A stretch of 64,000 nt of DNA from Prevotella sp. (GTDB lineage Bacteria; Bacteroidota; Bacteroidia; Bacteroidales; Bacteroidaceae): the NCBI GenBank assembly GCA_017410365.1, contig JAFQQY010000003.1:31436-95435 (forward strand), in the 5' to 3' direction. A model generated the notes under the pieces. That model searched no databases. It saw nothing but the letters and a program-made list of their open reading frames with translations, and was not told the DNA's origin. Below are positions 1-64,000 of the stretch, piece after piece (the first letter of the stretch is position 1; every line of letters starts with the position of its first letter). The translations under genes were made by a program, and so were the position numbers.

Positions 1-1
1 G

Positions 2-619
2 GATTATAACGGTGAGATGGTGGCACGCAACATTCCCAAGAGCTATCGCCTTGGCATAGAACTGCAGGCTGCCCTTACCCCTTTCAAGGGTTTCCGTTGG
101 GATGCCAATGCAACCTTTAGCCGCAACCGCGCCAGGGACATGCAACTGGATATGATTGACGAAGACTGGAACTACATAGGCACAGCATCTGCCGGCGACA
201 CCCACCTGGCTTTCTCGCCCGATGTAATTGTTAATAATGCCCTTAGTTACGAGTGGAAAGGACTGAAGGCATCTCTGCGCTCAAAGTTCGTGGGTGAGCA
301 GTATATGACCAACTCCGACTGCCGCAGCTATATCGACTACGATGGCAGTGAGGTGAGTGCAATGATTGACAAGTACTTTGTAAGCGACCTTGACCTGTCG
401 TACACCTTTAAGATAAAAGGTCTGAAGCGCATGACCATCGGTTGCACGATATATAATATCTTCAACGAAGAGTACGAAACGCATGGTGCCTGCGGACTCT
501 ACTTCACCAAGGGCGCAGACGGCAAGCCACAGCCATATCATGCCGGCGGATGGAGCTATTCCGTTTATTCGGCTCAGGCACCGCTGCATGCTCTAGCGCA
601 CTTGGCAGTGGAGTGGTGA
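2..619 (+). CDS. TonB-dependent outer-membrane receptor, C-terminal fragment
   Basis: This is the last 205 codons of a TonB-dependent receptor whose start lies before the window; the reading frame is open from base 2. Alternating aromatic/polar strands (for example YRLGIELQAALTPF, then FRWDANATFSRNRARD) and the phrase YTFKIKGLKRMTIGCTIYNI followed by FNEEY are typical of the last beta-barrel strands, and the chain ends in an aromatic residue (VEW) as outer-membrane barrels do. It would move a scarce nutrient through the outer membrane using TonB energy. The next gene is a PnuC-type transporter; in Bacteroidetes such a pair is known for thiamine (OMR1-PnuT), so vitamin uptake is likely. The plug domain, the upstream region and any TPP riboswitch are outside the window, so the substrate is inferred. 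Confidence 0.9.
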   Translation, partial: DYNGEMVARNIPKSYRLGIELQAALTPFKGFRWDANATFSRNRARDMQLDMIDEDWNYIGTASAGDTHLAFSPDVIVNNALSYEWKGLKASLRSKFVGEQYMTNSDCRSYIDYDGSEVSAMIDKYFVSDLDLSYTFKIKGLKRMTIGCTIYNIFNEEYETHGACGLYFTKGADGKPQPYHAGGWSYSVYSAQAPLHALAHLAVEW

Positions 620-620
620 T

Positions 621-696
621 TATAGGAATCCTAGGAACCTAGGAAGACCTAGGAAAACCTAGGACATCCTAGAAAATCCTAAGCAGTCCTAAGCAA
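621..696. repeat. CTAG-rich short-word array, copy 1
   Basis: About seven imperfect copies of a 10-11 base word built on CCTAGGAA (tataggaatc, ctaggaacct, aggaagacct and so on) fill the gap between the receptor and the PnuC-like gene. The core CCTAGG is itself a palindrome, and CTAG is normally rare in bacterial DNA. Similar arrays lie at 6084-6178, 6885-6922 and 12938-13015. Confidence 0.85.
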
Positions 697-715
697 TACA
701 AAACCCAATAAAAAC

Positions 716-1333
716 ATGGATTATCTATCTCTATTAGACATCACAGGCTTTGTGGTAGGCTTGTTCTACCTCTACTTCGAATACAGAGCTAGTATTTATC
801 TTTGGATAGCCAGTATCATAATGCCGCTGGTAGATATGTTCCTGTATTACGAAGCAGGGCTTTATGCCGATTTCGGCATGTCTGTCTATTACTGTCTGGC
901 TGCCGTTTACGGTTGGTGCGCATGGAAATACTCTTCTAAAACCCCTGCTCATAATGGAAATGGCGAAGCTGGCATCCCGGAGGTGAAGTCGGAGAAGCCT
1001 ATCACTCACTTCCCCCTTCGCCGTGTCCTGCCTGTCAGTTGCGTCTTTGCAGTAGTGTGGGCGCTCATTTATTTTATTCTTGTGGAATTTACCGATAGCA
1101 ATGTTCCCGTTACCGACAGTTTCACTACGGCTCTTAGCGTCATTGCCATGTGGGCGTTGGCGCGCAAGTATGTAGAGCAGTGGCTGTTGTGGCTTGTTGT
1201 CGATGCCGTCTGCACAGTCCTGTATGTCTATAAAGGCATCCCTTTCAAGGCCCTTATCTATGGAATCTATACCCTTGTTGCCGTGGCAGGATATCTGAAG
1301 TGGAAAAAGATGGCTGCAAAGGCAGCAAGATAG
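716..1333 (+). CDS. PnuC-family vitamin/nucleoside transporter (thiamine PnuT or nicotinamide riboside PnuC)
   Basis: A 205-residue inner-membrane protein with about seven hydrophobic segments. The PnuC signature is visible: YGWCAWKY at residues 65-72 (the family W-x-x-W element that stacks on the substrate), and a second half with WLLWLVVDAVCTVLYVYKG and a terminal LKWKK at 160-198. The family facilitates diffusion of nicotinamide riboside, or of thiamine in the PnuT branch, and the substrate is trapped by phosphorylation inside the cell. It starts 96 bases after a TonB-dependent receptor gene, the gene order known for thiamine uptake in Bacteroidetes. No thiamine pyrophosphokinase follows, so the substrate remains open. 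A hydrophilic loop at about residues 72-100 separates the two halves. Confidence 0.85.
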   Translation: MDYLSLLDITGFVVGLFYLYFEYRASIYLWIASIIMPLVDMFLYYEAGLYADFGMSVYYCLAAVYGWCAWKYSSKTPAHNGNGEAGIPEVKSEKPITHFPLRRVLPVSCVFAVVWALIYFILVEFTDSNVPVTDSFTTALSVIAMWALARKYVEQWLLWLVVDAVCTVLYVYKGIPFKALIYGIYTLVAVAGYLKWKKMAAKAAR

Positions 1334-1367
1334 CCATCACGGTGAAAACATAGATGCATTAAAACTA

Positions 1368-1435
1368 TCAGTAAGTGGCGTTCGGACTGGCAGTCCGAAC
1401 GGCGCGGACTCTCAGTCAGAACGGCTTCTGACTAA
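1368..1435. repeat. GC-rich hairpin repeat (CAGTAAGTGGCG / CAGTCAGAACG family), copy 1
   Basis: Contains a perfect 10-bp stem (1379-1388 with 1392-1401, three-base loop) followed by a related half-site. The words CAGTAAGTGGCG and CAGTCAGAACG recur at 44308-44395. There is no T-run after the stem, so it is not a standard terminator. Confidence 0.7.
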
Positions 1436-1465
1436 ATAATAAAGTAAATTATTAAGCAGACTTGA

Positions 1466-1495
1466 TTGCTTTTACACTCATTTGTAGTATCTTTG
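1466..1495 (+). promoter_or_regulatory. Bacteroidetes-type promoter for the pectate lyase gene
   Basis: TATCTTTG at 1488-1495 matches the -7 consensus TAnnTTTG, with TTG at 1466-1468 placed 19 bases upstream. The start codon follows 22 bases after the -7 box. Confidence 0.7.
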
Positions 1496-1517
1496 CCGAA
1501 AGAAAACAACTAACAAA

Positions 1518-4500
1518 ATGAGTGTAAAGAAAATAATCAGTGTACTGTTGCTGTTTATGGCGGTAGCGGTATGTGTCAATGCAGAAACTGATGCTGCTGA
1601 CTATCAGACCAACCAGCCTTTCGGTTGGGCAACGTGCAGCAATGTCAACGGTAAGGAATATGTTGTTGATGGCGGCAACCGCATAGCCAATCCCAATACG
1701 ATAGTCCTCTACAGCAGCGGCGGCGACGACCGCAATGCCATACTCAATGCTATTCAGCAGAACGATATTGTTATTCTTGACGGTTCAAAAGGCGACTTCA
1801 TCGTTTCCAAGAGCATGGACCTTGGTAGTCTGAAGAACAAGACCATAGTAGGCCGCAACGGTGCGCGTCTCTGCACCAAGTGGTATATCACCCCAGAATT
1901 GAAATCTGTGCTTGAGGCCGCCAATCTCGGACAATATTCAAGCAGCTCAGGCACAGGCGGAACGCTGAGCAATGGCGCAAAGGTTGATGAGGAACGTGAA
2001 TTGCACACTCGCCAGACCATTATCAACTATGGCGGTGATGCCAGTGAGGCATATCGCAAGTCGGGACTGTTTACCCTTGGCACAAACAATGAGAATATCA
2101 TATTCCGCAATTTGATACTTCAAGGTCCTGGCAGCGTTGACGTAGGAGGTTATGACCTTGTGTCTAACTATGGTGCCACCCATGTATGGATAGACCACTG
2201 TGAGTTTATCGATGGCATGGACGGCAATCTGGATAGTGGCAAGCGTGAGGGCAGTGAGCAGTTTGTAACCTACTCATGGAACGTCTTCCGTTATACTGAG
2301 CGCAGCTATTCGCATCCTTATTCTAATGGAGTGGGTTGGAACAAGGGCTATCTGCAGTATATCACATACGCCTACAACATCTGGGGTGCCGGTTGCAAGA
2401 ACCGTTTGCCGCAGGCCGACTGGGTGTATATCCATCTTCTGAACAACCATTACGATTGTGCAGGCAACAGCGTGGCCATTGCCATCAATGCCAATTCTCA
2501 TGCGCTCGTAGAAGGCAACTATGCCGAACAGGGCGTGAAGAATCAGTTCAAGCCAGGCAATCAGAGTGATATGTACTATGTGGCGCGCGACAACTATAAC
2601 TTTGGCAACTATAACAACAAGAGCAACACGAGCATGTCGCTTGAGGTGCCATATAAGTATTCGCTCATTCCTGTTGCCGATGTGCCTACGGTTCTTGGCG
2701 GCAAGCATGGCGCAGGAGCAACCATCGACGATATGATTGAGGCATACCTCAATCCCACGATGACTGCCCCCGCCACCTACTACTCTCGCCGAATGACAGA
2801 GTCGCAGGGCAAGGCGTGGTCGGCAAACAAGAGTTGGGACTATGTCAGTGGACTTGTTACGAAGTCGTTGCTCAAATGCACGACGCAGTATCCCGACGAC
2901 GAGTGGAGTCTTACGGCGTATGACTGGTGTAAGTACTATGCCGACAAGGCCCTGAACAGCGACGGCTCTTTCAAGTCGTTCAAGAAAGGCAACATCGACA
3001 ATATTGCATCGGGCAAGGTGTTCTTTGAACTCTATCAGCGCGAGAAGGCAAAGGGCACAGCCGAGGGTGATGCCAATGCTGCCAAGTACAAAGCTGCTGC
3101 CGACTATCTCTACAACTATCTGCGCAACGACTATTCGCGCATACAGTCGGGCGATGGCAAGGGAGGTTTCTTCCATAAGGACATCTATCCCAACCAGATG
3201 TGGCTCGACGGTCTGTATATGGGCGCTGCCTTCTATGCAGAGTATCTCTACACCTTCGCCCCTGACGACACTGAGGGGTGGAGCGATGTGGCACAGCAGT
3301 TTATCATCATCCATCGTCACACCTACGATGCCGCTAAGAAACTCAACTACCACGGATGGAGTGCCGACCCTACAGACAGCAATTCGTTCTGGGCTCGCCA
3401 GTCGGGCGATTATCAAGGCTGCTCAAGCGAGTTCTGGGGCAGAGGCATGGGCTGGTATTTCGCCGCTCTTGTCGATGTGCTTGAGATGATGCCGCAGTCG
3501 CATGCCGACTATTCCGCCTTGAAGTCGATATTGGCACAGGTGGCAGAAGGACTGCAGCAGTGGCAGGACAAGGAGAGTGGCGTGTGGTATCAGCTGTTGC
3601 AGTACGACGGTTCTTTCGTTGGCGAGTGCGGCAGCAAGAACTATCTCGAGGCATCGGCATCATGTATGTTCACCTATTCTTATCTGAAGGCCTTGCGTCT
3701 CGGACTCATCCCTGAGTCTTATCGTGCCACGGCAGAGAAAGCTTACCAAGGTGTCTTGAAGACTTTCGTAACGGAAAACAGCGACAAGTCGCTCAATCTC
3801 ATCAAGAGTTGCAAGTCGGCAGGTCTAGGTCCAGCAAAGAACCCTCAGCGCGACGGCAGTGCTAGCTACTATCTTTGTGGCAGCGACGTGACAGTGGTCA
3901 GCAACGAGGGCAAGAGCATAGGTCCATTCATCATGGCGAGTCTGGAGTGGGAGCGCGTTTATGGCGGCGACGAACCGGTTGATCCCGAAGAACCTCAGGA
4001 GCCGGAAACGCCTGAGGTTCCGGATGAACCTGAAGAACCTTCAGTACCGGGAGTGTTTGAATACAAGGAGTTTACTGCGGATATGGTGCTGCTCACCACT
4101 ACAGATAAACTGTCGGGGCGCAACTGGGTTGAAGGCGGTGAAACATCGTCAAGCAAGGCTGGTACGATAGACCCGTTGACCGGTTCTGCTGTTGACAAAT
4201 ACAGTGGCGGTGGCATAATGTTGAAGAAAGGCAACAGTGCCAAGTCGCTTGCTACCTATGTCACAGGCGTGTCAGAAGTCATTGCATACGGATGTACCGC
4301 AGGCGGTAGCGACCGCACCCTCATCGTCAGTGCTTCAGCTGAAGACGGTGATATGGCAGTGGCTAAAGGAACGTCATCAGGCTATCAGTCGGTGGCGGTT
4401 AGTCTTGCGCTCGACGGAGCGAAGAAATACAGGGTGGAATACACTGGAACAGATGCTTCTGATGAAGAGAAGGGTTCCGACATGGTGCTTCATGGCATTA

Positions 4501-4658
4501 AATTCGTTGCCGGTGCCAGCTCAGGCATATCAGAGATTGTTTCCGATATTTCATCCTCTGGCATCTATACCCTCAGCGGCATTAAGATGACTATTCCTCA
4601 TGACAATCTGCCTAAGGGTATATATATTATCAATAGAAAGAAAGTTGTGGTGAGATAG
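1518..4658 (+). CDS. Secreted pectate lyase (PL1) fused to GH105-type unsaturated uronyl hydrolase
   Basis: A 1046-residue two-enzyme protein. Residues 1-22 are a signal peptide. Residues about 30-410 are a PL1 parallel beta-helix: WIDHCEF begins at W224, and NRLPQADW followed by LLNNHYD holds the expected catalytic Arg (R296). Residues about 425-815 are a GH105/GH88-like (alpha/alpha)6 domain: MWLDGLYMG with D564 and FWGRGMGWYFAAL with R642. An acidic Pro/Glu linker (about 818-845) leads to a beta-rich module (about 846-1005) and a short C-terminal tail, GIYTLSG then LPKGIYIINRKKVVVR. PL1 cleaves polygalacturonate by beta-elimination, making 4,5-unsaturated ends that a GH105 enzyme removes, so the fusion couples consecutive steps. 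The tail resembles type IX sorting tails. The sulfatase gene starts four bases after the stop, so the two are probably co-transcribed. Confidence 0.92.
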   Translation: MSVKKIISVLLLFMAVAVCVNAETDAADYQTNQPFGWATCSNVNGKEYVVDGGNRIANPNTIVLYSSGGDDRNAILNAIQQNDIVILDGSKGDFIVSKSMDLGSLKNKTIVGRNGARLCTKWYITPELKSVLEAANLGQYSSSSGTGGTLSNGAKVDEERELHTRQTIINYGGDASEAYRKSGLFTLGTNNENIIFRNLILQGPGSVDVGGYDLVSNYGATHVWIDHCEFIDGMDGNLDSGKREGSEQFVTYSWNVFRYTERSYSHPYSNGVGWNKGYLQYITYAYNIWGAGCKNRLPQADWVYIHLLNNHYDCAGNSVAIAINANSHALVEGNYAEQGVKNQFKPGNQSDMYYVARDNYNFGNYNNKSNTSMSLEVPYKYSLIPVADVPTVLGGKHGAGATIDDMIEAYLNPTMTAPATYYSRRMTESQGKAWSANKSWDYVSGLVTKSLLKCTTQYPDDEWSLTAYDWCKYYADKALNSDGSFKSFKKGNIDNIASGKVFFELYQREKAKGTAEGDANAAKYKAAADYLYNYLRNDYSRIQSGDGKGGFFHKDIYPNQMWLDGLYMGAAFYAEYLYTFAPDDTEGWSDVAQQFIIIHRHTYDAAKKLNYHGWSADPTDSNSFWARQSGDYQGCSSEFWGRGMGWYFAALVDVLEMMPQSHADYSALKSILAQVAEGLQQWQDKESGVWYQLLQYDGSFVGECGSKNYLEASASCMFTYSYLKALRLGLIPESYRATAEKAYQGVLKTFVTENSDKSLNLIKSCKSAGLGPAKNPQRDGSASYYLCGSDVTVVSNEGKSIGPFIMASLEWERVYGGDEPVDPEEPQEPETPEVPDEPEEPSVPGVFEYKEFTADMVLLTTTDKLSGRNWVEGGETSSSKAGTIDPLTGSAVDKYSGGGIMLKKGNSAKSLATYVTGVSEVIAYGCTAGGSDRTLIVSASAEDGDMAVAKGTSSGYQSVAVSLALDGAKKYRVEYTGTDASDEEKGSDMVLHGIKFVAGASSGISEIVSDISSSGIYTLSGIKMTIPHDNLPKGIYIINRKKVVVR

Positions 4659-4662
4659 AATC

Positions 4663-6087
4663 ATGAAAAGAAAAGACATAAACCTCACGGCGCTTGCTGC
4701 CCTTGTAGGAATGGCGATGCCTGAAGGGGCAGAAGCCGGCAATAACGGCAAGGCAACGCCTGAGCGCCCGAACATAATATTCATACTTGCCGACGACCTG
4801 GGCATCGGCGACCTGTCGTGTTTCGGCAGCAAGCATGTGAAGACACCTAATATCGACCGCTTGTCAGAAACTGGCACCACCTTCACCCAGTGCTATGCCG
4901 GCAGCGGCATATCAAGTCCGTCGCGCTGTGCTCTGATGACAGGCAAGAACACGGGCAATACTACTATACGCGATAACCAGTGTACCACTGGCGGTATCCG
5001 CGGAATAAAGATTAATCCTCGTGGCGACACCACATACGTGCGCCGTGCCAACCTGCTGCCCACCGACACCACGTTGGCAACGGTGCTTGCGGCTGCAGGC
5101 TATCGCACGTGCCTCGTGAACAAGTGGCATCTTGACGGTTACGACCCGAAGGCTGCGCCCAACCATCGCGGCTTCCATGAGTTCTATGGCTGGACAATAT
5201 CCACCGTCCACTCAAACGCTCCTTATTATTATCCGTATTATCGCATGCATGGCGACCGGCTGATAAACATCGAGGAGAATGCCGGCGACCACCACATAAA
5301 GCACAACACGGACATCTCTACCGATGATGCCATCGCATTCATAGAGCGCAATAAGAAGAATCCGTTTTTCCTTTATCTTGCATACGATGCTCCTCACGAA
5401 CCGTTCATCATCGACGAGACCCACTGGTATGATGAGCGTACCGACTGGTCGATGAACACCAAGCGTTACGCCTCGCTCATCACTCACATGGACCGTGCCA
5501 TCGGCCGCCTCGTTGAACGTCTCGAAACATTAGGCTTGCGCGAGAACACAATAATAATGTTTGCCTCCGACAATGGTGCCGCCGTGCAGGCTCCGATAGC
5601 CGAACTGGGATGCACGGCAGGCTTTCGTGGCAGGAAGGGACAGTTGTACGAGGGTGGCATCCGTGTGCCGCTGATAGTAAACCAACCTGGAAAGGTGCCG
5701 GTGCAGAAACTGAAGAACATCGTTTACTTCCCTGATATCATGCCTACCTTTGCTGATTTGGCAAAGGCTGAGCATGCGCTGCCGCAGAATCTTGGCGGCA
5801 TAAGCATTGCGCCGCTATTGCATGGCGATTCTCTGGCTACCGACCACCGCATGCTCTATTGGGAGTTCCCCGGCAAACAGCGCGCTGCACGCTTCGGCGA
5901 TTGGAAGTGCGTAACCATAAAGAAGAACGCTCCGCTGGAGCTTTATAATCTCCGTGAAGACCCCGAAGAGCGCAACAACCTTGCCGACAAGTACCCCGAA
6001 ACCGTAAAGTGGTTTGATGAGCAAATGAAAAGCATCCGCCGCCCCTCGCCCTACTGGCCGCTGGAGGGGGAGGCAAGGGAGAAATAG
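4663..6087 (+). CDS. Secreted sulfatase, S1 family, serine type
   Basis: A 474-residue alkaline-phosphatase-fold sulfatase with an N-terminal signal-like segment (1-25). PNIIFILADDLGIGD has the metal-binding Asp pair D44-D45. The active-site motif is S84-S85-P86-S87-R88 leading to LMTG, so the nucleophile is a serine that must be oxidised to formylglycine by an anaerobic maturase (anSME), the type usual in Bacteroidetes. NKWHLDG and FASDNGA supply further catalytic and metal residues. It begins four bases after the pectate lyase stop, implying coupled expression and removal of sulfate from a glycan used together with pectin. The exact glycan cannot be read from sequence. The last codons (PLEGEAREK) run through a GC-rich stretch resembling the hairpin repeat family seen elsewhere. 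Confidence 0.93.
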   Translation: MKRKDINLTALAALVGMAMPEGAEAGNNGKATPERPNIIFILADDLGIGDLSCFGSKHVKTPNIDRLSETGTTFTQCYAGSGISSPSRCALMTGKNTGNTTIRDNQCTTGGIRGIKINPRGDTTYVRRANLLPTDTTLATVLAAAGYRTCLVNKWHLDGYDPKAAPNHRGFHEFYGWTISTVHSNAPYYYPYYRMHGDRLINIEENAGDHHIKHNTDISTDDAIAFIERNKKNPFFLYLAYDAPHEPFIIDETHWYDERTDWSMNTKRYASLITHMDRAIGRLVERLETLGLRENTIIMFASDNGAAVQAPIAELGCTAGFRGRKGQLYEGGIRVPLIVNQPGKVPVQKLKNIVYFPDIMPTFADLAKAEHALPQNLGGISIAPLLHGDSLATDHRMLYWEFPGKQRAARFGDWKCVTIKKNAPLELYNLREDPEERNNLADKYPETVKWFDEQMKSIRRPSPYWPLEGEAREK

Positions 6088-6178
6088 GAAGTTTTAGGAA
6101 GTTCTAGGAAATCCTAGGAGAGCCTAGGGTTTCTTAGATCTTCCTAGGTTCTCCTAGAGTTTCCTAGGTTTCCTAGAA
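6084..6178. repeat. CTAG-rich short-word array, copy 2 (dyad)
   Basis: Eight to nine words with a TAGGAA/TTCCTA core. The left half reads TAGGAAGTT-type and the right half TTCCTAGG-type, so the array is a long imperfect inverted repeat. It starts inside the sulfatase stop codon region and ends about 40 bases before the four-helix-bundle gene. Confidence 0.85.
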
Positions 6179-6219
6179 AAATAAAATAATTAAAAATCAA
6201 AACACTAAACAAAACAATT

Positions 6220-6891
6220 ATGAGCAAGATATTTAAAAAGCCAGTAGTTTGGAAGAACCTTTATTTCTATCGTAAGAGCGACGCCATCTATTTGCTGACA
6301 GTGGAGTTCTGCCGCCGTTTCCTGCCTCCTTATGGCGACCGCACTGTTGACCAGATGGTGCAGGCGGCGCGTAGTGGCAAGCAGAATATCATTGAGGGAA
6401 GTGAAGACGGACAGACAAGTTCAGAAATGGAGATTAAGCTGCTTAATGTTGCACGCGGTAGTTTGCAGGAGTTGCGTGCCGACTATCTTGACTATATAAA
6501 ATCACATCATCTTGAAGTTTGGAATACGGACAACCCTCGACAGCAGCGCCTTCGTGATTTCTGTCACTCCAATAATGACTATGAGGCTTATGCTCCGATG
6601 GTAGAAAAGATGAACGATGAGGAGTTTGCCAATCTTATGCTTACCCTTTGTCATCAGACAGACAAACTGATGTGTGCCTACTTGGAAAAACTAGAGCAAA
6701 GATTCGTTACAGAAGGAGGCATTAAGGAACGCATGTATGCCGCCCGCACAGGTTACCGCCAGGAGCAGGATGCTTATATTGCTAATATGGAAAATGAGAA
6801 CAAACAGCTGAAAGAGGAAAACGCCGGACTGAGAAACAGAATCCTGGAACTGGAAGCGGAGGTGAAGAGGCTTGGGGCTAGGCTATCTTAG
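6220..6891 (+). CDS. Four-helix-bundle (23S rRNA intervening-sequence/S23-like) protein with suffix domain
   Basis: A 223-residue cytosolic protein. Residues about 10-125 match the four-helix-bundle family first seen in intervening sequences of 23S rRNA genes: FYRKSDAIYLLTVEFCRRFL, then DQMVQAARSGKQNIIEGSED and LQELRADYLDY. Residues 130-175 form the suffix region found in a Bacteroidetes subset, and residues 185-223 are a coiled coil (ENENKQLKEENAGLRNRI). The fold is shared with Avd, the accessory protein of diversity-generating retroelements, but no reverse transcriptase is present here. The gene stands alone between two CTAG repeat arrays (6084-6178 and 6885-6922), and its last codons and stop lie inside the second. 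Its function is unknown. Confidence 0.8.
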   Translation: MSKIFKKPVVWKNLYFYRKSDAIYLLTVEFCRRFLPPYGDRTVDQMVQAARSGKQNIIEGSEDGQTSSEMEIKLLNVARGSLQELRADYLDYIKSHHLEVWNTDNPRQQRLRDFCHSNNDYEAYAPMVEKMNDEEFANLMLTLCHQTDKLMCAYLEKLEQRFVTEGGIKERMYAARTGYRQEQDAYIANMENENKQLKEENAGLRNRILELEAEVKRLGARLS

Positions 6892-6922
6892 GATGTCCTA
6901 GGTCTTCCTGGCTTTCCTAGGC
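6885..6922. repeat. CTAG-rich short-word array, copy 3
   Basis: Four words (ggctatctta, ggatgtccta, ggtcttcctg, gctttcctag) overlap the 3' end of the four-helix-bundle gene and fill the gap to the convergent RluA-like gene. Confidence 0.75.
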
Positions 6923-8581
6923 TTAAAAACCTTTCTCTTTCTTAAAAGCCATGATGCTCTTTGTTACAGGGTGTGTCAGTGCCAACTCTGCCGCATGCAG
7001 ATAGAGGCGCTGTGCACGGGTGCCGTATAGCTCGTCGCCTGTGATGGGGATGCCGAGACCTTGTTGATGGGCGCAGTGGACGCGCAGCTGGTGGGTTCTG
7101 CCTGTGATGGGGTAGAGGTGAACAAGGGCTTGGCCGCCTCTCGCTTCTACTACCTTATATAATGTATGCGCCTCTTTGCCGTTTTCATAGTCAACCTTCT
7201 GGCGAGGGCGGTCGTTGAGGTCGGCAATGAGCGGTAGGCAGATTTCGCCTTCTTTCTTTTCTGGTATGCCGTCGAGCAGGGCGCAGTAGCGCTTCTTTAC
7301 GGTGCGCTGTTCAAACTGCTGTTGCAATAGCTGATGCACCTCCTTTGTCTTTGCCACCACCAGCAGGCCGCTTGTTGCCATATCCAGGCGATGAACGATA
7401 ATAGGTCCGCTGGCATCTGGCCATCGCTCGCTCATTATCGACCATACCGACGGCATGTTGTTTCTGCCGGGAGTGGTGAGCAGACCGGCGGGTTTGTTTA
7501 CCACAGCCAACCACTCATCTTCGTATATTGTCTTCAGTTCGCCGTTCCAGTTGCGCAGCATCGGGTCGTCGTCAACATCAAGTCCCTTGAGCATGTGACC
7601 GAGTATTGGTTTACACTTGCTGCTGCACGACGGATAGAAATGGCGGTGGTGGCGTATCTCACCTACTGGCGACTCTCCCCACCAGAACTCGCCCATACAC
7701 AGCGGTTTTAAACTGTGATCATAAGCATACTGCAACAGTTTTGGTGCGCAACACTCGCCCGCTCCCGATGGCGGGATGCCCATCGTTGTCTCTGCGAATA
7801 TCTCTGTAAGCGTGCGTCTCTCGCCCAGGGCATTAAGCATTGAGAACTGGTTGAATATCCATCGTTGCAGAGTGTCCGACATCTGCTTTCGCTGTTGTTT
7901 CAGTGATGCTATCTCATTGTTTATAATAGTCAGTTGACTCTCCGTCTTTTCAATGCTTTCGGCAAAGCGTTTTTTCATTCGGCGCAGTTCTGCCTTCATG
8001 AACTGGCTCTCGTGGATAAGTGAAGCCTCACCCCCAGCCCCTCTCCCATAGAGAGGGGAGTGGTTGGCAGGCTGTTGAGTTGACGTGTTGCTTGATTCTG
8101 CTCTTATCCAATCCCTCCTCTTCTTCGCTTCCGCCATTTCAGTCTTATAAGCATCGATAGCTTCTGCTGCCTCTGTTTTCTGCTTCTCGAGTAGTTCCAT
8201 AAAATGTTTCCGTTCGGAAGAACTCTCAAGTGCCTTTACCTTTTGGTTGATGTTGCTTATCTCTTCCTCGTGCGTCTTGAAATAGCCGTCAGGTTGAAGC
8301 ATGTCATAAACGGCAGGCACGAAATAGGGGTGGTCGTTGCTGTCGGCAAGCAAACCAGAGAATGCCGCAAGGAATCCCTTCCGCCCTTTAGCATCTTCAA
8401 CAATCAGTACACCGAACATCTTGCCCTTGTTTATCTCTTCCTGCCATTCAGGGACAGAAGCAATGTACTGCTGCACCTCCTCTGCTGCTTTTACTACAGC
8501 AGGATGAGGCTCATAGCAGAAGGGAAACGTAAACCGCTCCGGCAGGCTGACGGCAATATCCAGGTCGTGCAATCTTTCCAT
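6923..8581 (-). CDS. RluA-family pseudouridine synthase with long coiled-coil N-terminus
   Basis: A 552-residue protein. The C-terminal half (about 345-545) is the RluA-type catalytic domain: HRLDMATSGLL with catalytic D400, AGLLTTPGRN, KKRYCALLDG and the late ITGRTHQLRVHCAH motif. It isomerises uridine to pseudouridine in rRNA or tRNA. The N-terminal half (1-345) is a family-specific extension with a long charged coiled coil (about 100-245). Within the coiled coil a stretch, SPLYGRGAGGEAS at about residues 174-186, is encoded by a GC-rich hairpin repeat identical in plan to intergenic copies (see 8021-8080). A -7 box sits only seven bases before the ATG, so the mRNA leader is nearly absent. 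The RNA site modified cannot be inferred. Confidence 0.9.
   Translation of the reverse strand: MERLHDLDIAVSLPERFTFPFCYEPHPAVVKAAEEVQQYIASVPEWQEEINKGKMFGVLIVEDAKGRKGFLAAFSGLLADSNDHPYFVPAVYDMLQPDGYFKTHEEEISNINQKVKALESSSERKHFMELLEKQKTEAAEAIDAYKTEMAEAKKRRDWIRAESSNTSTQQPANHSPLYGRGAGGEASLIHESQFMKAELRRMKKRFAESIEKTESQLTIINNEIASLKQQRKQMSDTLQRWIFNQFSMLNALGERRTLTEIFAETTMGIPPSGAGECCAPKLLQYAYDHSLKPLCMGEFWWGESPVGEIRHHRHFYPSCSSKCKPILGHMLKGLDVDDDPMLRNWNGELKTIYEDEWLAVVNKPAGLLTTPGRNNMPSVWSIMSERWPDASGPIIVHRLDMATSGLLVVAKTKEVHQLLQQQFEQRTVKKRYCALLDGIPEKKEGEICLPLIADLNDRPRQKVDYENGKEAHTLYKVVEARGGQALVHLYPITGRTHQLRVHCAHQQGLGIPITGDELYGTRAQRLYLHAAELALTHPVTKSIMAFKKEKGF
8021..8080. repeat. GC-rich hairpin repeat inside the RluA-like gene
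   Basis: The + strand reads gcctcacccccagcccctct then a short loop and gagaggggag, matching intergenic copies at 59464-59505 and 62266-62300 (gcctcacccccg..cccctctccttggagagggg). It is in frame with the gene on the minus strand and encodes SPLYGRGAGGEA. Confidence 0.8.
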
Positions 8582-8588
8582 GTGACGG

Positions 8589-8596
8589 CAAAGTTA
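8589..8596 (-). promoter_or_regulatory. -7 box for the RluA-like gene, almost leaderless
   Basis: The minus strand reads TAACTTTG, a match to TAnnTTTG, with seven bases between it and the start codon at 8581. No clear -33 box is seen. Confidence 0.55.
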
Positions 8597-8648
8597 CGTA
8601 TTATTTTGCAGACGTAAATTATTGATGATGAAAAAATGGCAATTTGTT

Positions 8649-8678
8649 ATTGTTTTATTAAAATAATTATTATATTTG
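8649..8678 (+). promoter_or_regulatory. Bacteroidetes-type promoter for the C10 protease gene
   Basis: TATATTTG at 8671-8678 with ATTG at 8649-8652, 18 bases apart. The start codon is 23 bases downstream of the -7 box. Confidence 0.65.
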
Positions 8679-8701
8679 CAGCATTAACAAAAATATAATA
8701 T

Positions 8702-11700
8702 ATGAAAAAACTACTAGTCTTTTTATTGGCTTTTATATTGCCTTTGTGTATAAGTGCGGAGGTTCTGTCAAGACAAGATGCACAAAAGTTGGCTTCTGAC
8801 TTTCTAGCCAACAAAGGAGTGTCTGTTTCTAAAGAAATGAAAATGGCTTACAAGGCAAAGCATCGTAAGGCTCCAGTTGGAGACAATGCCAGTTATTATA
8901 TTTTTAATAATGGCGTAAACAAAGGCTTTGTGATTGTTGCAGGTGATGACAATGTGGAACCGATATTGGGTTATTCTACAACAGGAACATTTGACGAGAA
9001 CAATATTCCTGCTAATATGAAAGTATGGCTTGAGGGATATGAAGAGCAGATAGCCCTCGCATCGGAAAGCAAGACGGCGAACGGTCAGATGTTGTATGCT
9101 AGTATAGAGAAAGAGGCTATAGAACCTCTTGTTTTAGCGACATGGGGACAAGGGGCGCCGTACAACAACCAATGTCCTGTGGTAGGTTCAAGTGCAAATC
9201 CTCCTAGCGTAACAGGTTGCGTGGCTACCGCCATGGCTCAGATTATGTATTATCATAAGTGGCCGGAAACATCTACTGCAATTCCTGCGTATAGTATTAA
9301 CTACGATATAGGGCTGGTAACATTTGATGCGTTGGAGGCTACTACCTTTGATTGGAACAAAATGTTGCCTGATTATAATGGCAGTGAAAGTCCTGAGGAG
9401 CAAGCTGCTGTGGCAAAGTTAATGAAATATTGCGGATATGGTGTTAAAATGGGATACTCAGCATCTTCTTCTGGTGCATATTCATCAGATTGCGTAGTTG
9501 CATTCAAGTCATATTTCGGCTATGACTCTCAAGTGCGTGAAGTGACACGAAATGATGTTTCAGTAGCAGAGTGGGATAATATGATTTATAACGAACTGTC
9601 CAATGGCAGACCGGTATATTATTCAGCATCCAATGCTTTTGGTATCGGTCATGCTTTTGTTTGTGACGGTTATGAAGATGGACTTTTCCATATTAACTGG
9701 GGATGGGACGGCATGTCTGATGGCTATTTCCGTTTGCAGGCTTTGAATCCAAGTGCGCAAGGAATAGGTGGAAGTTCAAGTTCTGCCGGCTATTCTAGAG
9801 CACAAAGTGTTATTATAGGTATCCGACCTCCAGTTAGTCATGAGACAGGAGCTCCTGCTGACAGATTGAAAACTTTGGCGATGAAGTCGGTGGAGGGTTC
9901 TATTAAGAGTCAGTTTAGGGTGGATTTTCGTCTAAAAAATACCTCAGATGCACCATGCCGTTATGATTTAGGCCTAGGTGTATTTAGCGGAGAAACCTTG
10001 ACAGAAATAAAAGATTTAGGTTGTTGTGATTTTGATCTCTTTGAGTCTTTGGGTTTTTCTACTACTGCATTAGATTTGTCTTCATGGACTGATGGTACAT
10101 ATAGTTTTAAAATTTATAGCAGGATAAATGGTGCGACAGAGTGGTTGGCAGATGAAGGCTCGGAAAAGCATTATGTAACGGTGAAGATCAGTGGAGATGA
10201 TTTTACTATAATAAATAATGCTAGGGAAGAACTTGCAGTTACAGCAGTAGAACCTCAAGGCGATTTGATTAAAGGCGAAACGGCTACTGTTAAAGTGACG
10301 GTTGCCAATACTGGAAACGCAGACTATATCGGCGATTTGTGGTTCTATGTAAATGGAACTTGTGTGACTGGTGAAGGTGTGAATATTCCAGCTGGCGGCA
10401 GTGACTACGTAGATTATCGAGTGGCGTTTAATACTGCCGGTGACAATGAAATAAAGATATGTACAGATTATAGTTGTACCAACGTTATTTATTCGGGAAC
10501 AGTAAACGTGAAAGCTGAAGTGGAGAACTCGTCATTATTTGAACTTGTTTCAGTGGAATTTGATAATAGTGTATTGAATAATCTATATAAGGAAGGTGTT
10601 GTATCTGGAAAGGTTACAATTAAAAACATTGGTTCTACACGCTATAATGGTACTATTTATGTATTGATGACCAACAAAGTTGGCAGTTCCATTTATTCAA
10701 GTATGTTAACTAGTGCTAGTTATATTGAATCTGGTGGCACAAAAGAAATACCTTTCAGCGTTGGTAGTGAATATATTAAATATGGAAGCGTAATAAATGT
10801 CTATGCTGGTTTGATTCAAAGTTGGGACTCATCTGTTTATTTTGGTGGCTCAGATGCATATACCGTTAAGAATGTCGTGCCTGCTTGGAATGCTGCTGGC
10901 GGACAGGTGGCGATGGATATGGAGAGTTCAACAGTGTCTGAAGATGTAATGGCTGTTGACTTTAGAGTGGTAGATGCGCCTGCAAGTATAGTTGCCAATA
11001 GCAATCCTAATACTGTGTATTATTTCAATGAAGATGCAACCATACCAACGGCATTGGAAAACTGCATTGTGATTAAAGGCGGTGAGGCAGAAAATGTTAC
11101 TCTTGTAGATGGCAAGAATCTGTATATCCCAGAAAGTTTTGTGGCTAAAGAGATTTTGTATAAGCGTACCCCATCTGTATATGCAGACGGAACGAACGGC
11201 TGGGAAACCATAGTGTTGCCATTTGATGTCGAGGAAGTAACTGCCGATGGCAAAGAAATAGACTGGTTCCACAGTTCTTCTGATACAAACAAAGACTTCT
11301 GGCTAAAGGAGTTTGTAGGTGTAAGCGGTACTACTTTGCTCTATGACCATGTAGAGGCGTGGACAGCCAATACTCCTTATATAATCGCTATACCAGGCAA
11401 CAAATGGGGCGCTGAGCATGATCTTACGGGTAAGGAAATAGTGTTCAAGGGTAATAATGTGGAAGTGAAAACAACCAAGAACATGAATGTAGAGAATGGT
11501 GATTATGACTTTATCGGAACTACATCTGGAGAAACGATTGAGAATGTCTTCGGTCTTAATGCAGCTGGAAACAAGTTTGAGAAATCAGCATCATTGGCAT
11601 CAAAACCATTCAGGGCATATTTCTCTGCAGAGAATACAATGGCAACCTCATTAGGAATAGGTGCAGGAAATTTTACAGGTATTGATGTTGTAGAGAATGC

Positions 11701-11845
11701 GCCAAGCAATGGCGAAATTGACGTTTATACATTAAGCGGACAGAAAGTAAAGACGACAAGAATGGAGAACGGAAATGCACGTTCGTCATCAGGTCTCAAA
11801 AAAGGTATTTACATTATTGGTAACAAAAAAATATTAGTAAAATGA
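8702..11845 (+). CDS. Secreted C10-family cysteine protease (streptopain/interpain type)
   Basis: A 1047-residue multidomain protease. Residues 1-19 are a signal peptide. Residues about 20-130 are an inhibitory pro-domain (LSRQDAQKLASDFL, then FVIVAGDDNVEPILGYS). The catalytic domain spans about 138-375: Cys173 in VTGCVATAMAQIMYYHKWP and His317 in GIGHAFVCDGY, followed by the INWGWDG tryptophan motif. Two or more CARDB-like beta-sandwich modules follow (about 390-720), then a mixed beta region and a terminal tail (IDVYTLSG, then KGIYIIGNKKILVK) of the type IX sorting kind. Interpain A of Prevotella intermedia, a relative, degrades haem proteins and complement, but the target here is unknown. 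The stop codon overlaps the start of a 59-codon gene by four bases, so the two are translationally coupled. Confidence 0.93.
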   Translation: MKKLLVFLLAFILPLCISAEVLSRQDAQKLASDFLANKGVSVSKEMKMAYKAKHRKAPVGDNASYYIFNNGVNKGFVIVAGDDNVEPILGYSTTGTFDENNIPANMKVWLEGYEEQIALASESKTANGQMLYASIEKEAIEPLVLATWGQGAPYNNQCPVVGSSANPPSVTGCVATAMAQIMYYHKWPETSTAIPAYSINYDIGLVTFDALEATTFDWNKMLPDYNGSESPEEQAAVAKLMKYCGYGVKMGYSASSSGAYSSDCVVAFKSYFGYDSQVREVTRNDVSVAEWDNMIYNELSNGRPVYYSASNAFGIGHAFVCDGYEDGLFHINWGWDGMSDGYFRLQALNPSAQGIGGSSSSAGYSRAQSVIIGIRPPVSHETGAPADRLKTLAMKSVEGSIKSQFRVDFRLKNTSDAPCRYDLGLGVFSGETLTEIKDLGCCDFDLFESLGFSTTALDLSSWTDGTYSFKIYSRINGATEWLADEGSEKHYVTVKISGDDFTIINNAREELAVTAVEPQGDLIKGETATVKVTVANTGNADYIGDLWFYVNGTCVTGEGVNIPAGGSDYVDYRVAFNTAGDNEIKICTDYSCTNVIYSGTVNVKAEVENSSLFELVSVEFDNSVLNNLYKEGVVSGKVTIKNIGSTRYNGTIYVLMTNKVGSSIYSSMLTSASYIESGGTKEIPFSVGSEYIKYGSVINVYAGLIQSWDSSVYFGGSDAYTVKNVVPAWNAAGGQVAMDMESSTVSEDVMAVDFRVVDAPASIVANSNPNTVYYFNEDATIPTALENCIVIKGGEAENVTLVDGKNLYIPESFVAKEILYKRTPSVYADGTNGWETIVLPFDVEEVTADGKEIDWFHSSSDTNKDFWLKEFVGVSGTTLLYDHVEAWTANTPYIIAIPGNKWGAEHDLTGKEIVFKGNNVEVKTTKNMNVENGDYDFIGTTSGETIENVFGLNAAGNKFEKSASLASKPFRAYFSAENTMATSLGIGAGNFTGIDVVENAPSNGEIDVYTLSGQKVKTTRMENGNARSSSGLKKGIYIIGNKKILVK

Positions 11846-12021
11846 AAAAGGTATATATAAAGCCTGAAGCGCAGGTTGTTAATGTTAATCTAGAATCAGC
11901 ATTGCTTACAATGTCTGCAGGGTCTCAGTTGGACCCAACTAATGAGGCAAAGGAAACAGGGCTGTTTAGTGACGAAGAGGTAGAAATGAGTAATTCATCT
12001 TTTGATGTCTGGGGTGAATAA
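11842..12021 (+). CDS. 59-residue peptide coupled to the C10 protease
   Basis: A short gene that starts in the ATGA overlap with the protease stop codon. It begins MKKVYIKPEAQVVNVNLES and continues with a small-residue stretch (ALLTMSAGS) and an acidic C-terminal half, with no signal peptide or membrane segment. The plan (MKK-x-Y-x-x-P-E, a short hydrophobic strand, then LL..S) is a recurrent kind of small Bacteroidales protein that often escapes annotation. A hairpin terminator follows directly at 12044, so it is the last gene of the protease transcript. Possible roles are a dedicated protease inhibitor, a chaperone for the protease, or a leader-type peptide; sequence alone does not decide. 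Confidence 0.7.
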   Translation: MKKVYIKPEAQVVNVNLESALLTMSAGSQLDPTNEAKETGLFSDEEVEMSNSSFDVWGE

Positions 12022-12043
12022 ATCTTATAAATAGTAGACGAGA

Positions 12044-12073
12044 GGGGTGCGCATATTTGGCGTGCCCCTTTTT
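12044..12073 (+). terminator. Rho-independent terminator after the C10 protease operon
   Basis: GGGGTGCGC at 12044-12052 pairs (two wobbles) with GCGTGCCCC at 12060-12068, followed by five T. Confidence 0.85.
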
Positions 12074-12130
12074 GTTGATGTGTCTTGTAGAATTATAGGG
12101 AAATCCCTATTGCAAAATAGGGAAAATACT

Positions 12131-12161
12131 ATTGCGGAAATGAAATAAATGCTTATCTTTG
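12131..12161 (+). promoter_or_regulatory. Promoter for the glycine-zipper lipoprotein gene
   Basis: TATCTTTG at 12154-12161 with TTG at 12132-12134, spaced 19 bases. The start codon lies 24 bases downstream. Confidence 0.7.
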
Positions 12162-12185
12162 CATCGGTAAAACAAAACTACAGAT

Positions 12186-12899
12186 ATGAAGAAAGTTTTA
12201 GCGATTGCGGTTTGCGCAGTGACGATGCTTAGCGGATGCGGCACTTATGCCGGTCAGGGCGCACATACAGGTGCAGGGTTCGGTTCTATACTTGGTTCTG
12301 CAATAGGCGGTATATCAGGTGGCCCACGAGGAAGTAATATCGGTACTATAGTAGGAATGGCAGGCGGTGCTGTCGTTGGTGCAGCCGTAGGTTCTGCTGC
12401 CGACAAAGCACAGCAGAAAAAGTATGAGGAGTATCAGCAGCAACGTCAATACGGAAATGTTACAAGAGGAATGGATGACAGTGGCTTTGACCCTAATCAT
12501 GGCGGCGACGACCGCATTGTATTTGACGATGCTCCAGTTGCGGACTATTCTGATATAGAAATACGTAATACAGTGTTTACAGATGCAGATACAGATGGCA
12601 TGATTATGGCAGGAGAAGAGTGTAGCGTATCGTTTGAGATAATGAACAACTCGTCGCAACCATTGTACGATATAACACCAATGGTGACCGAGACAACAGG
12701 CAACAAGCGCATTCTGATTTCACCAAGTGTGAGAGTAGAGAAGATTATGCCCAGAAGAGGAATCAGATATACGGCAACCGTGATGGGAGGACGTAAGCTA
12801 AAAGACGGTTCTGTGGTGATTAAGCTTGGGGTGGCGCAAGGCAATAGCGTATTGACGCAGCCTGTAAAGGAAATGAAAATAAAAACGAGAAGGAATTGA
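12186..12899 (+). CDS. Glycine-zipper lipoprotein
   Basis: A 237-residue lipoprotein: signal sequence with lipobox LSGC, Cys18 being the lipidated residue. Residues about 28-72 are a glycine zipper (GAGFGSILGSAIGGISGG, then GTIVGMAGGAVVGAAVG), which forms a membrane-embedded helical hairpin in the SmpA/OmpA-associated style. A Gln-rich stretch (75-87) follows, and the C-terminal half (about 115-235) reads like an immunoglobulin-like beta sandwich (IEIRNTVFTDADTDGMI, then CSVSFEIMNNSSQPLYDI). It is a single gene with its own promoter and a terminator overlapping its stop. The role is unknown, perhaps envelope structure. Confidence 0.8.
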   Translation: MKKVLAIAVCAVTMLSGCGTYAGQGAHTGAGFGSILGSAIGGISGGPRGSNIGTIVGMAGGAVVGAAVGSAADKAQQKKYEEYQQQRQYGNVTRGMDDSGFDPNHGGDDRIVFDDAPVADYSDIEIRNTVFTDADTDGMIMAGEECSVSFEIMNNSSQPLYDITPMVTETTGNKRILISPSVRVEKIMPRRGIRYTATVMGGRKLKDGSVVIKLGVAQGNSVLTQPVKEMKIKTRRN

Positions 12900-12915
12900 T
12901 ACCTTCTCGTTTTTT
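12885..12915 (+). terminator. Terminator overlapping the lipoprotein stop codon
   Basis: Perfect 9-bp stem ACGAGAAGG (12885-12893) with CCTTCTCGT (12902-12910) followed by a T-run. The stem covers the final codons of the gene and the stop lies in the loop. Confidence 0.9.
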
Positions 12916-12937
12916 GGGGTTTATAAGTCTGGTTTCA

Positions 12938-13015
12938 GGTCTAGGATATTCTAGGAAGACCTAGGATATTCTAGGAAGTTCTAGGAAGACGTAGGAAGGC
13001 CTAGGAAGTTCTAAG
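12938..13015. repeat. CTAG-rich short-word array, copy 4
   Basis: About seven direct copies of a ten-base word (ctaggatatt, ctaggaagac, ctaggaagtt). It lies between convergent genes, the lipoprotein and rlpA. Confidence 0.85.
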
Positions 13016-13040
13016 CAACAGCTGTAATAGCTGTTTTGGT

Positions 13041-13529
13041 TTATTCCCTGTCGTTAATTTCTTTGAACTCCTGCCATTCAGGTTTCATGCTGAACGGGCG
13101 TTCAAAGGTTGTTTCAAAGTCGAACTCAGGCAGGTCGATAGTGGTGTCGATGCGAAAAGGAATGAGGGTAAGGTTCAGTGGTTCAACCTTAACCATAGCC
13201 ACGCCTTGACTTATTATGCCTAAAGTTCTTGCTGCCTTCCATGACAAATCTATTATTCTGCCGCGAACAAAAGGTCCGCGGTCGTTGACCCTGACAATGA
13301 CCACTTTTCCGTTTGCCGGATTGGATACCTTTAGCAACGTGCCGAATTCATAATGGCGATGTGCACAGGTCATGCTGTCGTGGTGAAAAAACTCACCGTT
13401 TGCAGTTCTTCTGCCAGTGAATTTCTTTGCGTAATAAGAAGCCTTACCCTCTTGCAGAGGCTGGGCCTCTGCAAGAGTAAGACAAGATAGAAATATGATA
13501 GTCAGTATGGACAGACTTTTTATTTTCAC
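13041..13529 (-). CDS. rlpA: RlpA-like double-psi beta-barrel septal/peptidoglycan protein
   Basis: A 162-residue exported protein with a signal peptide (1-22, cleaving after AEA). The RlpA double-psi beta-barrel is clear: GKASYYAKKFTGRRTANGE (28-46), then VRVNDRGPFVRGRIIDLS with N82-D83-R84-G85-P86-F87. In studied bacteria RlpA cleaves denuded peptidoglycan at division sites. There is no SPOR domain, so this is a short form. It lies 13 bases downstream of gdhA and is probably read through from it. Confidence 0.9.
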   Translation of the reverse strand: MKIKSLSILTIIFLSCLTLAEAQPLQEGKASYYAKKFTGRRTANGEFFHHDSMTCAHRHYEFGTLLKVSNPANGKVVIVRVNDRGPFVRGRIIDLSWKAARTLGIISQGVAMVKVEPLNLTLIPFRIDTTIDLPEFDFETTFERPFSMKPEWQEFKEINDRE

Positions 13530-13542
13530 TTTTTAAATATGT

Positions 13543-14880
13543 TTATACAACACCCTGAGCCATCATGGCATTGGCAACCTTCATGAATCCGGCTATATTT
13601 GCTCCCTTTACATAGTCAATATAACCATTTGTTTGCTTGCCGTATTTCACGCATTGCTCATGTATGTTGTGCATTATCTGGTGCAGTTGCTTGTCGACTT
13701 CTTCTGAACTCCAGCTAAGACGGATTGAGTTCTGAGTCATTTCCAAACCAGAAGTAGCCACGCCGCCTGCATTGACAGCCTTGCCTGGTGCGAACAATTG
13801 GCCGGCTTCGATGAACTTCTCTACCGCCTCAGCTGTACATCCCATGTTTGAGACTTCTGCCACGCATAGCGGTTTATTTGCAAGCAACATGTCTGCATCT
13901 TCGCCGTTCAGTTCGTTCTGTGTGGCGCATGGCAGTGCTATGTCGCACTTCACCTCCCATGGTTTCTTGCCAGCAATGAACTTTGCTTCAGGGAATTCGT
14001 CAGCATATGGCGCGCAGATGTCATTTCCGCTGGCACGCAGTTCAAGCATATACTCAATCTTTTCGCTATTCAATCCTTCTGGGTCATGGATATATCCGTC
14101 AGGTCCGCTGATTGTAATGACCTTGGCACCCAGTTCGGTAGCTTTCTTGGCTGCTCCCCATGCCACGTTGCCGAATCCGCTTATAGCTACGGTCTTGCCT
14201 TTGATGTCAAGTCCGTGGGTGCGCAACATTTCCTCTACGAAATAGAGGGCGCCAAAGCCCGTTGCCTCAGGTCTGATGCGCGAGCCTCCCCATTCAAGTC
14301 CCTTGCCTGTCAGCACGCCGTTCCACTGATGTGTCAGTTTCTTATACATACCGAACAGATAGCCAATCTCGCGTGCGCCGACACCGATGTCGCCTGCCGG
14401 AATATCTTCGTCAGGTCCGATGTTGCGATAAAGTTCTGTCATGAATGCCTGGCAGAATCTCATCACCTCATTGTCTGAGCGTCCGCGGATAGAGAAATCG
14501 CTACCACCTTTGCCTCCGCCCATTGGCAGTGTTGTCAGTGCATTCTTGAATGTCTGTTCGAATCCAAGGAACTTCAGTATCGAGAGATTGACCGACGGGT
14601 GGAAACGCAATCCGCCTTTGTACGGTCCGATGGCACTATTAAACTGTACTCTGTAACCGATATTCACGTGCACTTCGCCTTTATCATCGGTCCATGGCAC
14701 ACGGAATGTGATTATTCGTTCCGGTTCTACGATGCGTTCAATGAGTTTTGCCTTTTCAAATTCAGGATGCTCGTTGTAGACATCCTTAATAGATGTAAGC
14801 ACTTCTCTAACAGCCTGTAGATACTCCAATTCGCCTGGATGCTTCTGTTCCAGTTGTTGCATAATCTTCTCGACTTCCAT
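13543..14880 (-). CDS. gdhA: NADP-type glutamate dehydrogenase
   Basis: A 445-residue hexameric glutamate dehydrogenase, which makes glutamate from 2-oxoglutarate and ammonium. The start is set at 14880 (MEVEKIMQQLEQ), giving the usual length of the family; an upstream in-frame ATG at 14973 would add 31 unrelated residues and lies upstream of the predicted promoter. Visible motifs are FRVPWTDDKGEVHVN, GPYKGGLRFHPSVN, the catalytic-site LPMGGGKGGSDF with K124, and the dinucleotide loop GFGNVAWGAA. A hairpin (14920-14935) stands in the leader. The promoter lies inside the terminator of metY. Confidence 0.95.
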   Translation of the reverse strand: MEVEKIMQQLEQKHPGELEYLQAVREVLTSIKDVYNEHPEFEKAKLIERIVEPERIITFRVPWTDDKGEVHVNIGYRVQFNSAIGPYKGGLRFHPSVNLSILKFLGFEQTFKNALTTLPMGGGKGGSDFSIRGRSDNEVMRFCQAFMTELYRNIGPDEDIPAGDIGVGAREIGYLFGMYKKLTHQWNGVLTGKGLEWGGSRIRPEATGFGALYFVEEMLRTHGLDIKGKTVAISGFGNVAWGAAKKATELGAKVITISGPDGYIHDPEGLNSEKIEYMLELRASGNDICAPYADEFPEAKFIAGKKPWEVKCDIALPCATQNELNGEDADMLLANKPLCVAEVSNMGCTAEAVEKFIEAGQLFAPGKAVNAGGVATSGLEMTQNSIRLSWSSEEVDKQLHQIMHNIHEQCVKYGKQTNGYIDYVKGANIAGFMKVANAMMAQGVV

Positions 14881-14943
14881 AGTAAATATTATTAAAAGGT
14901 TTGTAATAGTTCTTTGCTTGTCATTATGTAATGACTTACAGCG

Positions 14944-14974
14944 CAAAAATAGGGATTTTTCTTTAAATGTCAAA
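14944..14974 (-). promoter_or_regulatory. gdhA promoter, embedded in the metY terminator
   Basis: On the minus strand TTTG (14971-14974) is followed after exactly 19 bases by TATTTTTG (14944-14951), a full consensus match. Both boxes fall in or beside the stem of the hairpin at 14951-14985. Confidence 0.75.
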
Positions 14975-14985
14975 GAAAAATCCCT
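14946..14985 (-). terminator. metY terminator
   Basis: AGGGATTTTTCTTT (14951-14964) pairs with AAAGAAAAATCCCT (14972-14985), a near-perfect stem with a seven-base loop, followed on the minus strand by a short T-rich run. Confidence 0.8.
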
Positions 14986-15013
14986 TAAATTTTGTTTGCT
15001 AAGTTACTATATG

Positions 15014-16297
15014 TTAAATCTTGTCCAATGCCTGCTTGATATCGTCGAGAATATCATCAAAATCTTCAATGCCGACAGACAAACGAATAAGGTCAGGAGC
15101 AATGCCTGCCTCTATCAGCTGTTGCTCGCTCAATTGGCGATGAGTGTGGCTTGCAGGGTGGAGCACACATGTACGTGAGTCTGCCACGTGGGTAACGATG
15201 TTTATCATCTCAAGTGAGTCCATCCATTTTATTGCAGTCTCACGATCGCCCTTGAGACCGAACGCAATCACTCCGCATGAACCGTTTGGCAAGTACTTCT
15301 GTGCCAGCTTGTAACTGCTGTCACCCTCAAGTCCGCTATATCTTACCCATGCCACGCGCTCGTCGTTGTTCAAGAACTCTGCAATTTTCTGTGCATTGTC
15401 GCAATGCTGGCGCATGCGCAGATGCAGTGTCTCAAGTCCGAGATTTAGCAGGAACGAGTTCTGAGGAGCAGGTATAGAACCGAGGTCGCGCATCAGTTGT
15501 GCCACGAGCTTGGTCATGTATGCCATCTTTCCGAACGCCTTGGTGTATGTGAGTCCGTGGTAAGAATCATCAGGTGTACACAAACCTGGGAATTTCTCAG
15601 CATACTCATCCCAAGGGAAGTTGCCGCTGTCTACTACGCATCCGCCAACCTGTGTGGCATGACCGTCCATATATTTTGTTGTGGCATGTGTAACGATGTC
15701 GGCACCCCACTCAAACGGGCGGCAATTGATAGGTGTCGGGAATGTGTTGTCGATAATCAGCGGCACACCGTTTTTGTGTGCTATGCGTGCAAACTTCTCA
15801 ATGTCGAGCACCTTGCATCCCGGATTTGATATTGTTTCGCCGAAAAGAAGTTTTGTGTTCGGGCGGAAAGCAGCCTGTATCTCTTCTTCTGATGCATCTT
15901 GATTGATATATGTGCATTCTATTCCGAGCTTCTTCATTGTAACTCCGAACAGGTTGTATGTACCACCATAAATCTCATTAGATGTAATGAAGTGGTCGCC
16001 AGCCTGGCAAATGTTGAACACTGCATAGAAGTTGGCAGCCTGACCGCTCGATGTAAGCATGGCACCTACACCGCCTTCAAGTTGTGCAATCTTCTTTGCT
16101 ACGAAATCGTTGGTTGGATTCTGCAGGCGAGTGTAGAAATAACCCTCTTTCTTCAGGTCGAAAAGCATAGCCATCTCGTCAGAGTTGTCGTACTTGAATG
16201 TTGTGCTCTGAATGATAGGTGGTTCTACTGGTTGTCCGTTTTCTGGCTTCCATCCTCCGCGTATGCAGAGAGAGCCTAGTTTTAGTTTCTTTTCCAT
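15014..16297 (-). CDS. metY: O-acetylhomoserine sulfhydrylase (PLP enzyme)
   Basis: A 427-residue Cys/Met-metabolism PLP enzyme. It begins LKLGSLCIRGGWKPENGQPV, the usual N-terminus of O-acetylhomoserine aminocarboxypropyltransferases, and the PLP lysine is K208 in THATTKYMDGH. The 425-430 residue length fits MetY better than the shorter MetB/MetC (about 380-400). It makes homocysteine from O-acetylhomoserine and sulfide, a direct sulfhydrylation route to methionine. It is divergent from the gene for free methionine sulfoxide reductase, and the two share a 226-base promoter region, suggesting a methionine theme. Confidence 0.9.
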   Translation of the reverse strand: MEKKLKLGSLCIRGGWKPENGQPVEPPIIQSTTFKYDNSDEMAMLFDLKKEGYFYTRLQNPTNDFVAKKIAQLEGGVGAMLTSSGQAANFYAVFNICQAGDHFITSNEIYGGTYNLFGVTMKKLGIECTYINQDASEEEIQAAFRPNTKLLFGETISNPGCKVLDIEKFARIAHKNGVPLIIDNTFPTPINCRPFEWGADIVTHATTKYMDGHATQVGGCVVDSGNFPWDEYAEKFPGLCTPDDSYHGLTYTKAFGKMAYMTKLVAQLMRDLGSIPAPQNSFLLNLGLETLHLRMRQHCDNAQKIAEFLNNDERVAWVRYSGLEGDSSYKLAQKYLPNGSCGVIAFGLKGDRETAIKWMDSLEMINIVTHVADSRTCVLHPASHTHRQLSEQQLIEAGIAPDLIRLSVGIEDFDDILDDIKQALDKI

Positions 16298-16349
16298 TTA
16301 TAATATATATTGTTTGTCAGTTCTATTACGTTAATTGTTGTCGACCCGG

Positions 16350-16380
16350 CAAAATTACGAAATAATCCATTAATAGCAAA
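16350..16380 (-). promoter_or_regulatory. metY promoter
   Basis: The minus strand reads TTTG (16377-16380), 19 bases, then TAATTTTG (16350-16357). The leader is about 50 bases, too short for a SAM-I riboswitch. Confidence 0.75.
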
Positions 16381-16468
16381 GGTTTTTCCGCCATTTTTTG
16401 TGTCGGGTTCTAACTTCAACGGTCGTAGAGTGTTTAACTTTTAAACAACCGAAACTTTGGTTTTTTAT

Positions 16469-16499
16469 TTTGTAGTCTTGCGGATTATGATTATTTTTG
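16469..16499 (+). promoter_or_regulatory. Promoter for free methionine sulfoxide reductase gene
   Basis: TTTG (16469-16472), exactly 19 bases, TATTTTTG (16492-16499). The start codon is 24 bases further on. Confidence 0.8.
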
Positions 16500-16523
16500 C
16501 AGTAGATATAACACTATTGTTTT

Positions 16524-17009
16524 ATGGCAGAAAATCTTATTATAGCCGATGGCGGCAAGGAAGAGAAATACAGCATGCTATTCAAGCAGATTGAAGCATT
16601 GGTGGCTGGCGAGAGCGACGAGATAGCCAATATGGCAAATGCTGCAGCGATGATACATGCCACATTTGGTTTCTGGTGGACAGGTTTCTATCGGGTAAAC
16701 GGCAACCAGTTGGTGCTCGGTCCGTTTCAAGGTCCGCTTGCATGCAGCAGAATAGGCTATGGCAAAGGCGTTTGCGGAACTGCATGGAAAGAACAGACCA
16801 CTCAGGTGGTGGCAGACGTAGAACTCTTTCCTGGCCATATAGCATGCAGCAGTCTTTCTCGCAGCGAGATAGTGGTGCCTGTATGGCGTGGCGACAAGGT
16901 TGTTGCCGTATTGGATATTGATAGTGAACATCTGGCAACCTTCGATGATATCGACCGTACGTGGCTTGAGAAGATTGTTGGTCTGCTGTACACTGCTAAT
17001 ATGGGATAA
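16524..17009 (+). CDS. msrC: GAF-domain free methionine-(R)-sulfoxide reductase
   Basis: A 161-residue single GAF domain. It carries the fRMsr signature: FWWTGFYRV, GPFQGPLACSRIGYGKGVCG and FPGHIACSSLSRSEIVVPVW. The three cysteines C74, C84 and C108 have the same spacing (10 and 24) as the three redox cysteines of E. coli MsrC. It reduces free methionine-R-sulfoxide, using thioredoxin-type reductant, so it both repairs oxidised methionine and returns it to the pool. It is divergent from metY, a methionine biosynthesis gene. Confidence 0.93.
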   Translation: MAENLIIADGGKEEKYSMLFKQIEALVAGESDEIANMANAAAMIHATFGFWWTGFYRVNGNQLVLGPFQGPLACSRIGYGKGVCGTAWKEQTTQVVADVELFPGHIACSSLSRSEIVVPVWRGDKVVAVLDIDSEHLATFDDIDRTWLEKIVGLLYTANMG

Positions 17010-17047
17010 TTGTAGGTGTAGAACTATTTATTTCAAAAAAATATATT

Positions 17048-17055
17048 TACCTTTG
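17048..17055 (+). promoter_or_regulatory. -7 box directly before the PEP-synthase-like gene (leaderless)
   Basis: TACCTTTG ends four bases before the ATG at 17060, which puts the expected transcription start at or beside the start codon. Confidence 0.55.
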
Positions 17056-17059
17056 TGGC

Positions 17060-20000
17060 ATGAATACCAAGATACCGCACGAGTGGAATGAGTTTTATCT
17101 GAAAGACGTGTCGTTCATCAACCTGATGACGCGCCGTATATTCAATGTCCTGATTATCGCCAACCCCTATGATGCTTTTATGCTTGAAGACGACGGGCGT
17201 GTTGACGAGAAAATCTTTGAGGAGTACATGGAACTGGGTATGCGCTACCCGCCTACGTTCACCCAGGTGAGTACAATCGAAGAGGCTAATGAAGCTATGA
17301 AGAACATGGCTTTTGACCTTGTGATATGTATGCCGGGAACCGCCGATAATGACGCTTTCAGTGTGGCAAGAGCCGTTAAGGCAGAGGCACCTGACGTGCC
17401 GTGCGTGGTGCTTACCCCTTTCTCTCATGGCATCACCCGCCGCATGCAGGACGAAGACCTCTCCATCTTCGACTATGTATTCTGTTGGCTTGGCAATACC
17501 AATCTTATCCTCTCTATCATCAAGTTGATAGAGGACAAGATGAACATCGACCACGACATTCGTGAGGCTGGCGTGCAGATGATTCTGCTCGTGGAAGACA
17601 GTATCAGATTCTATTCTTCGATATTGCCCAACCTTTATAATTATATCTTGCAGCAGAGTCAGCGATTCTCCAAGGAAGCGCTCAACTCGCATGCCGCAGC
17701 ACAGCGCAAGCGCGGTCGTCCGAAGGTGGTGCTGGCGCGTAACTATGAAGAGGCGATGGCGCTCTATGAGAAGTATCATGACAATACGCTCGGAGTAATA
17801 AGTGATGCCCGCTATCCGATGACGCAGTCGCTGTCGAACGGTAAGCCTCTCGGACAGCCCGGTGGTGCAGGCAGTGACCCTGAAGCAGGATTGAAACTGC
17901 TCCGTGAAATACGTCGCCGTAACGAGTATGTTCCGCTGATTCTGCAAAGTGCAGAGTCGGACAACCGCTTGAAGGCGGAGGAAGAAGATTTCTTGTTTGT
18001 TGACAAGAACTCGAAGACGATGAACATCGACCTCCGACTGCTCATTGAAGAGCACATGGGATTCGGTGACTTCATCTTCCGTGACCCGGAGACGCGCAAG
18101 GAGATAGCTCGTGTCAGTTCGCTGAAAGAACTGCAAGACAATATCTTCAAGATACCAAATGACTCGATGCTCTATCATATCAGTCGCAACCACATGAGCC
18201 GTTGGCTCTGTGCCAGAGCAATCTTCCCCGTGTCGGCTTTCCTCAAGCATGTCACATGGCACAAGCTGCAGGACGTGGATGCTCACCGAAAGATTATCTT
18301 CGAGGCCATTGTGCAGTATCGAAAGATGAAGAATATCGGAGTTGTGGCAGAGTTCGACCGTGACAAGTTCGACTCCTACAGCCATTTCGCCCGCATAGGC
18401 GAGGGGTCGTTGGGAGGCAAGGGCAGAGGTTTGGCATTTCTCGACAACATAATAAAGCGACATCCGGAGCTAAACCAGTTCGATAATGCTGTGGTTACCA
18501 TTCCGAGAACCGTTGTGCTCTGCACCGACTTCTTCGATGAGTTCATGGAGAAAAACAAACTTTACGACATTGCGCTGAGCGATGCAGACGACAGCGTGAT
18601 ACTGGAACACTTTCTCCGTGCACAGTTGCCCGATTCGCTTATTGCCGACTTCTTCACTTTCTTCGAGGCGGTCAAGTCGCCAATAGCCGTGCGCTCGTCG
18701 TCGTTGCTCGAAGACTCACACTATCAGCCGTTTGCCGGAATCTACTCTACTTATATGATTCCTTATCTTGACGACAAGTACGACATGCTGCGCATGTTGG
18801 CCTGTGCCATCAAGGGCGTCTATGCATCGGTGTTCTATCGTGACTCTAAGGCATATATGACGGCCACGAGTAACGTAATCGACCAAGAGAAAATGGCGGT
18901 GATACTGCAAGAGGTGGTGGGCAATCGCTATGACGACCGTTTCTATCCTACGTTCAGTGGCGTGCTGCGCTCTCTGAACTATTATCCAATAGGCGAGGAG
19001 AAGGCTGAGGAAGGTATTGCCAATTTGGCGTTAGGACTGGGCAAGTATATCGTCGATGGCGGTCAGACACTGCGTGTAAGTCCGCACCATCCCAACCAAG
19101 TGCTGCAGATGAGCGAGATGGAGATGGCGTTGCGCGACACTCAAACCCGCTTCTATGCTCTCGACCTCAGTCATGTGGGCTACGACTTTAAGGTTGATGA
19201 TGGTTTCAACATACAGAAACTGCGTGTGAAGGAAGCCGACAAGGACGGTTCGCTGAAATACATAGCATCAACCTTCGACCCATACGACCAGATAATCCGC
19301 GATGGCATCTATGAAGGCGGCAGAAAGGTTATCAGTTTCTGCGGTGTGCTTCAGCATGGGGTGTTCCCATTGCCAGAACTGTTGCAGATGGCACAGAAGT
19401 TCGGTGCCGATGATATGCGTCGCCCTGTAGAGATTGAGTTCGCTTGTAATATGGATTCAACTCCTGTAGCTTCGGGTGAGGGAAGGGGAGAGCCTGGCAC
19501 ACAAAATCAACCAACCGGCACCCTCTACCTTTTGCAGATACGTCCTATTGTTGACAGCAAGCAGGTGCTAGACGAAGACCTTGATGCCATTAGCGATGAG
19601 CATTGTCTGTTGCGTTCGGACAATTCGTTGGGTCACGGCATCAGCGAGGAGGTTGTCGATGTGGTGTATGTCAAGGCTGGCAAGGATTTCTCGGCAGCCA
19701 ACAATCCCGCCATTGCCGACGACATTGAGCGCATCAACCGCCGTTTCCTCGATGAAAACAAGCATTATGTGCTTGTTGGACCGGGCCGTTGGGGGTCAAG
19801 CGACCATTGGTTGGGCATACCTGTAAAGTGGCCGCACATCAGTGCTGCGCGTGTCATCGTTGAGGCTGGTCTGGAAAATTATCGTGTTGATCCGAGTCAG
19901 GGTACTCACTTCTTCCAGAACCTCACTTCGTTCGGCGTGGGCTATTTCACAATCAATGCTTATATCAACGACGGCCTTTATCGCCAGGACCTGCTAGATA

Positions 20001-20134
20001 GCATGCCGGCAATCAACGAAACGCAATATGTGCGTCACGTCCGCTTTGAAAAACCTCTGAAGATAATGATGGATGGCAAGAAGCAGAAGGGTGTGGTAAT
20101 GCTGCCCGAAGATTTTGAAATAGTGGGAGATTGA
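17060..20134 (+). CDS. Receiver-like / PEP-pyruvate-binding (PPDK N-terminal) protein
   Basis: A 1024-residue cytosolic protein found widely in Bacteroidetes as a phosphoenolpyruvate-synthase-like protein. Residues about 25-155 and 165-340 look like two receiver-type alpha/beta domains (FNVLIIANPYDAFMLEDDG; MILLVEDSIRFYSSILPNL). From about 440 a PPDK/PEP-synthase N-terminal ATP-grasp domain is clear: GEGSLGGKGRGLAFLDNII, and PIAVRSSSLLEDSHYQPFAG. The ATP-grasp domain closes with TLYLLQIRPIVD (about 823-834). The phosphohistidine swivelling domain and PEP/pyruvate barrel of true PEP synthase are absent; instead there is a family-specific end (VLVGPGRWGSSDHWLGIPV). True PEP synthase activity is therefore doubtful and a regulatory role is possible. 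A segment at about 800-822 (DSTPVASGEGRGEP) looks repeat-derived. Confidence 0.8.
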   Translation: MNTKIPHEWNEFYLKDVSFINLMTRRIFNVLIIANPYDAFMLEDDGRVDEKIFEEYMELGMRYPPTFTQVSTIEEANEAMKNMAFDLVICMPGTADNDAFSVARAVKAEAPDVPCVVLTPFSHGITRRMQDEDLSIFDYVFCWLGNTNLILSIIKLIEDKMNIDHDIREAGVQMILLVEDSIRFYSSILPNLYNYILQQSQRFSKEALNSHAAAQRKRGRPKVVLARNYEEAMALYEKYHDNTLGVISDARYPMTQSLSNGKPLGQPGGAGSDPEAGLKLLREIRRRNEYVPLILQSAESDNRLKAEEEDFLFVDKNSKTMNIDLRLLIEEHMGFGDFIFRDPETRKEIARVSSLKELQDNIFKIPNDSMLYHISRNHMSRWLCARAIFPVSAFLKHVTWHKLQDVDAHRKIIFEAIVQYRKMKNIGVVAEFDRDKFDSYSHFARIGEGSLGGKGRGLAFLDNIIKRHPELNQFDNAVVTIPRTVVLCTDFFDEFMEKNKLYDIALSDADDSVILEHFLRAQLPDSLIADFFTFFEAVKSPIAVRSSSLLEDSHYQPFAGIYSTYMIPYLDDKYDMLRMLACAIKGVYASVFYRDSKAYMTATSNVIDQEKMAVILQEVVGNRYDDRFYPTFSGVLRSLNYYPIGEEKAEEGIANLALGLGKYIVDGGQTLRVSPHHPNQVLQMSEMEMALRDTQTRFYALDLSHVGYDFKVDDGFNIQKLRVKEADKDGSLKYIASTFDPYDQIIRDGIYEGGRKVISFCGVLQHGVFPLPELLQMAQKFGADDMRRPVEIEFACNMDSTPVASGEGRGEPGTQNQPTGTLYLLQIRPIVDSKQVLDEDLDAISDEHCLLRSDNSLGHGISEEVVDVVYVKAGKDFSAANNPAIADDIERINRRFLDENKHYVLVGPGRWGSSDHWLGIPVKWPHISAARVIVEAGLENYRVDPSQGTHFFQNLTSFGVGYFTINAYINDGLYRQDLLDSMPAINETQYVRHVRFEKPLKIMMDGKKQKGVVMLPEDFEIVGD
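19457..19522. repeat. Probable repeat-derived insert in the PEP-synthase-like gene
   Basis: The + strand gggtgagggaaggggagagc lies between conserved EFACNMD and GTLYLLQIRPIV and encodes an extra 20 or so residues. It resembles the GC-rich hairpin repeat family but is more diverged than other copies. Confidence 0.5.
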
Positions 20135-20144
20135 TCGATGAATA

Positions 20145-20591
20145 ATGGAAGAGGTTAGGATTTATCGCTCTGTCTTGAGGAAAGAGTTCTTTGGTGGACT
20201 TTTCTGTATGGCATTTTCCATTTATATTGTCATTTGTCTCGCTCATGGTGATGGTAGGTTGCTGCCGCTTTTGCTGATATGTGGCCCTGTAAACTTATGG
20301 ATGTTGTACGAAGTTTTTAGCGAAAGGTTTAAGCATCCATACATAACCATCTCAAACGATCGTGTAATCGTAAACGGCAAACAAGGAAAATACGAAATTG
20401 CTTTTGCCGAGGTCAGATCGTTTGAAATCGAGAAGCTGAGGATATGGGGATATAAATATAATTCAAGCAACATAACTGTTCGCTTGGTTAATGGTCGTGG
20501 TTTCGTCAAGGTAATTGATGCTTACAACCTGACAATGCCGCCAAAGCAGCTCTGCGATTTGTTGAATGAAAGATTGTCAATGACATCATGA
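20145..20591 (+). CDS. Small membrane protein with PH-like C-terminal domain
   Basis: A 148-residue protein that I do not recognise by name. Two membrane segments (about 14-35 and 40-58) precede a beta-rich domain (HPYITISNDRVIVNGKQGKY, then FAEVRSFEIEKLRI and ITVRLVNGRGFVKVI) ending in a helix (PPKQLCDLLNERL). This plan, two helices plus a bacterial-PH-like strand set, is the same unit that appears twice in each of the two larger proteins at 42386 and 43301. It starts ten bases after the PEP-synthase-like gene and may be co-transcribed. Confidence 0.6.
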   Translation: MEEVRIYRSVLRKEFFGGLFCMAFSIYIVICLAHGDGRLLPLLLICGPVNLWMLYEVFSERFKHPYITISNDRVIVNGKQGKYEIAFAEVRSFEIEKLRIWGYKYNSSNITVRLVNGRGFVKVIDAYNLTMPPKQLCDLLNERLSMTS

Positions 20592-20594
20592 GCT

Positions 20595-20679
20595 GGTATA
20601 TAGGCAATATACCATCAGTATATGCAGCATATCCTAAAAGGATACGGGCAGTATAACAAAAGTATATAGGCAATATACC
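20595..20679. repeat. Three small hairpins with a duplicated word between convergent genes
   Basis: Hairpin 1 (20595-20613) and hairpin 3 (20662-20679) share TATATAGGCAATATACC. Between them TATCC-TAAAA-GGATA (20630-20644) makes another hairpin. They lie between convergent genes and could terminate both. Confidence 0.65.
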
Positions 20680-20759
20680 AAATCTGATGACTATGACATT
20701 TTTTACTTCATTAATATGGTTGTTGGGAAAAGACGAGGGAAATGTCTATATAATAACCT

Positions 20760-21764
20760 CTACTGTCCTCCCAATCTGCCGAAATATTCGATGATGTCGT
20801 CCCATGACTTGAAAGCGTCGGAACCGAAGTCGATGCGGGCACTCATGAAGTCGAGTGAACCGTTGGACTCAAGTCCATCGATGAGATAATCACCATATAG
20901 CAAGTCTTTGCGGTTTGTTAGGATGAGGCGGTTGTATGTAGGAACGCCAAGATTCTCGAAGGCCCATTCCTGCATTCGTGCTGCATACGTGCGGTCGTTG
21001 GTTGGCAGGGCAGCCACAAGACGCACGTCGTAGTTCTCTATCAGCAGTTTGAATCCCTTCTCAGCACTTGGCAGTATGCGGCCATTACGCTCAAGCGTCT
21101 CTTCAATGCTTATATATACGATGCCACGCTGACGCTTGTTCTGCTGGTCGTCAATCCAGCGTATCACGGGAATCACCGAGTGCATCAGTATGCTGTCGTT
21201 CAACCGGTGCTCGCCATGGAAGTCGAGCACATTATTATAATAGCCAGCAAAAAGGTCACGTGTGTGAACCGTAGGGTCTTCAAGTCCGAACAATCCCCAT
21301 ACCCGCTTGTCCTCCTCTGGTGTTATCGCCGCAAAGCACTTCTCTGTGGCTTCCTGATATTCGCCCTGCAACTGCTTGGTCATCATGAACTCCTGAATGC
21401 CATCCTGTCGGGGATTCTGGAATACTACCTTTCCTAGCATGCCGTGCTTCAGTATCGTCTCGCCCATCTGGAATGCCGGGTTCACCAGTATGCGGTCGTA
21501 GCCGTGCAACTGCTCTGTGTACATGCCGCCCATCGAAGTGCCTATTATCAAGTCGGGCTGCTCTGCCTCGCAGGTATGCTTAAGCATTTCTATTGCTTCG
21601 GCAGGATGAATGGGGATGTCGTTGGCAATGACTGTTGCGTTTGGCATGAAGTCACGCAGTTTTGTGACTGTGCCCGATTGTGCCGACGATGCAAAACCAT
21701 GAACATACATAACCTTCTTGCCCCTCATGAGGTCGGGATATTGCTTTATATAGGGATTCTCCAT
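20760..21764 (-). CDS. YqiA/YcfP-type alpha/beta hydrolase fused to a degenerate HAD (NT5C-like) domain
   Basis: A 334-residue two-domain protein. Residues 15-205 are a YqiA/YcfP-type esterase: KVMYVHGFASSAQSG, nucleophile S77 in IIGTSMGGMYTEQ, VNPAFQM and a late FHGEHRLND histidine region. Residues about 212-334 resemble a 5'-nucleotidase (NT5C-type) HAD domain: GIVYISIEETL stands where the family has its DxDGT nucleophile, and TNRKDLLYGDYLIDGLESNG resembles the family KDLL.GDYLIDD motif. The nucleophilic Asp and the second Asp are missing (Ser and Glu instead), so this half probably binds but does not hydrolyse. The substrate is unknown. Confidence 0.78.
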   Translation of the reverse strand: MENPYIKQYPDLMRGKKVMYVHGFASSAQSGTVTKLRDFMPNATVIANDIPIHPAEAIEMLKHTCEAEQPDLIIGTSMGGMYTEQLHGYDRILVNPAFQMGETILKHGMLGKVVFQNPRQDGIQEFMMTKQLQGEYQEATEKCFAAITPEEDKRVWGLFGLEDPTVHTRDLFAGYYNNVLDFHGEHRLNDSILMHSVIPVIRWIDDQQNKRQRGIVYISIEETLERNGRILPSAEKGFKLLIENYDVRLVAALPTNDRTYAARMQEWAFENLGVPTYNRLILTNRKDLLYGDYLIDGLESNGSLDFMSARIDFGSDAFKSWDDIIEYFGRLGGQ

Positions 21765-21789
21765 TGTTGCCTTTTGTTTTTATATATTG

Positions 21790-21820
21790 CAAAATTACAT
21801 TAAATTAAGTTTATGGCAAA
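21790..21820 (-). promoter_or_regulatory. Promoter for the YqiA-HAD gene
   Basis: The minus strand reads TTTG (21817-21820), 19 bases, then TAATTTTG (21790-21797). The leader is about 20 bases. Confidence 0.75.
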
Positions 21821-21885
21821 ATAAAAGCCGCTTATTTTAGGTTATAAGTTATAATGACGATCGGTCGAAACCTTTCCTGTCATAG

Positions 21886-21915
21886 AGTTGCTAGCAACTT
21901 GTTAACTTGTCAACT
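21886..21915. repeat. CAACTTGT-type short-word array upstream of the MutS-like gene
   Basis: GCAACTTGT, TAACTTGT and CAACTAAAC words run to six bases before the ATG. The same words occur at 39381-39424 and, in coding sequence, at 22787-22829, 48851-48891 and 51929-51966. Confidence 0.7.
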
Positions 21916-21921
21916 AAACAA

Positions 21922-23778
21922 ATGAATAAAATAGAAATTGTAGAATATTATAGTAAGAGGAAAACGGAACTGTCAACAGAGATAGGACTGCTGAAACGCA
22001 AGAACCGTCTCTTTGTTGTTTCCGAACTGCTATCGTTCATAGGGGCGATAGCGGCGGTGGCGGCATATACCGTTTATGGAGGAATGATTTGGCTTCTGAC
22101 TGCTGCTTTGCTGCTTGTTGCATATATTGTGATAAGGCAGGCTGATGGTCGCAACGGCAGCCGCATAGAAACCCTTACTGATCTGAAACGTGTTTATGAA
22201 AAGGAATTGTCGTACTATGCCGGCGATTATTCTTGTTTTGCCGACGGAAGCGAGTATGCTGACCCGAAACATCCGTTTACATATGATATGGACATCTTCG
22301 GACGTCAGTCGCTCTTCCAACGCATCAACAGAACCGTGAGCAGCGGTGGAGCGGACAGGTTGGCAGAATGTCTAAGCAATCTAAGTGGCGACAAGGATTA
22401 CATTGATTGCCGTCGTGAGGTTATTGACCGACTGGCAGAAATGGAAGCGGAACGGGCAGCTTTCATGACACAGGGACAACGGCAGAAAATAGAGACAAGG
22501 CAGATTCAGGAAGCACTTGAAGGTGTGGCAGAGATGTCGTTGTCGCGTTTCCCGCTTTCTCCATTATCACTTGTGCTTGCTGTTATGGCCATCGTAGCTC
22601 TGCTGACAGTGGTCGTGCTTGCGTTCTTTGGTGTCGTTTCGGGAACGATGGCTATGATGTGGGCCACGATGCAATTGTTTGTTGTTATGATGCTGTGCTT
22701 GAAGTCGATAAAGATGATAAGCAAGTCGGTTAACAATCTTCATAAGCAGATGAAGCAGTATGTGGAACTGATAAGGTTGACTCGTGAGATGGTTGACAAG
22801 TTGACGAGTCAGCAAGTTGATAAGTTGTTTGCTACTAATACACATGATTCGTCAAATAAATTGCATGCCTTCGACGAACTGCGCAGCATTCTAGATGCTC
22901 TCGACCGTCGTGGCAATGTTCTTGGGCTTATGTTCACCAATATGTTCCTGTTGAGCGACTATTTTCTTGTGCGCCGCTTCATCAAATGGAAAGAGCGCTA
23001 TCTCGATAAGGTTGGCGAATGGATTGACGAAGTGAGCACGATGGACGCTTTGGTATCGATGGCTACCTTTGCCTATAACGAGCCACGGTCGGGTAGGGCG
23101 GAGATTGTAGAGTTGGACGAAGTGGTATATGAGGCTAAAGGACTCTATCATCCGTTTGTCGGTGACAAGGCTGTGAGAAACGATTTCAACATAGTGGACA
23201 ATAACTACTATATCATCACCGGTGCGAATATGGCAGGCAAGAGTACTTTCTTGCGTTCTATTGGTATCAACTACATACTGGCACAGAACGGAATGCCGGT
23301 GTTTGCTGATAGTCTGCGGGTATCGTCATACAACCTGTTTACGAGTATGCGGACAAGCGATGACCTGTCAAGCGGCATCAGTTACTTTAATGCCGAGTTG
23401 CTGAGGCTGAAGCAATTAATAGATAGCCTCAAACCCTCTCACCCCACCTTTGGAGGAACCGGGGAAAGTCCCACCCTCATCATTCTCGATGAGATACTGA
23501 AGGGAACCAACTCGCTCGATAAACTGAATGGTTCGCGCATGTTCCTTGAAGCAATGTCGGCACAGCCAGTCAGCGGCATCATTGCCACCCACGACCTTGA
23601 ACTGTCTAAGATGGCAGACGAGCGGCCTGACAGATTTCATAACTACTGTTTTGAGATAGAACTCTCAGACAATATAATATATACCTACAAGATAACTCCA
23701 GGAGTGGCGCGCAATCAGAATGCCACATTTCTTCTGAAGAATATAATCCGTTCTTTAGAATGGCGAGACACGATGTAA
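21922..23778 (+). CDS. Membrane-anchored MutS-like ATPase
   Basis: A 618-residue protein with the MutS C-terminal ATPase but without the mismatch-recognition domain. The start is set at ATG 21922 (MNKIEIVEYY); an upstream in-frame TTG at 21907 lies in a repeat. Two pairs of hydrophobic segments (about 33-68 and 210-265) indicate membrane anchoring. The ATPase has Walker A GANMAGKST (434-442), SMRTSDDLSSGISYF, Walker B IILDEILKGTNS and an ATHD His. Canonical mismatch repair is unlikely; this Bacteroidetes family is of unknown function. Two stretches, KLTSQQVDKLFATNTHDS (about 290-308) and KPSHPTFGGTGES (about 503-515, just before Walker B), are encoded by repeat words and interrupt otherwise conserved sequence. 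Confidence 0.82.
   Translation: MNKIEIVEYYSKRKTELSTEIGLLKRKNRLFVVSELLSFIGAIAAVAAYTVYGGMIWLLTAALLLVAYIVIRQADGRNGSRIETLTDLKRVYEKELSYYAGDYSCFADGSEYADPKHPFTYDMDIFGRQSLFQRINRTVSSGGADRLAECLSNLSGDKDYIDCRREVIDRLAEMEAERAAFMTQGQRQKIETRQIQEALEGVAEMSLSRFPLSPLSLVLAVMAIVALLTVVVLAFFGVVSGTMAMMWATMQLFVVMMLCLKSIKMISKSVNNLHKQMKQYVELIRLTREMVDKLTSQQVDKLFATNTHDSSNKLHAFDELRSILDALDRRGNVLGLMFTNMFLLSDYFLVRRFIKWKERYLDKVGEWIDEVSTMDALVSMATFAYNEPRSGRAEIVELDEVVYEAKGLYHPFVGDKAVRNDFNIVDNNYYIITGANMAGKSTFLRSIGINYILAQNGMPVFADSLRVSSYNLFTSMRTSDDLSSGISYFNAELLRLKQLIDSLKPSHPTFGGTGESPTLIILDEILKGTNSLDKLNGSRMFLEAMSAQPVSGIIATHDLELSKMADERPDRFHNYCFEIELSDNIIYTYKITPGVARNQNATFLLKNIIRSLEWRDTM
22787..22829. repeat. CAACTTGT-type words inside the MutS-like gene
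   Basis: Read on the minus strand, words of the CAACTTATCAACTTGC and CGTCAACTTGTCAACC type match the intergenic array just upstream at 21886-21915. They are in frame. Confidence 0.65.
23427..23475. repeat. GC-rich repeat-like insert before Walker B of the MutS-like gene
   Basis: AAACCCTCTCACCCCACCTT then TGGAGGAACCGGGGAAAGTC resembles the CCCTCTCC..GGAGAGGGG family. It encodes about twelve extra residues between the LIDSL helix and TLIILDE. Confidence 0.55.
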
Positions 23779-23811
23779 GATCCTAAAACTGAACATTTAA
23801 GCAGAATAATC

Positions 23812-23842
23812 ATTGCAGAATAAATATTTTTTATTACATTTG
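23812..23842 (+). promoter_or_regulatory. aqpZ promoter
   Basis: ATTG (23812-23815), 19 bases, TACATTTG (23835-23842). The start codon is 40 bases downstream. Confidence 0.7.
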
Positions 23843-23882
23843 CAATGTCTAAAACAAATAATTAATTAAACATTAAAAAACA

Positions 23883-24557
23883 ATGAAAAAGTATTTGGCA
23901 GAAATGTTCGGCACAATGGTGCTGGTATTGATGGGCTGCGGCGTAGCAGTTAGTTTAGGATGTGACCCAGTGGCAAATATCCCAGCGGTGGTAGGTACTG
24001 CGTTTGCCTTCGGTCTCTCTGTAGTAGCAATGGCTTACACGATCGGTGGTATCAGTGGTTGTCATATTAACCCTGCAATCACACTCGGTTGTCTGCTCAG
24101 CGGCCGCATGTCAGGTAAGGATGCCGGTATGTATATGCTCTTCCAGGTTATCGGCGCATTTATCGGTAGCGCAATCCTATGGGTGCTTGTTGGTAATGTC
24201 TCAGGTATGGAAGGTACTGGAGCTAACGACCTGCAGGCAGGCGTAAGCACAGTAGGCGGTTTGCTGGCCGAGATTATCTTTACATTCGTATTCGTTCTCG
24301 TTGTTCTCGGTGCTACATCAAAGACAAACGGTGCAACAAACAACTTTGCTGGTCTTGCCATCGGTCTCTCATTGATTCTTGTTCACCTCGTTTGCATCCG
24401 CTATACAGGTACATCTGTAAACCCAGCACGTTCAATCGCTCCAGCAATCTTCCAGGGCGGAACTGCACTTGCTAACCTTTGGATTTTCATCGTTGGTCCA
24501 TTTGTGGGTGCAGCTTTGGCTTCATTAGTTTGGAAGATGATTGAGACAGAGAAATAA
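23883..24557 (+). CDS. aqpZ: Aquaporin Z-type water channel
   Basis: A 224-residue MIP channel with six membrane helices and two NPA half-helices: GCHINPAITLG (N63-P64-A65) and TSVNPARSIAPA (N180-P181-A182). The selectivity-filter positions fit a water channel: His168 in LVHLVC and Arg183 after the second NPA. Ser184 stands where glycerol facilitators carry Asp. It passes water for osmotic balance in the inner membrane. It is a single gene with its own promoter and terminator. Confidence 0.95.
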   Translation: MKKYLAEMFGTMVLVLMGCGVAVSLGCDPVANIPAVVGTAFAFGLSVVAMAYTIGGISGCHINPAITLGCLLSGRMSGKDAGMYMLFQVIGAFIGSAILWVLVGNVSGMEGTGANDLQAGVSTVGGLLAEIIFTFVFVLVVLGATSKTNGATNNFAGLAIGLSLILVHLVCIRYTGTSVNPARSIAPAIFQGGTALANLWIFIVGPFVGAALASLVWKMIETEK

Positions 24558-24582
24558 TTCTTGATAAAGAATACTGAAATAT

Positions 24583-24625
24583 GAGTGAAGAATGGGCTAA
24601 GTGCTGGTTCTTCACTCCTTTTTTA
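24583..24625 (+). terminator. aqpZ terminator
   Basis: GAGTGAAGAA (24583-24592) pairs perfectly with TTCTTCACTC (24608-24617), followed by a T-run. Confidence 0.9.
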
Positions 24626-24764
24626 TGTTTTCCCTTATATTAATTAAGGTAGAAGAGGATATGTTTTTTGCTATTTCTGATTAGCAAAATGCTTTAAAAT
24701 ATAATATCGTGTTTGAAATATGTCAAAAAAAGGCCGATTTCAAGTGCGATTTCTTTTTTATGAG

Positions 24765-24795
24765 TTGCCGTTGTGAAATTTAAATGTTAACTTTG
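24765..24795 (+). promoter_or_regulatory. fba promoter
   Basis: TTG (24765-24767), 20 bases, TAACTTTG (24788-24795). The leader is about 45 bases. The rest of the 24626-24764 gap is AT-rich with nothing else recognisable. Confidence 0.7.
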
Positions 24796-24842
24796 CGCTC
24801 TGATTGGAAAGGATATTCTAACTAAATTAAATATAATAGATT

Positions 24843-25841
24843 ATGGTTAATTACAAAGACCTTGGTCTCGTTAACACACGCGAGATGTTCAAGAGAGCTG
24901 TGGCTGGCGGTTATGCTATCCCAGCATTCAACTTCAACACAATGGAGCAGATGCAGGCTATCGTACAGGCTGCAGTAGAAACAAAGTCACCAGTTATCAT
25001 GCAGGTGTCAAAGGGCGCACGCAACTATGCTAACGCAACTATTCTCCGCTATATGGCTGAGGGTGCTGTTGCTTACGCTAAGGAACTCGGCTGCGAGCAT
25101 CCTGAAATCGTTTTGCACCTCGACCACGGTGACAGCTTCGAGCTTTGCAAGGATTGTATCGACATGGGCTTCTCTTCAGTAATGATTGACGGTTCACACC
25201 TTCCATACGAGGAGAACGTAGCATTGGCAAAGAAGGTTGTTGACTATGCTCATCAGTTCGACGTAACTGTTGAGGCTGAGCTTGGTGTTCTCGCTGGTGT
25301 TGAGGACGAGGTTAGCGCAGCTGAATCAACATATACAAAGCCAGAGGAGGTTATCGACTTCGCTACACGCACAGGTTGTGACTCTTTGGCTATCTCAATC
25401 GGTACATCACACGGTGCTCACAAGTTCACTCCAGAGCAGTGCACACTCGTTAACGGCGTACTCGTTCCACCGCCATTGGCATTTGACGTATTGGCAGAAA
25501 TCGAGCAGAAACTTCCTGGTTTCCCAATCGTTCTTCATGGTTCTTCTTCAGTTCCAATGGATGAGGTTGAGACAATCAACAAGTTCGGCGGCGACCTGAA
25601 GGCTGCTATCGGTATTCCTGAGGAGCAGTTGCGCAAGGCTTCTAAGTCTGCTGTTTGCAAGATCAACATCGACTCAGACTCTCGTCTGGCTATGACTGCA
25701 GCTATCCGTCAGCACTTGGCTGAGAATCCAAGTCATTTCGACCCACGTCAGTACTTGAAGCCAGCTCGCGAGAACATGAAGAAGATGTATGTTCACAAGA
25801 TTGTGAACGTACTTGGTTCTGATGGCAAGCTAGCAGAGTAA
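24843..25841 (+). CDS. fba: Class II fructose-bisphosphate aldolase
   Basis: A 332-residue zinc aldolase of glycolysis/gluconeogenesis, splitting fructose-1,6-bisphosphate. HLDHGDS places H92, D94 and H95 at the metal/catalytic site; VEAELGVLAGVEDEV, SIGTSHGAHKF and VLHGSSSVP are further family motifs. Codons look strongly biased towards a few preferred ones, unlike neighbours, as expected for a highly expressed gene. It stands alone with its own promoter and a strong terminator. Confidence 0.95.
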   Translation: MVNYKDLGLVNTREMFKRAVAGGYAIPAFNFNTMEQMQAIVQAAVETKSPVIMQVSKGARNYANATILRYMAEGAVAYAKELGCEHPEIVLHLDHGDSFELCKDCIDMGFSSVMIDGSHLPYEENVALAKKVVDYAHQFDVTVEAELGVLAGVEDEVSAAESTYTKPEEVIDFATRTGCDSLAISIGTSHGAHKFTPEQCTLVNGVLVPPPLAFDVLAEIEQKLPGFPIVLHGSSSVPMDEVETINKFGGDLKAAIGIPEEQLRKASKSAVCKINIDSDSRLAMTAAIRQHLAENPSHFDPRQYLKPARENMKKMYVHKIVNVLGSDGKLAE

Positions 25842-25877
25842 TCTGATTTGACGATTGTTGAATCTAGCACAATAAAA

Positions 25878-25920
25878 AATGAGGTTCACTTCAAAATAGA
25901 TGTGAACCTCATTCTTTTTT
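25878..25920 (+). terminator. fba terminator
   Basis: AATGAGGTTCAC (from 25879) pairs with GTGAACCTCATT (25902-25913), followed by CTTTTTT. Confidence 0.92.
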
Positions 25921-25959
25921 ATAAATCACATGACTTATTAGTTCGTCTACTTAAAGCAG

Positions 25960-27024
25960 TTATTTCGGCATTTCAGCATCAAGTTTCATGATAGCTCCCG
26001 TAACAGGATTAAGCGTCAGGTGTGTAGTGTATCTCTTGTTGAACAGATCGCCGCTCAAGAATTCTGTATGTCCATATTGCGCGGCCATTGTTTCGTAGGT
26101 GTATATAAGTTCGTTGCCTTTGTAGATATACATTTTTATCTTTCCGGGAACATTCACAAAAACACCATTCTTTTCTACTTTTTTGTTGGCAGGGACAGGC
26201 TCCTTTGCTGGCAATATATTTAGGTCTTTTATGTCTATATAATATGGTGCGCCAGCCAGATCGTCGCTATCAACGATTCCTAGTTTTTGTGAGAGTCTGA
26301 ATAATATTTGTTTACTGAAATCTTTTTCAGGTATAATCGTGAAAATATGCTCTGTAGTATCTTTTGTAATTATACCAGTGAAAAGTTGTGTAAGCGCTTT
26401 GTCTTGCGTTTCCAAGTTCTCAAGCATCAATCGTAATTGTGCCCCATCTTTAGGCATAAAGTCAGCCTGACCTCGTGTCAGCAAATTCCTGCTTTCTCTA
26501 ATTTCATAGATATCCAGTGCGGTTAACTCGGCCATTTTGGCAGTACTGCTTGCTGACAGTACTTCTGAACTCATAAAATCACGTGGGCTCTTTTGTTTTA
26601 ATTTAGGAGCAGGAGTAAATTCTTTTGGCTTGTCAACTTCTTGGGCATCTGCATTTATTGCAAGAAGGACGCCTTCGTCAGACAAAACAACATTAGTAGC
26701 GGAGGTCTTGGCATTGAATTTTACAGCAAACCCTTTGGTCTTGTCAGCAAAGCCTTCTGTGATAACATCTATTTTTGTAACCTTATAGCTTTCTGACGGT
26801 TTTTGCTGAACATCGTTTATTCTTAAATATTTCTGTGCATACTGGCAGAAATCACCAGGGGTATAAGTCGTCTTCTCCACTTGTACGGCAATGCGTATTG
26901 CTGTTTTAGGAAGGAAATATACAGCACCCTCAGGTGTTATGCCTGGTCTGTACTGTATGGTTTCTGTTTGTGCGTTAATGGTGCCGGTTGCTGCCAGCAA
27001 TATAGCTGTCAATAAATTCTTCAT
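25960..27024 (-). CDS. DUF4831 family exported protein
   Basis: A 354-residue protein with a signal peptide (1-18, MKNLLTAILLAATGTINA). The body matches the Bacteroidales DUF4831 family: YRPGITPEGAVYFLPKTAI, YTPGDFCQYAQKYLRI, then DIYEIRESRNLLTRGQADFM and the near-C-terminal GHTEFLSGDLFNK. Probably periplasmic or surface; no enzymatic motif is seen and the function is unknown. It follows nnr by 17 bases on the same strand, so the two likely share a transcript. Confidence 0.85.
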   Translation of the reverse strand: MKNLLTAILLAATGTINAQTETIQYRPGITPEGAVYFLPKTAIRIAVQVEKTTYTPGDFCQYAQKYLRINDVQQKPSESYKVTKIDVITEGFADKTKGFAVKFNAKTSATNVVLSDEGVLLAINADAQEVDKPKEFTPAPKLKQKSPRDFMSSEVLSASSTAKMAELTALDIYEIRESRNLLTRGQADFMPKDGAQLRLMLENLETQDKALTQLFTGIITKDTTEHIFTIIPEKDFSKQILFRLSQKLGIVDSDDLAGAPYYIDIKDLNILPAKEPVPANKKVEKNGVFVNVPGKIKMYIYKGNELIYTYETMAAQYGHTEFLSGDLFNKRYTTHLTLNPVTGAIMKLDAEMPK

Positions 27025-27041
27025 CCCTATTGTTTTTTGTT

Positions 27042-28556
27042 TTATTCATATAGTTTCTTGAAAGCCATTGGAAGATATTGGATAATATCTGTGGCTATTA
27101 GACTCTCCATGCCGACATGCTCTGCAGCAATATCACCTGCCAGACCGTGAACATACATACCTAGCATGCAAGCCTCTTCACGTTTATATCCTCTGGACAA
27201 TAAAGCTGTGATTATGCCAGTGAGCACATCGCCGCTGCCTGCCGTTGCCATTCCGGCATTTCCTGTCGAATTGAAGACTACTTTTCCGTTAGGCATACAA
27301 AGTGCAGAATATTTTCCTTTCAGAATAATATATCCCTGCAAGCGTGTTGCCAATGCTTTCGCCTTGCTTATGCGCTCGTATGTATTTGTACTGTGTCCGT
27401 CAATGCGGTCAAATTCTTTAGGGTGAGGAGTCATTATAATACCTTTTGGCAGTTGCTGTATCCAAGCTTTTCTGTTTGCAAGAATATTCAGGGCATCAGC
27501 ATCTGCCACAATAGGACATTGGGTACGCCTTAATTGTGCAATAAGGGCTATGGATGTGTTCTCGGTTTGGCCTAGCCCAGGACCGATGCCCAATGCATCG
27601 TAGTCTTCTGTATCGACAGGTTCGGTAAATACAGCCTCGTTGCTATCTATCTGTACAATGGCTTCTGGTACAGATATTTGCAATATCATATTGTTTTTCT
27701 TTGGCGTATGTACGGTAACTTTGCCTGCACCGCTTCTTAGGCATGCCTTAGCTGCAAGAACTGCAGCTCCGCCCATACCATAACTTCCCGCAACAAGCAG
27801 AGCATTGCCCATGTTGCCTTTATGGGCAAACTCGTTTCTCTTTAGAAGCATCGCTTGTATTTCTTCTTCTTCAAGCACCTTGTATTGCGCATCTGCAGCA
27901 TCGATGCCCTCTTTGCTTATTCCTATGTCAAGCACATGAAGTTGTCCGATAAACACTTGGTTTTCTGGAAATAAAAATGACAGCTTCGGGATTTGCAATG
28001 TCAGGGTATGGTCGGCACGGATAATATTCGCAGAGATATTGTAGGAATTGTCTTCCGTCATAAGGCCAGAAGGTACGTCAATGCTTACAACCTTTGCCGG
28101 TGAAGAGTTTATGTATTTTACAAGCGAAGCAAATCCGCCAGCTAGTGGCTTGTTGAGTCCGGAACCGAAAAGACCGTCTATCACCAGCGTGTTCTCGTCA
28201 AGTTGCGGCGGATTGAATTCCTGTATTACTTCGGTGAAACCTTCAATCTTTTTTAAATTTTTCAGTCGGTCTCTGTTTACAGTGCAGTCTGCACTAAGGT
28301 GCCCTGAAATATTAAACAGGAATGCTTCTACAGAATATCCCTGTTCTGCCAGCATCCTAGCAACAGCCAAAGCATCACCGCCATTGTTGCCAGGGCCAGC
28401 AAATACAACAACTCTATTGTAATTTGTCCAAAGCATAGCAATGGCGTGTGTAATAGCTCTTGCTGCACGTTCCATCAGATTGATAGATTCGATAGGTTCG
28501 TTTTCTATTGTATACCTATCTAGCTCATGTATCTGACTGCTTGTAAAAATCTTCAT
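27042..28556 (-). CDS. nnr: Bifunctional NAD(P)H-hydrate epimerase / ADP-dependent dehydratase
   Basis: A 504-residue metabolite-repair enzyme. The N-terminal part (1 to about 215) is the YjeF-N epimerase with VVFAGPGNNGGDALAVARML (about 50-69) and SIDVPSGLMTED. The C-terminal part (about 225-504) is the ribokinase-like dehydratase with HKGNMGNALLVAGSYGMGGA, GIGPGLGQ and the ATP-binding NAGMATAGSGDVLTGII. Together they return damaged NADHX and NADPHX to NADH and NADPH. A -7 box lies four bases before the ATG, suggesting a leaderless mRNA. Confidence 0.95.
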   Translation of the reverse strand: MKIFTSSQIHELDRYTIENEPIESINLMERAARAITHAIAMLWTNYNRVVVFAGPGNNGGDALAVARMLAEQGYSVEAFLFNISGHLSADCTVNRDRLKNLKKIEGFTEVIQEFNPPQLDENTLVIDGLFGSGLNKPLAGGFASLVKYINSSPAKVVSIDVPSGLMTEDNSYNISANIIRADHTLTLQIPKLSFLFPENQVFIGQLHVLDIGISKEGIDAADAQYKVLEEEEIQAMLLKRNEFAHKGNMGNALLVAGSYGMGGAAVLAAKACLRSGAGKVTVHTPKKNNMILQISVPEAIVQIDSNEAVFTEPVDTEDYDALGIGPGLGQTENTSIALIAQLRRTQCPIVADADALNILANRKAWIQQLPKGIIMTPHPKEFDRIDGHSTNTYERISKAKALATRLQGYIILKGKYSALCMPNGKVVFNSTGNAGMATAGSGDVLTGIITALLSRGYKREEACMLGMYVHGLAGDIAAEHVGMESLIATDIIQYLPMAFKKLYE

Positions 28557-28560
28557 AATG

Positions 28561-28568
28561 CAAAGATA
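28561..28568 (-). promoter_or_regulatory. -7 box directly before nnr (leaderless)
   Basis: The minus strand reads TATCTTTG, ending four bases before the start codon at 28556. The -33 position 19 bases away is a weak TTCG. Confidence 0.55.
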
Positions 28569-28684
28569 ATGTAAAATTTCGATTATGCGAACAGAATGAA
28601 AAATAATTTCATTATTATGTGTGAGAAATTCACTAAGGTCGGATTAAATCCATAGGATTTGTTACTAAAAATTAGTTCTTTTTC

Positions 28685-28715
28685 TTGCGTATCTTCGGCC
28701 TATTTGCTATATTTG
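28685..28715 (+). promoter_or_regulatory. hflX promoter
   Basis: TTG (28685-28687), 20 bases, TATATTTG (28708-28715). The leader is about 65-70 bases. Confidence 0.7.
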
Positions 28716-28784
28716 CAAGATAAAATGAAATGATGATATCGGATGATGTCTTTGATAGGCTTTCCGATTAGAAATATAAGATGA

Positions 28785-30074
28785 ATGAAGGAATTTGTAA
28801 TATCAGAAGCAAAGACGGAAACAGCTGTACTTGTGGGACTTATAACTAAGGACCAAAATGAGGCTAAAACTAAAGAATATCTTGATGAACTGGAGTTTCT
28901 TGCCGATACGGCTGGCGCTGTGGTTGTAAAGCGCTTTACGCAGAAGATGGCAGGACCAAGCAGTGTCACATATGTGGGCACGGGAAAGCTCGAAGAGATA
29001 CGTCAATATATAGAATATTGCGAAGAGATGGCTGAAGCCGATGAAGATTTACCGGAGGAAGAAAGATCTGGAGTCAGTCCTGTAGGAATGGTTATCTTTG
29101 ATGACGAGCTTAGTGCAAAGCAATTGCGTAACATAGAAAAAGAACTGAAGGTAAAGATACTCGACCGAACCAGTTTGATTCTTGATATCTTTGCCATGCG
29201 TGCTCAAACGGCAGAGGCGAAGACACAGGTGGAACTGGCTCAACATCGCTATATGTTGCCACGCTTGCAACGTTTGTGGACTCACTTGGAGCGACAAGGC
29301 GGTGGCTCAGGAAGTGGCGGCGGTATGGGAAGCGTAGGATTACGTGGACCTGGTGAAACACAGCTTGAACTTGACCGCCGTATTATCCTGCAACGTATAA
29401 CTCTATTGAAACAGCGACTAGAGGAAATAGATAGGCAGAAAACGACACAACGTAAGAACAGAGGACGACTTATTCGTGTGGCACTTGTGGGCTATACAAA
29501 TGTAGGAAAGTCTACGACAATGAACCTGTTGGCAAAGAGTGAGGTGTTTGCAGAGAACAAACTGTTTGCAACACTTGATACAACAGTGCGCAAAATGACA
29601 ATAGATAATCTTCCATTCCTGTTGGCAGATACAGTAGGATTCATCCGTAAGTTGCCGACAGATCTTGTGGATTCGTTTAAGTCGACTTTGGACGAGGTGC
29701 GCGAAGCAGACTTGTTGCTTCACGTGGTAGACATATCGCACCCAGATTTTGAAGACCAAATAGCAGTGGTTGAGAAAACTCTGGCAGAGTTAGGGTGTGC
29801 AGACAAGCCTTCGATGATAATCTTTAACAAGATTGATGCTTATACTTGGGTCGAGAAAGACGACGACGATCTGACTCCTGCTACAAAGGAGAATGTTACT
29901 CTCGACGAACTGAAACGCACTTGGATGGCAAAACTAAGTGATAACTGTCTGTTTATTTCTGCACGCGAAAGGCTGAATATAGACGAGATGCGTGAGGTGC
30001 TTTATAAGAAGGTGCGTGAACTGCACGTTCAGAAATATCCGTATAATGATTTTTTATATCAGACTTATGAGTGA
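28785..30074 (+). CDS. hflX: Ribosome-associated GTPase HflX
   Basis: A 429-residue protein. The N-terminal HflX domain (about 15-230) shows VGTGKLEEI, FDDELSAKQLRNIE, DRTSLILDIFAMRAQTAEAK and a Gly-rich loop, then GPGETQLELDRR. The G domain has G1 GYTNVGKST (236-244), G3 DTVG (282-285) and G4 NKID. HflX splits stalled ribosomes, for example after heat stress. Its last eight bases overlap the following DUF4954 gene. Confidence 0.96.
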   Translation: MKEFVISEAKTETAVLVGLITKDQNEAKTKEYLDELEFLADTAGAVVVKRFTQKMAGPSSVTYVGTGKLEEIRQYIEYCEEMAEADEDLPEEERSGVSPVGMVIFDDELSAKQLRNIEKELKVKILDRTSLILDIFAMRAQTAEAKTQVELAQHRYMLPRLQRLWTHLERQGGGSGSGGGMGSVGLRGPGETQLELDRRIILQRITLLKQRLEEIDRQKTTQRKNRGRLIRVALVGYTNVGKSTTMNLLAKSEVFAENKLFATLDTTVRKMTIDNLPFLLADTVGFIRKLPTDLVDSFKSTLDEVREADLLLHVVDISHPDFEDQIAVVEKTLAELGCADKPSMIIFNKIDAYTWVEKDDDDLTPATKENVTLDELKRTWMAKLSDNCLFISARERLNIDEMREVLYKKVRELHVQKYPYNDFLYQTYE

Positions 30075-31887
30075 TTATCGTTCGTTGGCGCTTAGCGAGA
30101 TAGAGATGCTTGAGCGCAATGGCTGTATAGCCGATGATTGGGGAAGTGTAAATGTAGCAGAGGATTTCAATCCTGCTTATATCAGAAACGTCGCTTTCTA
30201 TGGTGAGGTCAACTTAGGTGTGTTCGATGAAATGATTGAAGTTGAAGAGGGCTTTCGTCGACATTCCGGTATCCGAAACGCTACGCTTTGCGACGTTACC
30301 GTAGGTGATAACTGCTTGATAGAGAATATAGGCAACCATATTTGTCGGTATACGATAGGTGAGCGCTGTTATATTTCAAATGTTGGTGTCATTGCATCAT
30401 CAGATGGCGCAGAATATGGCGAGGGGACATGCTTGGCAGTACTTAATGAAGCGGGTGACGGCAATGTCTTGATATATCGTGGATTGACAAGTCAGATGGC
30501 TGCGCTTATGGTTGCGTCAGAGCCAAATCCTGCGGTATGGCATCAGTTAGAGCAACTGATATTGGATGAAGTAAAAGCAACACGACCAGAGCAAGGAATG
30601 ATAGGCTATGGAGTGAAGATTGTTAATACTCGTGAGATTGTCAACGTGATAATAGGAGATGATTGCGAGATAAGCGGTGCTTCGAAACTAGTCGATTGCA
30701 CTTTCGTAGGTTGTGCAGATGCCGGTGTTTATATTGGCAACGATGTTTTCTGTGAGAATGTAGTTGCTGTTGCAGGAGCGTCAATTGTTAATGGTGCCAA
30801 ACTCGACAAATGTTTTGTAGGCGAGGCCTGCCACGTGGGAAAAGGTTTTTCTGCTGAAAACTGTTTGTTTTTTGCCAACTCATATATGGATAATGGCGAG
30901 GCATGTGCTGCTTTCTGCGGACCTTTTACCGTCAGCCATCACAAATCGACTCTTCTTATAGGCGGGCAATATTCATTCTATAATGCCGGTTCTGGAACCA
31001 ACTATAGTAACCATGCATACAAATTAGGACCGATACACTATGGAGTATTGGAACGTGGAAGCAAAACAGCCAGCAGCGCACACATATTGATGCCGGCGAA
31101 TATCGGCTCTTTCTCAATGTGTATGGGCAAGATTCAGAATCATCCAAATACAATAGAACTGCCGTTCTCGTATCTTATAGCTTCGGGCGACACTACTTAT
31201 ATAGTGCCAGGGCGTAATATAGCAACTGTTGGCACGTATCGCGATATAAATAAGTGGCCTAAGCGCGACAAAAGAGCATCGGCGAGCAAGAAAAGCATTG
31301 TTAATTTTAGTTGGCTGAGTCCATTCACAATGCAGGAAGTAATAAAGGGTAAGGAACTTCTGGAGAGGTTGCGCAAAGAGCAGGGCGACAACGTTGCTTC
31401 TTACAACTATAATGGTTGTCTTATAAAAAATAAGTCGCTGCAGAAGGGTATAAAATTCTATGAACTTGCTATACGCATGTTTATGGGTGATGTAGTGTCA
31501 CGTCATGGAAGCACATTGCCTGAAAGTAGTATCGGAACTGGTTGTTGGACAGACTTGAGCGGATTACTTGCACCTGTAGAGATAGTGGAAGAACTGTGCG
31601 ATGATTTGGGAAAAGAATACTTTGATACGATAGTCGAAGTGGAGGACAGACTGCAAGCAATGCATAAGGCTTATGATGAGTATTGTTGGAACTGGACCTA
31701 TAAGGTGATTCTTGACTATTTAGGCATAGACATGCTTTCTGCCACCGATGTCAATCGCATAATGGCAGAGGCAGATGCAGCCCGTAGCGAGTGGCTCAAT
31801 GCCATACGCTTTGATGCAGAGCGAGAATTCGCATTGGGAGATGTATCTGAAGATGAAATAAGTAATTTCTTAAACAATTTAGAATAA
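30067..31887 (+). CDS. DUF4954 left-handed beta-helix protein
   Basis: A 606-residue cytosolic protein. The start is set at ATG 30067 (MSDYRSLALSEIE), overlapping the hflX end by eight bases; a longer reading from 29992 would only duplicate hflX coding in another frame. Residues about 50-330 contain hexapeptide-like turns (ATLCDVTVGDNCLIENIGNH, YTIGERCYISNVGVI, VGCADAGVYIGNDVFCENVV) as in acyltransferase-type left-handed beta helices. GIKFYELAIRMFMGDVV and the helical C-terminus are family-specific. It matches the Bacteroidetes DUF4954 family; a sugar-nucleotide or acyl-transfer role is possible but unproven. The M16 protease gene follows after two bases, giving the operon hflX-DUF4954-M16. 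Confidence 0.85.
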   Translation: MSDYRSLALSEIEMLERNGCIADDWGSVNVAEDFNPAYIRNVAFYGEVNLGVFDEMIEVEEGFRRHSGIRNATLCDVTVGDNCLIENIGNHICRYTIGERCYISNVGVIASSDGAEYGEGTCLAVLNEAGDGNVLIYRGLTSQMAALMVASEPNPAVWHQLEQLILDEVKATRPEQGMIGYGVKIVNTREIVNVIIGDDCEISGASKLVDCTFVGCADAGVYIGNDVFCENVVAVAGASIVNGAKLDKCFVGEACHVGKGFSAENCLFFANSYMDNGEACAAFCGPFTVSHHKSTLLIGGQYSFYNAGSGTNYSNHAYKLGPIHYGVLERGSKTASSAHILMPANIGSFSMCMGKIQNHPNTIELPFSYLIASGDTTYIVPGRNIATVGTYRDINKWPKRDKRASASKKSIVNFSWLSPFTMQEVIKGKELLERLRKEQGDNVASYNYNGCLIKNKSLQKGIKFYELAIRMFMGDVVSRHGSTLPESSIGTGCWTDLSGLLAPVEIVEELCDDLGKEYFDTIVEVEDRLQAMHKAYDEYCWNWTYKVILDYLGIDMLSATDVNRIMAEADAARSEWLNAIRFDAEREFALGDVSEDEISNFLNNLE

Positions 31888-31889
31888 CA

Positions 31890-34808
31890 ATGAAAAAGAG
31901 TATGAGATTTTTTCTTGCCGTAGCAGCAATGGCTGTAATGTCGGCGTTTGTAGTTTCTTGTCATGATGGCAAGGACTATGAAACCGTTGAGGGCGACCTT
32001 ATGGAAACCCGCATCTACACTCTCGACAATGGACTGAAAGTGTATCTCTCTGTAAACGAGGAGAAACCGCGCATTCAGACATATATCGCCGTGCGCACAG
32101 GAAGTCGCAATGACCCGGCTGAAACAACCGGCCTTGCTCACTATCTGGAGCATATTATGTTTAAAGGTACAAAGACTTTCGGAACATGTGACTATGAGAA
32201 AGAGAAACCTCTGCTTGATGATATAGAGCGTCGCTTTGAGGAGTATCGCGTTACCACAGACCCGGAACAGCGTAAGCTAATGTATCAGGGCATTGACAGC
32301 GTGTCTCAGTTGGCAGCACAATACTTCATCCCAAATGAATATGACAAGCTGATGGCTGCCATTGGCGCCCAGGGTACAAATGCATATACAAGCAACGACG
32401 TTACCTGCTACGTAGAGGATATTCCTTCTAACGAGATTGAAAACTGGCTAAAGATAGAGGCCGACCGTTTCAAGAATATGGTTATCCGTGGCTTCCACAC
32501 AGAGCTTGAGGCTGTATATGAGGAGAAGAACATGTCGCTTACGCAAGACAACCGGAAGGCTATCGAGGCTTTGCTGGCACAGCTCTTCCCAACTCATCCT
32601 TATGGAACACAGACCACCCTCGGTACTCAGGAACACCTGAAGAACCCTTCAATCACAAACATCAAGAACTACTTCAACCGCTACTATGTGCCAAACAATG
32701 TAGCTATCTGTATGTCAGGCGACTTCAATCCTGATGAGGTGATTGAACAGATTAAGAAATATTTCGGCGATTGGCAACCAAACCCTGAACTCTCTCGTCC
32801 GGAGTTTGAAGAGCAACCTGCACTGACAGCAATCAAAGATACCACTGTAATGGGTCTTGAGGCTGAGTGTATGATTATGGGGTGGCGCTTTAATGGAGCC
32901 AAAGACCCACAGGTTGATACACTCGATGTTCTTACAGAAGTCTTGGCAAATGGTAAGGCTGGTTTGTTTGAGATTAATCTTGAACAGCAGATGAAGGCTC
33001 GTTCTGTTTCTGCCTTTACCTATTCGTTTACTGACTATACCGCACTTATGTTCTATGCTTATCCAAAGGACAACCAGACCTTGGAAGAACTCCGTACGTT
33101 GATTATAGGAGAACTCAGCAAACTGAAGAATGGAGAGTTTGACGAAGAACTCTTGCAGTCGGTCATCAACAACAAGAAGCGTGCTTACTATGAGTCGTTG
33201 ATAGACAATGACAGTCGTGCAAGCATGTTCGTTGATGCCTTCATCAATGGTCAGGAGTGGGCCGATGTTGTAGGTAAGATTGGCAGAATGGAGAAGATAA
33301 CCAAGCAGCAGCTTGTCGACTTCGTTAATAGGCACCTTAACGACAACTTCGTTTGCGTTTATAAGCGTCAGGGCGTAGACAACTCTATCAAGAAAGTTGA
33401 TAAGCCAGCAATTACACCAATCCCAACTAATCGCGACACAGCAAGTGTCTTCTTGAAGGAGATTCAGGCTTCTGAGACAACACCGATTAAGCCACGCTTT
33501 GTAGACTTTGAGAAAGACATGACAAAAACAGAGATGGCAAACGGTCTGCCAGTGCTCTATAAGAAGAACACCACAGACGGACTGTTCACAATGGCTTTCG
33601 TTTATGATTATGGTACGGAGAATGTAAAAGGTCTTGACCTTATGCCTGATTACCTCTATTACATTGGAACAGACAACAAGACCTCTGCTCAGATTAAGCA
33701 GGAGTTCTACAAGCTAGCATGCGACTATAGCATAAGCATCAGTGACCGTAGAACAACAATATCTCTCAGCGGTCTGCAGGAGAACATGCCACAGGCATTG
33801 GCGTTGCTTGAAGATATATTGGCAAATGCAAAGGGCGATAAGGAATCATATGACAAACTTGTGGGCATGATACTCAAGTCACGCGAAGATGCCAAGGCTA
33901 ATCAGCGTGCTAATTTCTCTGCATTGCAGAAATATGCCTTCTTTGGCGAATACAATAGCCAGAGAAATACCTTTACGGAAAAGGAACTCCGTGCAGGTAG
34001 TCCGGAGATGCTGACTGACATGCTCAAACCATTTGCAGAACTGAAGCACACTATCATGTATTTCGGTCCGATGGATGTAGAGCCGTTCAAGGAACTTATA
34101 GCCAAGGAGCATAAGATGGCTGATGAACCAAAGGTAGTCGTAGCCGAAAAGAAATACGCATTACAGGAAACACAGCAGAATGAGGTTGTTATTGCACCAT
34201 ACGATGCAAAGAACATCTATCTTATGCAGATACACAACGAGAACAAGCCATGGACAGCAGACTCTGAACCAATAGTTACGCTTTTCAATGAATACTTTGG
34301 CGGCGGCATGAACACTATCGTGTTCCAAGAGTTGCGTGAGGCACGTGGTCTGGCTTACAGTGCTTCTGCATGGTATAACACCCCATCAGTGAAAGAAGAT
34401 CCAGAGTGGTATTACACAAATATCATCTCACAGAATGACAAGATGATGGATTGTATCAGTGTGTTCAACAATATACTCGACGAAATGCCACAGTCTGAGA
34501 ACGCCTTTAATGTGGCTAAGCAGGCTTTGACAAAATCACTTGAGAGTCGTCGCACCACCCGTTTCTCCGTGCTGTATAAATACCTGAGCAACCAGTATCT
34601 TGGCATTGACTACGATATCAACGAGAAGATTTACAATGCTCTGCCAAACCTCACACTGAAAGATATCGTAGAGTTTGAGAAGCAGAACATGGCCAAGAAA
34701 CCATACAAGTATATCATCCTCGGAAACGAGAAAGAACTTGACATCAAGGCTCTTGAAAAGATAGGTCCTATAAAGAGACTTACAACAGAACAGATATTTG
34801 GATACTAA
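31890..34808 (+). CDS. M16-family zinc protease, lipoprotein
   Basis: A 972-residue pitrilysin-type protease with two M16 repeats (about 40-500 and 530-970). The lipobox VVSC places a lipid-anchored Cys24. The inverted zinc motif is H84-Y-L-E87-H88 in GLAHYLEHIMFKG, with the distal Glu expected in ELEAVYEEKNMS. The second half has the arginine/tyrosine substrate clamp region (VFQELREARGLAYSASA). Such proteases degrade peptides in the periplasm or at the outer membrane. It is the third gene of the hflX operon. Confidence 0.92.
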   Translation: MKKSMRFFLAVAAMAVMSAFVVSCHDGKDYETVEGDLMETRIYTLDNGLKVYLSVNEEKPRIQTYIAVRTGSRNDPAETTGLAHYLEHIMFKGTKTFGTCDYEKEKPLLDDIERRFEEYRVTTDPEQRKLMYQGIDSVSQLAAQYFIPNEYDKLMAAIGAQGTNAYTSNDVTCYVEDIPSNEIENWLKIEADRFKNMVIRGFHTELEAVYEEKNMSLTQDNRKAIEALLAQLFPTHPYGTQTTLGTQEHLKNPSITNIKNYFNRYYVPNNVAICMSGDFNPDEVIEQIKKYFGDWQPNPELSRPEFEEQPALTAIKDTTVMGLEAECMIMGWRFNGAKDPQVDTLDVLTEVLANGKAGLFEINLEQQMKARSVSAFTYSFTDYTALMFYAYPKDNQTLEELRTLIIGELSKLKNGEFDEELLQSVINNKKRAYYESLIDNDSRASMFVDAFINGQEWADVVGKIGRMEKITKQQLVDFVNRHLNDNFVCVYKRQGVDNSIKKVDKPAITPIPTNRDTASVFLKEIQASETTPIKPRFVDFEKDMTKTEMANGLPVLYKKNTTDGLFTMAFVYDYGTENVKGLDLMPDYLYYIGTDNKTSAQIKQEFYKLACDYSISISDRRTTISLSGLQENMPQALALLEDILANAKGDKESYDKLVGMILKSREDAKANQRANFSALQKYAFFGEYNSQRNTFTEKELRAGSPEMLTDMLKPFAELKHTIMYFGPMDVEPFKELIAKEHKMADEPKVVVAEKKYALQETQQNEVVIAPYDAKNIYLMQIHNENKPWTADSEPIVTLFNEYFGGGMNTIVFQELREARGLAYSASAWYNTPSVKEDPEWYYTNIISQNDKMMDCISVFNNILDEMPQSENAFNVAKQALTKSLESRRTTRFSVLYKYLSNQYLGIDYDINEKIYNALPNLTLKDIVEFEKQNMAKKPYKYIILGNEKELDIKALEKIGPIKRLTTEQIFGY

Positions 34809-34820
34809 TAATAAATTATA

Positions 34821-34905
34821 ATTATGAATTTTGAGTTATTAATTATGAGGCTTTTGCTTGTGGGATATATGCATCGCTTGATAGTCATAATTCAAAATTC
34901 ATAAT
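34821..34905. repeat. Inverted repeat between M16 and fumarase genes
   Basis: ATTATGAATTTTGA (34821-34834) pairs perfectly with TCAAAATTCATAAT (34892-34905). Extra copies of the word TAATTCAAAATT lie in the right arm. The loop is about 57 bases. Confidence 0.75.
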
Positions 34906-34928
34906 TCAAAATTAAATAATATATTACT

Positions 34929-36563
34929 ATGGCAACAACACCAGAATTTAAGTATGCACCAATGTTTCAGTTGGGCAAAGACGAGACAGAATACTACCTC
35001 TTGACAAAAGAGGGCGTGTCTGTGAGTGAGTTTGAAGGAACACCTATTCTGAAGGTAACTCCTGAGGCTCTTACAAAGATGGCCAATGCAGCCTTCCGCG
35101 ATGTGTCGTTCTTGCTGCGCCGTTCTCATAACGAGCAGGTGGCAAAGATTCTTAGCGACCCCGATGCTAGCGACAACGACAAGTATGTGGCTCTTACCTT
35201 CCTACGCAATGCAGAGGTTGCAGCAAAGGGTAAACTGCCCCTCTGTCAGGATACCGGTACAGCCATTATCCACGGCGAGAAAGGTCAACAGGTATGGACA
35301 GGCTTCTGCGACGAAGAGGCTCTTTCTCTCGGTGTATATAAGACATACACAGAAGAGAACCTGCGCTACTCTCAGAATGCACCGCTTGACATGTATAATG
35401 AGGTGAACACCAAGTGTAACCTCCCTGCACAGATTGACATCGAGGCAACCGAGGGCATGGAGTATCATTTCCTCTGTGTAACTAAGGGTGGTGGCTCAGC
35501 CAACAAGACATACCTGTATCAGGAGACAAAGGCACGCATCCAGAACCCTGGAACTCTCATTCCGTTCCTTGTTGAGAAGATGAAGAGTCTCGGCACTGCA
35601 GCTTGTCCTCCTTACCATATAGCAATCGTTATCGGTGGTACATCGGCAGAAAAGAACTTGCTTACTGTCAAGCTCGCTTCTACCCACTATTACGACAACC
35701 TGCCTACAACAGGCGATGAGACAGGACGCGCTTTCCGCGACATCGAACTGGAAAAGCAGTTGCTCGAAGAGGCCCACAAGATTGGTCTTGGTGCACAGTT
35801 CGGCGGTAAGTATATGGCACACGATGTTCGTGTCGTACGTTTGCCACGTCATGGCGCTTCATGCCCAATTGGTCTCGGCGTTTCATGCTCTGCCGACCGC
35901 AACATCAAGTGTAAGATTAACAAGGATGGTATCTGGATTGAGAAGATGGACGACAAACCATACGAGCTCATCCCTGAAGAACTGCGCAATGCAGGCGAGG
36001 GCGAGGTGGTACGTGTAGACCTCAACCGTCCGATGGATGAGGTGTGCGAGCAACTGTCACAGTATCCAGTAAGCACCCGTCTGTCGCTTAATGGTACAAT
36101 CATCGTTGGCCGCGACATCGCTCACGCTAAGATTAAGGCGCGCCTTGATGCTGGTGAGGGTATGCCTGAGTATCTGAAGAATCACCCAATCTACTACGCC
36201 GGACCAGCCAAGACTCCTGCCGGTATGGCATGCGGTTCTATGGGACCGACCACAGCCGGACGTATGGACCCATACGTTTATGAGTTCCAAGACCATGGCG
36301 GCAGCCGCATCATGCTTGCCAAGGGCAACCGTTCTGAAGATGTTACCCGTGCATGTAAGGACCACAAGGGATTCTATCTCGGTTCTATCGGCGGTCCTGC
36401 AGCTATCCTTGCTCAGAACAATATCAAGAGCATCGATTGTGTAGAGTATCCTGAACTCGGTATGGAGGCTATTTGGAAGATTGAAGTAGAAGACTTCCCT
36501 GCTTTCATTCTTGTTGATGACAAGGGCAACGACTTCTTCAAGCAGTTGAAGCCTTGGAAGTAA
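34929..36563 (+). CDS. fumB: Class I (iron-sulfur) fumarate hydratase
   Basis: A 544-residue class I fumarase, interconverting fumarate and malate with an oxygen-sensitive [4Fe-4S] cluster. [17 protein letters not shown] holds the first cluster cysteine C106; [33 protein letters not shown] and [18 protein letters not shown] are family motifs. It serves the fumarate-to-succinate pathway that this group uses for fermentation. It stands alone between two AT-rich inverted repeats. Confidence 0.95.
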
Positions 36564-36600
36564 CACTTATTCATATGCTGAATTAAGTCTATAATCTTCA

Positions 36601-36673
36601 AACAACGAATTAAGCGAATTAAACGAATTAAGTTTAGTGTAAATAATTCGGATAATTAGTTTAATTCGTTGTT
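36601..36673. repeat. Inverted repeat with GAATTAA words after the fumarase gene
   Basis: AACAACGAATTAA (36601-36613) pairs with TTAATTCGTTGTT (36661-36673); three GAATTAA words are in the left arm. It could act as a weak terminator or be a repeat like the one at 34821. Confidence 0.75.
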
Positions 36674-36692
36674 CTTAAATTAAGTAAATAAC

Positions 36693-38462
36693 ATGTGGAG
36701 ATACATTTTCTTGTTGTTGGCAGTTACGGCTCTGCATGTGTATGCTGTCCCTGTCAAACCCGAATGGAAAAATCATAGCCAACCAGACGGAACCATACTT
36801 CAGGTGATGTTTTGCGGCGATGAGCATCATCATTATTACAAGACCATAGACAATGTCCCTCTGTTCAGAGACACAGATGGCTATTTCTATTATGCCAAGA
36901 CTGTGGGCTTCAGTCTTAGCTCTACAGGCGTCCTCGCCCACAACCCCGATTTGCGTAGCCAGACAGAGAGGCTTGCCATATCAGCCGATGCCGAGGCAGA
37001 ACACATGCGCAAATATTCTCCCCGATACAATACCACACGTGCAATGCGCCATGCCAGTATGGCAAAAACGCGCTCGCTTACTGACGGCAACGAAAAGCGT
37101 GGGCTGGTGGTAATGGTATCTTTTTCAGACAGAACATTTTCTACAGACACAGCTTCTGTGGTCTGGAACAATATATTAAATAAGGTAGGCTACTCAGAGC
37201 ATGGGGCCAATGGCAGCGTGCACGACTATTTCATGGAACAGAGCAGCGGACAGTTCAATCTGAAGTTCGACCTTGTAGGACCGGTTCAGTTGCCGCAATC
37301 GCGCTATTATTACGGCAAGAACAACCCTCTTAACAACGACGACATAGACATCAACATGGACGAACTTATTGTTGCAGCCTGTAAAGCCATCGACGATTCG
37401 GTCGACTTCAAGGATTATGACTGGGATGGCGACGGTTACGTCGACCAAGTGTTCTTTCTCTATGCCGGTTGGGGCGAGGCTGTCTATGGTGCCAACTCCA
37501 GTCTTATATGGCCTCATGAGTATTGGTTGTCAGCCTATAAAGACTACCCCTACGGGTTAAAGTTCGACGGAGTCATTATCGACCAGTATGCTTGTGGCTG
37601 CGAGATGGAAGGCAGGGAAAACGTTTCAAGGCAACTTAGCGGCCTGGGTATTTTCTGCCATGAGTTCTCTCATTGTCTCGGATTGCCCGACTTCTATACA
37701 TATACCGGAGTAGACATTCTAGGCGAATGGGACTTGTTGGCTATGGGCAGTTACAACAATGGCGGTTGGTGTCCGCCCAACTATACCGCATACGAGCGAG
37801 AGTTTTGTGGTTGGCAGCAGCCTGTAGTGCTTGATGCTCCAGTAAGCATATCTGATATGGCATCGCTCAGCGACGGCGGCAAGACCTATAAGATAGTCAA
37901 CGAAGCCCTATCGGCAAATGCCGATGAGTATTACCTGCTGGAGAACCGCCAGAAGACGGGGTGGGACAAGTATATCCCCGGCCAAGGCTTGCTCGTGCTT
38001 CATGTCGACTACGATGAGAACGCATGGTATACCAATACCGTCAACGACACCTATTCTCATCCGCGAATGACCATTATCCCTGCCAACAACAGCTATCAGG
38101 TAGCCAAAGCCAGCGGCTTTGCCTATCCCTATCTGTCTAAAGACTCGCTTACCAACAATTCGATGCCTGCAGCCAAGGTGTTCAATGCCAATGCCGACGG
38201 CAATAAGATGGGCAAGCCAATCACCAAGATACGCGAGTATGACGGCAAGATAGCCTTTGAATTTATGGGTGGCGATGTCAATGCCGGCATCGACAATCTT
38301 GAGTTTGATATGGCAGAGTTTGACAATCAGCATGTAACTGTCTACGATGTTACAGGTAAGTTGTTCCGTCAAGCCGATGCTTTTGATGCGTCGCAGCTAC
38401 CATCAGGCAGGACATATATAATAAAGAATAAGAAAGGAAAAACAATTAAAATTAACCGATAA
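36693..38462 (+). CDS. Secreted M6-family metalloprotease
   Basis: A 589-residue protease with a signal peptide (1-18, ending ALHVYA). The M6 (immune-inhibitor A-like) catalytic domain spans about 130-400: DWDGDGYVDQVFFLYAGWGE (calcium-like loop), zinc motif H323-E324-F-S-H327-C-L-G-L-P-D333, then EWDLLAMGSYNNGG as the Met-turn region. The C-terminal tail (VTVYDVTGKLF, then LPSGRTYIIKNKKGKTIKI) resembles type IX sorting tails. It probably degrades extracellular protein. The HD protein gene starts two bases after its stop. Confidence 0.92.
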   Translation: MWRYIFLLLAVTALHVYAVPVKPEWKNHSQPDGTILQVMFCGDEHHHYYKTIDNVPLFRDTDGYFYYAKTVGFSLSSTGVLAHNPDLRSQTERLAISADAEAEHMRKYSPRYNTTRAMRHASMAKTRSLTDGNEKRGLVVMVSFSDRTFSTDTASVVWNNILNKVGYSEHGANGSVHDYFMEQSSGQFNLKFDLVGPVQLPQSRYYYGKNNPLNNDDIDINMDELIVAACKAIDDSVDFKDYDWDGDGYVDQVFFLYAGWGEAVYGANSSLIWPHEYWLSAYKDYPYGLKFDGVIIDQYACGCEMEGRENVSRQLSGLGIFCHEFSHCLGLPDFYTYTGVDILGEWDLLAMGSYNNGGWCPPNYTAYEREFCGWQQPVVLDAPVSISDMASLSDGGKTYKIVNEALSANADEYYLLENRQKTGWDKYIPGQGLLVLHVDYDENAWYTNTVNDTYSHPRMTIIPANNSYQVAKASGFAYPYLSKDSLTNNSMPAAKVFNANADGNKMGKPITKIREYDGKIAFEFMGGDVNAGIDNLEFDMAEFDNQHVTVYDVTGKLFRQADAFDASQLPSGRTYIIKNKKGKTIKINR

Positions 38463-38464
38463 GC

Positions 38465-39055
38465 ATGAAAGAAGAGTTTATCAGTTTGCTCCGCTCCACA
38501 GAGCGTGAAGGTATAGACCGTGTTATAAGTAAGTTGGAGTCTATGGGCTTTTTCACGGCACCAGCCTCGTCCAAGAATCATCTTTGCGTAGAGGGCGGTT
38601 TGCTTGAGCATTCCATGAATGTATATAAAATGGCGAAGATGATACGTGAGCAGTTGCTTGCCGTACAGCCAGAACTGAAAATAAAGGAGGAAAGCGTGAT
38701 AATAGCCTCATTGCTCCATGATGTATGCAAGGCGGACATATACAAGAAAGGATTGAAATGGCGCAAGGACGACCAAGGCCGTTGGGAGCAGTACGAGGCA
38801 TACGAGATTGACTATACCAACTTCCCTATGGGGCATGGTGAGAAGTCGGTCATGATGCTCTTGATGTGCGGCCTGCGCATGGAACAGGATGAACTGCTTG
38901 CCATCCGTTGGCACATGGGTGCATGGAACCTTGCTTTCCAGAATTTCGAGGACAAGAGTTGTATTTCTGCGGCTGCAGACAAGTGTCCTCTGGTAACGCT
39001 CATACAGGCTGCCGATAATTTGGCTGCACATGTTTTGGAAGTGGATAAGAGTTAG
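38465..39055 (+). CDS. HD-domain phosphohydrolase
   Basis: A 196-residue cytosolic protein. Metal-binding HD motif: H49 in GGLLEHSMNVY, H85-D86 in ASLLHDVCKADIY, and a later histidine in IRWHMGAWN. This is the YhaM-like HD arrangement, which hydrolyses nucleotides or RNA ends, but no OB-fold nuclease part is present. The substrate is unknown. It is probably translated with the M6 protease gene two bases upstream, though the two roles look unrelated. Confidence 0.82.
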   Translation: MKEEFISLLRSTEREGIDRVISKLESMGFFTAPASSKNHLCVEGGLLEHSMNVYKMAKMIREQLLAVQPELKIKEESVIIASLLHDVCKADIYKKGLKWRKDDQGRWEQYEAYEIDYTNFPMGHGEKSVMMLLMCGLRMEQDELLAIRWHMGAWNLAFQNFEDKSCISAAADKCPLVTLIQAADNLAAHVLEVDKS

Positions 39056-39170
39056 GAGTTAAGAGTTAGGAATTATGAATTAGGAGTTAAGAGAGTGGAG
39101 GGTAAGCCATATGCTTTGGAACCAAACCTTAATCCTTAATCTCTAATCTTTAATCTTTAATCTTTACTTG
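39050..39170. repeat. Mixed short-word arrays after the HD gene
   Basis: GAGTTAGGAGTTAAGAGTTAG words, then TCCTTAATCTCTAATCTTTA words. The right block is roughly the reverse complement of the left, so it may fold. This gap (39056-39438) otherwise holds a terminator, a second GAGTTAGGAGTTAAGG word (39295-39309) and a CAACTTGT array. Confidence 0.7.
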
Positions 39171-39182
39171 CTATTATTAACT

Positions 39183-39228
39183 AAAAAAATCTCAATGGCA
39201 TTTTGCCGTTGAGATTTTTTATTTTTTG
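39183..39228 (+). terminator. Terminator after the HD gene
   Basis: AATCTCAATGGC pairs with GCCGTTGAGATT, with A-run before and T-run after the stem, so it can work in both directions. Confidence 0.88.
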
Positions 39229-39380
39229 CTTTAAGTTATATTATACCAATCGGCATTGCCACCAATAATCTTTTCCATACATTTGCAGCGAAAGAGTTAG
39301 GAGTTAAGGGTCGTGAAGGACGGCTCCCCAAAAAACTCCCCAATGGGCGAGGAGACTGGTAAGATTATAAGGTTATCATG

Positions 39381-39424
39381 AATCAAACAACTTGTCAACT
39401 CGTTTACTTGTCAACTATTCAACT
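39381..39424. repeat. CAACTTGTCAACTCG array before the choloylglycine hydrolase gene
   Basis: Four words (caacttgt, caactcgt, ttacttgt, caactattcaac) run up to 14 bases before the ATG at 39439, thus into the mRNA leader. Confidence 0.75.
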
Positions 39425-39438
39425 AAATAAATACACTT

Positions 39439-40506
39439 ATGAAAAAGATTCTATTTACAGTGGCTGCCACGTGCAGCGTTTTTCCAGCAGTAGGCTGTAC
39501 GGGAATTTCCATGACAGCCAAGGACGGCAGTTATATTCAGGCGCGAACCATCGAAGGCTCGCAGATGGATTTGCCCGGCCAGTATGTCATAATCCCGCGC
39601 GGCCAGCAGTTGCAGTCATTCACTCCAGTCGATGATGGCGGCATGAAGTTCAAAGCTAAGTACGGAGTGGTCGGCCTTGCCGTTGTCCGTCAGGAGTTCA
39701 TTGCCGAGGGTATCAATGAGAAAGGCCTCTCCACCGGTCTGTTCTTCTTCCCGCACTACGGCAGCTACAAGATATTCGACCCGTCACAACGCGAAAAGAC
39801 AATCGGCGACCTGCAGCTCAATCAGTGGATGCTCAGTCAGTTTGCCACGGTCGACGAAGTGATGAAAGCCATCCAGTCTGGCCAAGTGCGTATCGTTGGC
39901 CTCGACAAGATTTCCGTTGTCCATTGGCGCATAGGCGATGCCAGCGGCCGTCAGGTAGTACTGGAGATAGTAGACGGCGTGCCCCATTTCTATGAAAACA
40001 AGGTTGGCGTGATAACCAACGCACCTGGCTTCCAGTGGCATCTCACCAATCTCAACAACTACGTCAACCTCTTCCCTGGCGATGCGGCCCACCAGATGTT
40101 GGGCACGCAAGAACTCTTCCCTATGGGAGGCAACAGCGGTTTCCTTGGTTTGCCTGGCGATGCCACGCCGCCGTCGCGCTTCGTGCGTGCCGCTTTCTAT
40201 CGTGCCACGGCTCCTCAGCGTGCCAATGCCTTTGAAACTGTGAAGCAATGCTTCCACATACTAAATAATTTCGACATCCCGATAGGCACCGAACATCCTT
40301 TGGGCAAGTCTCCCGACATACCGAGCGTTACGCACTGGACATCAGCCATCGACCTTACCCACCGCAAGGTCTATTTCAAAACGGCTTATAACAACACCAT
40401 CCGGTGCATCGAGCTTGACCACATCGACTTCCAGAAAGTCAAGTATCAAGCCCATCCGTTCGATAAAGTTAAGGAACAGCCCGTAGAAAAGGTTGTCATC
40501 AGATAG
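39439..40506 (+). CDS. Choloylglycine hydrolase / penicillin acylase family Ntn-hydrolase
   Basis: A 355-residue exported N-terminal-nucleophile hydrolase. The signal peptide (1-19) ends directly before Cys20, which becomes the nucleophile. Other conserved residues are R36 in QARTIE, N93 in EGINEKGLS, VITNAPGFQWHLTNL with N194, and PSRFVRAAFYRA with R247/R250. The family cleaves linear amide bonds in conjugated bile acids, penicillin V or N-acyl signals. Where bile-salt hydrolases usually have Asp in the RxxD element, this has Glu39, and the N-terminus is of the Gram-negative exported type, so bile-salt activity is possible but not shown. It is a single gene with its own terminator. Confidence 0.88.
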   Translation: MKKILFTVAATCSVFPAVGCTGISMTAKDGSYIQARTIEGSQMDLPGQYVIIPRGQQLQSFTPVDDGGMKFKAKYGVVGLAVVRQEFIAEGINEKGLSTGLFFFPHYGSYKIFDPSQREKTIGDLQLNQWMLSQFATVDEVMKAIQSGQVRIVGLDKISVVHWRIGDASGRQVVLEIVDGVPHFYENKVGVITNAPGFQWHLTNLNNYVNLFPGDAAHQMLGTQELFPMGGNSGFLGLPGDATPPSRFVRAAFYRATAPQRANAFETVKQCFHILNNFDIPIGTEHPLGKSPDIPSVTHWTSAIDLTHRKVYFKTAYNNTIRCIELDHIDFQKVKYQAHPFDKVKEQPVEKVVIR

Positions 40507-40531
40507 TCTGCATCAGCAGACAACACCCAGT

Positions 40532-40566
40532 GGGGAGTCCTCATTTTGTTGAGGCTCCCCTTTTTT
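40532..40566. terminator. Terminator shared by convergent genes
   Basis: GGGGAGTCCTCA (40532-40543) pairs with TGAGGCTCCCC (40550-40560), then six T. It ends the choloylglycine hydrolase transcript and overlaps the final codons of the convergent TPR gene. Confidence 0.9.
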
Positions 40567-42115
40567 GTGACTTGATTCTTGATTTGATAGACCTTACCGA
40601 CGAGTCGCTTATGGCGAGGATAGTGCTTATTTCATCGTCGCTTTTGCCCATGTCGCTAAGAATTAGGTATGCCAGCAGTCTTGGAGTCAGTTTTTTGTAA
40701 TCCTGAATCCACTCCTCATATTTCTTATGATTGAATACAGAGTAGTACTCTATCAGACACAGTTCTGCCGTCTTGTCGTCAACAGGCATTCTGCCCCCGT
40801 TGGCTATAGTCTCGAATACTGAGTGTCCCTTGCCCAGTCGTGTCAGTATGGAAGAACGTAAGTCGTCAATCTTACGTTTCATAATACCTATTTCCTTGCT
40901 GTTTTCTTCTCCAGCCCTTTCCAGTCTGTCTATTTCAGTCTCAGCTTCCATTATCTTGTTATAGTTTTCTTCTATCACACTTTCGAAGGTCTTCACCTTT
41001 CTTTTATGGTAATATATCAGTGTCATTATCAATATCAGTGCTACTATGATTATTACCAATATATATATGGTAAGGGCCTGACTCCTGTTTTCTGCCACTT
41101 TCCTGTCATATTTATGCTGTACCTCGGCAATAGCCAAAGTCTCTGCATCTTTGTTGAGAGAGTCTTCCACCTGGATTATATTGTAGAACATTACGAATGC
41201 ATCTCTATATTGTTCCTTTTTTAATAATAGGTTGACTAGGCTGTATGTTGCCGATACCTTCATTCTTGCGCTGCCAGTGTCAATAACCTTTTCCCATATC
41301 TCAGCAGTCTCTTCCTCTTTGCCTTCGGCGGCATATATGTTTCCTAACTCTACATAAGCATTGTCAAGTGGCTTGATGTCTATTGCCATCATGATATATT
41401 TCTTTGCCTCCTGATAATCTCCCTTTGTGCGCATTATGCATCCTACGTTGGTAAGTATATGTGCTTTCGACAAACTGTCAATACCGTTGGCTGCAATCAG
41501 GCTTTGCTTTATATAGACTTCTGCGCTGTCTCTGTTTCCCTCCATCACGTATATGGTGCTGATGTGGCTCAGTCCTCTGGCTATGCAATCGTTGTCTTTG
41601 CGCAACATAGAGTTGTCAAGAAACTTTTTGGCATAGTCCATGGCCATATCATAATTCTTGCTATGCAAGTTTATTTGATACAGGCTTTCGTAGTATTTCG
41701 ACAGTTGCAGCGTGTCGTTTGTTTTAACAACAATCTCTTCTCCTCGTTTCAGATACTCGGCAGCCTCTATCCTCTTGCCTTTCTCAAACAGGGTCATACC
41801 TTTATAATAATATCCACGTGCAACGTCGTGGCTGATATTCTTTTTCTTAAAATAGTCAATGGCAAAGTCAAGCCTGTTGTCTACTGTCGGTTGTCTGTAG
41901 TTTTTATATTCGGCTTGTGTTAGCAACAATACATACATTGCTTTTTCCTTGTCGGTAGTCAGTTGTGTACTGTCAATATTTTCAAGAATGGCCAGTGCTG
42001 AGTCTGGTTGCTCTTCCATTAGTTTGTCTGCTCGGCTCAGACTGTTTGCCTTGTCATTGTTAATCGTGCAACTGGCAAATATTGCGCAAGCTGCTATTAT
42101 CTTATATGTTTTCAT
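40541..42115 (-). CDS. TPR lipoprotein with membrane segment and cytoplasmic HTH-like end
   Basis: A 524-residue protein of the Bacteroidetes TPR/transmembrane/DNA-binding type. Lipobox-like ACAIFASC at the start (Cys16), TPR repeats at about 30-330 (for example RGYYYKGMTLFEKGKRIEAAEYL and HILTNVGCIMRTKGDYQEAKKYI), one membrane helix (about 346-370), a coiled coil (378-435) and a C-terminal region (about 465-520) ending LSDMGKSDDEISTILAISDS then SVRSIKSRIK, which reads as a LuxR/GerE-like helix-turn-helix. It could sense an envelope state and act on transcription from the membrane. The promoter is divergent from the gene for a membrane protein at 42386, which may be its target. Confidence 0.8.
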   Translation of the reverse strand: MKTYKIIAACAIFASCTINNDKANSLSRADKLMEEQPDSALAILENIDSTQLTTDKEKAMYVLLLTQAEYKNYRQPTVDNRLDFAIDYFKKKNISHDVARGYYYKGMTLFEKGKRIEAAEYLKRGEEIVVKTNDTLQLSKYYESLYQINLHSKNYDMAMDYAKKFLDNSMLRKDNDCIARGLSHISTIYVMEGNRDSAEVYIKQSLIAANGIDSLSKAHILTNVGCIMRTKGDYQEAKKYIMMAIDIKPLDNAYVELGNIYAAEGKEEETAEIWEKVIDTGSARMKVSATYSLVNLLLKKEQYRDAFVMFYNIIQVEDSLNKDAETLAIAEVQHKYDRKVAENRSQALTIYILVIIIVALILIMTLIYYHKRKVKTFESVIEENYNKIMEAETEIDRLERAGEENSKEIGIMKRKIDDLRSSILTRLGKGHSVFETIANGGRMPVDDKTAELCLIEYYSVFNHKKYEEWIQDYKKLTPRLLAYLILSDMGKSDDEISTILAISDSSVRSIKSRIKSQKRGASTK

Positions 42116-42137
42116 TTCTCATGATTATTTTGTATTG

Positions 42138-42145
42138 CAAAGGTA
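42138..42145 (-). promoter_or_regulatory. -7 box of the TPR lipoprotein gene
   Basis: The minus strand reads TACCTTTG, 22 bases before the start codon. No strong -33 box is seen. Confidence 0.55.
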
Positions 42146-42335
42146 GTCATATTATCTAATAACTCATAATGTGTTTCATGTTTAAGTTGTCATAATTGTT
42201 GCAACGTTGTTTTGACTGTATGTTTCATTCTGTCAAGCGGTTGCTAGCAGAATGTTGAGTATTGGCAATCCTTAAATGCAACAAAGCGAGTCGATAATTC
42301 ATAAAAGAATCTTATTCTTATTATACAAAAATGTG

Positions 42336-42343
42336 TACCTTTG
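42336..42343 (+). promoter_or_regulatory. -7 box of the membrane protein gene at 42386
   Basis: TACCTTTG, 42 bases before the ATG. The -33 region is AT-rich without a clear TTTG. Confidence 0.5.
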
Positions 42344-42385
42344 CCATCGTCAAAATAGAAAATAGAAATCAAATTTATTGATGGC

Positions 42386-43246
42386 ATGAAACGAAAAATA
42401 TATGTAAGCATAATCCCTCTATTTCTTGTGCCAATGCTGCTGGTTTTTATATCGCTGCTTGTATGGCAATTATATTCAGGAACAGAGCAACCTCTTATTT
42501 TTTGGATAGCGATTCCTATTATAGCTTTGTCTATATTGTCGATGATAATATATATGAAACCGATGGCTGTAATAACCTATGAAGACAGGTTGGAGATATG
42601 GCATTTCAAAACTAGAACAATAATGTATACATCAATTTCAGAGTTCATATATCCTTATTGGAGTAGCCCTAATGATGATAGATCGCGATGCTCAAAAATT
42701 GTATTGTATGATGGTAGTGTGGTATATCTGTATGATTTCTTTGTTGGGTTTAAAACTTTTGCAGAGAAAATGAATGGATATAGAAGTGCGGAAGTACCGG
42801 AAGTGATTGAAAAAGAAAAACCTACAATCTTGCTTGATAGGCACACTTCATTTAAGCCATGCTATTTTTGTAACCCCTTATCTTATTTAGTTTTCGCAAG
42901 TGTTATTATATTGTTGTTTTGTGCTGTTCGTGTAATATCTGACCCTGGCAATATTAAATACTACATTTACTTATTTGTAACGCTTGTTAGTCTATTGTCT
43001 TTGGCAAATCCACTATCGGAATTTTATATTAAGGATGATGTATTGATAATTAAAAATCTTTTTCATATATGGTCAAAGAAATCACTAAATATTAGAGACA
43101 TAAATTTTATTAAAGTTGGTATTGATATAATAACAATTAGCTTAAATGATGGTAGGGTATACAATAAACCTCATGTTCTATCAGAATCTACAAGGATAAA
43201 GTTTCTAAATACTTTGGATTGTATGGGAATAAGATGTGAAGGATAG
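42386..43246 (+). CDS. Membrane protein with two membrane/PH-like units, copy A
   Basis: A 286-residue protein not recognised by name. Two hydrophobic helices (10-30, 38-58) precede a beta-rich stretch (AVITYEDRLEIWHFKTRTIM, then KIVLYDGSVVYLYDFFVGF). A second helix pair (about 165-183, 193-213) is followed by a second beta-rich stretch (EFYIKDDVLIIKNLFHIWSK, then IITISLNDGRVY). The protein thus looks like an internal duplication of a unit found once at 20145. Visibly more AT-rich than its neighbours, suggesting a different origin. A paralogue follows at 43301. Confidence 0.65.
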   Translation: MKRKIYVSIIPLFLVPMLLVFISLLVWQLYSGTEQPLIFWIAIPIIALSILSMIIYMKPMAVITYEDRLEIWHFKTRTIMYTSISEFIYPYWSSPNDDRSRCSKIVLYDGSVVYLYDFFVGFKTFAEKMNGYRSAEVPEVIEKEKPTILLDRHTSFKPCYFCNPLSYLVFASVIILLFCAVRVISDPGNIKYYIYLFVTLVSLLSLANPLSEFYIKDDVLIIKNLFHIWSKKSLNIRDINFIKVGIDIITISLNDGRVYNKPHVLSESTRIKFLNTLDCMGIRCEG

Positions 43247-43300
43247 TATAAAGAGCAATGTGGATTGAATATAAATTTATTAAATAAAAAGATTACAAGC

Positions 43301-44164
43301 ATGAAAAGATTTTATTGGAGCCTTGGTAGCTGTTTGTTATTTATATTTTCGATTCTTTTGATTTTGTTGGTGTGTTGGCGCTTATTCTTGTATGACCGTC
43401 CATTTGAGAGTAGCATTAAAGGCTTAATTTTTGTGTTATTATTATTATCAATATCAGTTTTCTTTTATTGGTTCTCACGCAAGGAACCATTGTGCATCAG
43501 AGAAAAAGAAGACTGTTTGGTGTTTTATTATACTACATTTATAAAGAAAACGATAAAGTTTGTAGATATTCTTAGCTATCAATATCCGGTTTCGAAAACA
43601 TTGATTACAGGCGAGAAATGTGTTGTGCATAGGTTGGTATTAAAAGAAGGGAAGGAAATAATTCTTAGTAAATATTCAGGCTTAAAGGATTTTGCCTTGC
43701 GTTGGAGGCTTGCTCATAAAAGTGACAATGAACCTGTAAGTCATTTTATCCCGAACAATAAGAACTTGTCGTTTAAGCACAAATATCTATACGATTTAGA
43801 AACGTATGCTGTGTTGTTTGGTCTTGGTGTGTGGTGCTTGGATGTATGGAAAATCATAGAAGGGTATGGCTCCAGTTACCATTATATAATGTTGTTTCTG
43901 TTGTTGTTCTGTGTATATGGTTTTACTCGTAGATATACCAGTTTCTACATTGCAGATAATATGTTTATAATGACAAACTATTTGGTGCCGAGGCTGAATG
44001 TCAGCATCCCAATGTCAGAAATAAAGTGGATGATGTTTCAAGATGAGATTGTAATTTGTAAGAAAAATGGCGACAGCATTATTGCTTATCATAAGCTATC
44101 AGACGACCAACTTCTGGAATTTGAGGCAGAAGTACGAGCAATGGGGATAGCTGTTGTGAGATAA
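43301..44164 (+). CDS. Membrane protein with two membrane/PH-like units, copy B
   Basis: A 287-residue paralogue of the preceding gene with the same order of helices and strands (CLVFYYTTFIKKTIKFVDIL; FYIADNMFIMTNYLVPRL; IVICKKNGDSIIAYHKLSD) and nearly the same length. The start is set at ATG 43301 (MKRFYWSLGS), which lines up with MKRKIYVSII of copy A; an in-frame TTG at 43265 would add 12 residues. It is AT-rich like copy A. A terminator-like hairpin follows. Function unknown. Confidence 0.65.
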   Translation: MKRFYWSLGSCLLFIFSILLILLVCWRLFLYDRPFESSIKGLIFVLLLLSISVFFYWFSRKEPLCIREKEDCLVFYYTTFIKKTIKFVDILSYQYPVSKTLITGEKCVVHRLVLKEGKEIILSKYSGLKDFALRWRLAHKSDNEPVSHFIPNNKNLSFKHKYLYDLETYAVLFGLGVWCLDVWKIIEGYGSSYHYIMLFLLLFCVYGFTRRYTSFYIADNMFIMTNYLVPRLNVSIPMSEIKWMMFQDEIVICKKNGDSIIAYHKLSDDQLLEFEAEVRAMGIAVVR

Positions 44165-44170
44165 AAGGAT

Positions 44171-44210
44171 TTCGGGCGGAAAGTTTATGCTTTGCCGCCC
44201 GAATTGTTTA
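44171..44210 (+). terminator. Terminator after the membrane protein pair
   Basis: TTCGGGCGG (44171-44179) pairs perfectly with CCGCCCGAA (44195-44203), followed by TTGTTTA. Confidence 0.75.
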
Positions 44211-44299
44211 AAATAGCCAAATGAAACTTACTGCGAACAATTATGAAAAATCTTTATTTGGCCCTTAAAATAAAGACATCTCATAGCAATTGCGCCTTA

Positions 44300-44395
44300 T
44301 TCTGTTTCAGTAAGTGGCGCACTTACTGCCAGTAAGTCGGCCAAAAACTGCCAGTCAGAACGCCAAAAACTGGCAGTCAGAAGCCCGCTTACTGG
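44300..44395. repeat. GC-rich hairpin repeat (CAGTAAGTGGCG / CAGTCAGAACG family), copy 2
   Basis: Several words: CAGTAAGTGGCGCACTTACT (a hairpin in itself), AACTGCCAGTCAGAACGCC and AACTGGCAGTCAGAAGCCC. It shares CAGTAAGTGGCG and CAGTCAGAACG with 1368-1435. Its right end contains the stop codon of the flavoprotein gene. Confidence 0.75.
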
Positions 44396-45750
44396 TTTTC
44401 AAACTGCTGATTTTGCCTAAAATTGTTGCTAACAACCCATGCCATAGACCATGCTGCTTGCAAATTGAAGCCACCGGTGATAGCATCTACATCGAGCACC
44501 TCGCCGGCGAAATAGAGTCCGGGATAATTGCGACACTCCATAGTCTTGGGGTTGATATTGCTCAGCGCCACACCGCCACAAGTTACAAACTCTTCTTTGA
44601 AGCGGTTTTTGCCGTCCATAAGGTATTGGTCGTTGACGAGCGTGTTCACCAGTTTGTTGAAACTTTTCTTTGCCAGTTCGCTCCAGCGCTGCGATGGGTT
44701 CAGATTGCTTTGCTTGATGAGGTAGGTCCAAAGGCGACTGTTGAACTGCTGCGGATATACCGATGCCAGCTGTTTGGCAGGATTCTTTATTGCCAGTTCC
44801 ATAATCGTCTCCATTGCTTCGCCCTCGTTGGCATCGCCCAACCAGTTGACGGAGATGTGTGCCTTGTAGCCGGAGTCGTGCAGTTGTCGTGCAGCGTATG
44901 ACGATAGTTTGAGAATGGCTGGACCGCTCATGCCCCAGTGGGTGATGAGCAGTGGACCTTCAGCGCGCAGTTTTGTGCCAACAAGCGTTGCCGAGGCATG
45001 CTCAACGACGGTGCCCGTCAGTTCCGTTATGGGGTGGTTGGGCAGGCAAATGCTGAACAACGACGGCACCGGTGTGACGATGTCGAGGTTAAGCGGCGCA
45101 AGCATGTCAAGGCCGCTTAGTTTTGGACTGCCGCCAGTGGTTACGACAACACGGTCGAAGATGAGTTGAAGCCCCCCATAATCCCCCGAGGGGGAAACTG
45201 GTTCTGAGGTTTTGAGGTTATAAGGTTTTGAGGTTTTGAGGTCATTAGAACCTGAAAGCGTAGCGACCTCACAACCTGTAAGCGTAGCGACCTCATAACC
45301 TGAAATAATTGCGACCTCATAACCAGAAAGGCTTGTCTCAATCTTTACAACCCTGCAACTTGTTCTTACCTCTACGCCCAAGCGGCGCATTAACGAGGTA
45401 AGTGTGCCTACTATTTCCATGGCATCCTGCGACTTTGGAAACACGCACTGGTCGTCTTGAGTGACCAGTCTGACACCCTCGCGCTCAAACCAAGCCATGG
45501 TATCGTCGTGGCTGAATTCACGAAGCAGGCGCTTCATAAGTTTCTCTCCACGCGGATAGGCTGCCGCTATGCTGCGTATGTCGCGAAAGGAGTTGGTGAG
45601 GTTGCATCGCCCGCCACCCGTAATAGCCACTTTTGCCAGCAGTTTTCTGCCGGATTCGATGACCGTAACGCGAGCCTCGGGATAGTTTCTCTTAATGTTA
45701 ATAGCGGCGAAGCATCCTGCTGCTCCGCCGCCAATTATTGCTATGTTCAT
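44389..45750 (-). CDS. BaiN/HI0933-like FAD flavoprotein with repeat-derived insert
   Basis: A 453-residue flavoprotein of the HI0933/BaiN family. The FAD-binding Rossmann motif GGGAAGCFAA (8-17) is followed by AITGGGRCNLTN (42-53); VVVTTGGSPK, THWGMSGPAILKLS and the end ETMECRNYPGLYF then AGEVLDVDAITGGFNLQAA are family motifs. Members are putative NAD(P)H-dependent oxidoreductases; BaiN acts in bile-acid dehydroxylation in clostridia, but that role is not implied here. About 50 residues (140-192: SLSGYEVAIISGYEVATL and following) replace what should be a short beta-hairpin loop and are encoded by repeat words. It begins ten bases after the ferritin gene on the same strand. Confidence 0.88.
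   Translation of the reverse strand: MNIAIIGGGAAGCFAAINIKRNYPEARVTVIESGRKLLAKVAITGGGRCNLTNSFRDIRSIAAAYPRGEKLMKRLLREFSHDDTMAWFEREGVRLVTQDDQCVFPKSQDAMEIVGTLTSLMRRLGVEVRTSCRVVKIETSLSGYEVAIISGYEVATLTGCEVATLSGSNDLKTSKPYNLKTSEPVSPSGDYGGLQLIFDRVVVTTGGSPKLSGLDMLAPLNLDIVTPVPSLFSICLPNHPITELTGTVVEHASATLVGTKLRAEGPLLITHWGMSGPAILKLSSYAARQLHDSGYKAHISVNWLGDANEGEAMETIMELAIKNPAKQLASVYPQQFNSRLWTYLIKQSNLNPSQRWSELAKKSFNKLVNTLVNDQYLMDGKNRFKEEFVTCGGVALSNINPKTMECRNYPGLYFAGEVLDVDAITGGFNLQAAWSMAWVVSNNFRQNQQFENQ
45175..45333. repeat. Tandem short-word array inside the flavoprotein gene
   Basis: The + strand repeats AACCT(G/C)(A/T)(A/G)AGCGTAGCGACCTC-like words four times (45250-45330), followed towards 45175 by GAGGTTTTGAGGTTATAAGG words and a CCCCCGAGGGGG hairpin. 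All are in frame on the minus strand and encode repeats of SGYEVAT. Confidence 0.85.
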
Positions 45751-45760
45751 TTATTGTCTG

Positions 45761-46243
45761 TTAGATTCTGCTGCCATACTGCTGGTCGAGGTTGAAGATA
45801 GCAGTGTCGCCCATCTTCTTGATGCGGTCTACGATGCCAGAAGCAGTAGCCTCCTCTTCCACTTGCTCGCGAACGAAGGTCCAGAGGAAATCCTGAGTAG
45901 CCTTGTCGTTCTCTTCGATAGCCATGTCGTGCAGCTCGTCGATGCACTTAGACACGTAGCACTCGTGGTTGTAAACATGCTCGAACACCTCAAGCGGTGT
46001 GTTCCATGTGCCAGGAACGGCATCAATCTGACGTACTTCTGCTGTGCCTCCGCGCTTAATTATATAGTCGGCCATTGTGTAGGCGTGCTCCATTTCTTCT
46101 TGCGATTGTTTCTTCATCCAGTTGGCGAAACCTTGGAAACCCTCCTTGTCAAAATAGAAAGCCATTGACAAGTAAAGATTAGCTGACCAAATCTCCTTTG
46201 CGATCTGTCCGTTGATTGCGTCTTGTAATTTCTGTGTAATCAT
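45761..46243 (-). CDS. ftnA: Ferritin (FtnA type)
   Basis: A 160-residue ferritin, forming a 24-subunit iron-storage shell. The diiron site residues appear in KEIWSANLYLSMAFYF (E17), SQEEMEHAY (E50/H53 region) and the later FVREQVEEEATA. Length and lack of haem-ligand Met fit bacterial non-haem ferritin. It lies upstream of the flavoprotein gene by ten bases and likely shares its transcript. Confidence 0.95.
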   Translation of the reverse strand: MITQKLQDAINGQIAKEIWSANLYLSMAFYFDKEGFQGFANWMKKQSQEEMEHAYTMADYIIKRGGTAEVRQIDAVPGTWNTPLEVFEHVYNHECYVSKCIDELHDMAIEENDKATQDFLWTFVREQVEEEATASGIVDRIKKMGDTAIFNLDQQYGSRI

Positions 46244-46289
46244 AATCGTAAGTTTTATTTTTGTTAGTATTCTTTTTGTTTCTGTATTG

Positions 46290-46320
46290 CAAAGATATGG
46301 TATTTATTTTTAATCTCAAA
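46290..46320 (-). promoter_or_regulatory. Ferritin gene promoter
   Basis: The minus strand reads TTTG (46317-46320), 19 bases, TATCTTTG (46290-46297). The leader is about 45 bases. Confidence 0.75.
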
Positions 46321-46399
46321 ACTAATGCACGCCCTTGTAACATACTTTAACTACTAAATTGTAATTATTACAAATTTTAAAACAAAACACTAGTTAAGG

Positions 46400-46480
46400 C
46401 TATGAATTTAATCCCTCATCTCTTAACTCTCATCCCTCATCCTTTTAATCTTTTAATTCTTTAATTCTTTAATTTTATAT
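46400..46480. repeat. Pyrimidine-rich short-word array before the MATE gene
   Basis: Words CTCATCTCTTAACTCTCATC, CCTTTTAATC and TTTTAATTCTTTAATTC run into the -7 box of the MATE gene. Similar words occur at 39130-39165 and 59400-59450. Confidence 0.65.
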
Positions 46481-46488
46481 TACCTTTG
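46481..46488 (+). promoter_or_regulatory. -7 box directly before the MATE gene (leaderless)
   Basis: TACCTTTG ends four bases before the ATG at 46493. Confidence 0.55.
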
Positions 46489-46492
46489 CATT

Positions 46493-47794
46493 ATGAAACA
46501 GAGGGATCGTCAGATATTGAATATTGCTTTGCCGTCTATAGTGTCGAATATTACCGTGCCACTGCTTGGACTTGTAGACATGGTGATAGTGGGACACATG
46601 GGAGGTGCCCATTATATTGGTGCCATAGCCGTTGGCTCAATGATATTTAATATGATATATTGGGTGTTTGCCTTTCTGCGTATGGGTACCAGTGGCATGA
46701 CGTCGCAGTCGCTCGGTCGCAGAGACCTGACAGAAGTGGTGCGCCTGCTGGTTCGCTCGTTGTCTGTGGCCATGCTTATAGCCTTAGCCATACTGCTGCT
46801 GCAGGTGCCGATAGGGTGGCTTGCGTTTACGCTTATGTCGCCCACGCCCGACATACTGCCTCTGGCGCAGCGCTATTATTATATATGTATATGGGGAGCT
46901 CCCGCCATGCTCGGACTTTACGGACTGACGGGTTGGTATATTGGCATGCAGAATACCCGTCTGCCGATGTTTATTTCCATAATGCAGAACGTGGTTAACA
47001 TTCTTGCCAGCTGTGCCCTTGTCTATGGTTTCGGAATGAAGGTTGAGGGCGTGGCAATAGGAACCGTTGTGGCGCAGTGGGCAGGCTTTCTGGTCGGTTT
47101 GCTGTTGTTGAAGCGCAACTATTGGCGGTTGGCAAAGTATTTTCAGGGCAGAGGCATCTTCCTGCGAGATGCCATGTATAGGTTTTTCTGTGTCAACCGC
47201 GACATCTTCTTGCGAACGCTATGTCTTGTGGCTGTCAATATGTATTTCACCTCGGCTGGTGCCCAGCAGGGGGCGGTGGTTCTGGCTGTCAACACGTTGC
47301 TGATGCAGTTGTTTCTGTTGTTCTCATACGTGATGGATGGTTTTGCCTATGCCGGCGAAGCCATGGCAGGCAAATACTACGGCGCCGGCAATATGGATGC
47401 ACTAAGGGATACCGTGAAGCGCGTGTTTTGTTGGGGTGGGGCAATGGCGATACTCTTTACGTTGGTCTACCTGATTGGCGGCAGCAGGTTTCTGTCGTTG
47501 CTTACCGACGAGGCATCGGTGGTGGAAGCATCTGCCGACTATTTGCTTTGGGCAGTAGCAATACCTTTTGCCGGTCTTGCCGCCTTTGTGTGGGATGGCA
47601 TCTTTATCGGACTGACGGCTACCCGCAGCATGCTGCAGTCTCTGTTTTGTGCAGCAGTATCTTTCTTTGCCGTCTATCTGTCGTTGGTATCGGTATTGGG
47701 CAACCATGCCTTATGGCTTGCCCTGGTTGTCTATGTGATAATGAGAGGGCTTGTTCTCACATTGGCAGCACGCAAGATATTGAAAAAGGCGTAA
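46493..47794 (+). CDS. MATE-family efflux transporter (DinF-like)
   Basis: A 433-residue inner-membrane exporter with about twelve helices. Family signatures: ILNIALPSIVSNITVPLLGL then VDMVIVGHMGGAHYIGAIAV at the N-terminus (DinF branch), FLRMGTSGMTSQSLGRRD in the first half and FAYAGEAMAGKYYGAGN in the second. Such pumps exchange Na+ or H+ for cationic drugs or other organic molecules; the substrate cannot be read. The start codon follows a -7 box by four bases. Confidence 0.93.
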   Translation: MKQRDRQILNIALPSIVSNITVPLLGLVDMVIVGHMGGAHYIGAIAVGSMIFNMIYWVFAFLRMGTSGMTSQSLGRRDLTEVVRLLVRSLSVAMLIALAILLLQVPIGWLAFTLMSPTPDILPLAQRYYYICIWGAPAMLGLYGLTGWYIGMQNTRLPMFISIMQNVVNILASCALVYGFGMKVEGVAIGTVVAQWAGFLVGLLLLKRNYWRLAKYFQGRGIFLRDAMYRFFCVNRDIFLRTLCLVAVNMYFTSAGAQQGAVVLAVNTLLMQLFLLFSYVMDGFAYAGEAMAGKYYGAGNMDALRDTVKRVFCWGGAMAILFTLVYLIGGSRFLSLLTDEASVVEASADYLLWAVAIPFAGLAAFVWDGIFIGLTATRSMLQSLFCAAVSFFAVYLSLVSVLGNHALWLALVVYVIMRGLVLTLAARKILKKA

Positions 47795-47829
47795 GAAAGA
47801 TTAAAGATGCGTGTAAAAGTATTAAAAAC

Positions 47830-47860
47830 TTTGTGTTGTTAAAGATTTATTATAACTTTG
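47830..47860 (+). promoter_or_regulatory. A2M-like gene promoter
   Basis: TTTG (47830-47833), exactly 19 bases, TAACTTTG (47853-47860). The start codon is 40 bases downstream. Confidence 0.78.
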
Positions 47861-47900
47861 TAGTCTATAATAAACAGAACCGAGAAAACTATTATTGCTT

Positions 47901-50900
47901 ATGTTGAGAACTTTGCTGATGCTGTTGCTTGCTGTGCTTCTGATGCCTGTTGCGGTGTCGGGGCAGAGTTACTCGTCGTTATGGAAACAAGCTGATGAGG
48001 CTATGTCTAAGGACTTGCCGCAGACAAGGATTGAGATATTAGGAAAGATAGCAGACAAGGCAAGGCGCAACGGCGACTACGGGCAACTGATGAAGGCGAC
48101 CTTGGGCATGGCTGCACAGCAGGTGGCAGTGGCGCCCGATTCTCTCAAACCGATAGTGGGACGACTGGAAAAGAGCAGGAGCGAGGCTACTGACGATGTT
48201 CAGAGGGCTGTGTATAGTGCCGTCTTGTCGGTCATATACAAGAACAACAGGAATCTTGATGACAGTAGTGCCGCCATTGCCAAGCGTTATGCAGAAATGG
48301 CGATGGCCAATCCCGCCTTGTTGGCATCGGCAAAGGCCACGGGCTATAAACCCTTTGTGGTTGAGGGCATAAACAGCAGGATTTTCAATGACGATATGCT
48401 CAGTGTCATTGGTTTTGAGACAGAACAGTTTGCACCGATGCACGATTACTATTCTGCATCTGGCAATTGCCGTGCGGCGTGCATCGTGGCACTGAAGATG
48501 GTGCAGCACAACAATCGCTTTGAAACGGCACCGCTGCGAAAGTCGCACTGCATCGTGTCGCTCGACTCACTCATTGCAGTATATGGTGATTTGGATGTGG
48601 CAGGCGAGGTGGCAGTTGAGCGTTACTACCACATGGTGAGTTGTACTGACGTAACGATTGAAGACCAGATAAGGTACGTCAACTACGCCACTCAGAAATG
48701 GCCGTCGTGGCAGCGCATGAACGACCTGCGCAATGCGTACAAGCGACTTACGTTTCCGAGGGTGAATGTTTTGACTTCGGGAGTGAAGGAGAATACTTCA
48801 AGGAGTGTAGGAGTGAAGGAGTGTAGGAGTGAAGACAATAGCAATGCAAACTGCTCGTCAACTCGTCAACTCGTCAACTTGTCAACTGTATTATCCCTCC
48901 GCAACATCGAAGAACTCACGGTGAAGGTCTATCGCACGTCGCTTGACGGCCGGTCGGAACTAGATGCGCAGAACGAGAATGACTATAAGAAGATGAAGGC
49001 GGGGCTGGTGGCGCTGGCAGACAAAACCCTTAATAGGAAATATTCTGTTCGACCCGAATATGAGGTGTTCAACGATACACTGAATATTGGCGGCTTTGAA
49101 CCGGGTGTGTATATGTTTGAACTGACAACAGCACCTGAGACGGAACCATTGCGCTGGATTGTGAAGGTGAGCAATCTCCGTGTGATGGCAATGGAACTTC
49201 CTGAAAAGAAGATACGCTATGTGGTGGTTGATGCTCACAGCGGCAAACCAGTGAACGGGGCGAAGATAGAACTGCGCCAACACGAAAAGAATGAACTGCT
49301 GGCAACGCTGTCCACCGATGGCAATGGTGAGGCAGTTTATAATTACGACAAAAAGAAACCTAATAGGTTTTACGTTTATACCGATACTGACAAGGCCTTG
49401 CAAGAGGGCAGGTATTATGAAACTTTCTTTGCCAATGAAATCAATCGCACGACAACAAAGGTTAAGGTTCTTACCGACCGTGCCATCTATCGTCCAGGAC
49501 AGACGGTGAGTGTTGCTGCTGTTGTATATGAAGAAGCACGTAACAGTAGGGCAGACGTATATATGAAGCGCAAGGTGATGGCTGGCAAGTCGGTCAAGGC
49601 TGTATTGCGTGATGCCAATTACAAGGTGGTGGCAGAGAAAACACTGGTGACGGATGCTTACGGCAAGTGCAACACAACGTTTGTGCTGCCGCAGTCGGCA
49701 CTCAACGGAAGATATACCGTAGCCGTTGATAATATGAAAGTCGGTATTTCAGTCGAAGAATACAAGCGCCCAACGTTCTTTGTGGAGTTCCCAGAGATAA
49801 AGGAGACATATCGTGCCGGCGACACGCTGGTGGTAAGAGGCAAGGCCGTTGGCTATAACGGTATGCCGGTGCAGGGCGCAACGGTGAAGTATTCTGTAAG
49901 ACGCAGTGCATGGTGGTGGCGATATGGAGGTGATGACGATGCAATGGTGGCAAGCAATGAGATAGCCACAACTGCTATCGACGGCACGTTTGCCGTGGAG
50001 GTTCCGCTCGTTGTTCCAGAGAATGCGGCAGGTGTGTCTCGTATGTATCATTTCAATGTCAGTGCTCATGTTACCGATGTTTCTGGCGAAACGCAACAAG
50101 GCGAGATGACACTCCCGTTGGGCACCAAACCAGTGATGCTGTCGTGCAGTCTTGGCGACCAGGTGCTTGCCGATACACTGAAAGGTTTCACGTTCACTCT
50201 GCATAATGCTGCCGGCAACGAGATTGACGGAGAGGTGAAGTACTGTATCAGGGCAATGGCTAATGAGCCCTATGAGTCTCATAAGCCCAATAAGTCCCAT
50301 AAGTCCTCTGTGGCCAATAAACTCTGTGAGGTTTCCCTAAATAGCGGCCGCTATCTCTTGACAGCATGGAGCGGTGGCGATACTCTGAAGCATGAGTTCA
50401 CGGTGTTCTCGCTTAACGATACCGTTCCTGCGGCACAGACAGATGAATGGATTTATCAGTCGGCAAATCAGTTCCCAGCAGACGGTACACCAGTAACCGT
50501 TCAGGTGGGTTCATCAGACCCCGACCTGTATATCTATTATTCTATAATATCAGGAAATACAGTCTTAGAGAGTGGTGTGGAGAGGCGCAATGCTTCGCTC
50601 ATCAATCGCAAACTGACTTACAGGAAAGAATATGGCAACGGACTGAGACTTAGCTTCGCATGGGTGAAGAATGGTGTTTGTCATAACTGTAACATGAAGA
50701 TAACACGTCCGAAACAAGATACAGACTTGCAGATGGCGTGGAAGACGTTCAGAAACAAACTTGTGGCAGGACAGAAGGAAGAATGGACGCTCAGCATAAA
50801 GAAATCTGATGGTACACCTGCTGATGCACAGATGGTGGTGGCGATGTATGACAAGTCGCTAGATAAGTTGAGAAAGAACCAATGGAGCAAACTCTATGAC

Positions 50901-53639
50901 TTGCAGCCATGGCTAAGCAATACTCGCTGGATAGTGTCGTGGCAGCAGGATGTGCTGAACAGGAGCACGTGGCAGCAATGGAAGCCCCTCAACTATCAGA
51001 CTCTGGATTTCAGTCGCTTTGACCATAGTCTGTTCCCCGTTACTTTCTCAGGACAAAAAATTATGAGGTTAAGGGGCGTGGGCAAGAATGCTGCAATGAT
51101 GAAAACGGCGCCAACGGGTTCTGTCACGATGCTTGAAGAGGTGACGTTTGACCATATTCCTGGTTCAGTGGGTTCTGTGGATGCCGCAGCTTTGCAAGGC
51201 AAGATAGGCGGACTAGAAGGACTTGTTATGGCGGACGACGCAGCAGGTGTGGAAACGGCGGAAGGCGAGTCTGGGTATATGAAGACGCAGTTGCGAGAGA
51301 ATCTCAACGAAACGGCATTCTTCTATCCGGCACTGACTACCGACGATGATGGCAACGTGTCGATAAAGTTCACGCTGCCCGAGAGCGTTACCACTTGGCG
51401 ACTGCTCGGCTTTGCCCATACAGCCGACATGCTCAACAATGTGATTGAGGCAGAGGCAGTGGCAAGCAAGGAGGTGATGGTGCAACCGAATATGCCGCGC
51501 TTTGTACGAGTGGGCGATAAGGTGCAGATAAGTGCACGCATATCTAATAGCGGTGAGAAGGTGGCAAAGGGTGCAGCCCTGATGGAACTCGTTGACCCAG
51601 AGACAGACAAGGTGGTGGTAAGACAAAAGAAGTCCATTTCCGTAGAGGCTGGCACAACAACATCAGTCACATTCGACTTCGCACCAGAAGAAAAATTCCC
51701 ATTGCTGATATGCCGCATAACGGCTTCTGGCAAGACGTTCAGCGATGGTGAACAGCACTATCTGCCTGTGCTTCCTGACAAGGAGCGCGTAACCGTAACA
51801 CAATCGTTCACGATGAACGAACCAGGTACTAAGGTTTTGAATGTATCTGACTTTTTGGGAGTGCAGGAGAATACTTCAAGGAGTGTAGGAGTGAAGGAGT
51901 GTAGGAGTGAAGACAATAGCAATGCAAGCAACTCGCCAACTCGTCCACTCGTCAACTCGTCCACTAAAAAAGTTACCCTCGAATACACCGACAACCCAGC
52001 ATGGCTCATCGTTCAGGCATTGCCGTCGCTGGCAACACCGTCGAAGGATAATGCCATTGATTTGGCAACATCCGTTTATGTCAATGTGCTGGGCAGAAAG
52101 CTCGTTACAGACAACCCTCGCATAAAGATAGCTGTTGACCAGTGGAGAATGGAACAAGGGGAAGAAGCTTCGTTGCAGAGCAGTCTCGCAAAGAACCAAG
52201 AACTGAAAGATATTGTGCTCAGTGAGACTCCTTGGGTGAACGAGGCTGAGAGCGAGGCTGAGCAGAAGCAGATGCTTGCCACATTCTTCGATGCTAACAC
52301 AATAGATTCGAGAGTTGCTTGTGCAATTAAGGAGTTGGGCAAACTGCAGAACGAAGACGGTTCATGGAGCTGGTACCCGGGCATGACGGGCAACAGCAAT
52401 ATAACGGTGTCCGTAGCCGAAATGCTTGTGAGACTAAACAAGAACGCTGGCATGCAAAAGGAAACTCAGGCAATGCTGAACAAGGCAATGGATTATCTGA
52501 ACAAGGAAACTGTTAAGCAGGTGGAGAAACTGAAGGAAATGGAGAAGAAGGGACAAACGGTAGCCTTCCCTGGTTTCACAACTCTTCAAATCCTCTATCT
52601 CAATGCCATATCTTCAGACTCACCATCCGTTTCCCTCCCCAAGGGGAGGTCAGGAGGGGCTTCTTTAACCTCACAACCTCACATCTATCTGATAGAGTTG
52701 CTAAAGAAAGACATAAAGAAGCAGTCAATCTACGAGAAAGCCCTCACGGCAATCGTTCTTGCAAAGAGCGGACAGCAGAAGAATGGCGGTGAATACGTGG
52801 AGAGCCTGAAACAATATACGGTGTTCACAGAAGAACAAGGTCGCTACTACGACACACCGCGTGCCGGTTATTCATGGCGTGACTATCGCATACCGACACA
52901 GGTGGCAGCCTTAGAAGCAATAAGCGAACTGAACGCTGCTGACAAGAAGACTGTCGAGGAAATGCAGCGCTGGCTGTTGCAGCAGAAGCGTACTCAGGCA
53001 TGGGACACTCCTATTAACAGCATCAATGCCATCTATGCCTTTATGAATGGCAACAAGCAGATGCTTGACGCCCAACCGCAAGCAAAGATAAAGGTTGATG
53101 GCAAAGCAGTGGAAACGCCAAAGGCAACAGCAGCACTGGGATATGTGAAGATGAAGATAGACAATGCCGAGAGCATCGCTGTAGAAAAGGCATCAGACGT
53201 TACTTCATGGGGTACAGTCTATATGCAGTATTTCCAGAAGACATCGGCAGTCTCAGATCAAGGCAATGGCATCAGCATAAAGCGTGAGATACTCGATGCC
53301 GACGGTAAGGAACTGAAGGTCGGTTCCCGAGTAAAAGTGAGAATAACCGTTGAGGCGGATAGAAACCTCGACTTTGTTCAGATAGCCGACAAGCGTGCTG
53401 CCTGCATGGAACCTGTTGTTCAGCTGAGCGGTTATCGCAATGGTGCTTATTGCTCGCCGAAAGACAATGCAACATACTATTTCATTGACCAACTGCCTAA
53501 GGGCAAGCATGTGATAGAAACAGAATACTATATCGACCGTGCCGGAGTCTATGAGACAGGCACCTGCACCGCAGAGTGCGCATACTCGCCAGAGTTCAAG
53601 GCAACGGCAAAGTCGCAACAACTTATAGTTAAAGAATGA
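47901..53639 (+). CDS. Alpha-2-macroglobulin-like giant protein with four repeat-derived inserts
   Basis: A 1912-residue exported protein. The start is set at ATG 47901 (MLRTLLMLLLAVLLMPVAVS, signal peptide); an in-frame TTG lies two codons upstream. Order: N-terminal unique region (to about 290), macroglobulin beta domains with KVLTDRAIYRPGQTVSVAAV (about 520-540), the A2M bait/receptor region FFYPALTTDDDGNVSIKFTL then PESVTTWRLLGF (about 1140-1171), and an alpha-alpha toroid with WSWYPGMTGN (about 1490). The thioester CxEQ motif of trapping A2Ms is absent at LATPSKDNAIDLATSVYVN. Relatives may guard the periplasm against proteases. Inserts at residues about 294-331, 788-808, 1320-1356 and 1572-1594 are encoded by intergenic-type repeat words. 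Its stop overlaps the DUF1573 gene start by four bases. Confidence 0.9.
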   Translation: MLRTLLMLLLAVLLMPVAVSGQSYSSLWKQADEAMSKDLPQTRIEILGKIADKARRNGDYGQLMKATLGMAAQQVAVAPDSLKPIVGRLEKSRSEATDDVQRAVYSAVLSVIYKNNRNLDDSSAAIAKRYAEMAMANPALLASAKATGYKPFVVEGINSRIFNDDMLSVIGFETEQFAPMHDYYSASGNCRAACIVALKMVQHNNRFETAPLRKSHCIVSLDSLIAVYGDLDVAGEVAVERYYHMVSCTDVTIEDQIRYVNYATQKWPSWQRMNDLRNAYKRLTFPRVNVLTSGVKENTSRSVGVKECRSEDNSNANCSSTRQLVNLSTVLSLRNIEELTVKVYRTSLDGRSELDAQNENDYKKMKAGLVALADKTLNRKYSVRPEYEVFNDTLNIGGFEPGVYMFELTTAPETEPLRWIVKVSNLRVMAMELPEKKIRYVVVDAHSGKPVNGAKIELRQHEKNELLATLSTDGNGEAVYNYDKKKPNRFYVYTDTDKALQEGRYYETFFANEINRTTTKVKVLTDRAIYRPGQTVSVAAVVYEEARNSRADVYMKRKVMAGKSVKAVLRDANYKVVAEKTLVTDAYGKCNTTFVLPQSALNGRYTVAVDNMKVGISVEEYKRPTFFVEFPEIKETYRAGDTLVVRGKAVGYNGMPVQGATVKYSVRRSAWWWRYGGDDDAMVASNEIATTAIDGTFAVEVPLVVPENAAGVSRMYHFNVSAHVTDVSGETQQGEMTLPLGTKPVMLSCSLGDQVLADTLKGFTFTLHNAAGNEIDGEVKYCIRAMANEPYESHKPNKSHKSSVANKLCEVSLNSGRYLLTAWSGGDTLKHEFTVFSLNDTVPAAQTDEWIYQSANQFPADGTPVTVQVGSSDPDLYIYYSIISGNTVLESGVERRNASLINRKLTYRKEYGNGLRLSFAWVKNGVCHNCNMKITRPKQDTDLQMAWKTFRNKLVAGQKEEWTLSIKKSDGTPADAQMVVAMYDKSLDKLRKNQWSKLYDLQPWLSNTRWIVSWQQDVLNRSTWQQWKPLNYQTLDFSRFDHSLFPVTFSGQKIMRLRGVGKNAAMMKTAPTGSVTMLEEVTFDHIPGSVGSVDAAALQGKIGGLEGLVMADDAAGVETAEGESGYMKTQLRENLNETAFFYPALTTDDDGNVSIKFTLPESVTTWRLLGFAHTADMLNNVIEAEAVASKEVMVQPNMPRFVRVGDKVQISARISNSGEKVAKGAALMELVDPETDKVVVRQKKSISVEAGTTTSVTFDFAPEEKFPLLICRITASGKTFSDGEQHYLPVLPDKERVTVTQSFTMNEPGTKVLNVSDFLGVQENTSRSVGVKECRSEDNSNASNSPTRPLVNSSTKKVTLEYTDNPAWLIVQALPSLATPSKDNAIDLATSVYVNVLGRKLVTDNPRIKIAVDQWRMEQGEEASLQSSLAKNQELKDIVLSETPWVNEAESEAEQKQMLATFFDANTIDSRVACAIKELGKLQNEDGSWSWYPGMTGNSNITVSVAEMLVRLNKNAGMQKETQAMLNKAMDYLNKETVKQVEKLKEMEKKGQTVAFPGFTTLQILYLNAISSDSPSVSLPKGRSGGASLTSQPHIYLIELLKKDIKKQSIYEKALTAIVLAKSGQQKNGGEYVESLKQYTVFTEEQGRYYDTPRAGYSWRDYRIPTQVAALEAISELNAADKKTVEEMQRWLLQQKRTQAWDTPINSINAIYAFMNGNKQMLDAQPQAKIKVDGKAVETPKATAALGYVKMKIDNAESIAVEKASDVTSWGTVYMQYFQKTSAVSDQGNGISIKREILDADGKELKVGSRVKVRITVEADRNLDFVQIADKRAACMEPVVQLSGYRNGAYCSPKDNATYYFIDQLPKGKHVIETEYYIDRAGVYETGTCTAECAYSPEFKATAKSQQLIVKE
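48781..48891. repeat. Composite repeat inside the A2M-like gene, copy 1
   Basis: AAGGAGTGTAGGAGTGAAGG words, a GACAATAGCAATGCAA spacer and then CAACTCGTCAACTTGT words. It is nearly identical over about 80 bases to 51858-51966 and in the same frame, encoding ENTSRSVGVKECRSEDNSNA. Confidence 0.92.
50262..50322. repeat. ATAAGTCCC-type array inside the A2M-like gene
   Basis: Words gagccctatgagtctcataa, gcccaataagtcccataagt encode NEPYESHKPNKSHKSS, an insert in a beta-sandwich loop. Confidence 0.75.
51858..51966. repeat. Composite repeat inside the A2M-like gene, copy 2
   Basis: Second copy of 48781-48891: GGAGTGTAGGAG words, the same GACAATAGCAATGCAA spacer, then CAACTCG(C/T)CAACTCG words. It stands between DFLGVQ and KKVTLEYTDNPAWL. 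Confidence 0.92.
52615..52680. repeat. GC-rich hairpin repeat inside the A2M-like gene
   Basis: CCCTCCCCAAGGGGAGGTCA then GGAGGGGCTTC belongs to the CCCTCTCC..GGAGAGGGG family. It encodes SVSLPKGRSGGASL between two helices of the toroid. Confidence 0.82.
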
Positions 53640-54712
53640 AGATTATGAACAAAAGAATAATGCTTTTATCATCGTTTGTGATGATAATAATGATGTCATT
53701 GTCAGCACAGAATCTTGCCGTGATAAAAGGCAGGGTAGACTGCGGCAATGTCGCTTACGAGAAACCGGTGACGGCAGTCTTTGAACTGCAAAACAAGGGC
53801 CGCCACAAAATGACTATAGACAGAGTGGAGACCAGTTGCGGTTGTATCAGTGCCGACTACCCTCGTGGCGAGATCGCCGGGCATGAGAAGTTTAAGGTAC
53901 AATTGACATACGATGCCCGCATGCTGGGACATTTCTACAAGACTGCCATGATAACGGTTGGTAGCTCAAGGCAACCGCAGGAATTGGTAATGACAGGCAA
54001 TGTGCTTGCAGAACTTGAGGATAATGCCGCCGACTACCCATACGCATTCGGCAATCTTCGTACAGACAAGAACACAATAGAGTTTGACAATGTCAGCAAG
54101 GGAGACAACCTGAAGCAGGAGATAGCTATCTATAACAACGGCACGGAAACTCTGGAACCAAACCTGATGCACTTGCCGTCTTATTTCACCACTAGTGTCA
54201 TGCCCGAGCGACTCTCGCCAGGAAAGTCGGGAAAGATAACCGTTTATCTAAACTCTAGTAAGCTGCGTGACTATGGCTTGACGCAAAGCAAGGTAAACTT
54301 GGCAGGAACCTTTGGCGAGAAGGTTAGCGACGATACAGAGATTCCGGTCTCCGTAGTGCTTATTCCAGATTTTATGGAGATGTCGGAGACGCAGAAGCTT
54401 AATGCTCCTCAACTGGCCTTGTCTGCCGAGCAGATAGAAGTAGATTTCGGAGGAAAGTCAAAGAAGCGTTACGACATCACTCTTACGAACAACGGCCGTA
54501 GTCCTCTTCACATCCGTTCGCTGCAGATGTTTACCGGAGGCATGAAGGTCACCCTGCCCAAGCGTCGTCTTGCTCCGGGAGAAAGTACGAAACTTAAGAT
54601 TACAGCATATCGTGATGAGCTGAAAAGAGCAAAAGGCAAGCCCCGTGTGCTCATGATAACCAATGACCCCAAAAAGGCAAAGGTTGTGATAAGTCTAACT
54701 CCTAACTCCTAA
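53636..54712 (+). CDS. DUF1573-domain exported protein
   Basis: A 358-residue protein with a signal peptide (1-24). The start overlaps the A2M stop as ATGA; an in-frame ATG three codons later is an alternative. Residues about 30-125 are a DUF1573 immunoglobulin-like domain with VETSCGCISADYPRGEI (C68, C70), the usual pattern KG.V.CG....K.V...F.L.N.G. A second and third similar domain follow to the end. Probably periplasmic and bound functionally to the A2M-like protein by translational coupling. The last residues (LTPNS) and the stop are encoded by CTAACTCCTAACTCCTAATA, a repeat word. Confidence 0.85.
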   Translation: MKIMNKRIMLLSSFVMIIMMSLSAQNLAVIKGRVDCGNVAYEKPVTAVFELQNKGRHKMTIDRVETSCGCISADYPRGEIAGHEKFKVQLTYDARMLGHFYKTAMITVGSSRQPQELVMTGNVLAELEDNAADYPYAFGNLRTDKNTIEFDNVSKGDNLKQEIAIYNNGTETLEPNLMHLPSYFTTSVMPERLSPGKSGKITVYLNSSKLRDYGLTQSKVNLAGTFGEKVSDDTEIPVSVVLIPDFMEMSETQKLNAPQLALSAEQIEVDFGGKSKKRYDITLTNNGRSPLHIRSLQMFTGGMKVTLPKRRLAPGESTKLKITAYRDELKRAKGKPRVLMITNDPKKAKVVISLTPNS

Positions 54713-54932
54713 TAATGGATTGAAGAAGATAGAAGGAGATAAAAGAAGATAGAAGACATTTGCGTGTCAAGCATCCGTCCTGTTTTTCGCATAGCTCAAG
54801 GAAACTCCTCCTTAGCGAAGCGCCACTCCTTCACTCCTACACTCCTTTAAAAGAAAGCATCCGTCTTCACTCCTAAGCGAAGCGTCACTCCTTCACTCCT
54901 ATACTCCTTTAAAAAGAATAAGAATAAAATCT
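54713..54932 (+). repeat. Composite intergenic element, copy 1
   Basis: In transcription direction: AATAATGGATTGAAGAAG, GAAGATAGAAG words, ACATTTGCGTGTCAAGCATC followed by CGTC (54759-54779), then AGCGAAGCG with ACTCCTTCACTCCTAC words, a second AAAGCATCCGTC, AGCGAAGCG and words again, ending TTTAAAAAGAATAA 14 bases before meaB. It fills the whole gap. Four more copies are at 56036, 58284, 59214 and 62265. Confidence 0.9.
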
Positions 54933-56039
54933 ATGGAACATCCAGAAAATAGCGAAGAATATAAAGGACTAACAGTCAATGGCGGTGTTGAACAACCGTC
55001 TATTATCAATCCCTACCTTAAGCGTAACCGCTTCCGCCGCCGTGAGTTGTCGGTGGCAGAACTTGTAGAGGGAATTGTAAAGGGCGATGTTACTGTGCTC
55101 AGTCAGGCAGTAACGCTGGTGGAGAGCACCAATCCTCAGCACTATTCCAAGGCGCAAGAGGTTATTGAGAAGTGCCTTCCTTACAGCGGCAACTCTGTGC
55201 GCATAGGCATCAGTGGCGTGCCAGGTGCCGGCAAGTCAACATCTATCGATGAGTTCGGAGTGCATGTACTTGAGCGAAACGGCGGAAAGCTTGCCGTGCT
55301 GGCCATCGACCCTAGTTCGGAAATATCTAAGGGAAGCATCCTTGGCGACAAGACACGCATGGAGAAACTCTCCGTTCACCCCCAGTCGTTCATTCGCCCT
55401 AGCCCCTCAGCTGGCTCGCTCGGAGGCGTTGCCCGCAAGACGCGCGAGTCGATAATTCTCTGTGAGGCGGCAGGCTTCGACAAAATATTCGTAGAGACCG
55501 TTGGAGTGGGACAGAGCGAGACAGCCTGTCACTCTATGGTCGATTTCTTCCTGCTCATTCAGTTGGCAGGCACAGGCGATGAACTTCAGGGCATCAAGCG
55601 TGGCATCATGGAGATTAGTGATGGCATTGTGATAAACAAGTGCGATGGCGAGAATGTTGACAAGTGTCATCTGGCTGCAACCAATTTCCGCAACGCACTC
55701 CATTTCTTCCCCAAACCAGAAAGCGGCTGGTTGCCGAAAGTATTATGCTACAGCGGATTCTATGGCACAGGAGTGAAAGAGGTGTGGGACATGGTTTACG
55801 AATATTTCGACTTCGTCAAGGCAAACGGCTATTTCCAGTACCGCCGCAACGAGCAGAACAAGTACTGGATGTATGAGACAATCAACGAGCAGTTGCGCAA
55901 CAGTTTCTATCACAACGAGACAATTCAACAGCGTCTCGCCGATGCAGAAAAGATGGTGCTTGGTGGTGTGAAGACTAGTTTCGGTGCTGCACAGGATTTG
56001 TTGGATGAGTATTGGGGGATTGGGGGATTGAAGGATTGA
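54933..56039 (+). CDS. meaB: MeaB GTPase, chaperone of methylmalonyl-CoA mutase
   Basis: A 368-residue G3E P-loop GTPase. Walker A GVPGAGKST (95-103), AIDPSSEISKGSILGDKTRM, FVETVGVGQSETA (G3) and VINKCDG (G4). MeaB loads and protects the adenosylcobalamin-dependent methylmalonyl-CoA mutase, which works in succinate-to-propionate conversion; the mutase genes are not in the window. The final residues (WGIGGLKD) and stop run into repeat words of the next intergenic element. Confidence 0.95.
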   Translation: MEHPENSEEYKGLTVNGGVEQPSIINPYLKRNRFRRRELSVAELVEGIVKGDVTVLSQAVTLVESTNPQHYSKAQEVIEKCLPYSGNSVRIGISGVPGAGKSTSIDEFGVHVLERNGGKLAVLAIDPSSEISKGSILGDKTRMEKLSVHPQSFIRPSPSAGSLGGVARKTRESIILCEAAGFDKIFVETVGVGQSETACHSMVDFFLLIQLAGTGDELQGIKRGIMEISDGIVINKCDGENVDKCHLAATNFRNALHFFPKPESGWLPKVLCYSGFYGTGVKEVWDMVYEYFDFVKANGYFQYRRNEQNKYWMYETINEQLRNSFYHNETIQQRLADAEKMVLGGVKTSFGAAQDLLDEYWGIGGLKD

Positions 56040-56168
56040 AGAAGATAGAAGAAGGTAGAAGGAGATAAAAGAAGATAGAAGACATTTGCGTGTCAAGCAT
56101 CCGTCCTCTAACTTCTTAGCGAAGCGATAACTTCCTATAACTCCCTTTAACTTCTTAAAAATAACGAA
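56036..56168 (+). repeat. Composite intergenic element, copy 2 (short)
   Basis: The same GAAGATAGAAGAAGG block and TTTGCGTGTCAAGCATCCGT, then TTAGCGAAGCGATAACTTCC words. It lacks the second GCATCCGTC module. It ends seven bases before ispH and begins in the meaB stop. Confidence 0.9.
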
Positions 56169-57032
56169 ATGTTACAAATAGAAATAGATAGCGGCAGCGG
56201 TTTCTGCTTTGGTGTTACCACTGCCATAAAAAAGGCAGAAGAAGAACTTGCAAAGGGTACACAACTCTATTGCTTGGGTGATATTGTTCATAACGGTATG
56301 GAGTGTGAACGGCTGAAGCGTATGGGACTCACCACCATCAATCATGAAGAAATGAGCAAACTTCATAATGCCACCGTACTGCTTCGTGCTCATGGCGAAC
56401 CGCCTGCCACATACCGCCTGGCAGACAACAATAACATCGAGATAATAGATGCCACCTGCCCTGTGGTGCTCCAGCTTCAGCGCCGCATCAAGGCTCAGTA
56501 TGAGAGTCTGCCAGACTCGCAGATTGTTATCTTCGGCAAGAATGGTCATGCCGAGGTGTTGGGACTGGTAGGTCAGACGCAGGGCCACGCTATAGTGATA
56601 GAGAAGTTCGACGACGTAAAGCAGCTAGACTTCACCCGTGACATATATCTGTATTCCCAGACCACCAAGTCTGTAGACGAGTTCCACCGTATTACCGACT
56701 ACATACATGAACATATCTCAGCTGGAGCCACCTTCCAGTCGTTCGACACCATCTGTCGTCAAGTGGCCAATCGCATGCCCAACATAAAAGCATTCGCCGC
56801 CCGCCACGACCTTGTACTCTTTGTCTGTGGACATAAGAGCAGCAACGGCAAGGTACTTTTTGGCGAATGCCAGAGCGTCAATCCCAACAGTTTTCAGATA
56901 GAAGGACCTGAAGAAATTAATCCTCAGTGGCTCGAAGGCATCAACACCGTTGGCATCTGTGGTGCCACGAGTACGCCCAAGTGGCTCATGGAGCAATGCC
57001 GCGATGCCATTGAAGCACTTAATAATCTTTAA
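56169..57032 (+). CDS. ispH: 4-hydroxy-3-methylbut-2-enyl diphosphate reductase
   Basis: A 287-residue iron-sulfur enzyme for the last step of the MEP isoprenoid pathway, giving IPP and DMAPP. The cluster cysteines are C13 (GFCFGV), C97 (IDATCPVV) and C196 (FDTICRQVANR). LLRAHGEPP and the end VGICGATSTPKWLMEQ are conserved. It lies in the same direction as meaB and could supply the polyprenyl synthase encoded at 61290. Confidence 0.95.
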   Translation: MLQIEIDSGSGFCFGVTTAIKKAEEELAKGTQLYCLGDIVHNGMECERLKRMGLTTINHEEMSKLHNATVLLRAHGEPPATYRLADNNNIEIIDATCPVVLQLQRRIKAQYESLPDSQIVIFGKNGHAEVLGLVGQTQGHAIVIEKFDDVKQLDFTRDIYLYSQTTKSVDEFHRITDYIHEHISAGATFQSFDTICRQVANRMPNIKAFAARHDLVLFVCGHKSSNGKVLFGECQSVNPNSFQIEGPEEINPQWLEGINTVGICGATSTPKWLMEQCRDAIEALNNL

Positions 57033-57121
57033 TTTGAGGGCATGATGGGACAAATGCGTGGATGAGACATTTTTGCAACAATAGTGGCACAACGGCGCAA
57101 CATCCATGTCTCATATTTTGC

Positions 57122-57129
57122 TATATTTG
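57122..57129 (+). promoter_or_regulatory. -7 box with no gene behind it
   Basis: TATATTTG is followed only by about 45 bases and then the terminator at 57175, with no reading frame between. The -33 box is weak. It could start a short RNA of about 85 bases. Confidence 0.4.
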
Positions 57130-57174
57130 CAAAATAAAACAAACCAAACCTTAGCAAGAGAAAATGATAATAAT

Positions 57175-57221
57175 AGGGGGATACGCTACGGGAAATATCT
57201 TGTTTGCGTATCCCCCTTTTT
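57175..57221. terminator. Strong terminator between convergent ispH and GH43 genes
   Basis: GGGGGATACGC (57176-57186) pairs perfectly with GCGTATCCCCC (57206-57216), then TTTTT. It may serve both strands. Confidence 0.9.
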
Positions 57222-57257
57222 AGTTGTTTTTGTTAACGTGTAAATAACTGTTGCATT

Positions 57258-58283
57258 TTACTCCCCCGCAACTATCCATCCCTCATTGTCGAACTCCATC
57301 GGACGGATGAAGAGCTTTGCCCTGCCCTCCTCTGCCTTAACGTAAGCATGAGAAACGAAGTAGGGCTTGCCGTCGAAATGATATGCCGAGTTGTGGCCTA
57401 CACCGAAATAAATGCTGTTCGGTCCATAAAGGAACGTGCCGCCACCATGCTCCATTGGTTTGCCAGTCTTGTCGAGGTATGGTCCTTCGATATTCTTAGA
57501 ACGGCCATAGACGGTCTTATAGGTCGATTTCTCGCCACGGCAGCAGTAGTCGAAGCTTACGAAGAGATAATAGTAATCGCCATGCTTGAAGATGAACGGT
57601 GCCTCTACGGCATTGGCTCCTGCCTCGATGGTGTTGTTGCCCTCTTTGGTAAACTCTATTTCGGAGAGCTTGACCGACTTGTTCACTCTTCTTGAAATGG
57701 TGACAGGCTTGCCGATAGGTGTCTGGAAGTCCTTCTTCGACAGCTTTACCAGTTGGATGCCGTCCCAGAACGAACCGAACGACAGGTAGGGATTGCCCTG
57801 CTCGTCGACGATGAGGTTTGGGTCGATGGCATTGAAATTGTCCTTGTTGCGGCGAGAGGCAATAACCATTCCACGGTCTTCCCACTTGAAATCGGGCGAC
57901 TTGGGGTCGAGCGTCTTGTTTACAGCCAGACCGATGGCACTGCCGTTCTTGCCGAATGTAGAGCAAGAGTAGTAAAGATGCCAAAGCCCGTTGTGGCGGC
58001 TGATGTCTGGAGCCCATGTATGACCGCGATAGCCAGGAACGGTGTCCATTGCCCACTTCGGTGTTTCGGGCAATGCCGACGGTTCAAACTTCCACTCCTT
58101 CATGTCGGCACTCGACATAACGCCAACGCGCATGCCTGTGGCGAATATATAATAGCGGCCATCCTCGCCCTTTGCCATCACTGGGTCGTGGACATCGGGA
58201 TTGGTAGTGGGTTGTCGCCAGTGGCGCTGTGCACAAAGCGCTGTACACGAGGCCAGCGCGAGTATAGTAAGTAGTTTTTTCAT
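57258..58283 (-). CDS. GH43 family arabinan-active glycoside hydrolase
   Basis: A 341-residue exported five-bladed beta-propeller enzyme with a signal peptide (1-18). The GH43 catalytic triad is visible: D33 in DVHDPVMA, D154 in NAIDPNLIVDE and E227 in AVEAPFIFKHGDYYYLF. The phrases HTWAPDISRHNGLWHLYYS and GTFLYGPNSIYFGVGHNSAY fit the endo-arabinanase/arabinosidase branch (arabinan endo-1,5-alpha-L-arabinosidase). It would cut arabinan side chains of pectin, in line with the pectate lyase at 1518. Confidence 0.92.
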   Translation of the reverse strand: MKKLLTILALASCTALCAQRHWRQPTTNPDVHDPVMAKGEDGRYYIFATGMRVGVMSSADMKEWKFEPSALPETPKWAMDTVPGYRGHTWAPDISRHNGLWHLYYSCSTFGKNGSAIGLAVNKTLDPKSPDFKWEDRGMVIASRRNKDNFNAIDPNLIVDEQGNPYLSFGSFWDGIQLVKLSKKDFQTPIGKPVTISRRVNKSVKLSEIEFTKEGNNTIEAGANAVEAPFIFKHGDYYYLFVSFDYCCRGEKSTYKTVYGRSKNIEGPYLDKTGKPMEHGGGTFLYGPNSIYFGVGHNSAYHFDGKPYFVSHAYVKAEEGRAKLFIRPMEFDNEGWIVAGE

Positions 58284-58520
58284 TGTTGTTGAGGTTTGTT
58301 TATTCTTTTTAAAGGAGTGTAGGAGTGAAGGAGTGGCGCTTCGCGTAGGAGTGCAGACGGATGCTTTCTTTTTAAGAAGTTAAAAGGAGTTATAGGAAGT
58401 TATCGCTTCGCTAAGGAGTTACAGGACGGATGCTTGACACGCAAATGTCTTCTATCTTCTTTTATCTCCTTCTACCTTCTTCTATCTTCTTCATTCCATT
58501 ATTATGAGGTTATGAGTTTT
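58284..58520 (-). repeat. Composite intergenic element, copy 3
   Basis: Read on the minus strand, the order is the same as copy 1: AATAATGGAATGAAGAAG, GAAGATAGAAGAAGG words, TTTGCGTGTCAAGCATCCGT, TTAGCGAAGCGATAACTTCC, AAAGCATCCGTC, GCGAAGCG with ACTCCTTCACTCCTAC words, TTTAAAAAGAATAA. It fills the gap between cmk and the GH43 gene, both on the minus strand. Confidence 0.9.
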
Positions 58521-59213
58521 TCAGCCATTCACCGCTCTGTTGAACTGTTCCATCAGCCATTGCTTCTGTTCGGCGATGGTCATGTTGCTGTTGTCCAGTT
58601 CGATGGCATCGTCAGCCTTGCGCAACGGTGATACCTCACGATGACTGTCTATGTAGTCGCGCTCCTTAACGTTCTTCAGGATATCATCGAAGTCGGCAGG
58701 CATGCCCTTCGCTTGCAGTTCGTCGTAGCGACGCTGTGCCCTAACCTCGGCACTGGCAGTAACGTAGATTTTCAGTTCGGCATCAGGAAACACAGTAGTG
58801 CCGATGTCGCGTCCGTCCATCACTATTCCCTTGTCTTGCCCCATGCGCTGCTGCTGTGCCACGAGTGCCGAGCGCACGAAAGGCAGAGTTGCTATAGGGC
58901 TCACCCTTGACGACACCTCCATAGAGCGAATCTCCTGCTCTACGCACTCTCCGTTGAGATAAGTGTCGGGTTTGCCGGTCTCTGGATTGAGTTTGAAACT
59001 GATGTCAATCTTGTCCATCTCTTTTTCCAGTCCTTCTGTATCAATCGTGTTGTCATCACCGAAGAAGCCGTTGCGCAAGGCATAGAGAGTGACACTGCGG
59101 TACATAGCACCGGTATCGACATAGATATATCCCACTTCGCGTGCCAAATCCTTTGCCATCGTACTCTTTCCGCACGATGAGAATCCATCAATAGCTATTG
59201 TTATCTTTTTCAT
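58521..59213 (-). CDS. cmk: Cytidylate kinase
   Basis: A 230-residue (d)CMP kinase. P-loop GFSSCGKST at residues 10-18, [39 protein letters not shown] and the lid region [10 protein letters not shown] with [20 protein letters not shown]. It feeds CTP and dCTP synthesis. Downstream of porQ on the same strand, separated by a composite repeat element. Confidence 0.96.
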
Positions 59214-59503
59214 ATTTTATGTTTTGTTTTTTTAAAGAAGTTAAAGGGAGTTATAGGAAGTTATCGCTTCGCTGAGAAGTTAGAGGACGGATGCTTTCTT
59301 TTTAAAGGAGTTCAGGAGTGAAGGAGTGCAGACGTATGCTTGACACGCAAATGTCTTCTATCTTCTTTTATCTCCTTCTACCTTCTTCTATCTTCTTCAT
59401 TCCTTCAACTTTTCAATCCCTCATCTCTCATCCCTCATCTCTCATCCCAATTCAGGAGTTCAAGAGTCTCCCCTCTCCAAGGAGAGGGGTCGGGGGTGAG
59501 GCC
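59214..59503 (-). repeat. Composite intergenic element, copy 4, with GC-rich hairpin
   Basis: On the minus strand: a GC-rich hairpin (CCCCTCTCCTTGGAGAGGGG, 59467-59486), ATGAGGGATGAGAGATGAGG words, GAAGATAGAAG words, TTTGCGTGTCAAGCATACGT, CTTTAAAAAGAAAGCATCCG, AGCGAAGCGATAACTTCC words. It fills the porQ-cmk gap. Confidence 0.9.
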
Positions 59504-60448
59504 TTAAAGCCCATAAGTAACATTAAACAGCAGCGACGATGTGCTGACATGATACTTTGCGTATGCCACGTTCAACTTAAACCGTTCCAGTTGCAAACCT
59601 CCGCCGATAGAAAGACCGGCACCGTGGTTGCTTTCTCCCTCGTCTTCGGCAATCTTCATCTCGTTTGCTCTCCTCAGGTTATAGCCCGCAGCAATGTACA
59701 TGGTCCTTGACAACAAAAGGTCGGCACCTATAGAAAGGTGGTTTTTCAGCCCGCCGTCCCAATCGTTCAGGCGACTCATTGTAGCAGAGAACCGCAGAGG
59801 TGCATTGCCCAGTTTCTTGCTCACACCCAATTGCAGGTCGAGGGGAATACTCTCAAAATCGTCGTGGTATGCTTTTACCTGACCGCCTAGATTCTTTGCC
59901 ACTGCAGACACGGATATGCCCTTTTCTTCATCGTAATAGTTAAGACCGAGATCTACAGCCACGGCCATAGAGTTGTAGCCAGCAATGGTAGACGTGATGT
60001 ACTTGGCTGTAATACCTCCAGTAATATTCTTGCCTAGCAGGTAGGCAAACGAAGCGCCAATCATAATATCCTTGGCAGAAAAGTCGCCAGTCTCAATGTG
60101 GTCGGCACCAAATTCCCTGATGTCGCCGTAGTCCATGTATTGTGCCGATAAGCCCCATGTGGCTTTCTCGTTGTACGACTTGACAAATGCTGCACTTGCC
60201 GTCTTTGTACCCTCCATGTATGTCATGTAGTTCAGGTTTATCGCCTTCGCCGTAGAGTCGCAAATGAGTGCGGGATTGTGGAATATCATCGTAGGATCGT
60301 CGTCAGTAATCGTAATGTTGTCGCCGCCAAGTGCCGCCACGTGAGCACTTACTGGCAACCTCAGGAAATTATATGCAGTCTGGCTCTCCTGTGCCTTGGT
60401 GACTATAGCAATTAGCGCAAAAAGTAATGTAAAAACAACTTTTTTCAT
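59504..60448 (-). CDS. porQ: Type IX secretion system protein PorQ
   Basis: A 314-residue outer-membrane beta-barrel of the PorV/PorQ family with a signal peptide (1-19). The PorQ start is clear: YNFLRLPVSAHVAALGGDNI, then DPTMIFHNPALI. The barrel strands continue to FKLNVAYAKYHV and LLFNVTYGL, with an aromatic/Leu end. PorQ belongs to the attachment step of the type IX system, which carries cargo with C-terminal sorting domains across the outer membrane. Three proteins in this window (1518, 8702, 36693) have candidate tails. Confidence 0.9.
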   Translation of the reverse strand: MKKVVFTLLFALIAIVTKAQESQTAYNFLRLPVSAHVAALGGDNITITDDDPTMIFHNPALICDSTAKAINLNYMTYMEGTKTASAAFVKSYNEKATWGLSAQYMDYGDIREFGADHIETGDFSAKDIMIGASFAYLLGKNITGGITAKYITSTIAGYNSMAVAVDLGLNYYDEEKGISVSAVAKNLGGQVKAYHDDFESIPLDLQLGVSKKLGNAPLRFSATMSRLNDWDGGLKNHLSIGADLLLSRTMYIAAGYNLRRANEMKIAEDEGESNHGAGLSIGGGLQLERFKLNVAYAKYHVSTSSLLFNVTYGL

Positions 60449-60469
60449 TCATTTAAAATATTTTGTCTA

Positions 60470-60477
60470 CAAAGATA
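60470..60477 (-). promoter_or_regulatory. -7 box of porQ
   Basis: The minus strand reads TATCTTTG, 21 bases before the start codon. No clear -33. Confidence 0.55.
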
Positions 60478-60518
60478 CGTCTTTTTTCAAATATCTGAGT
60501 TAAATTTGTAGCATTAAA

Positions 60519-60526
60519 TAACTTTG
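60519..60526 (+). promoter_or_regulatory. -7 box of the tonB gene
   Basis: TAACTTTG, 47 bases before the ATG. -33 not clear. Divergent from the porQ box. Confidence 0.5.
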
Positions 60527-60573
60527 CTCGTATTAATTAACGCAAAAATCCATATAATATTATATATATAGTT

Positions 60574-61275
60574 ATGGAGATAAAGAAAACGGAAGAGGCT
60601 GATCTGGAGAACAAACGAGGCACGCGGCTGTTGATGGCGCTGATTGTGTCGCTTGCTCTTCTGTTTGTGGCGTTTGAATATACTTCCGTTGGCGACTCTT
60701 CTGTCTTTGAACGGACAGAACCGGTGGAGGAGTGGAGCGAAGACCTTCAGAATGTGAGCATCGAAGAGGATATGGTGGTCATGGTACCAATAAAAACACC
60801 ACAAGTAGCTGAGCAATTGAAGGTAGTAGACGAGGTAATGGCTGAGGAACAACAGACAGAAGATTTGGATACCCTTGTGGCTGCAGCCGGCCCGTTTGCA
60901 TCGGAAAGCGATGCTGCAGATATCGTTGGCATAGTACCGCCAGATTCAGCAGACGATAGTCAACCAGTGTTCCGCGTGGTAGAAGAACTTCCGCAGTTCC
61001 CTGGAGGAATGGCTGAATATATACGCTGGCTGACCAAGAACCTACGCTATCCATATCTTGCTCAGAAGAATAAGGTAGAAGGCAAGGTGGTAGCTCAATT
61101 CATAGTAAATACCGACGGTACCGTCTCCGACATACGTATAGTTCAATCGCTCGATGCCTACTGCGACCGCGAAGCATTACGGGTGTTGCGCCTTATGCCA
61201 AAGTGGAAAGCCGGCGTTCATGATGGTTCTCCCTGTCGCACACAGGTACGGTTGCCGATTGTATTTAGACAATAA
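60574..61275 (+). CDS. tonB: TonB-family energy transducer
   Basis: A 233-residue protein: short cytoplasmic N-terminus, one membrane helix (about 18-36, LLMALIVSLALLFVAFEY), an acidic periplasmic spacer without the usual Pro-Lys repeats, and a C-terminal TonB domain (about 145-233): LPQFPGGMAEYIRWLTKNLR, YPYLAQKNKVEGKVVAQFIV, NTDGTVSDIRIVQSLD, and MPKWKAGVHDGSPCRTQVRL. It couples the proton gradient to outer-membrane receptors such as the one at the left end. The polyprenyl synthase gene begins 14 bases after its stop. Confidence 0.92.
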   Translation: MEIKKTEEADLENKRGTRLLMALIVSLALLFVAFEYTSVGDSSVFERTEPVEEWSEDLQNVSIEEDMVVMVPIKTPQVAEQLKVVDEVMAEEQQTEDLDTLVAAAGPFASESDAADIVGIVPPDSADDSQPVFRVVEELPQFPGGMAEYIRWLTKNLRYPYLAQKNKVEGKVVAQFIVNTDGTVSDIRIVQSLDAYCDREALRVLRLMPKWKAGVHDGSPCRTQVRLPIVFRQ

Positions 61276-61289
61276 AAACAAATTTATAT

Positions 61290-62264
61290 ATGCTTACATC
61301 AAAGGAAATCCTTACAAAGGTAAACGAATTTATCGAACAACTGCCATACGACCGCCAGCCGCAGTCGCTTTATGAGCCAGTTAAGTATGTACTCTCTATT
61401 GGCGGCAAGCGTGTGCGCCCTGTTCTAATGCTCTTGGCATACAATCTGTACAAGGAAGACCCAGAGCGAATACTCATGCCGGCATGCGCATTGGAGACAT
61501 ACCATAACTACACTTTGCTGCACGACGACCTCATGGACAATGCCGACGTGCGTCGTGGCCTACCTACGGTTCATCGCAAGTGGGACGCCAACACAGCCAT
61601 ACTGTCGGGCGACTCTATGCTCGTGCTTGCATACCACCGCATGCTGCAGTGCGATGCCGACAAGCAACCGGAGGTCATGAGACTGTTCACAGAGACCGCA
61701 CTGGAGATTGGCGAAGGGCAGCAGTACGACATGGAGTTTGAAAACCGCGACGATGTAACCGAAGAGGAATATATCGAGATGATACGCTTGAAGACCAGCG
61801 TGCTCTTGGCATGCGCCATGAAGATTGGCGGCATTCTCGCCGGTGCGTCTGCCGAGGATGCAGACAACCTATATAAGTTTGGCGAACAGGTAGGACTGGC
61901 GTTCCAGTTGCAAGACGACCTGCTCGATGTCTATGGCGACCCGAAGGTGTTCGGCAAGGCTGTGGGCGGCGACATTACATGCAACAAGAAAACCTATATG
62001 CTCATCAATGCTTTCCAGCGTGCCAACAGCGAGCAGCGTGCGGAACTGCAGCGTTGGGTTTCGGCAAAGGACTTTGACCGTCAGGAGAAGGTAGCTGCCG
62101 TTACAGAGATATACAATCAGATAGGCATCCGCCAGATTTGCGAAGAGAAGATAAACTACTACTTCGAGGAGAGCAAGAAGTATCTTGCCAAAATCAACGT
62201 TGCCGATGAGCGCAAGCAGACCCTGCTGCAATATACGGCAGAAATGATGAAGAGGGAGAGCTAA
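61290..62264 (+). CDS. trans-Isoprenyl diphosphate synthase
   Basis: A 324-residue polyprenyl synthetase. First Asp-rich motif DDLMD (D79, D80, D83) and second DDLLD (D209, D210, D213), with GGKRVRPVL (38-46), GLPTVHRKWDAN and the usual LKTSVLLACAMKIGGIL. It condenses IPP onto allylic diphosphates; chain length (farnesyl, geranylgeranyl or longer) is not settled by the motif alone. The substrate comes from the MEP pathway, whose last enzyme is encoded at 56169. Likely co-transcribed with tonB. Confidence 0.93.
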   Translation: MLTSKEILTKVNEFIEQLPYDRQPQSLYEPVKYVLSIGGKRVRPVLMLLAYNLYKEDPERILMPACALETYHNYTLLHDDLMDNADVRRGLPTVHRKWDANTAILSGDSMLVLAYHRMLQCDADKQPEVMRLFTETALEIGEGQQYDMEFENRDDVTEEEYIEMIRLKTSVLLACAMKIGGILAGASAEDADNLYKFGEQVGLAFQLQDDLLDVYGDPKVFGKAVGGDITCNKKTYMLINAFQRANSEQRAELQRWVSAKDFDRQEKVAAVTEIYNQIGIRQICEEKINYYFEESKKYLAKINVADERKQTLLQYTAEMMKRES

Positions 62265-62480
62265 GGCCTCACCCCCGCCCCCTCTCCTTGGAGAGGGGAG
62301 ACTCCTGAACTCCTGATAATGGAAAGAAGAAGATAGAAGAAGGTAGAAGGAGATAAAAGAAGATAGAAGACATTTGCGTGTCAAGCATCCGTCTGCACTC
62401 CTACACTCCTTCACTCCTACACTCCTTAAAAAAGAAAGCATCCGTCTGCACTCATAATTCCTAATTCCTAATTCAAAATT
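62265..62480 (+). repeat. Composite intergenic element, copy 5, with GC-rich hairpin
   Basis: In order: GC-rich hairpin (CCCCTCTCCTTGGAGAGGGG, 62279-62298), ACTCCTGAACTCCTGATAAT, GAAGATAGAAGAAGG words, TTTGCGTGTCAAGCATCCGT, ACTCCTACACTCCTTCACTC words, AAAGCATCCGTC, CATAATTCCTAATTCC words. It reaches the tatD start codon. Confidence 0.9.
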
Positions 62481-63323
62481 ATGGTACAACCTCCCAACTC
62501 CTCCCCCCTAACTCCCAACTCCCCTCCTTCGGAGGGGCAGGGGGAGGCCCTTGCTTTCATCGACACACACGCCCACCTTGACGGCGAGGAGTTTGACGAC
62601 GACCGCGACGAGGTGGTGGCACGTGCCCAAGAGGCGGGTGTCTCTGCCATCTTCGTGCCCGCCATCCATCTGCCATCCATAGATGCCGTGCTCAATGTAT
62701 GCCGCCGCTATCCTGGATATGCTTACCCCATGATAGGCTTGCATCCGGAGGAGGTGAAGGCCGACTGGCGCGAGGTGCTGACAGAGATGAAACGGCGATA
62801 TGCCGACGAGTTCATTGCCGTTGGCGAAGTCGGGCTCGACTATTATTGGAGTCGCGAGTTTGAGAAGGAGCAGCTGGATGCTTTCGAGGAACAGATACAG
62901 TGGTCTATAGAGTGGCAGAAACCCTTGATGATTCACTGCCGCAAGGCACAGAACGAGATGGTGCGTCTTTTGCGCAAGTACGAAAAGCAGTTGCCCGGCG
63001 GCGTATTCCACTGCTTCACTGGCAATGCCATCGAGGCAGCTGAGCTGCTGCAGTTCGACAGGTTCGTGCTTGGTGTCGGCGGTGTACTAACGTTCAAGAA
63101 GTCGCATCTGCCCGAAGTGTTGCCCGCAGCCGTACCCCTCGACCGCATAGTAATCGAGACCGACGCCCCCTATATGGCACCAGTGCCCATGCGTGGCAAG
63201 CGCAACGAGAGTGCCTACGTGCGCCATGTACTTGAGCGCATGGCAGAGTGCTACGGCATAAGCATAGAAGAAATGGCTGAGGCAACGAACAACAACGTGA
63301 AGAGAATATTTGGTAGGCCCTAA
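62481..63323 (+). CDS. tatD: TatD-family metal-dependent hydrolase with repeat-built N-terminus
   Basis: A 280-residue TIM-barrel DNase-type hydrolase. The conserved core begins at FIDTHAHLD (residues 26-34, metal ligands H30 and H32), where family members normally have M(L/I)DTHAHLD at their very start. GEVGLDYYW, LMIHCRKA, GGVFHCFTGN and VIETDAPYMAP follow. No start codon lies between residues 2 and 26, so the first 25 residues (PPNSSPLTPNSPPSEGQGEA) must be translated, and they are encoded by TAACTCCCAACTCCCCTCC words and a GC-rich hairpin. The likely history is insertion of a repeat just behind the start codon. Confidence 0.9.
   Translation: MVQPPNSSPLTPNSPPSEGQGEALAFIDTHAHLDGEEFDDDRDEVVARAQEAGVSAIFVPAIHLPSIDAVLNVCRRYPGYAYPMIGLHPEEVKADWREVLTEMKRRYADEFIAVGEVGLDYYWSREFEKEQLDAFEEQIQWSIEWQKPLMIHCRKAQNEMVRLLRKYEKQLPGGVFHCFTGNAIEAAELLQFDRFVLGVGGVLTFKKSHLPEVLPAAVPLDRIVIETDAPYMAPVPMRGKRNESAYVRHVLERMAECYGISIEEMAEATNNNVKRIFGRP
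62491..62556. repeat. GC-rich hairpin and ACTCCC words forming the tatD N-terminus
   Basis: CAACTCCTCCCC, TAACTCCCAACTCCC, then CCCCTCCTTCGGAGGGG and CAGGGGGAGGCCCTTGC, the same plan as the intergenic copy at 62266-62300 but reversed. In frame. Confidence 0.85.
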
Positions 63324-63349
63324 AACAGATGAAATGATAAAAATGGGGA

Positions 63350-63395
63350 AATGCAAAATGCAAAATGTGAAATGCAAAATGTGAAATGTGAAAGT
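63350..63395. repeat. AAAATGTGAAATGC short-word array
   Basis: Five words of GCAAAATGTGAAAT type. Inverted copies at 63863-63895 and a direct copy at 63979-64000. Confidence 0.8.
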
Positions 63396-63402
63396 GACAA
63401 AT

Positions 63403-63433
63403 CGGGAACCCCTTAATTGGAGTTCCCGTTTTT
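63403..63433 (+). terminator. tatD terminator
   Basis: CGGGAAC (63403-63409) pairs with GTTCCCG (63422-63428), followed by TTTTTC. Confidence 0.8.
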
Positions 63434-63436
63434 CTT

Positions 63437-63862
63437 GTCTAGCTTGTGGTCAATGACCACGTTGATACCGAGAGCACTGCCAGCATATATCAAACACTGA
63501 GCAATAAACTAAGGGTTTGGGGGAGCCGTAGAGGTGTGGTTTTGTTCTTGTGTCTGGGGATTTTGTTCTTCAAATCTTGTGTCTGGGGATTTGGGGAATA
63601 AATGGGAATGGATTTTGAGTTTATGAGTTGATAAGTTTTTGAGTTTATGAGTTTCTTCAGCCCCCTCTCCAAGGAGAGGGCGGGGGGAGAGGCCCTTTCT
63701 GTCAAAATACCGCCACCGTTTTTATTAATACGACAGCCGTTGTTGTAATTTCTGATGCAGTTTTCGCAAATGCAAAAAATGTGTGTGACAGAGAGAAAAT
63801 ATGTTTTTGCAGAAAATAGTGAAAAATGCGTGCAGCAGGGAGATATAGAGGGGTTTCGGGAT
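63437..63862. other. Gene-poor region of mixed repeats
   Basis: I see no supportable gene. Contents: a minus-strand stretch at about 63416-63500 that translates as QCLIYAGSALGINVVIDHK without a start codon and may be a gene remnant; two direct copies of CTTGTGTCTGGGGATTT (63548-63595); GAGTTTATGAGTTGATAAG words (63617-63655); a GC-rich hairpin CCCTCTCCAAGGAGAGGG (63662-63679). Confidence 0.6.
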
Positions 63863-64000
63863 TTTTCACATTTCACATTTTGCATTTTGCATTTTATGTG
63901 GATTCAACCTTTATATTATATATATTATTATAATAATATATATAATATAAAATATTTATGATTTTTTTCGAAAACAGTAAATGCAAAATGTGAAATGTGA
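63863..64000. repeat. Large inverted repeat around a 42-base AT palindrome
   Basis: Left arm TTTCACATTTCACATTTTGC (63863 onwards) and right arm GCAAAATGTGAAATGTGA (63983 to the window end) are reverse complements. In between, 63910-63951 is a perfect 42-base A/T-only palindrome with its centre between 63930 and 63931. The right arm continues beyond the window. Confidence 0.85.

Follow-up and report, generated by a model that had tools for sequence, protein, structure and literature searches.

Short repeat elements of several families lie in frame within conserved genes of Prevotella

The window, a stretch of 64,000 nucleotides of Prevotella DNA, carries conserved genes for an RluA-like, a PEP-synthase-like, a MutS-like, a BaiN-like, an A2M and a TatD protein, together with intergenic mosaics of short repeat words. 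A sequence-only reading of the window had claimed that words filling the intergenic gaps recur inside at least these six genes. The words and arrays are located as claimed, and in-frame, repeat-built segments are present in six of the six genes (Table 1), confirming that the observation is real. As a correction to that reading, the words belong to larger mosaic or hairpin elements.

Table 1. Repeat-built features of the window (gene coordinates in parentheses)
Position	Strand	Feature	Remark
8024..8065	-	RluA-family pseudouridine synthase gene (6923-8581): in-frame insert NHSPLYGRGAGGEA	coordinates from residues 173-186
19463..19510	+	PPDK_N/PEP-synthase-like gene (17060-20134): in-frame insert PVASGEGRGEPGTQNQ	
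22785..22875	+	MutS-like gene (21907-23778): probable decayed B'-loop-B octamer hairpin copy (MVDKLTSQQVDKLFATNTHDSSNKL)	fold z -0.83
45175..45324	-	BaiN-like (HI0933/TIGR00275) gene (44389-45750): insert of ~40-50 aa from 8-mers (GGTTTTGA) and 24-mers (AACCTGAAAGCGTAGCGACCTCAT)	
48776..48887	+	A2M gene (47895-53639): first A-linker-B composite	
50266..50306	+	A2M gene: 9-mer array (AGTCCCATA) coding SHKPNKSHKS	length-variable site, small net gain
51854..51965	+	A2M gene: second A-linker-B composite	92% identity to first
52626..52670	+	A2M gene: CCTCCCC/GGGGAGG-type hairpin coding SVSLPKGRSGGAS	
54718..54920	+	mosaic of 10-mer plus octamer arrays between genes	
56033..56164	+	intergenic mosaic	matches 58366-58497 in inverted orientation (96%)
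58300..58497	-	intergenic mosaic containing A-type octamers plus GACGGATGC	
59227..59403	-	intergenic mosaic	same modules
62262..62480	+	intergenic mosaic and hairpin	directly 5' of TatD
62481..62550	+	TatD gene (62481-63323): repeat-coded N-terminus	start codon within repeat tract

Homologues of each gene were sought in 40 genomes, and chosen rows were then aligned. The repeat peptide was found in none of 24 RluA-like rows (24 of 29 non-own loci, paralogues L164-L168 excluded; 15 rows have residues near the site and nine lack the region), none of 29 PEP-synthase-like rows (29 of 29 loci, one truncated), none of 19 BaiN-like rows (19 of 29, weak and duplicate loci excluded; two partial) and none of 29 TatD rows (29 of 29). 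Likewise, each of the four A2M segments was missing from all 21 rows (21 of 29 loci, other-order loci and the genus fragment L038 excluded; two partial). The flanks align, as had been predicted for insertions. The gain in length is clear for the RluA-like protein (22 residues at positions 169-190, against at most seven in homologues with the region), the PEP-synthase-like protein (19 against 2-3), the BaiN-like protein (59 against 5-25) and three A2M sites (39, 34 and 23 against 15-16, 4-5 and 8-12, respectively); throughout, rows without the region have 0.

Two cases in the window are weak and count against the interpretation developed below. The SHKPNKSHKS segment of A2M adds about 4-6 residues, and three of 21 homologues are equally long there. 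In the MutS-like gene, the repeat covers a variable region and adds little net length compared with 18 rows (18 of 29 loci, MutS1 paralogues excluded); the segment reaches 62 bits in a search with the hairpin peptide model described below, which includes the MutS-like copy itself, and is probably a decayed hairpin copy of another family. The TatD gene is a case of its own: the TatD Pfam domain starts at residue 27, and the stretch from the first ATG to the domain holds no further in-frame ATG, GTG or TTG, which places the start inside the repeat, as a replaced start. Of the six genes, the RluA-like, PEP-synthase-like, BaiN-like, A2M and TatD genes thus code for a repeat peptide that no aligned homologue row carries, while the MutS-like segment is weak and looks decayed. 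The proposed position in loops, linkers or termini is read from gaps in homologues rather than from structures of these proteins.

The two A2M composites, spaced by 3078 nt (a multiple of 3), follow a plan defined by 15 aligned copies: octamers AGGAGTNN (A), a linker starting AGRC, and CAACTCGT words (B), with a B array of 37 nt in 14 of the 15. BLAST with the A2M insert gave at least 58 matches in the window's own genome (40 of 175 candidates scored), and the model R1 gave at least 25 (19 of 1328 first-look candidates scored). Among the 19 own-genome R1 matches examined, each of at least 59 bits, 16 lie in frame within long ORFs of 12 genes and three outside ORFs (C47:68253, C35:157720 and C33:83658), a proportion to be read with caution, since the models R1 and A2 derive mainly from in-gene copies and are thereby biased towards them. 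A2M, MetH, MalQ/GH77 and a sugar-kinase-like SBD_N/NBD_C gene carry two composites each; the further bearers are an Mfd-like gene, a 4Fe-4S protein, DUF5686, DusB, GH43, GH2, a KdtA-like gene and a TPR/HisKA protein, in which the composite lies near the C-terminus. In MetH and in IlvD, an insert falls between two Pfam domains, and in GH43 within one domain match; NSSTRQLVNSST is an example of an insert-coded peptide, named for MetH, MalQ or CTP synthase. Linkers from unrelated genes are related to each other (best 14 of 105 pairs, all above 200 shuffles), and an intergenic copy between convergent ORFs (L291) matches the Mfd-like copy (L292) over 173 nt at 93%. Together, these likenesses argue that whole units were copied, the L291/L292 pair being the best evidence. 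Outside the own genome, the best R1 match is composite-like (G199, 65.6 bits) and lies outside an open frame. R1 matches in 132 of 200 genomes were rejected as composites, the lower-scoring ones that were read being other octamer arrays.

The own genome is a 3.28 Mb draft (89% complete), most compared genomes are drafts as well, and all comparisons were run between species, with one genome per species. A 23-mer octamer array, AGGAGTGTAGGAGTGAAGGAGTG, occurs at 130 places in the own genome with up to three mismatches (overlaps counted), and its backward reading at none. A looser form is present in 31 of 200 sampled genus genomes, with 121 places in the own genome and 41 in the next; the backward control of this form occurs in three genomes, one with 18 places. 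We then took 13-mers present at four or more intergenic loci in 864 kb of the own sample with 488 called genes. These gave 34 genic runs, of which 21 are internal (30 codons or more away from either end of the gene) and fall in 14 of the 488 genes; the reversed 13-mers gave no run in the same 864 kb. The measure is strict and misses families such as that of the BaiN insert. Within 724 kb not picked for octamer hits, albeit on contigs already known from the genome-wide AGGAGTGTAGGAGTGAAGGAGTG search, 7 of 418 genes have internal runs. In the first 464 kb, repeat words cover 0.47% of the bases inside genes and 12.3% of those between them, a contrast that is partly built in, given that the words were defined from intergenic copies. 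The genome-wide search that the sequence-only reading had proposed finds the words spread through the genome.

Internal in-gene arrays are all in sense orientation, 15 to 0 for A and 16 to 0 for B, and two antisense A arrays are located at gene starts. Because the antisense A word is open, the sense bias of A does not come from stops alone; it fits a composite of fixed polarity. Where the common arm reads TGA, 20 of 20 in-gene words, from 16 of 17 ORFs (one ORF is without the word), have a sense codon, namely AAA (10), AGA (4), GGA (2), GAA (2), CAG (1) and TCA (1), while 67 of 95 intergenic words of the own sample would give TGA or TAA in the same phase. The in-gene copies were found through open frames, and the codon data therefore show repeated ways round the stop rather than providing an unbiased test.

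Among the best-scoring loci read in other genomes, a frequent layout is, by eye, an inverted repeat with octamer arms. A hairpin peptide model built from five copies found a match in 69 of 398 genus genomes; among the matches listed, we chose 16 copies in stop-free frames of more than 370 aa from nine genomes, with G060:C29 among those left out. Pfam identifies the bearers as CTP synthase (G050, G188, G137), CarA-CarB in one frame (G134, G188), AlaRS and LeuRS (G188), GH31 (G188; G083 assigned by 72% identity) and PurL (G241; G302 assigned by 75% identity). Further bearers are an ABC-2 permease (G188) and an M3 peptidase (G364). An additional, shorter match to the model lies in glutamine synthetase III of G050. 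In the own genome, the bearers are IlvD, an ABC-F-like and the MutS-like gene. In-gene B'-loop-B copies fold with z of -8.0 (L332), -7.3 (L333) and -7.9 (L336), and more weakly at L318 (-5.7) and L338 (-5.0), whereas folding is weak or absent in nine A-linker-B composites (z +0.86 to -2.08), so the hairpin form is not general. Elements are about 75-173 nt long, and the insert-bearing ORFs that were read stay open for at least 377 aa with their domains recognised. Conserved enzymes appear to tolerate the added peptides.

Several insertion sites are shared across genomes. The CTP synthases of G050 and G188 (88% identity) share one site, which in G050 maps between residues 128 and 130 of the solved 9kao; in G188 there is an apparent further in-frame insertion inside the insert. 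The CTP synthase of G137 (90% and 87% identity to these) has only a short word-like stretch there and carries its own copy elsewhere in the protein. No clear target-site duplication was seen between G050 and the short G137 site, which keeps the word-like GTTAGCGAGTCAAC and is maybe not empty. One ArgS site, which aligns with a gap in the solved ArgS 2zue, holds an A-type hairpin in G137, the octamer array GGACAATG in L092 and a CCCCTCC/GGAGGGG-type sequence in L401. The L092 word occurs nowhere else in its 21 kb locus and is present in L103 and L118; the L401 insert yielded no inverted repeats with a length of at least 10 nt, its arms being about 8 nt by eye. One GH31 site has B-type inserts in G188 and G083 and a different inverted repeat in the own genome, found in the own sample at that place only and thus at most a candidate repeat family. 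At one and the same site, related species can thus have the insert present, nearly absent or different.

A separate observation concerns the gene at 6220-6891, which encodes a four-helix-bundle protein with the TIGR04258 suffix; its match to the 23S rRNA-intervening protein is below cut-off. The TIGR04258-type family is present in 106 of 200 genus genomes and in none of 14 controls. Across 28 of 30 loci (two were too short), 22 have word arrays downstream and 15 have them upstream, as compared to 8 of 76 control genes on either side; where the flanking arrays are alike, they are mostly in direct order. Local clustering of 9-10-mer arrays near their four-helix-bundle gene was considered and rejected: in G179, 35 GTCnGACnn arrays extend across the whole 80 kb, with 8 of the 35 within 5 kb of the gene, and six own-sample contigs carry TAGGA(N)5 arrays. 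Rejected, too, were the flanking arrays as terminal inverted repeats, direct matches exceeding shuffles at 15 of 28 loci and inverted ones at 10, with the inverted order better at one.

We consider it likely, with a probability of roughly 0.87, that the inserts represent copied short repeat elements of several families, tolerated in frame and similar in their working to Rickettsia palindromic elements (RPE). This reading builds on demonstrated features of the inserts: in-frame position, absence from homologue rows, identity with the repeats, copying as whole units, biased orientation and reuse of sites. It also agrees with the sequence-only reading in that several word families enter genes, in the RPE precedent and in selection for open, tolerated peptides. 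The elements, hairpins or mosaics largely of tandem 7-10-nt words, would be too small for a gene of their own and would be copied to new places as units of about 75-170 nt, presumably by an enzyme. The in-gene copies seen keep the frame, in a stop-free orientation and phase, and sit where homologues vary in length or domains join; other insertions would have been lost by selection. An insert may be near-neutral for its host, and a benefit to the host protein need not be assumed.

Among the alternatives, ectopic recombination or gene conversion between existing arrays, which would need neither a mobile element nor a dedicated enzyme, fares best and is nevertheless unlikely. The two A2M composites are nearly alike within one gene and the mosaics have modules in common, as such exchange would produce; however, conversion requires a resident homologous tract, and no such tract is seen in the homologue rows where the inserts lie. 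It is improbable that the elements belong to the REP/RAYT class and owe their movement to a tyrosine transposase. Hairpins with many intergenic copies and some in genes would suit this class, and intragenic REPs are known from other bacteria (PMC3733652), but the arms here are octamer arrays and the GTAG/CGTC tag is not apparent by eye at the hairpin foot (15-copy consensus, folded stems). Local replication slippage, by which words arise and multiply in each gene without movement between loci, appears less probable still. The families are tandem arrays of varying length, and MetH has three B arrays at a spacing of 45 nt, yet unrelated genes share two-array composites whose linkers are related, the B length is constant in all but one aligned copy, and the intergenic and Mfd-like copies match over 173 nt. 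The same recurrent composites and the 93% pair disfavour plain multiplication in place, one of the two processes offered by the sequence-only reading. Assembly error or decaying pseudogenes can be virtually dismissed: repeats are hard to assemble in draft genomes, but like inserts recur across several separate assemblies, G134 and G364 among them at about 99% completeness, and the ORFs that were read are open with recognised domains.

Short in-frame elements copied in this manner would work like RPE and intragenic REPs, as the closest known kind, membership in neither being established. RPE are palindromic elements of about 105-146 bp with insertions also in structural RNA genes (tmRNA, RNase P RNA). 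They are described as short hairpins that form several families and lie both between genes and, in frame, within unrelated conserved genes (PMC2229807, PMC10969869). The likeness to the Prevotella elements is one of behaviour: both lie in frame in unrelated conserved genes and have intergenic copies. The Prevotella elements differ by occurring in Bacteroidota, by arms that are tandem octamer arrays, by the mostly genic location of the composite and by different insert types at one site between species. As to palindromic form, the Prevotella set, about 75-173 nt long, has foldable B'-loop-B hairpins next to poorly folding composites. Intragenic REPs (GTAG/CGTC families, RAYT-linked) are likewise short hairpin repeats, of which some code in frame, tRNA synthetases being among the genes concerned, and different REPs stand at about the same recB site in two Xanthomonas species (PMC3733652). 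The Prevotella elements share the hairpins and the in-frame coding copies, tRNA synthetases included, but have word-array arms and no tag apparent by eye. Short tandem words also make up the cyanobacterial STRR. The TAACTGA heptamer repeats of Beggiatoaceae, cyanobacteria and some Bacteroidetes resemble our elements as tandem, mostly intergenic words of patchy distribution with some sets within ORFs (PMC4679880); they consist of one word, closed in the forward frame, and the passages considered mention no hairpin composites within conserved enzymes. Among MITEs, Correia and ERIC have coding potential, being small and non-autonomous and joined to genes in frame (PMC2229807); in Prevotella, no clear target duplication shows between the G050 and G137 CTP synthases, where the G137 site may not be empty. 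Among the papers found by literature searches, no title or abstract opening describes such elements in Prevotella.

A bolder version of this interpretation, which we hold to be doubtful, is a lineage adapted to life inside genes: A-linker-B composites and stop-free B'-loop-B hairpins would persist largely as tolerated enzyme peptides and reuse permissive sites across species, as parts of a wider system with a dedicated factor, possibly the TIGR04258 proteins.

In-frame selfish repeats are best known from Rickettsia. Similar behaviour is now seen in a large gut and rumen genus, with several element families at once and in host enzymes that have solved relatives and simple assays, such as CTP synthase, ArgS and AlaRS. 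The shared sites provide a natural map of insertion-accepting positions in proteins, and the copying step becomes open to testing through species with different states of one site.

Word arrays of 9-10-mers frequently adjoin genes for four-helix-bundle suffix (TIGR04258) proteins, both in the window and among the fetched loci (L399-L428). Such arrays lie downstream of the gene in 22 of 28 loci and upstream in 15 of 28, as compared to 8 of 76 control genes for each of the two sides, and at locus L408 the array itself encodes the C-terminal tail of the TIGR04258 protein. Arrays of GTCnGACnn 9-mers occur at very high density in genome G179 (L432-L435; 35 arrays in 80 kb), and the window also carries two 22-nt tandem repeats of another type (Table).

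Coordinates of features in the window
Feature	Window position
TIGR04258 gene	6220-6891
9-10-mer word array beside this gene	6085-6177
9-10-mer word array beside this gene	6878-6924
22-nt tandem repeat	1383-1425
22-nt tandem repeat	44325-44382

Within proteins, the type of insert found at one shared site differs between genomes, both in ArgS (loci L338 of genome G137, L092, and L401) and in GH31 (L448, L456, and L122). In the CTP synthase of the relative G188 (L450:3606-5378), one in-frame insertion appears to be nested within another. In two species, an in-frame element at the CarA/CarB junction yields a single open frame (L336 of G134 and L450 of G188).
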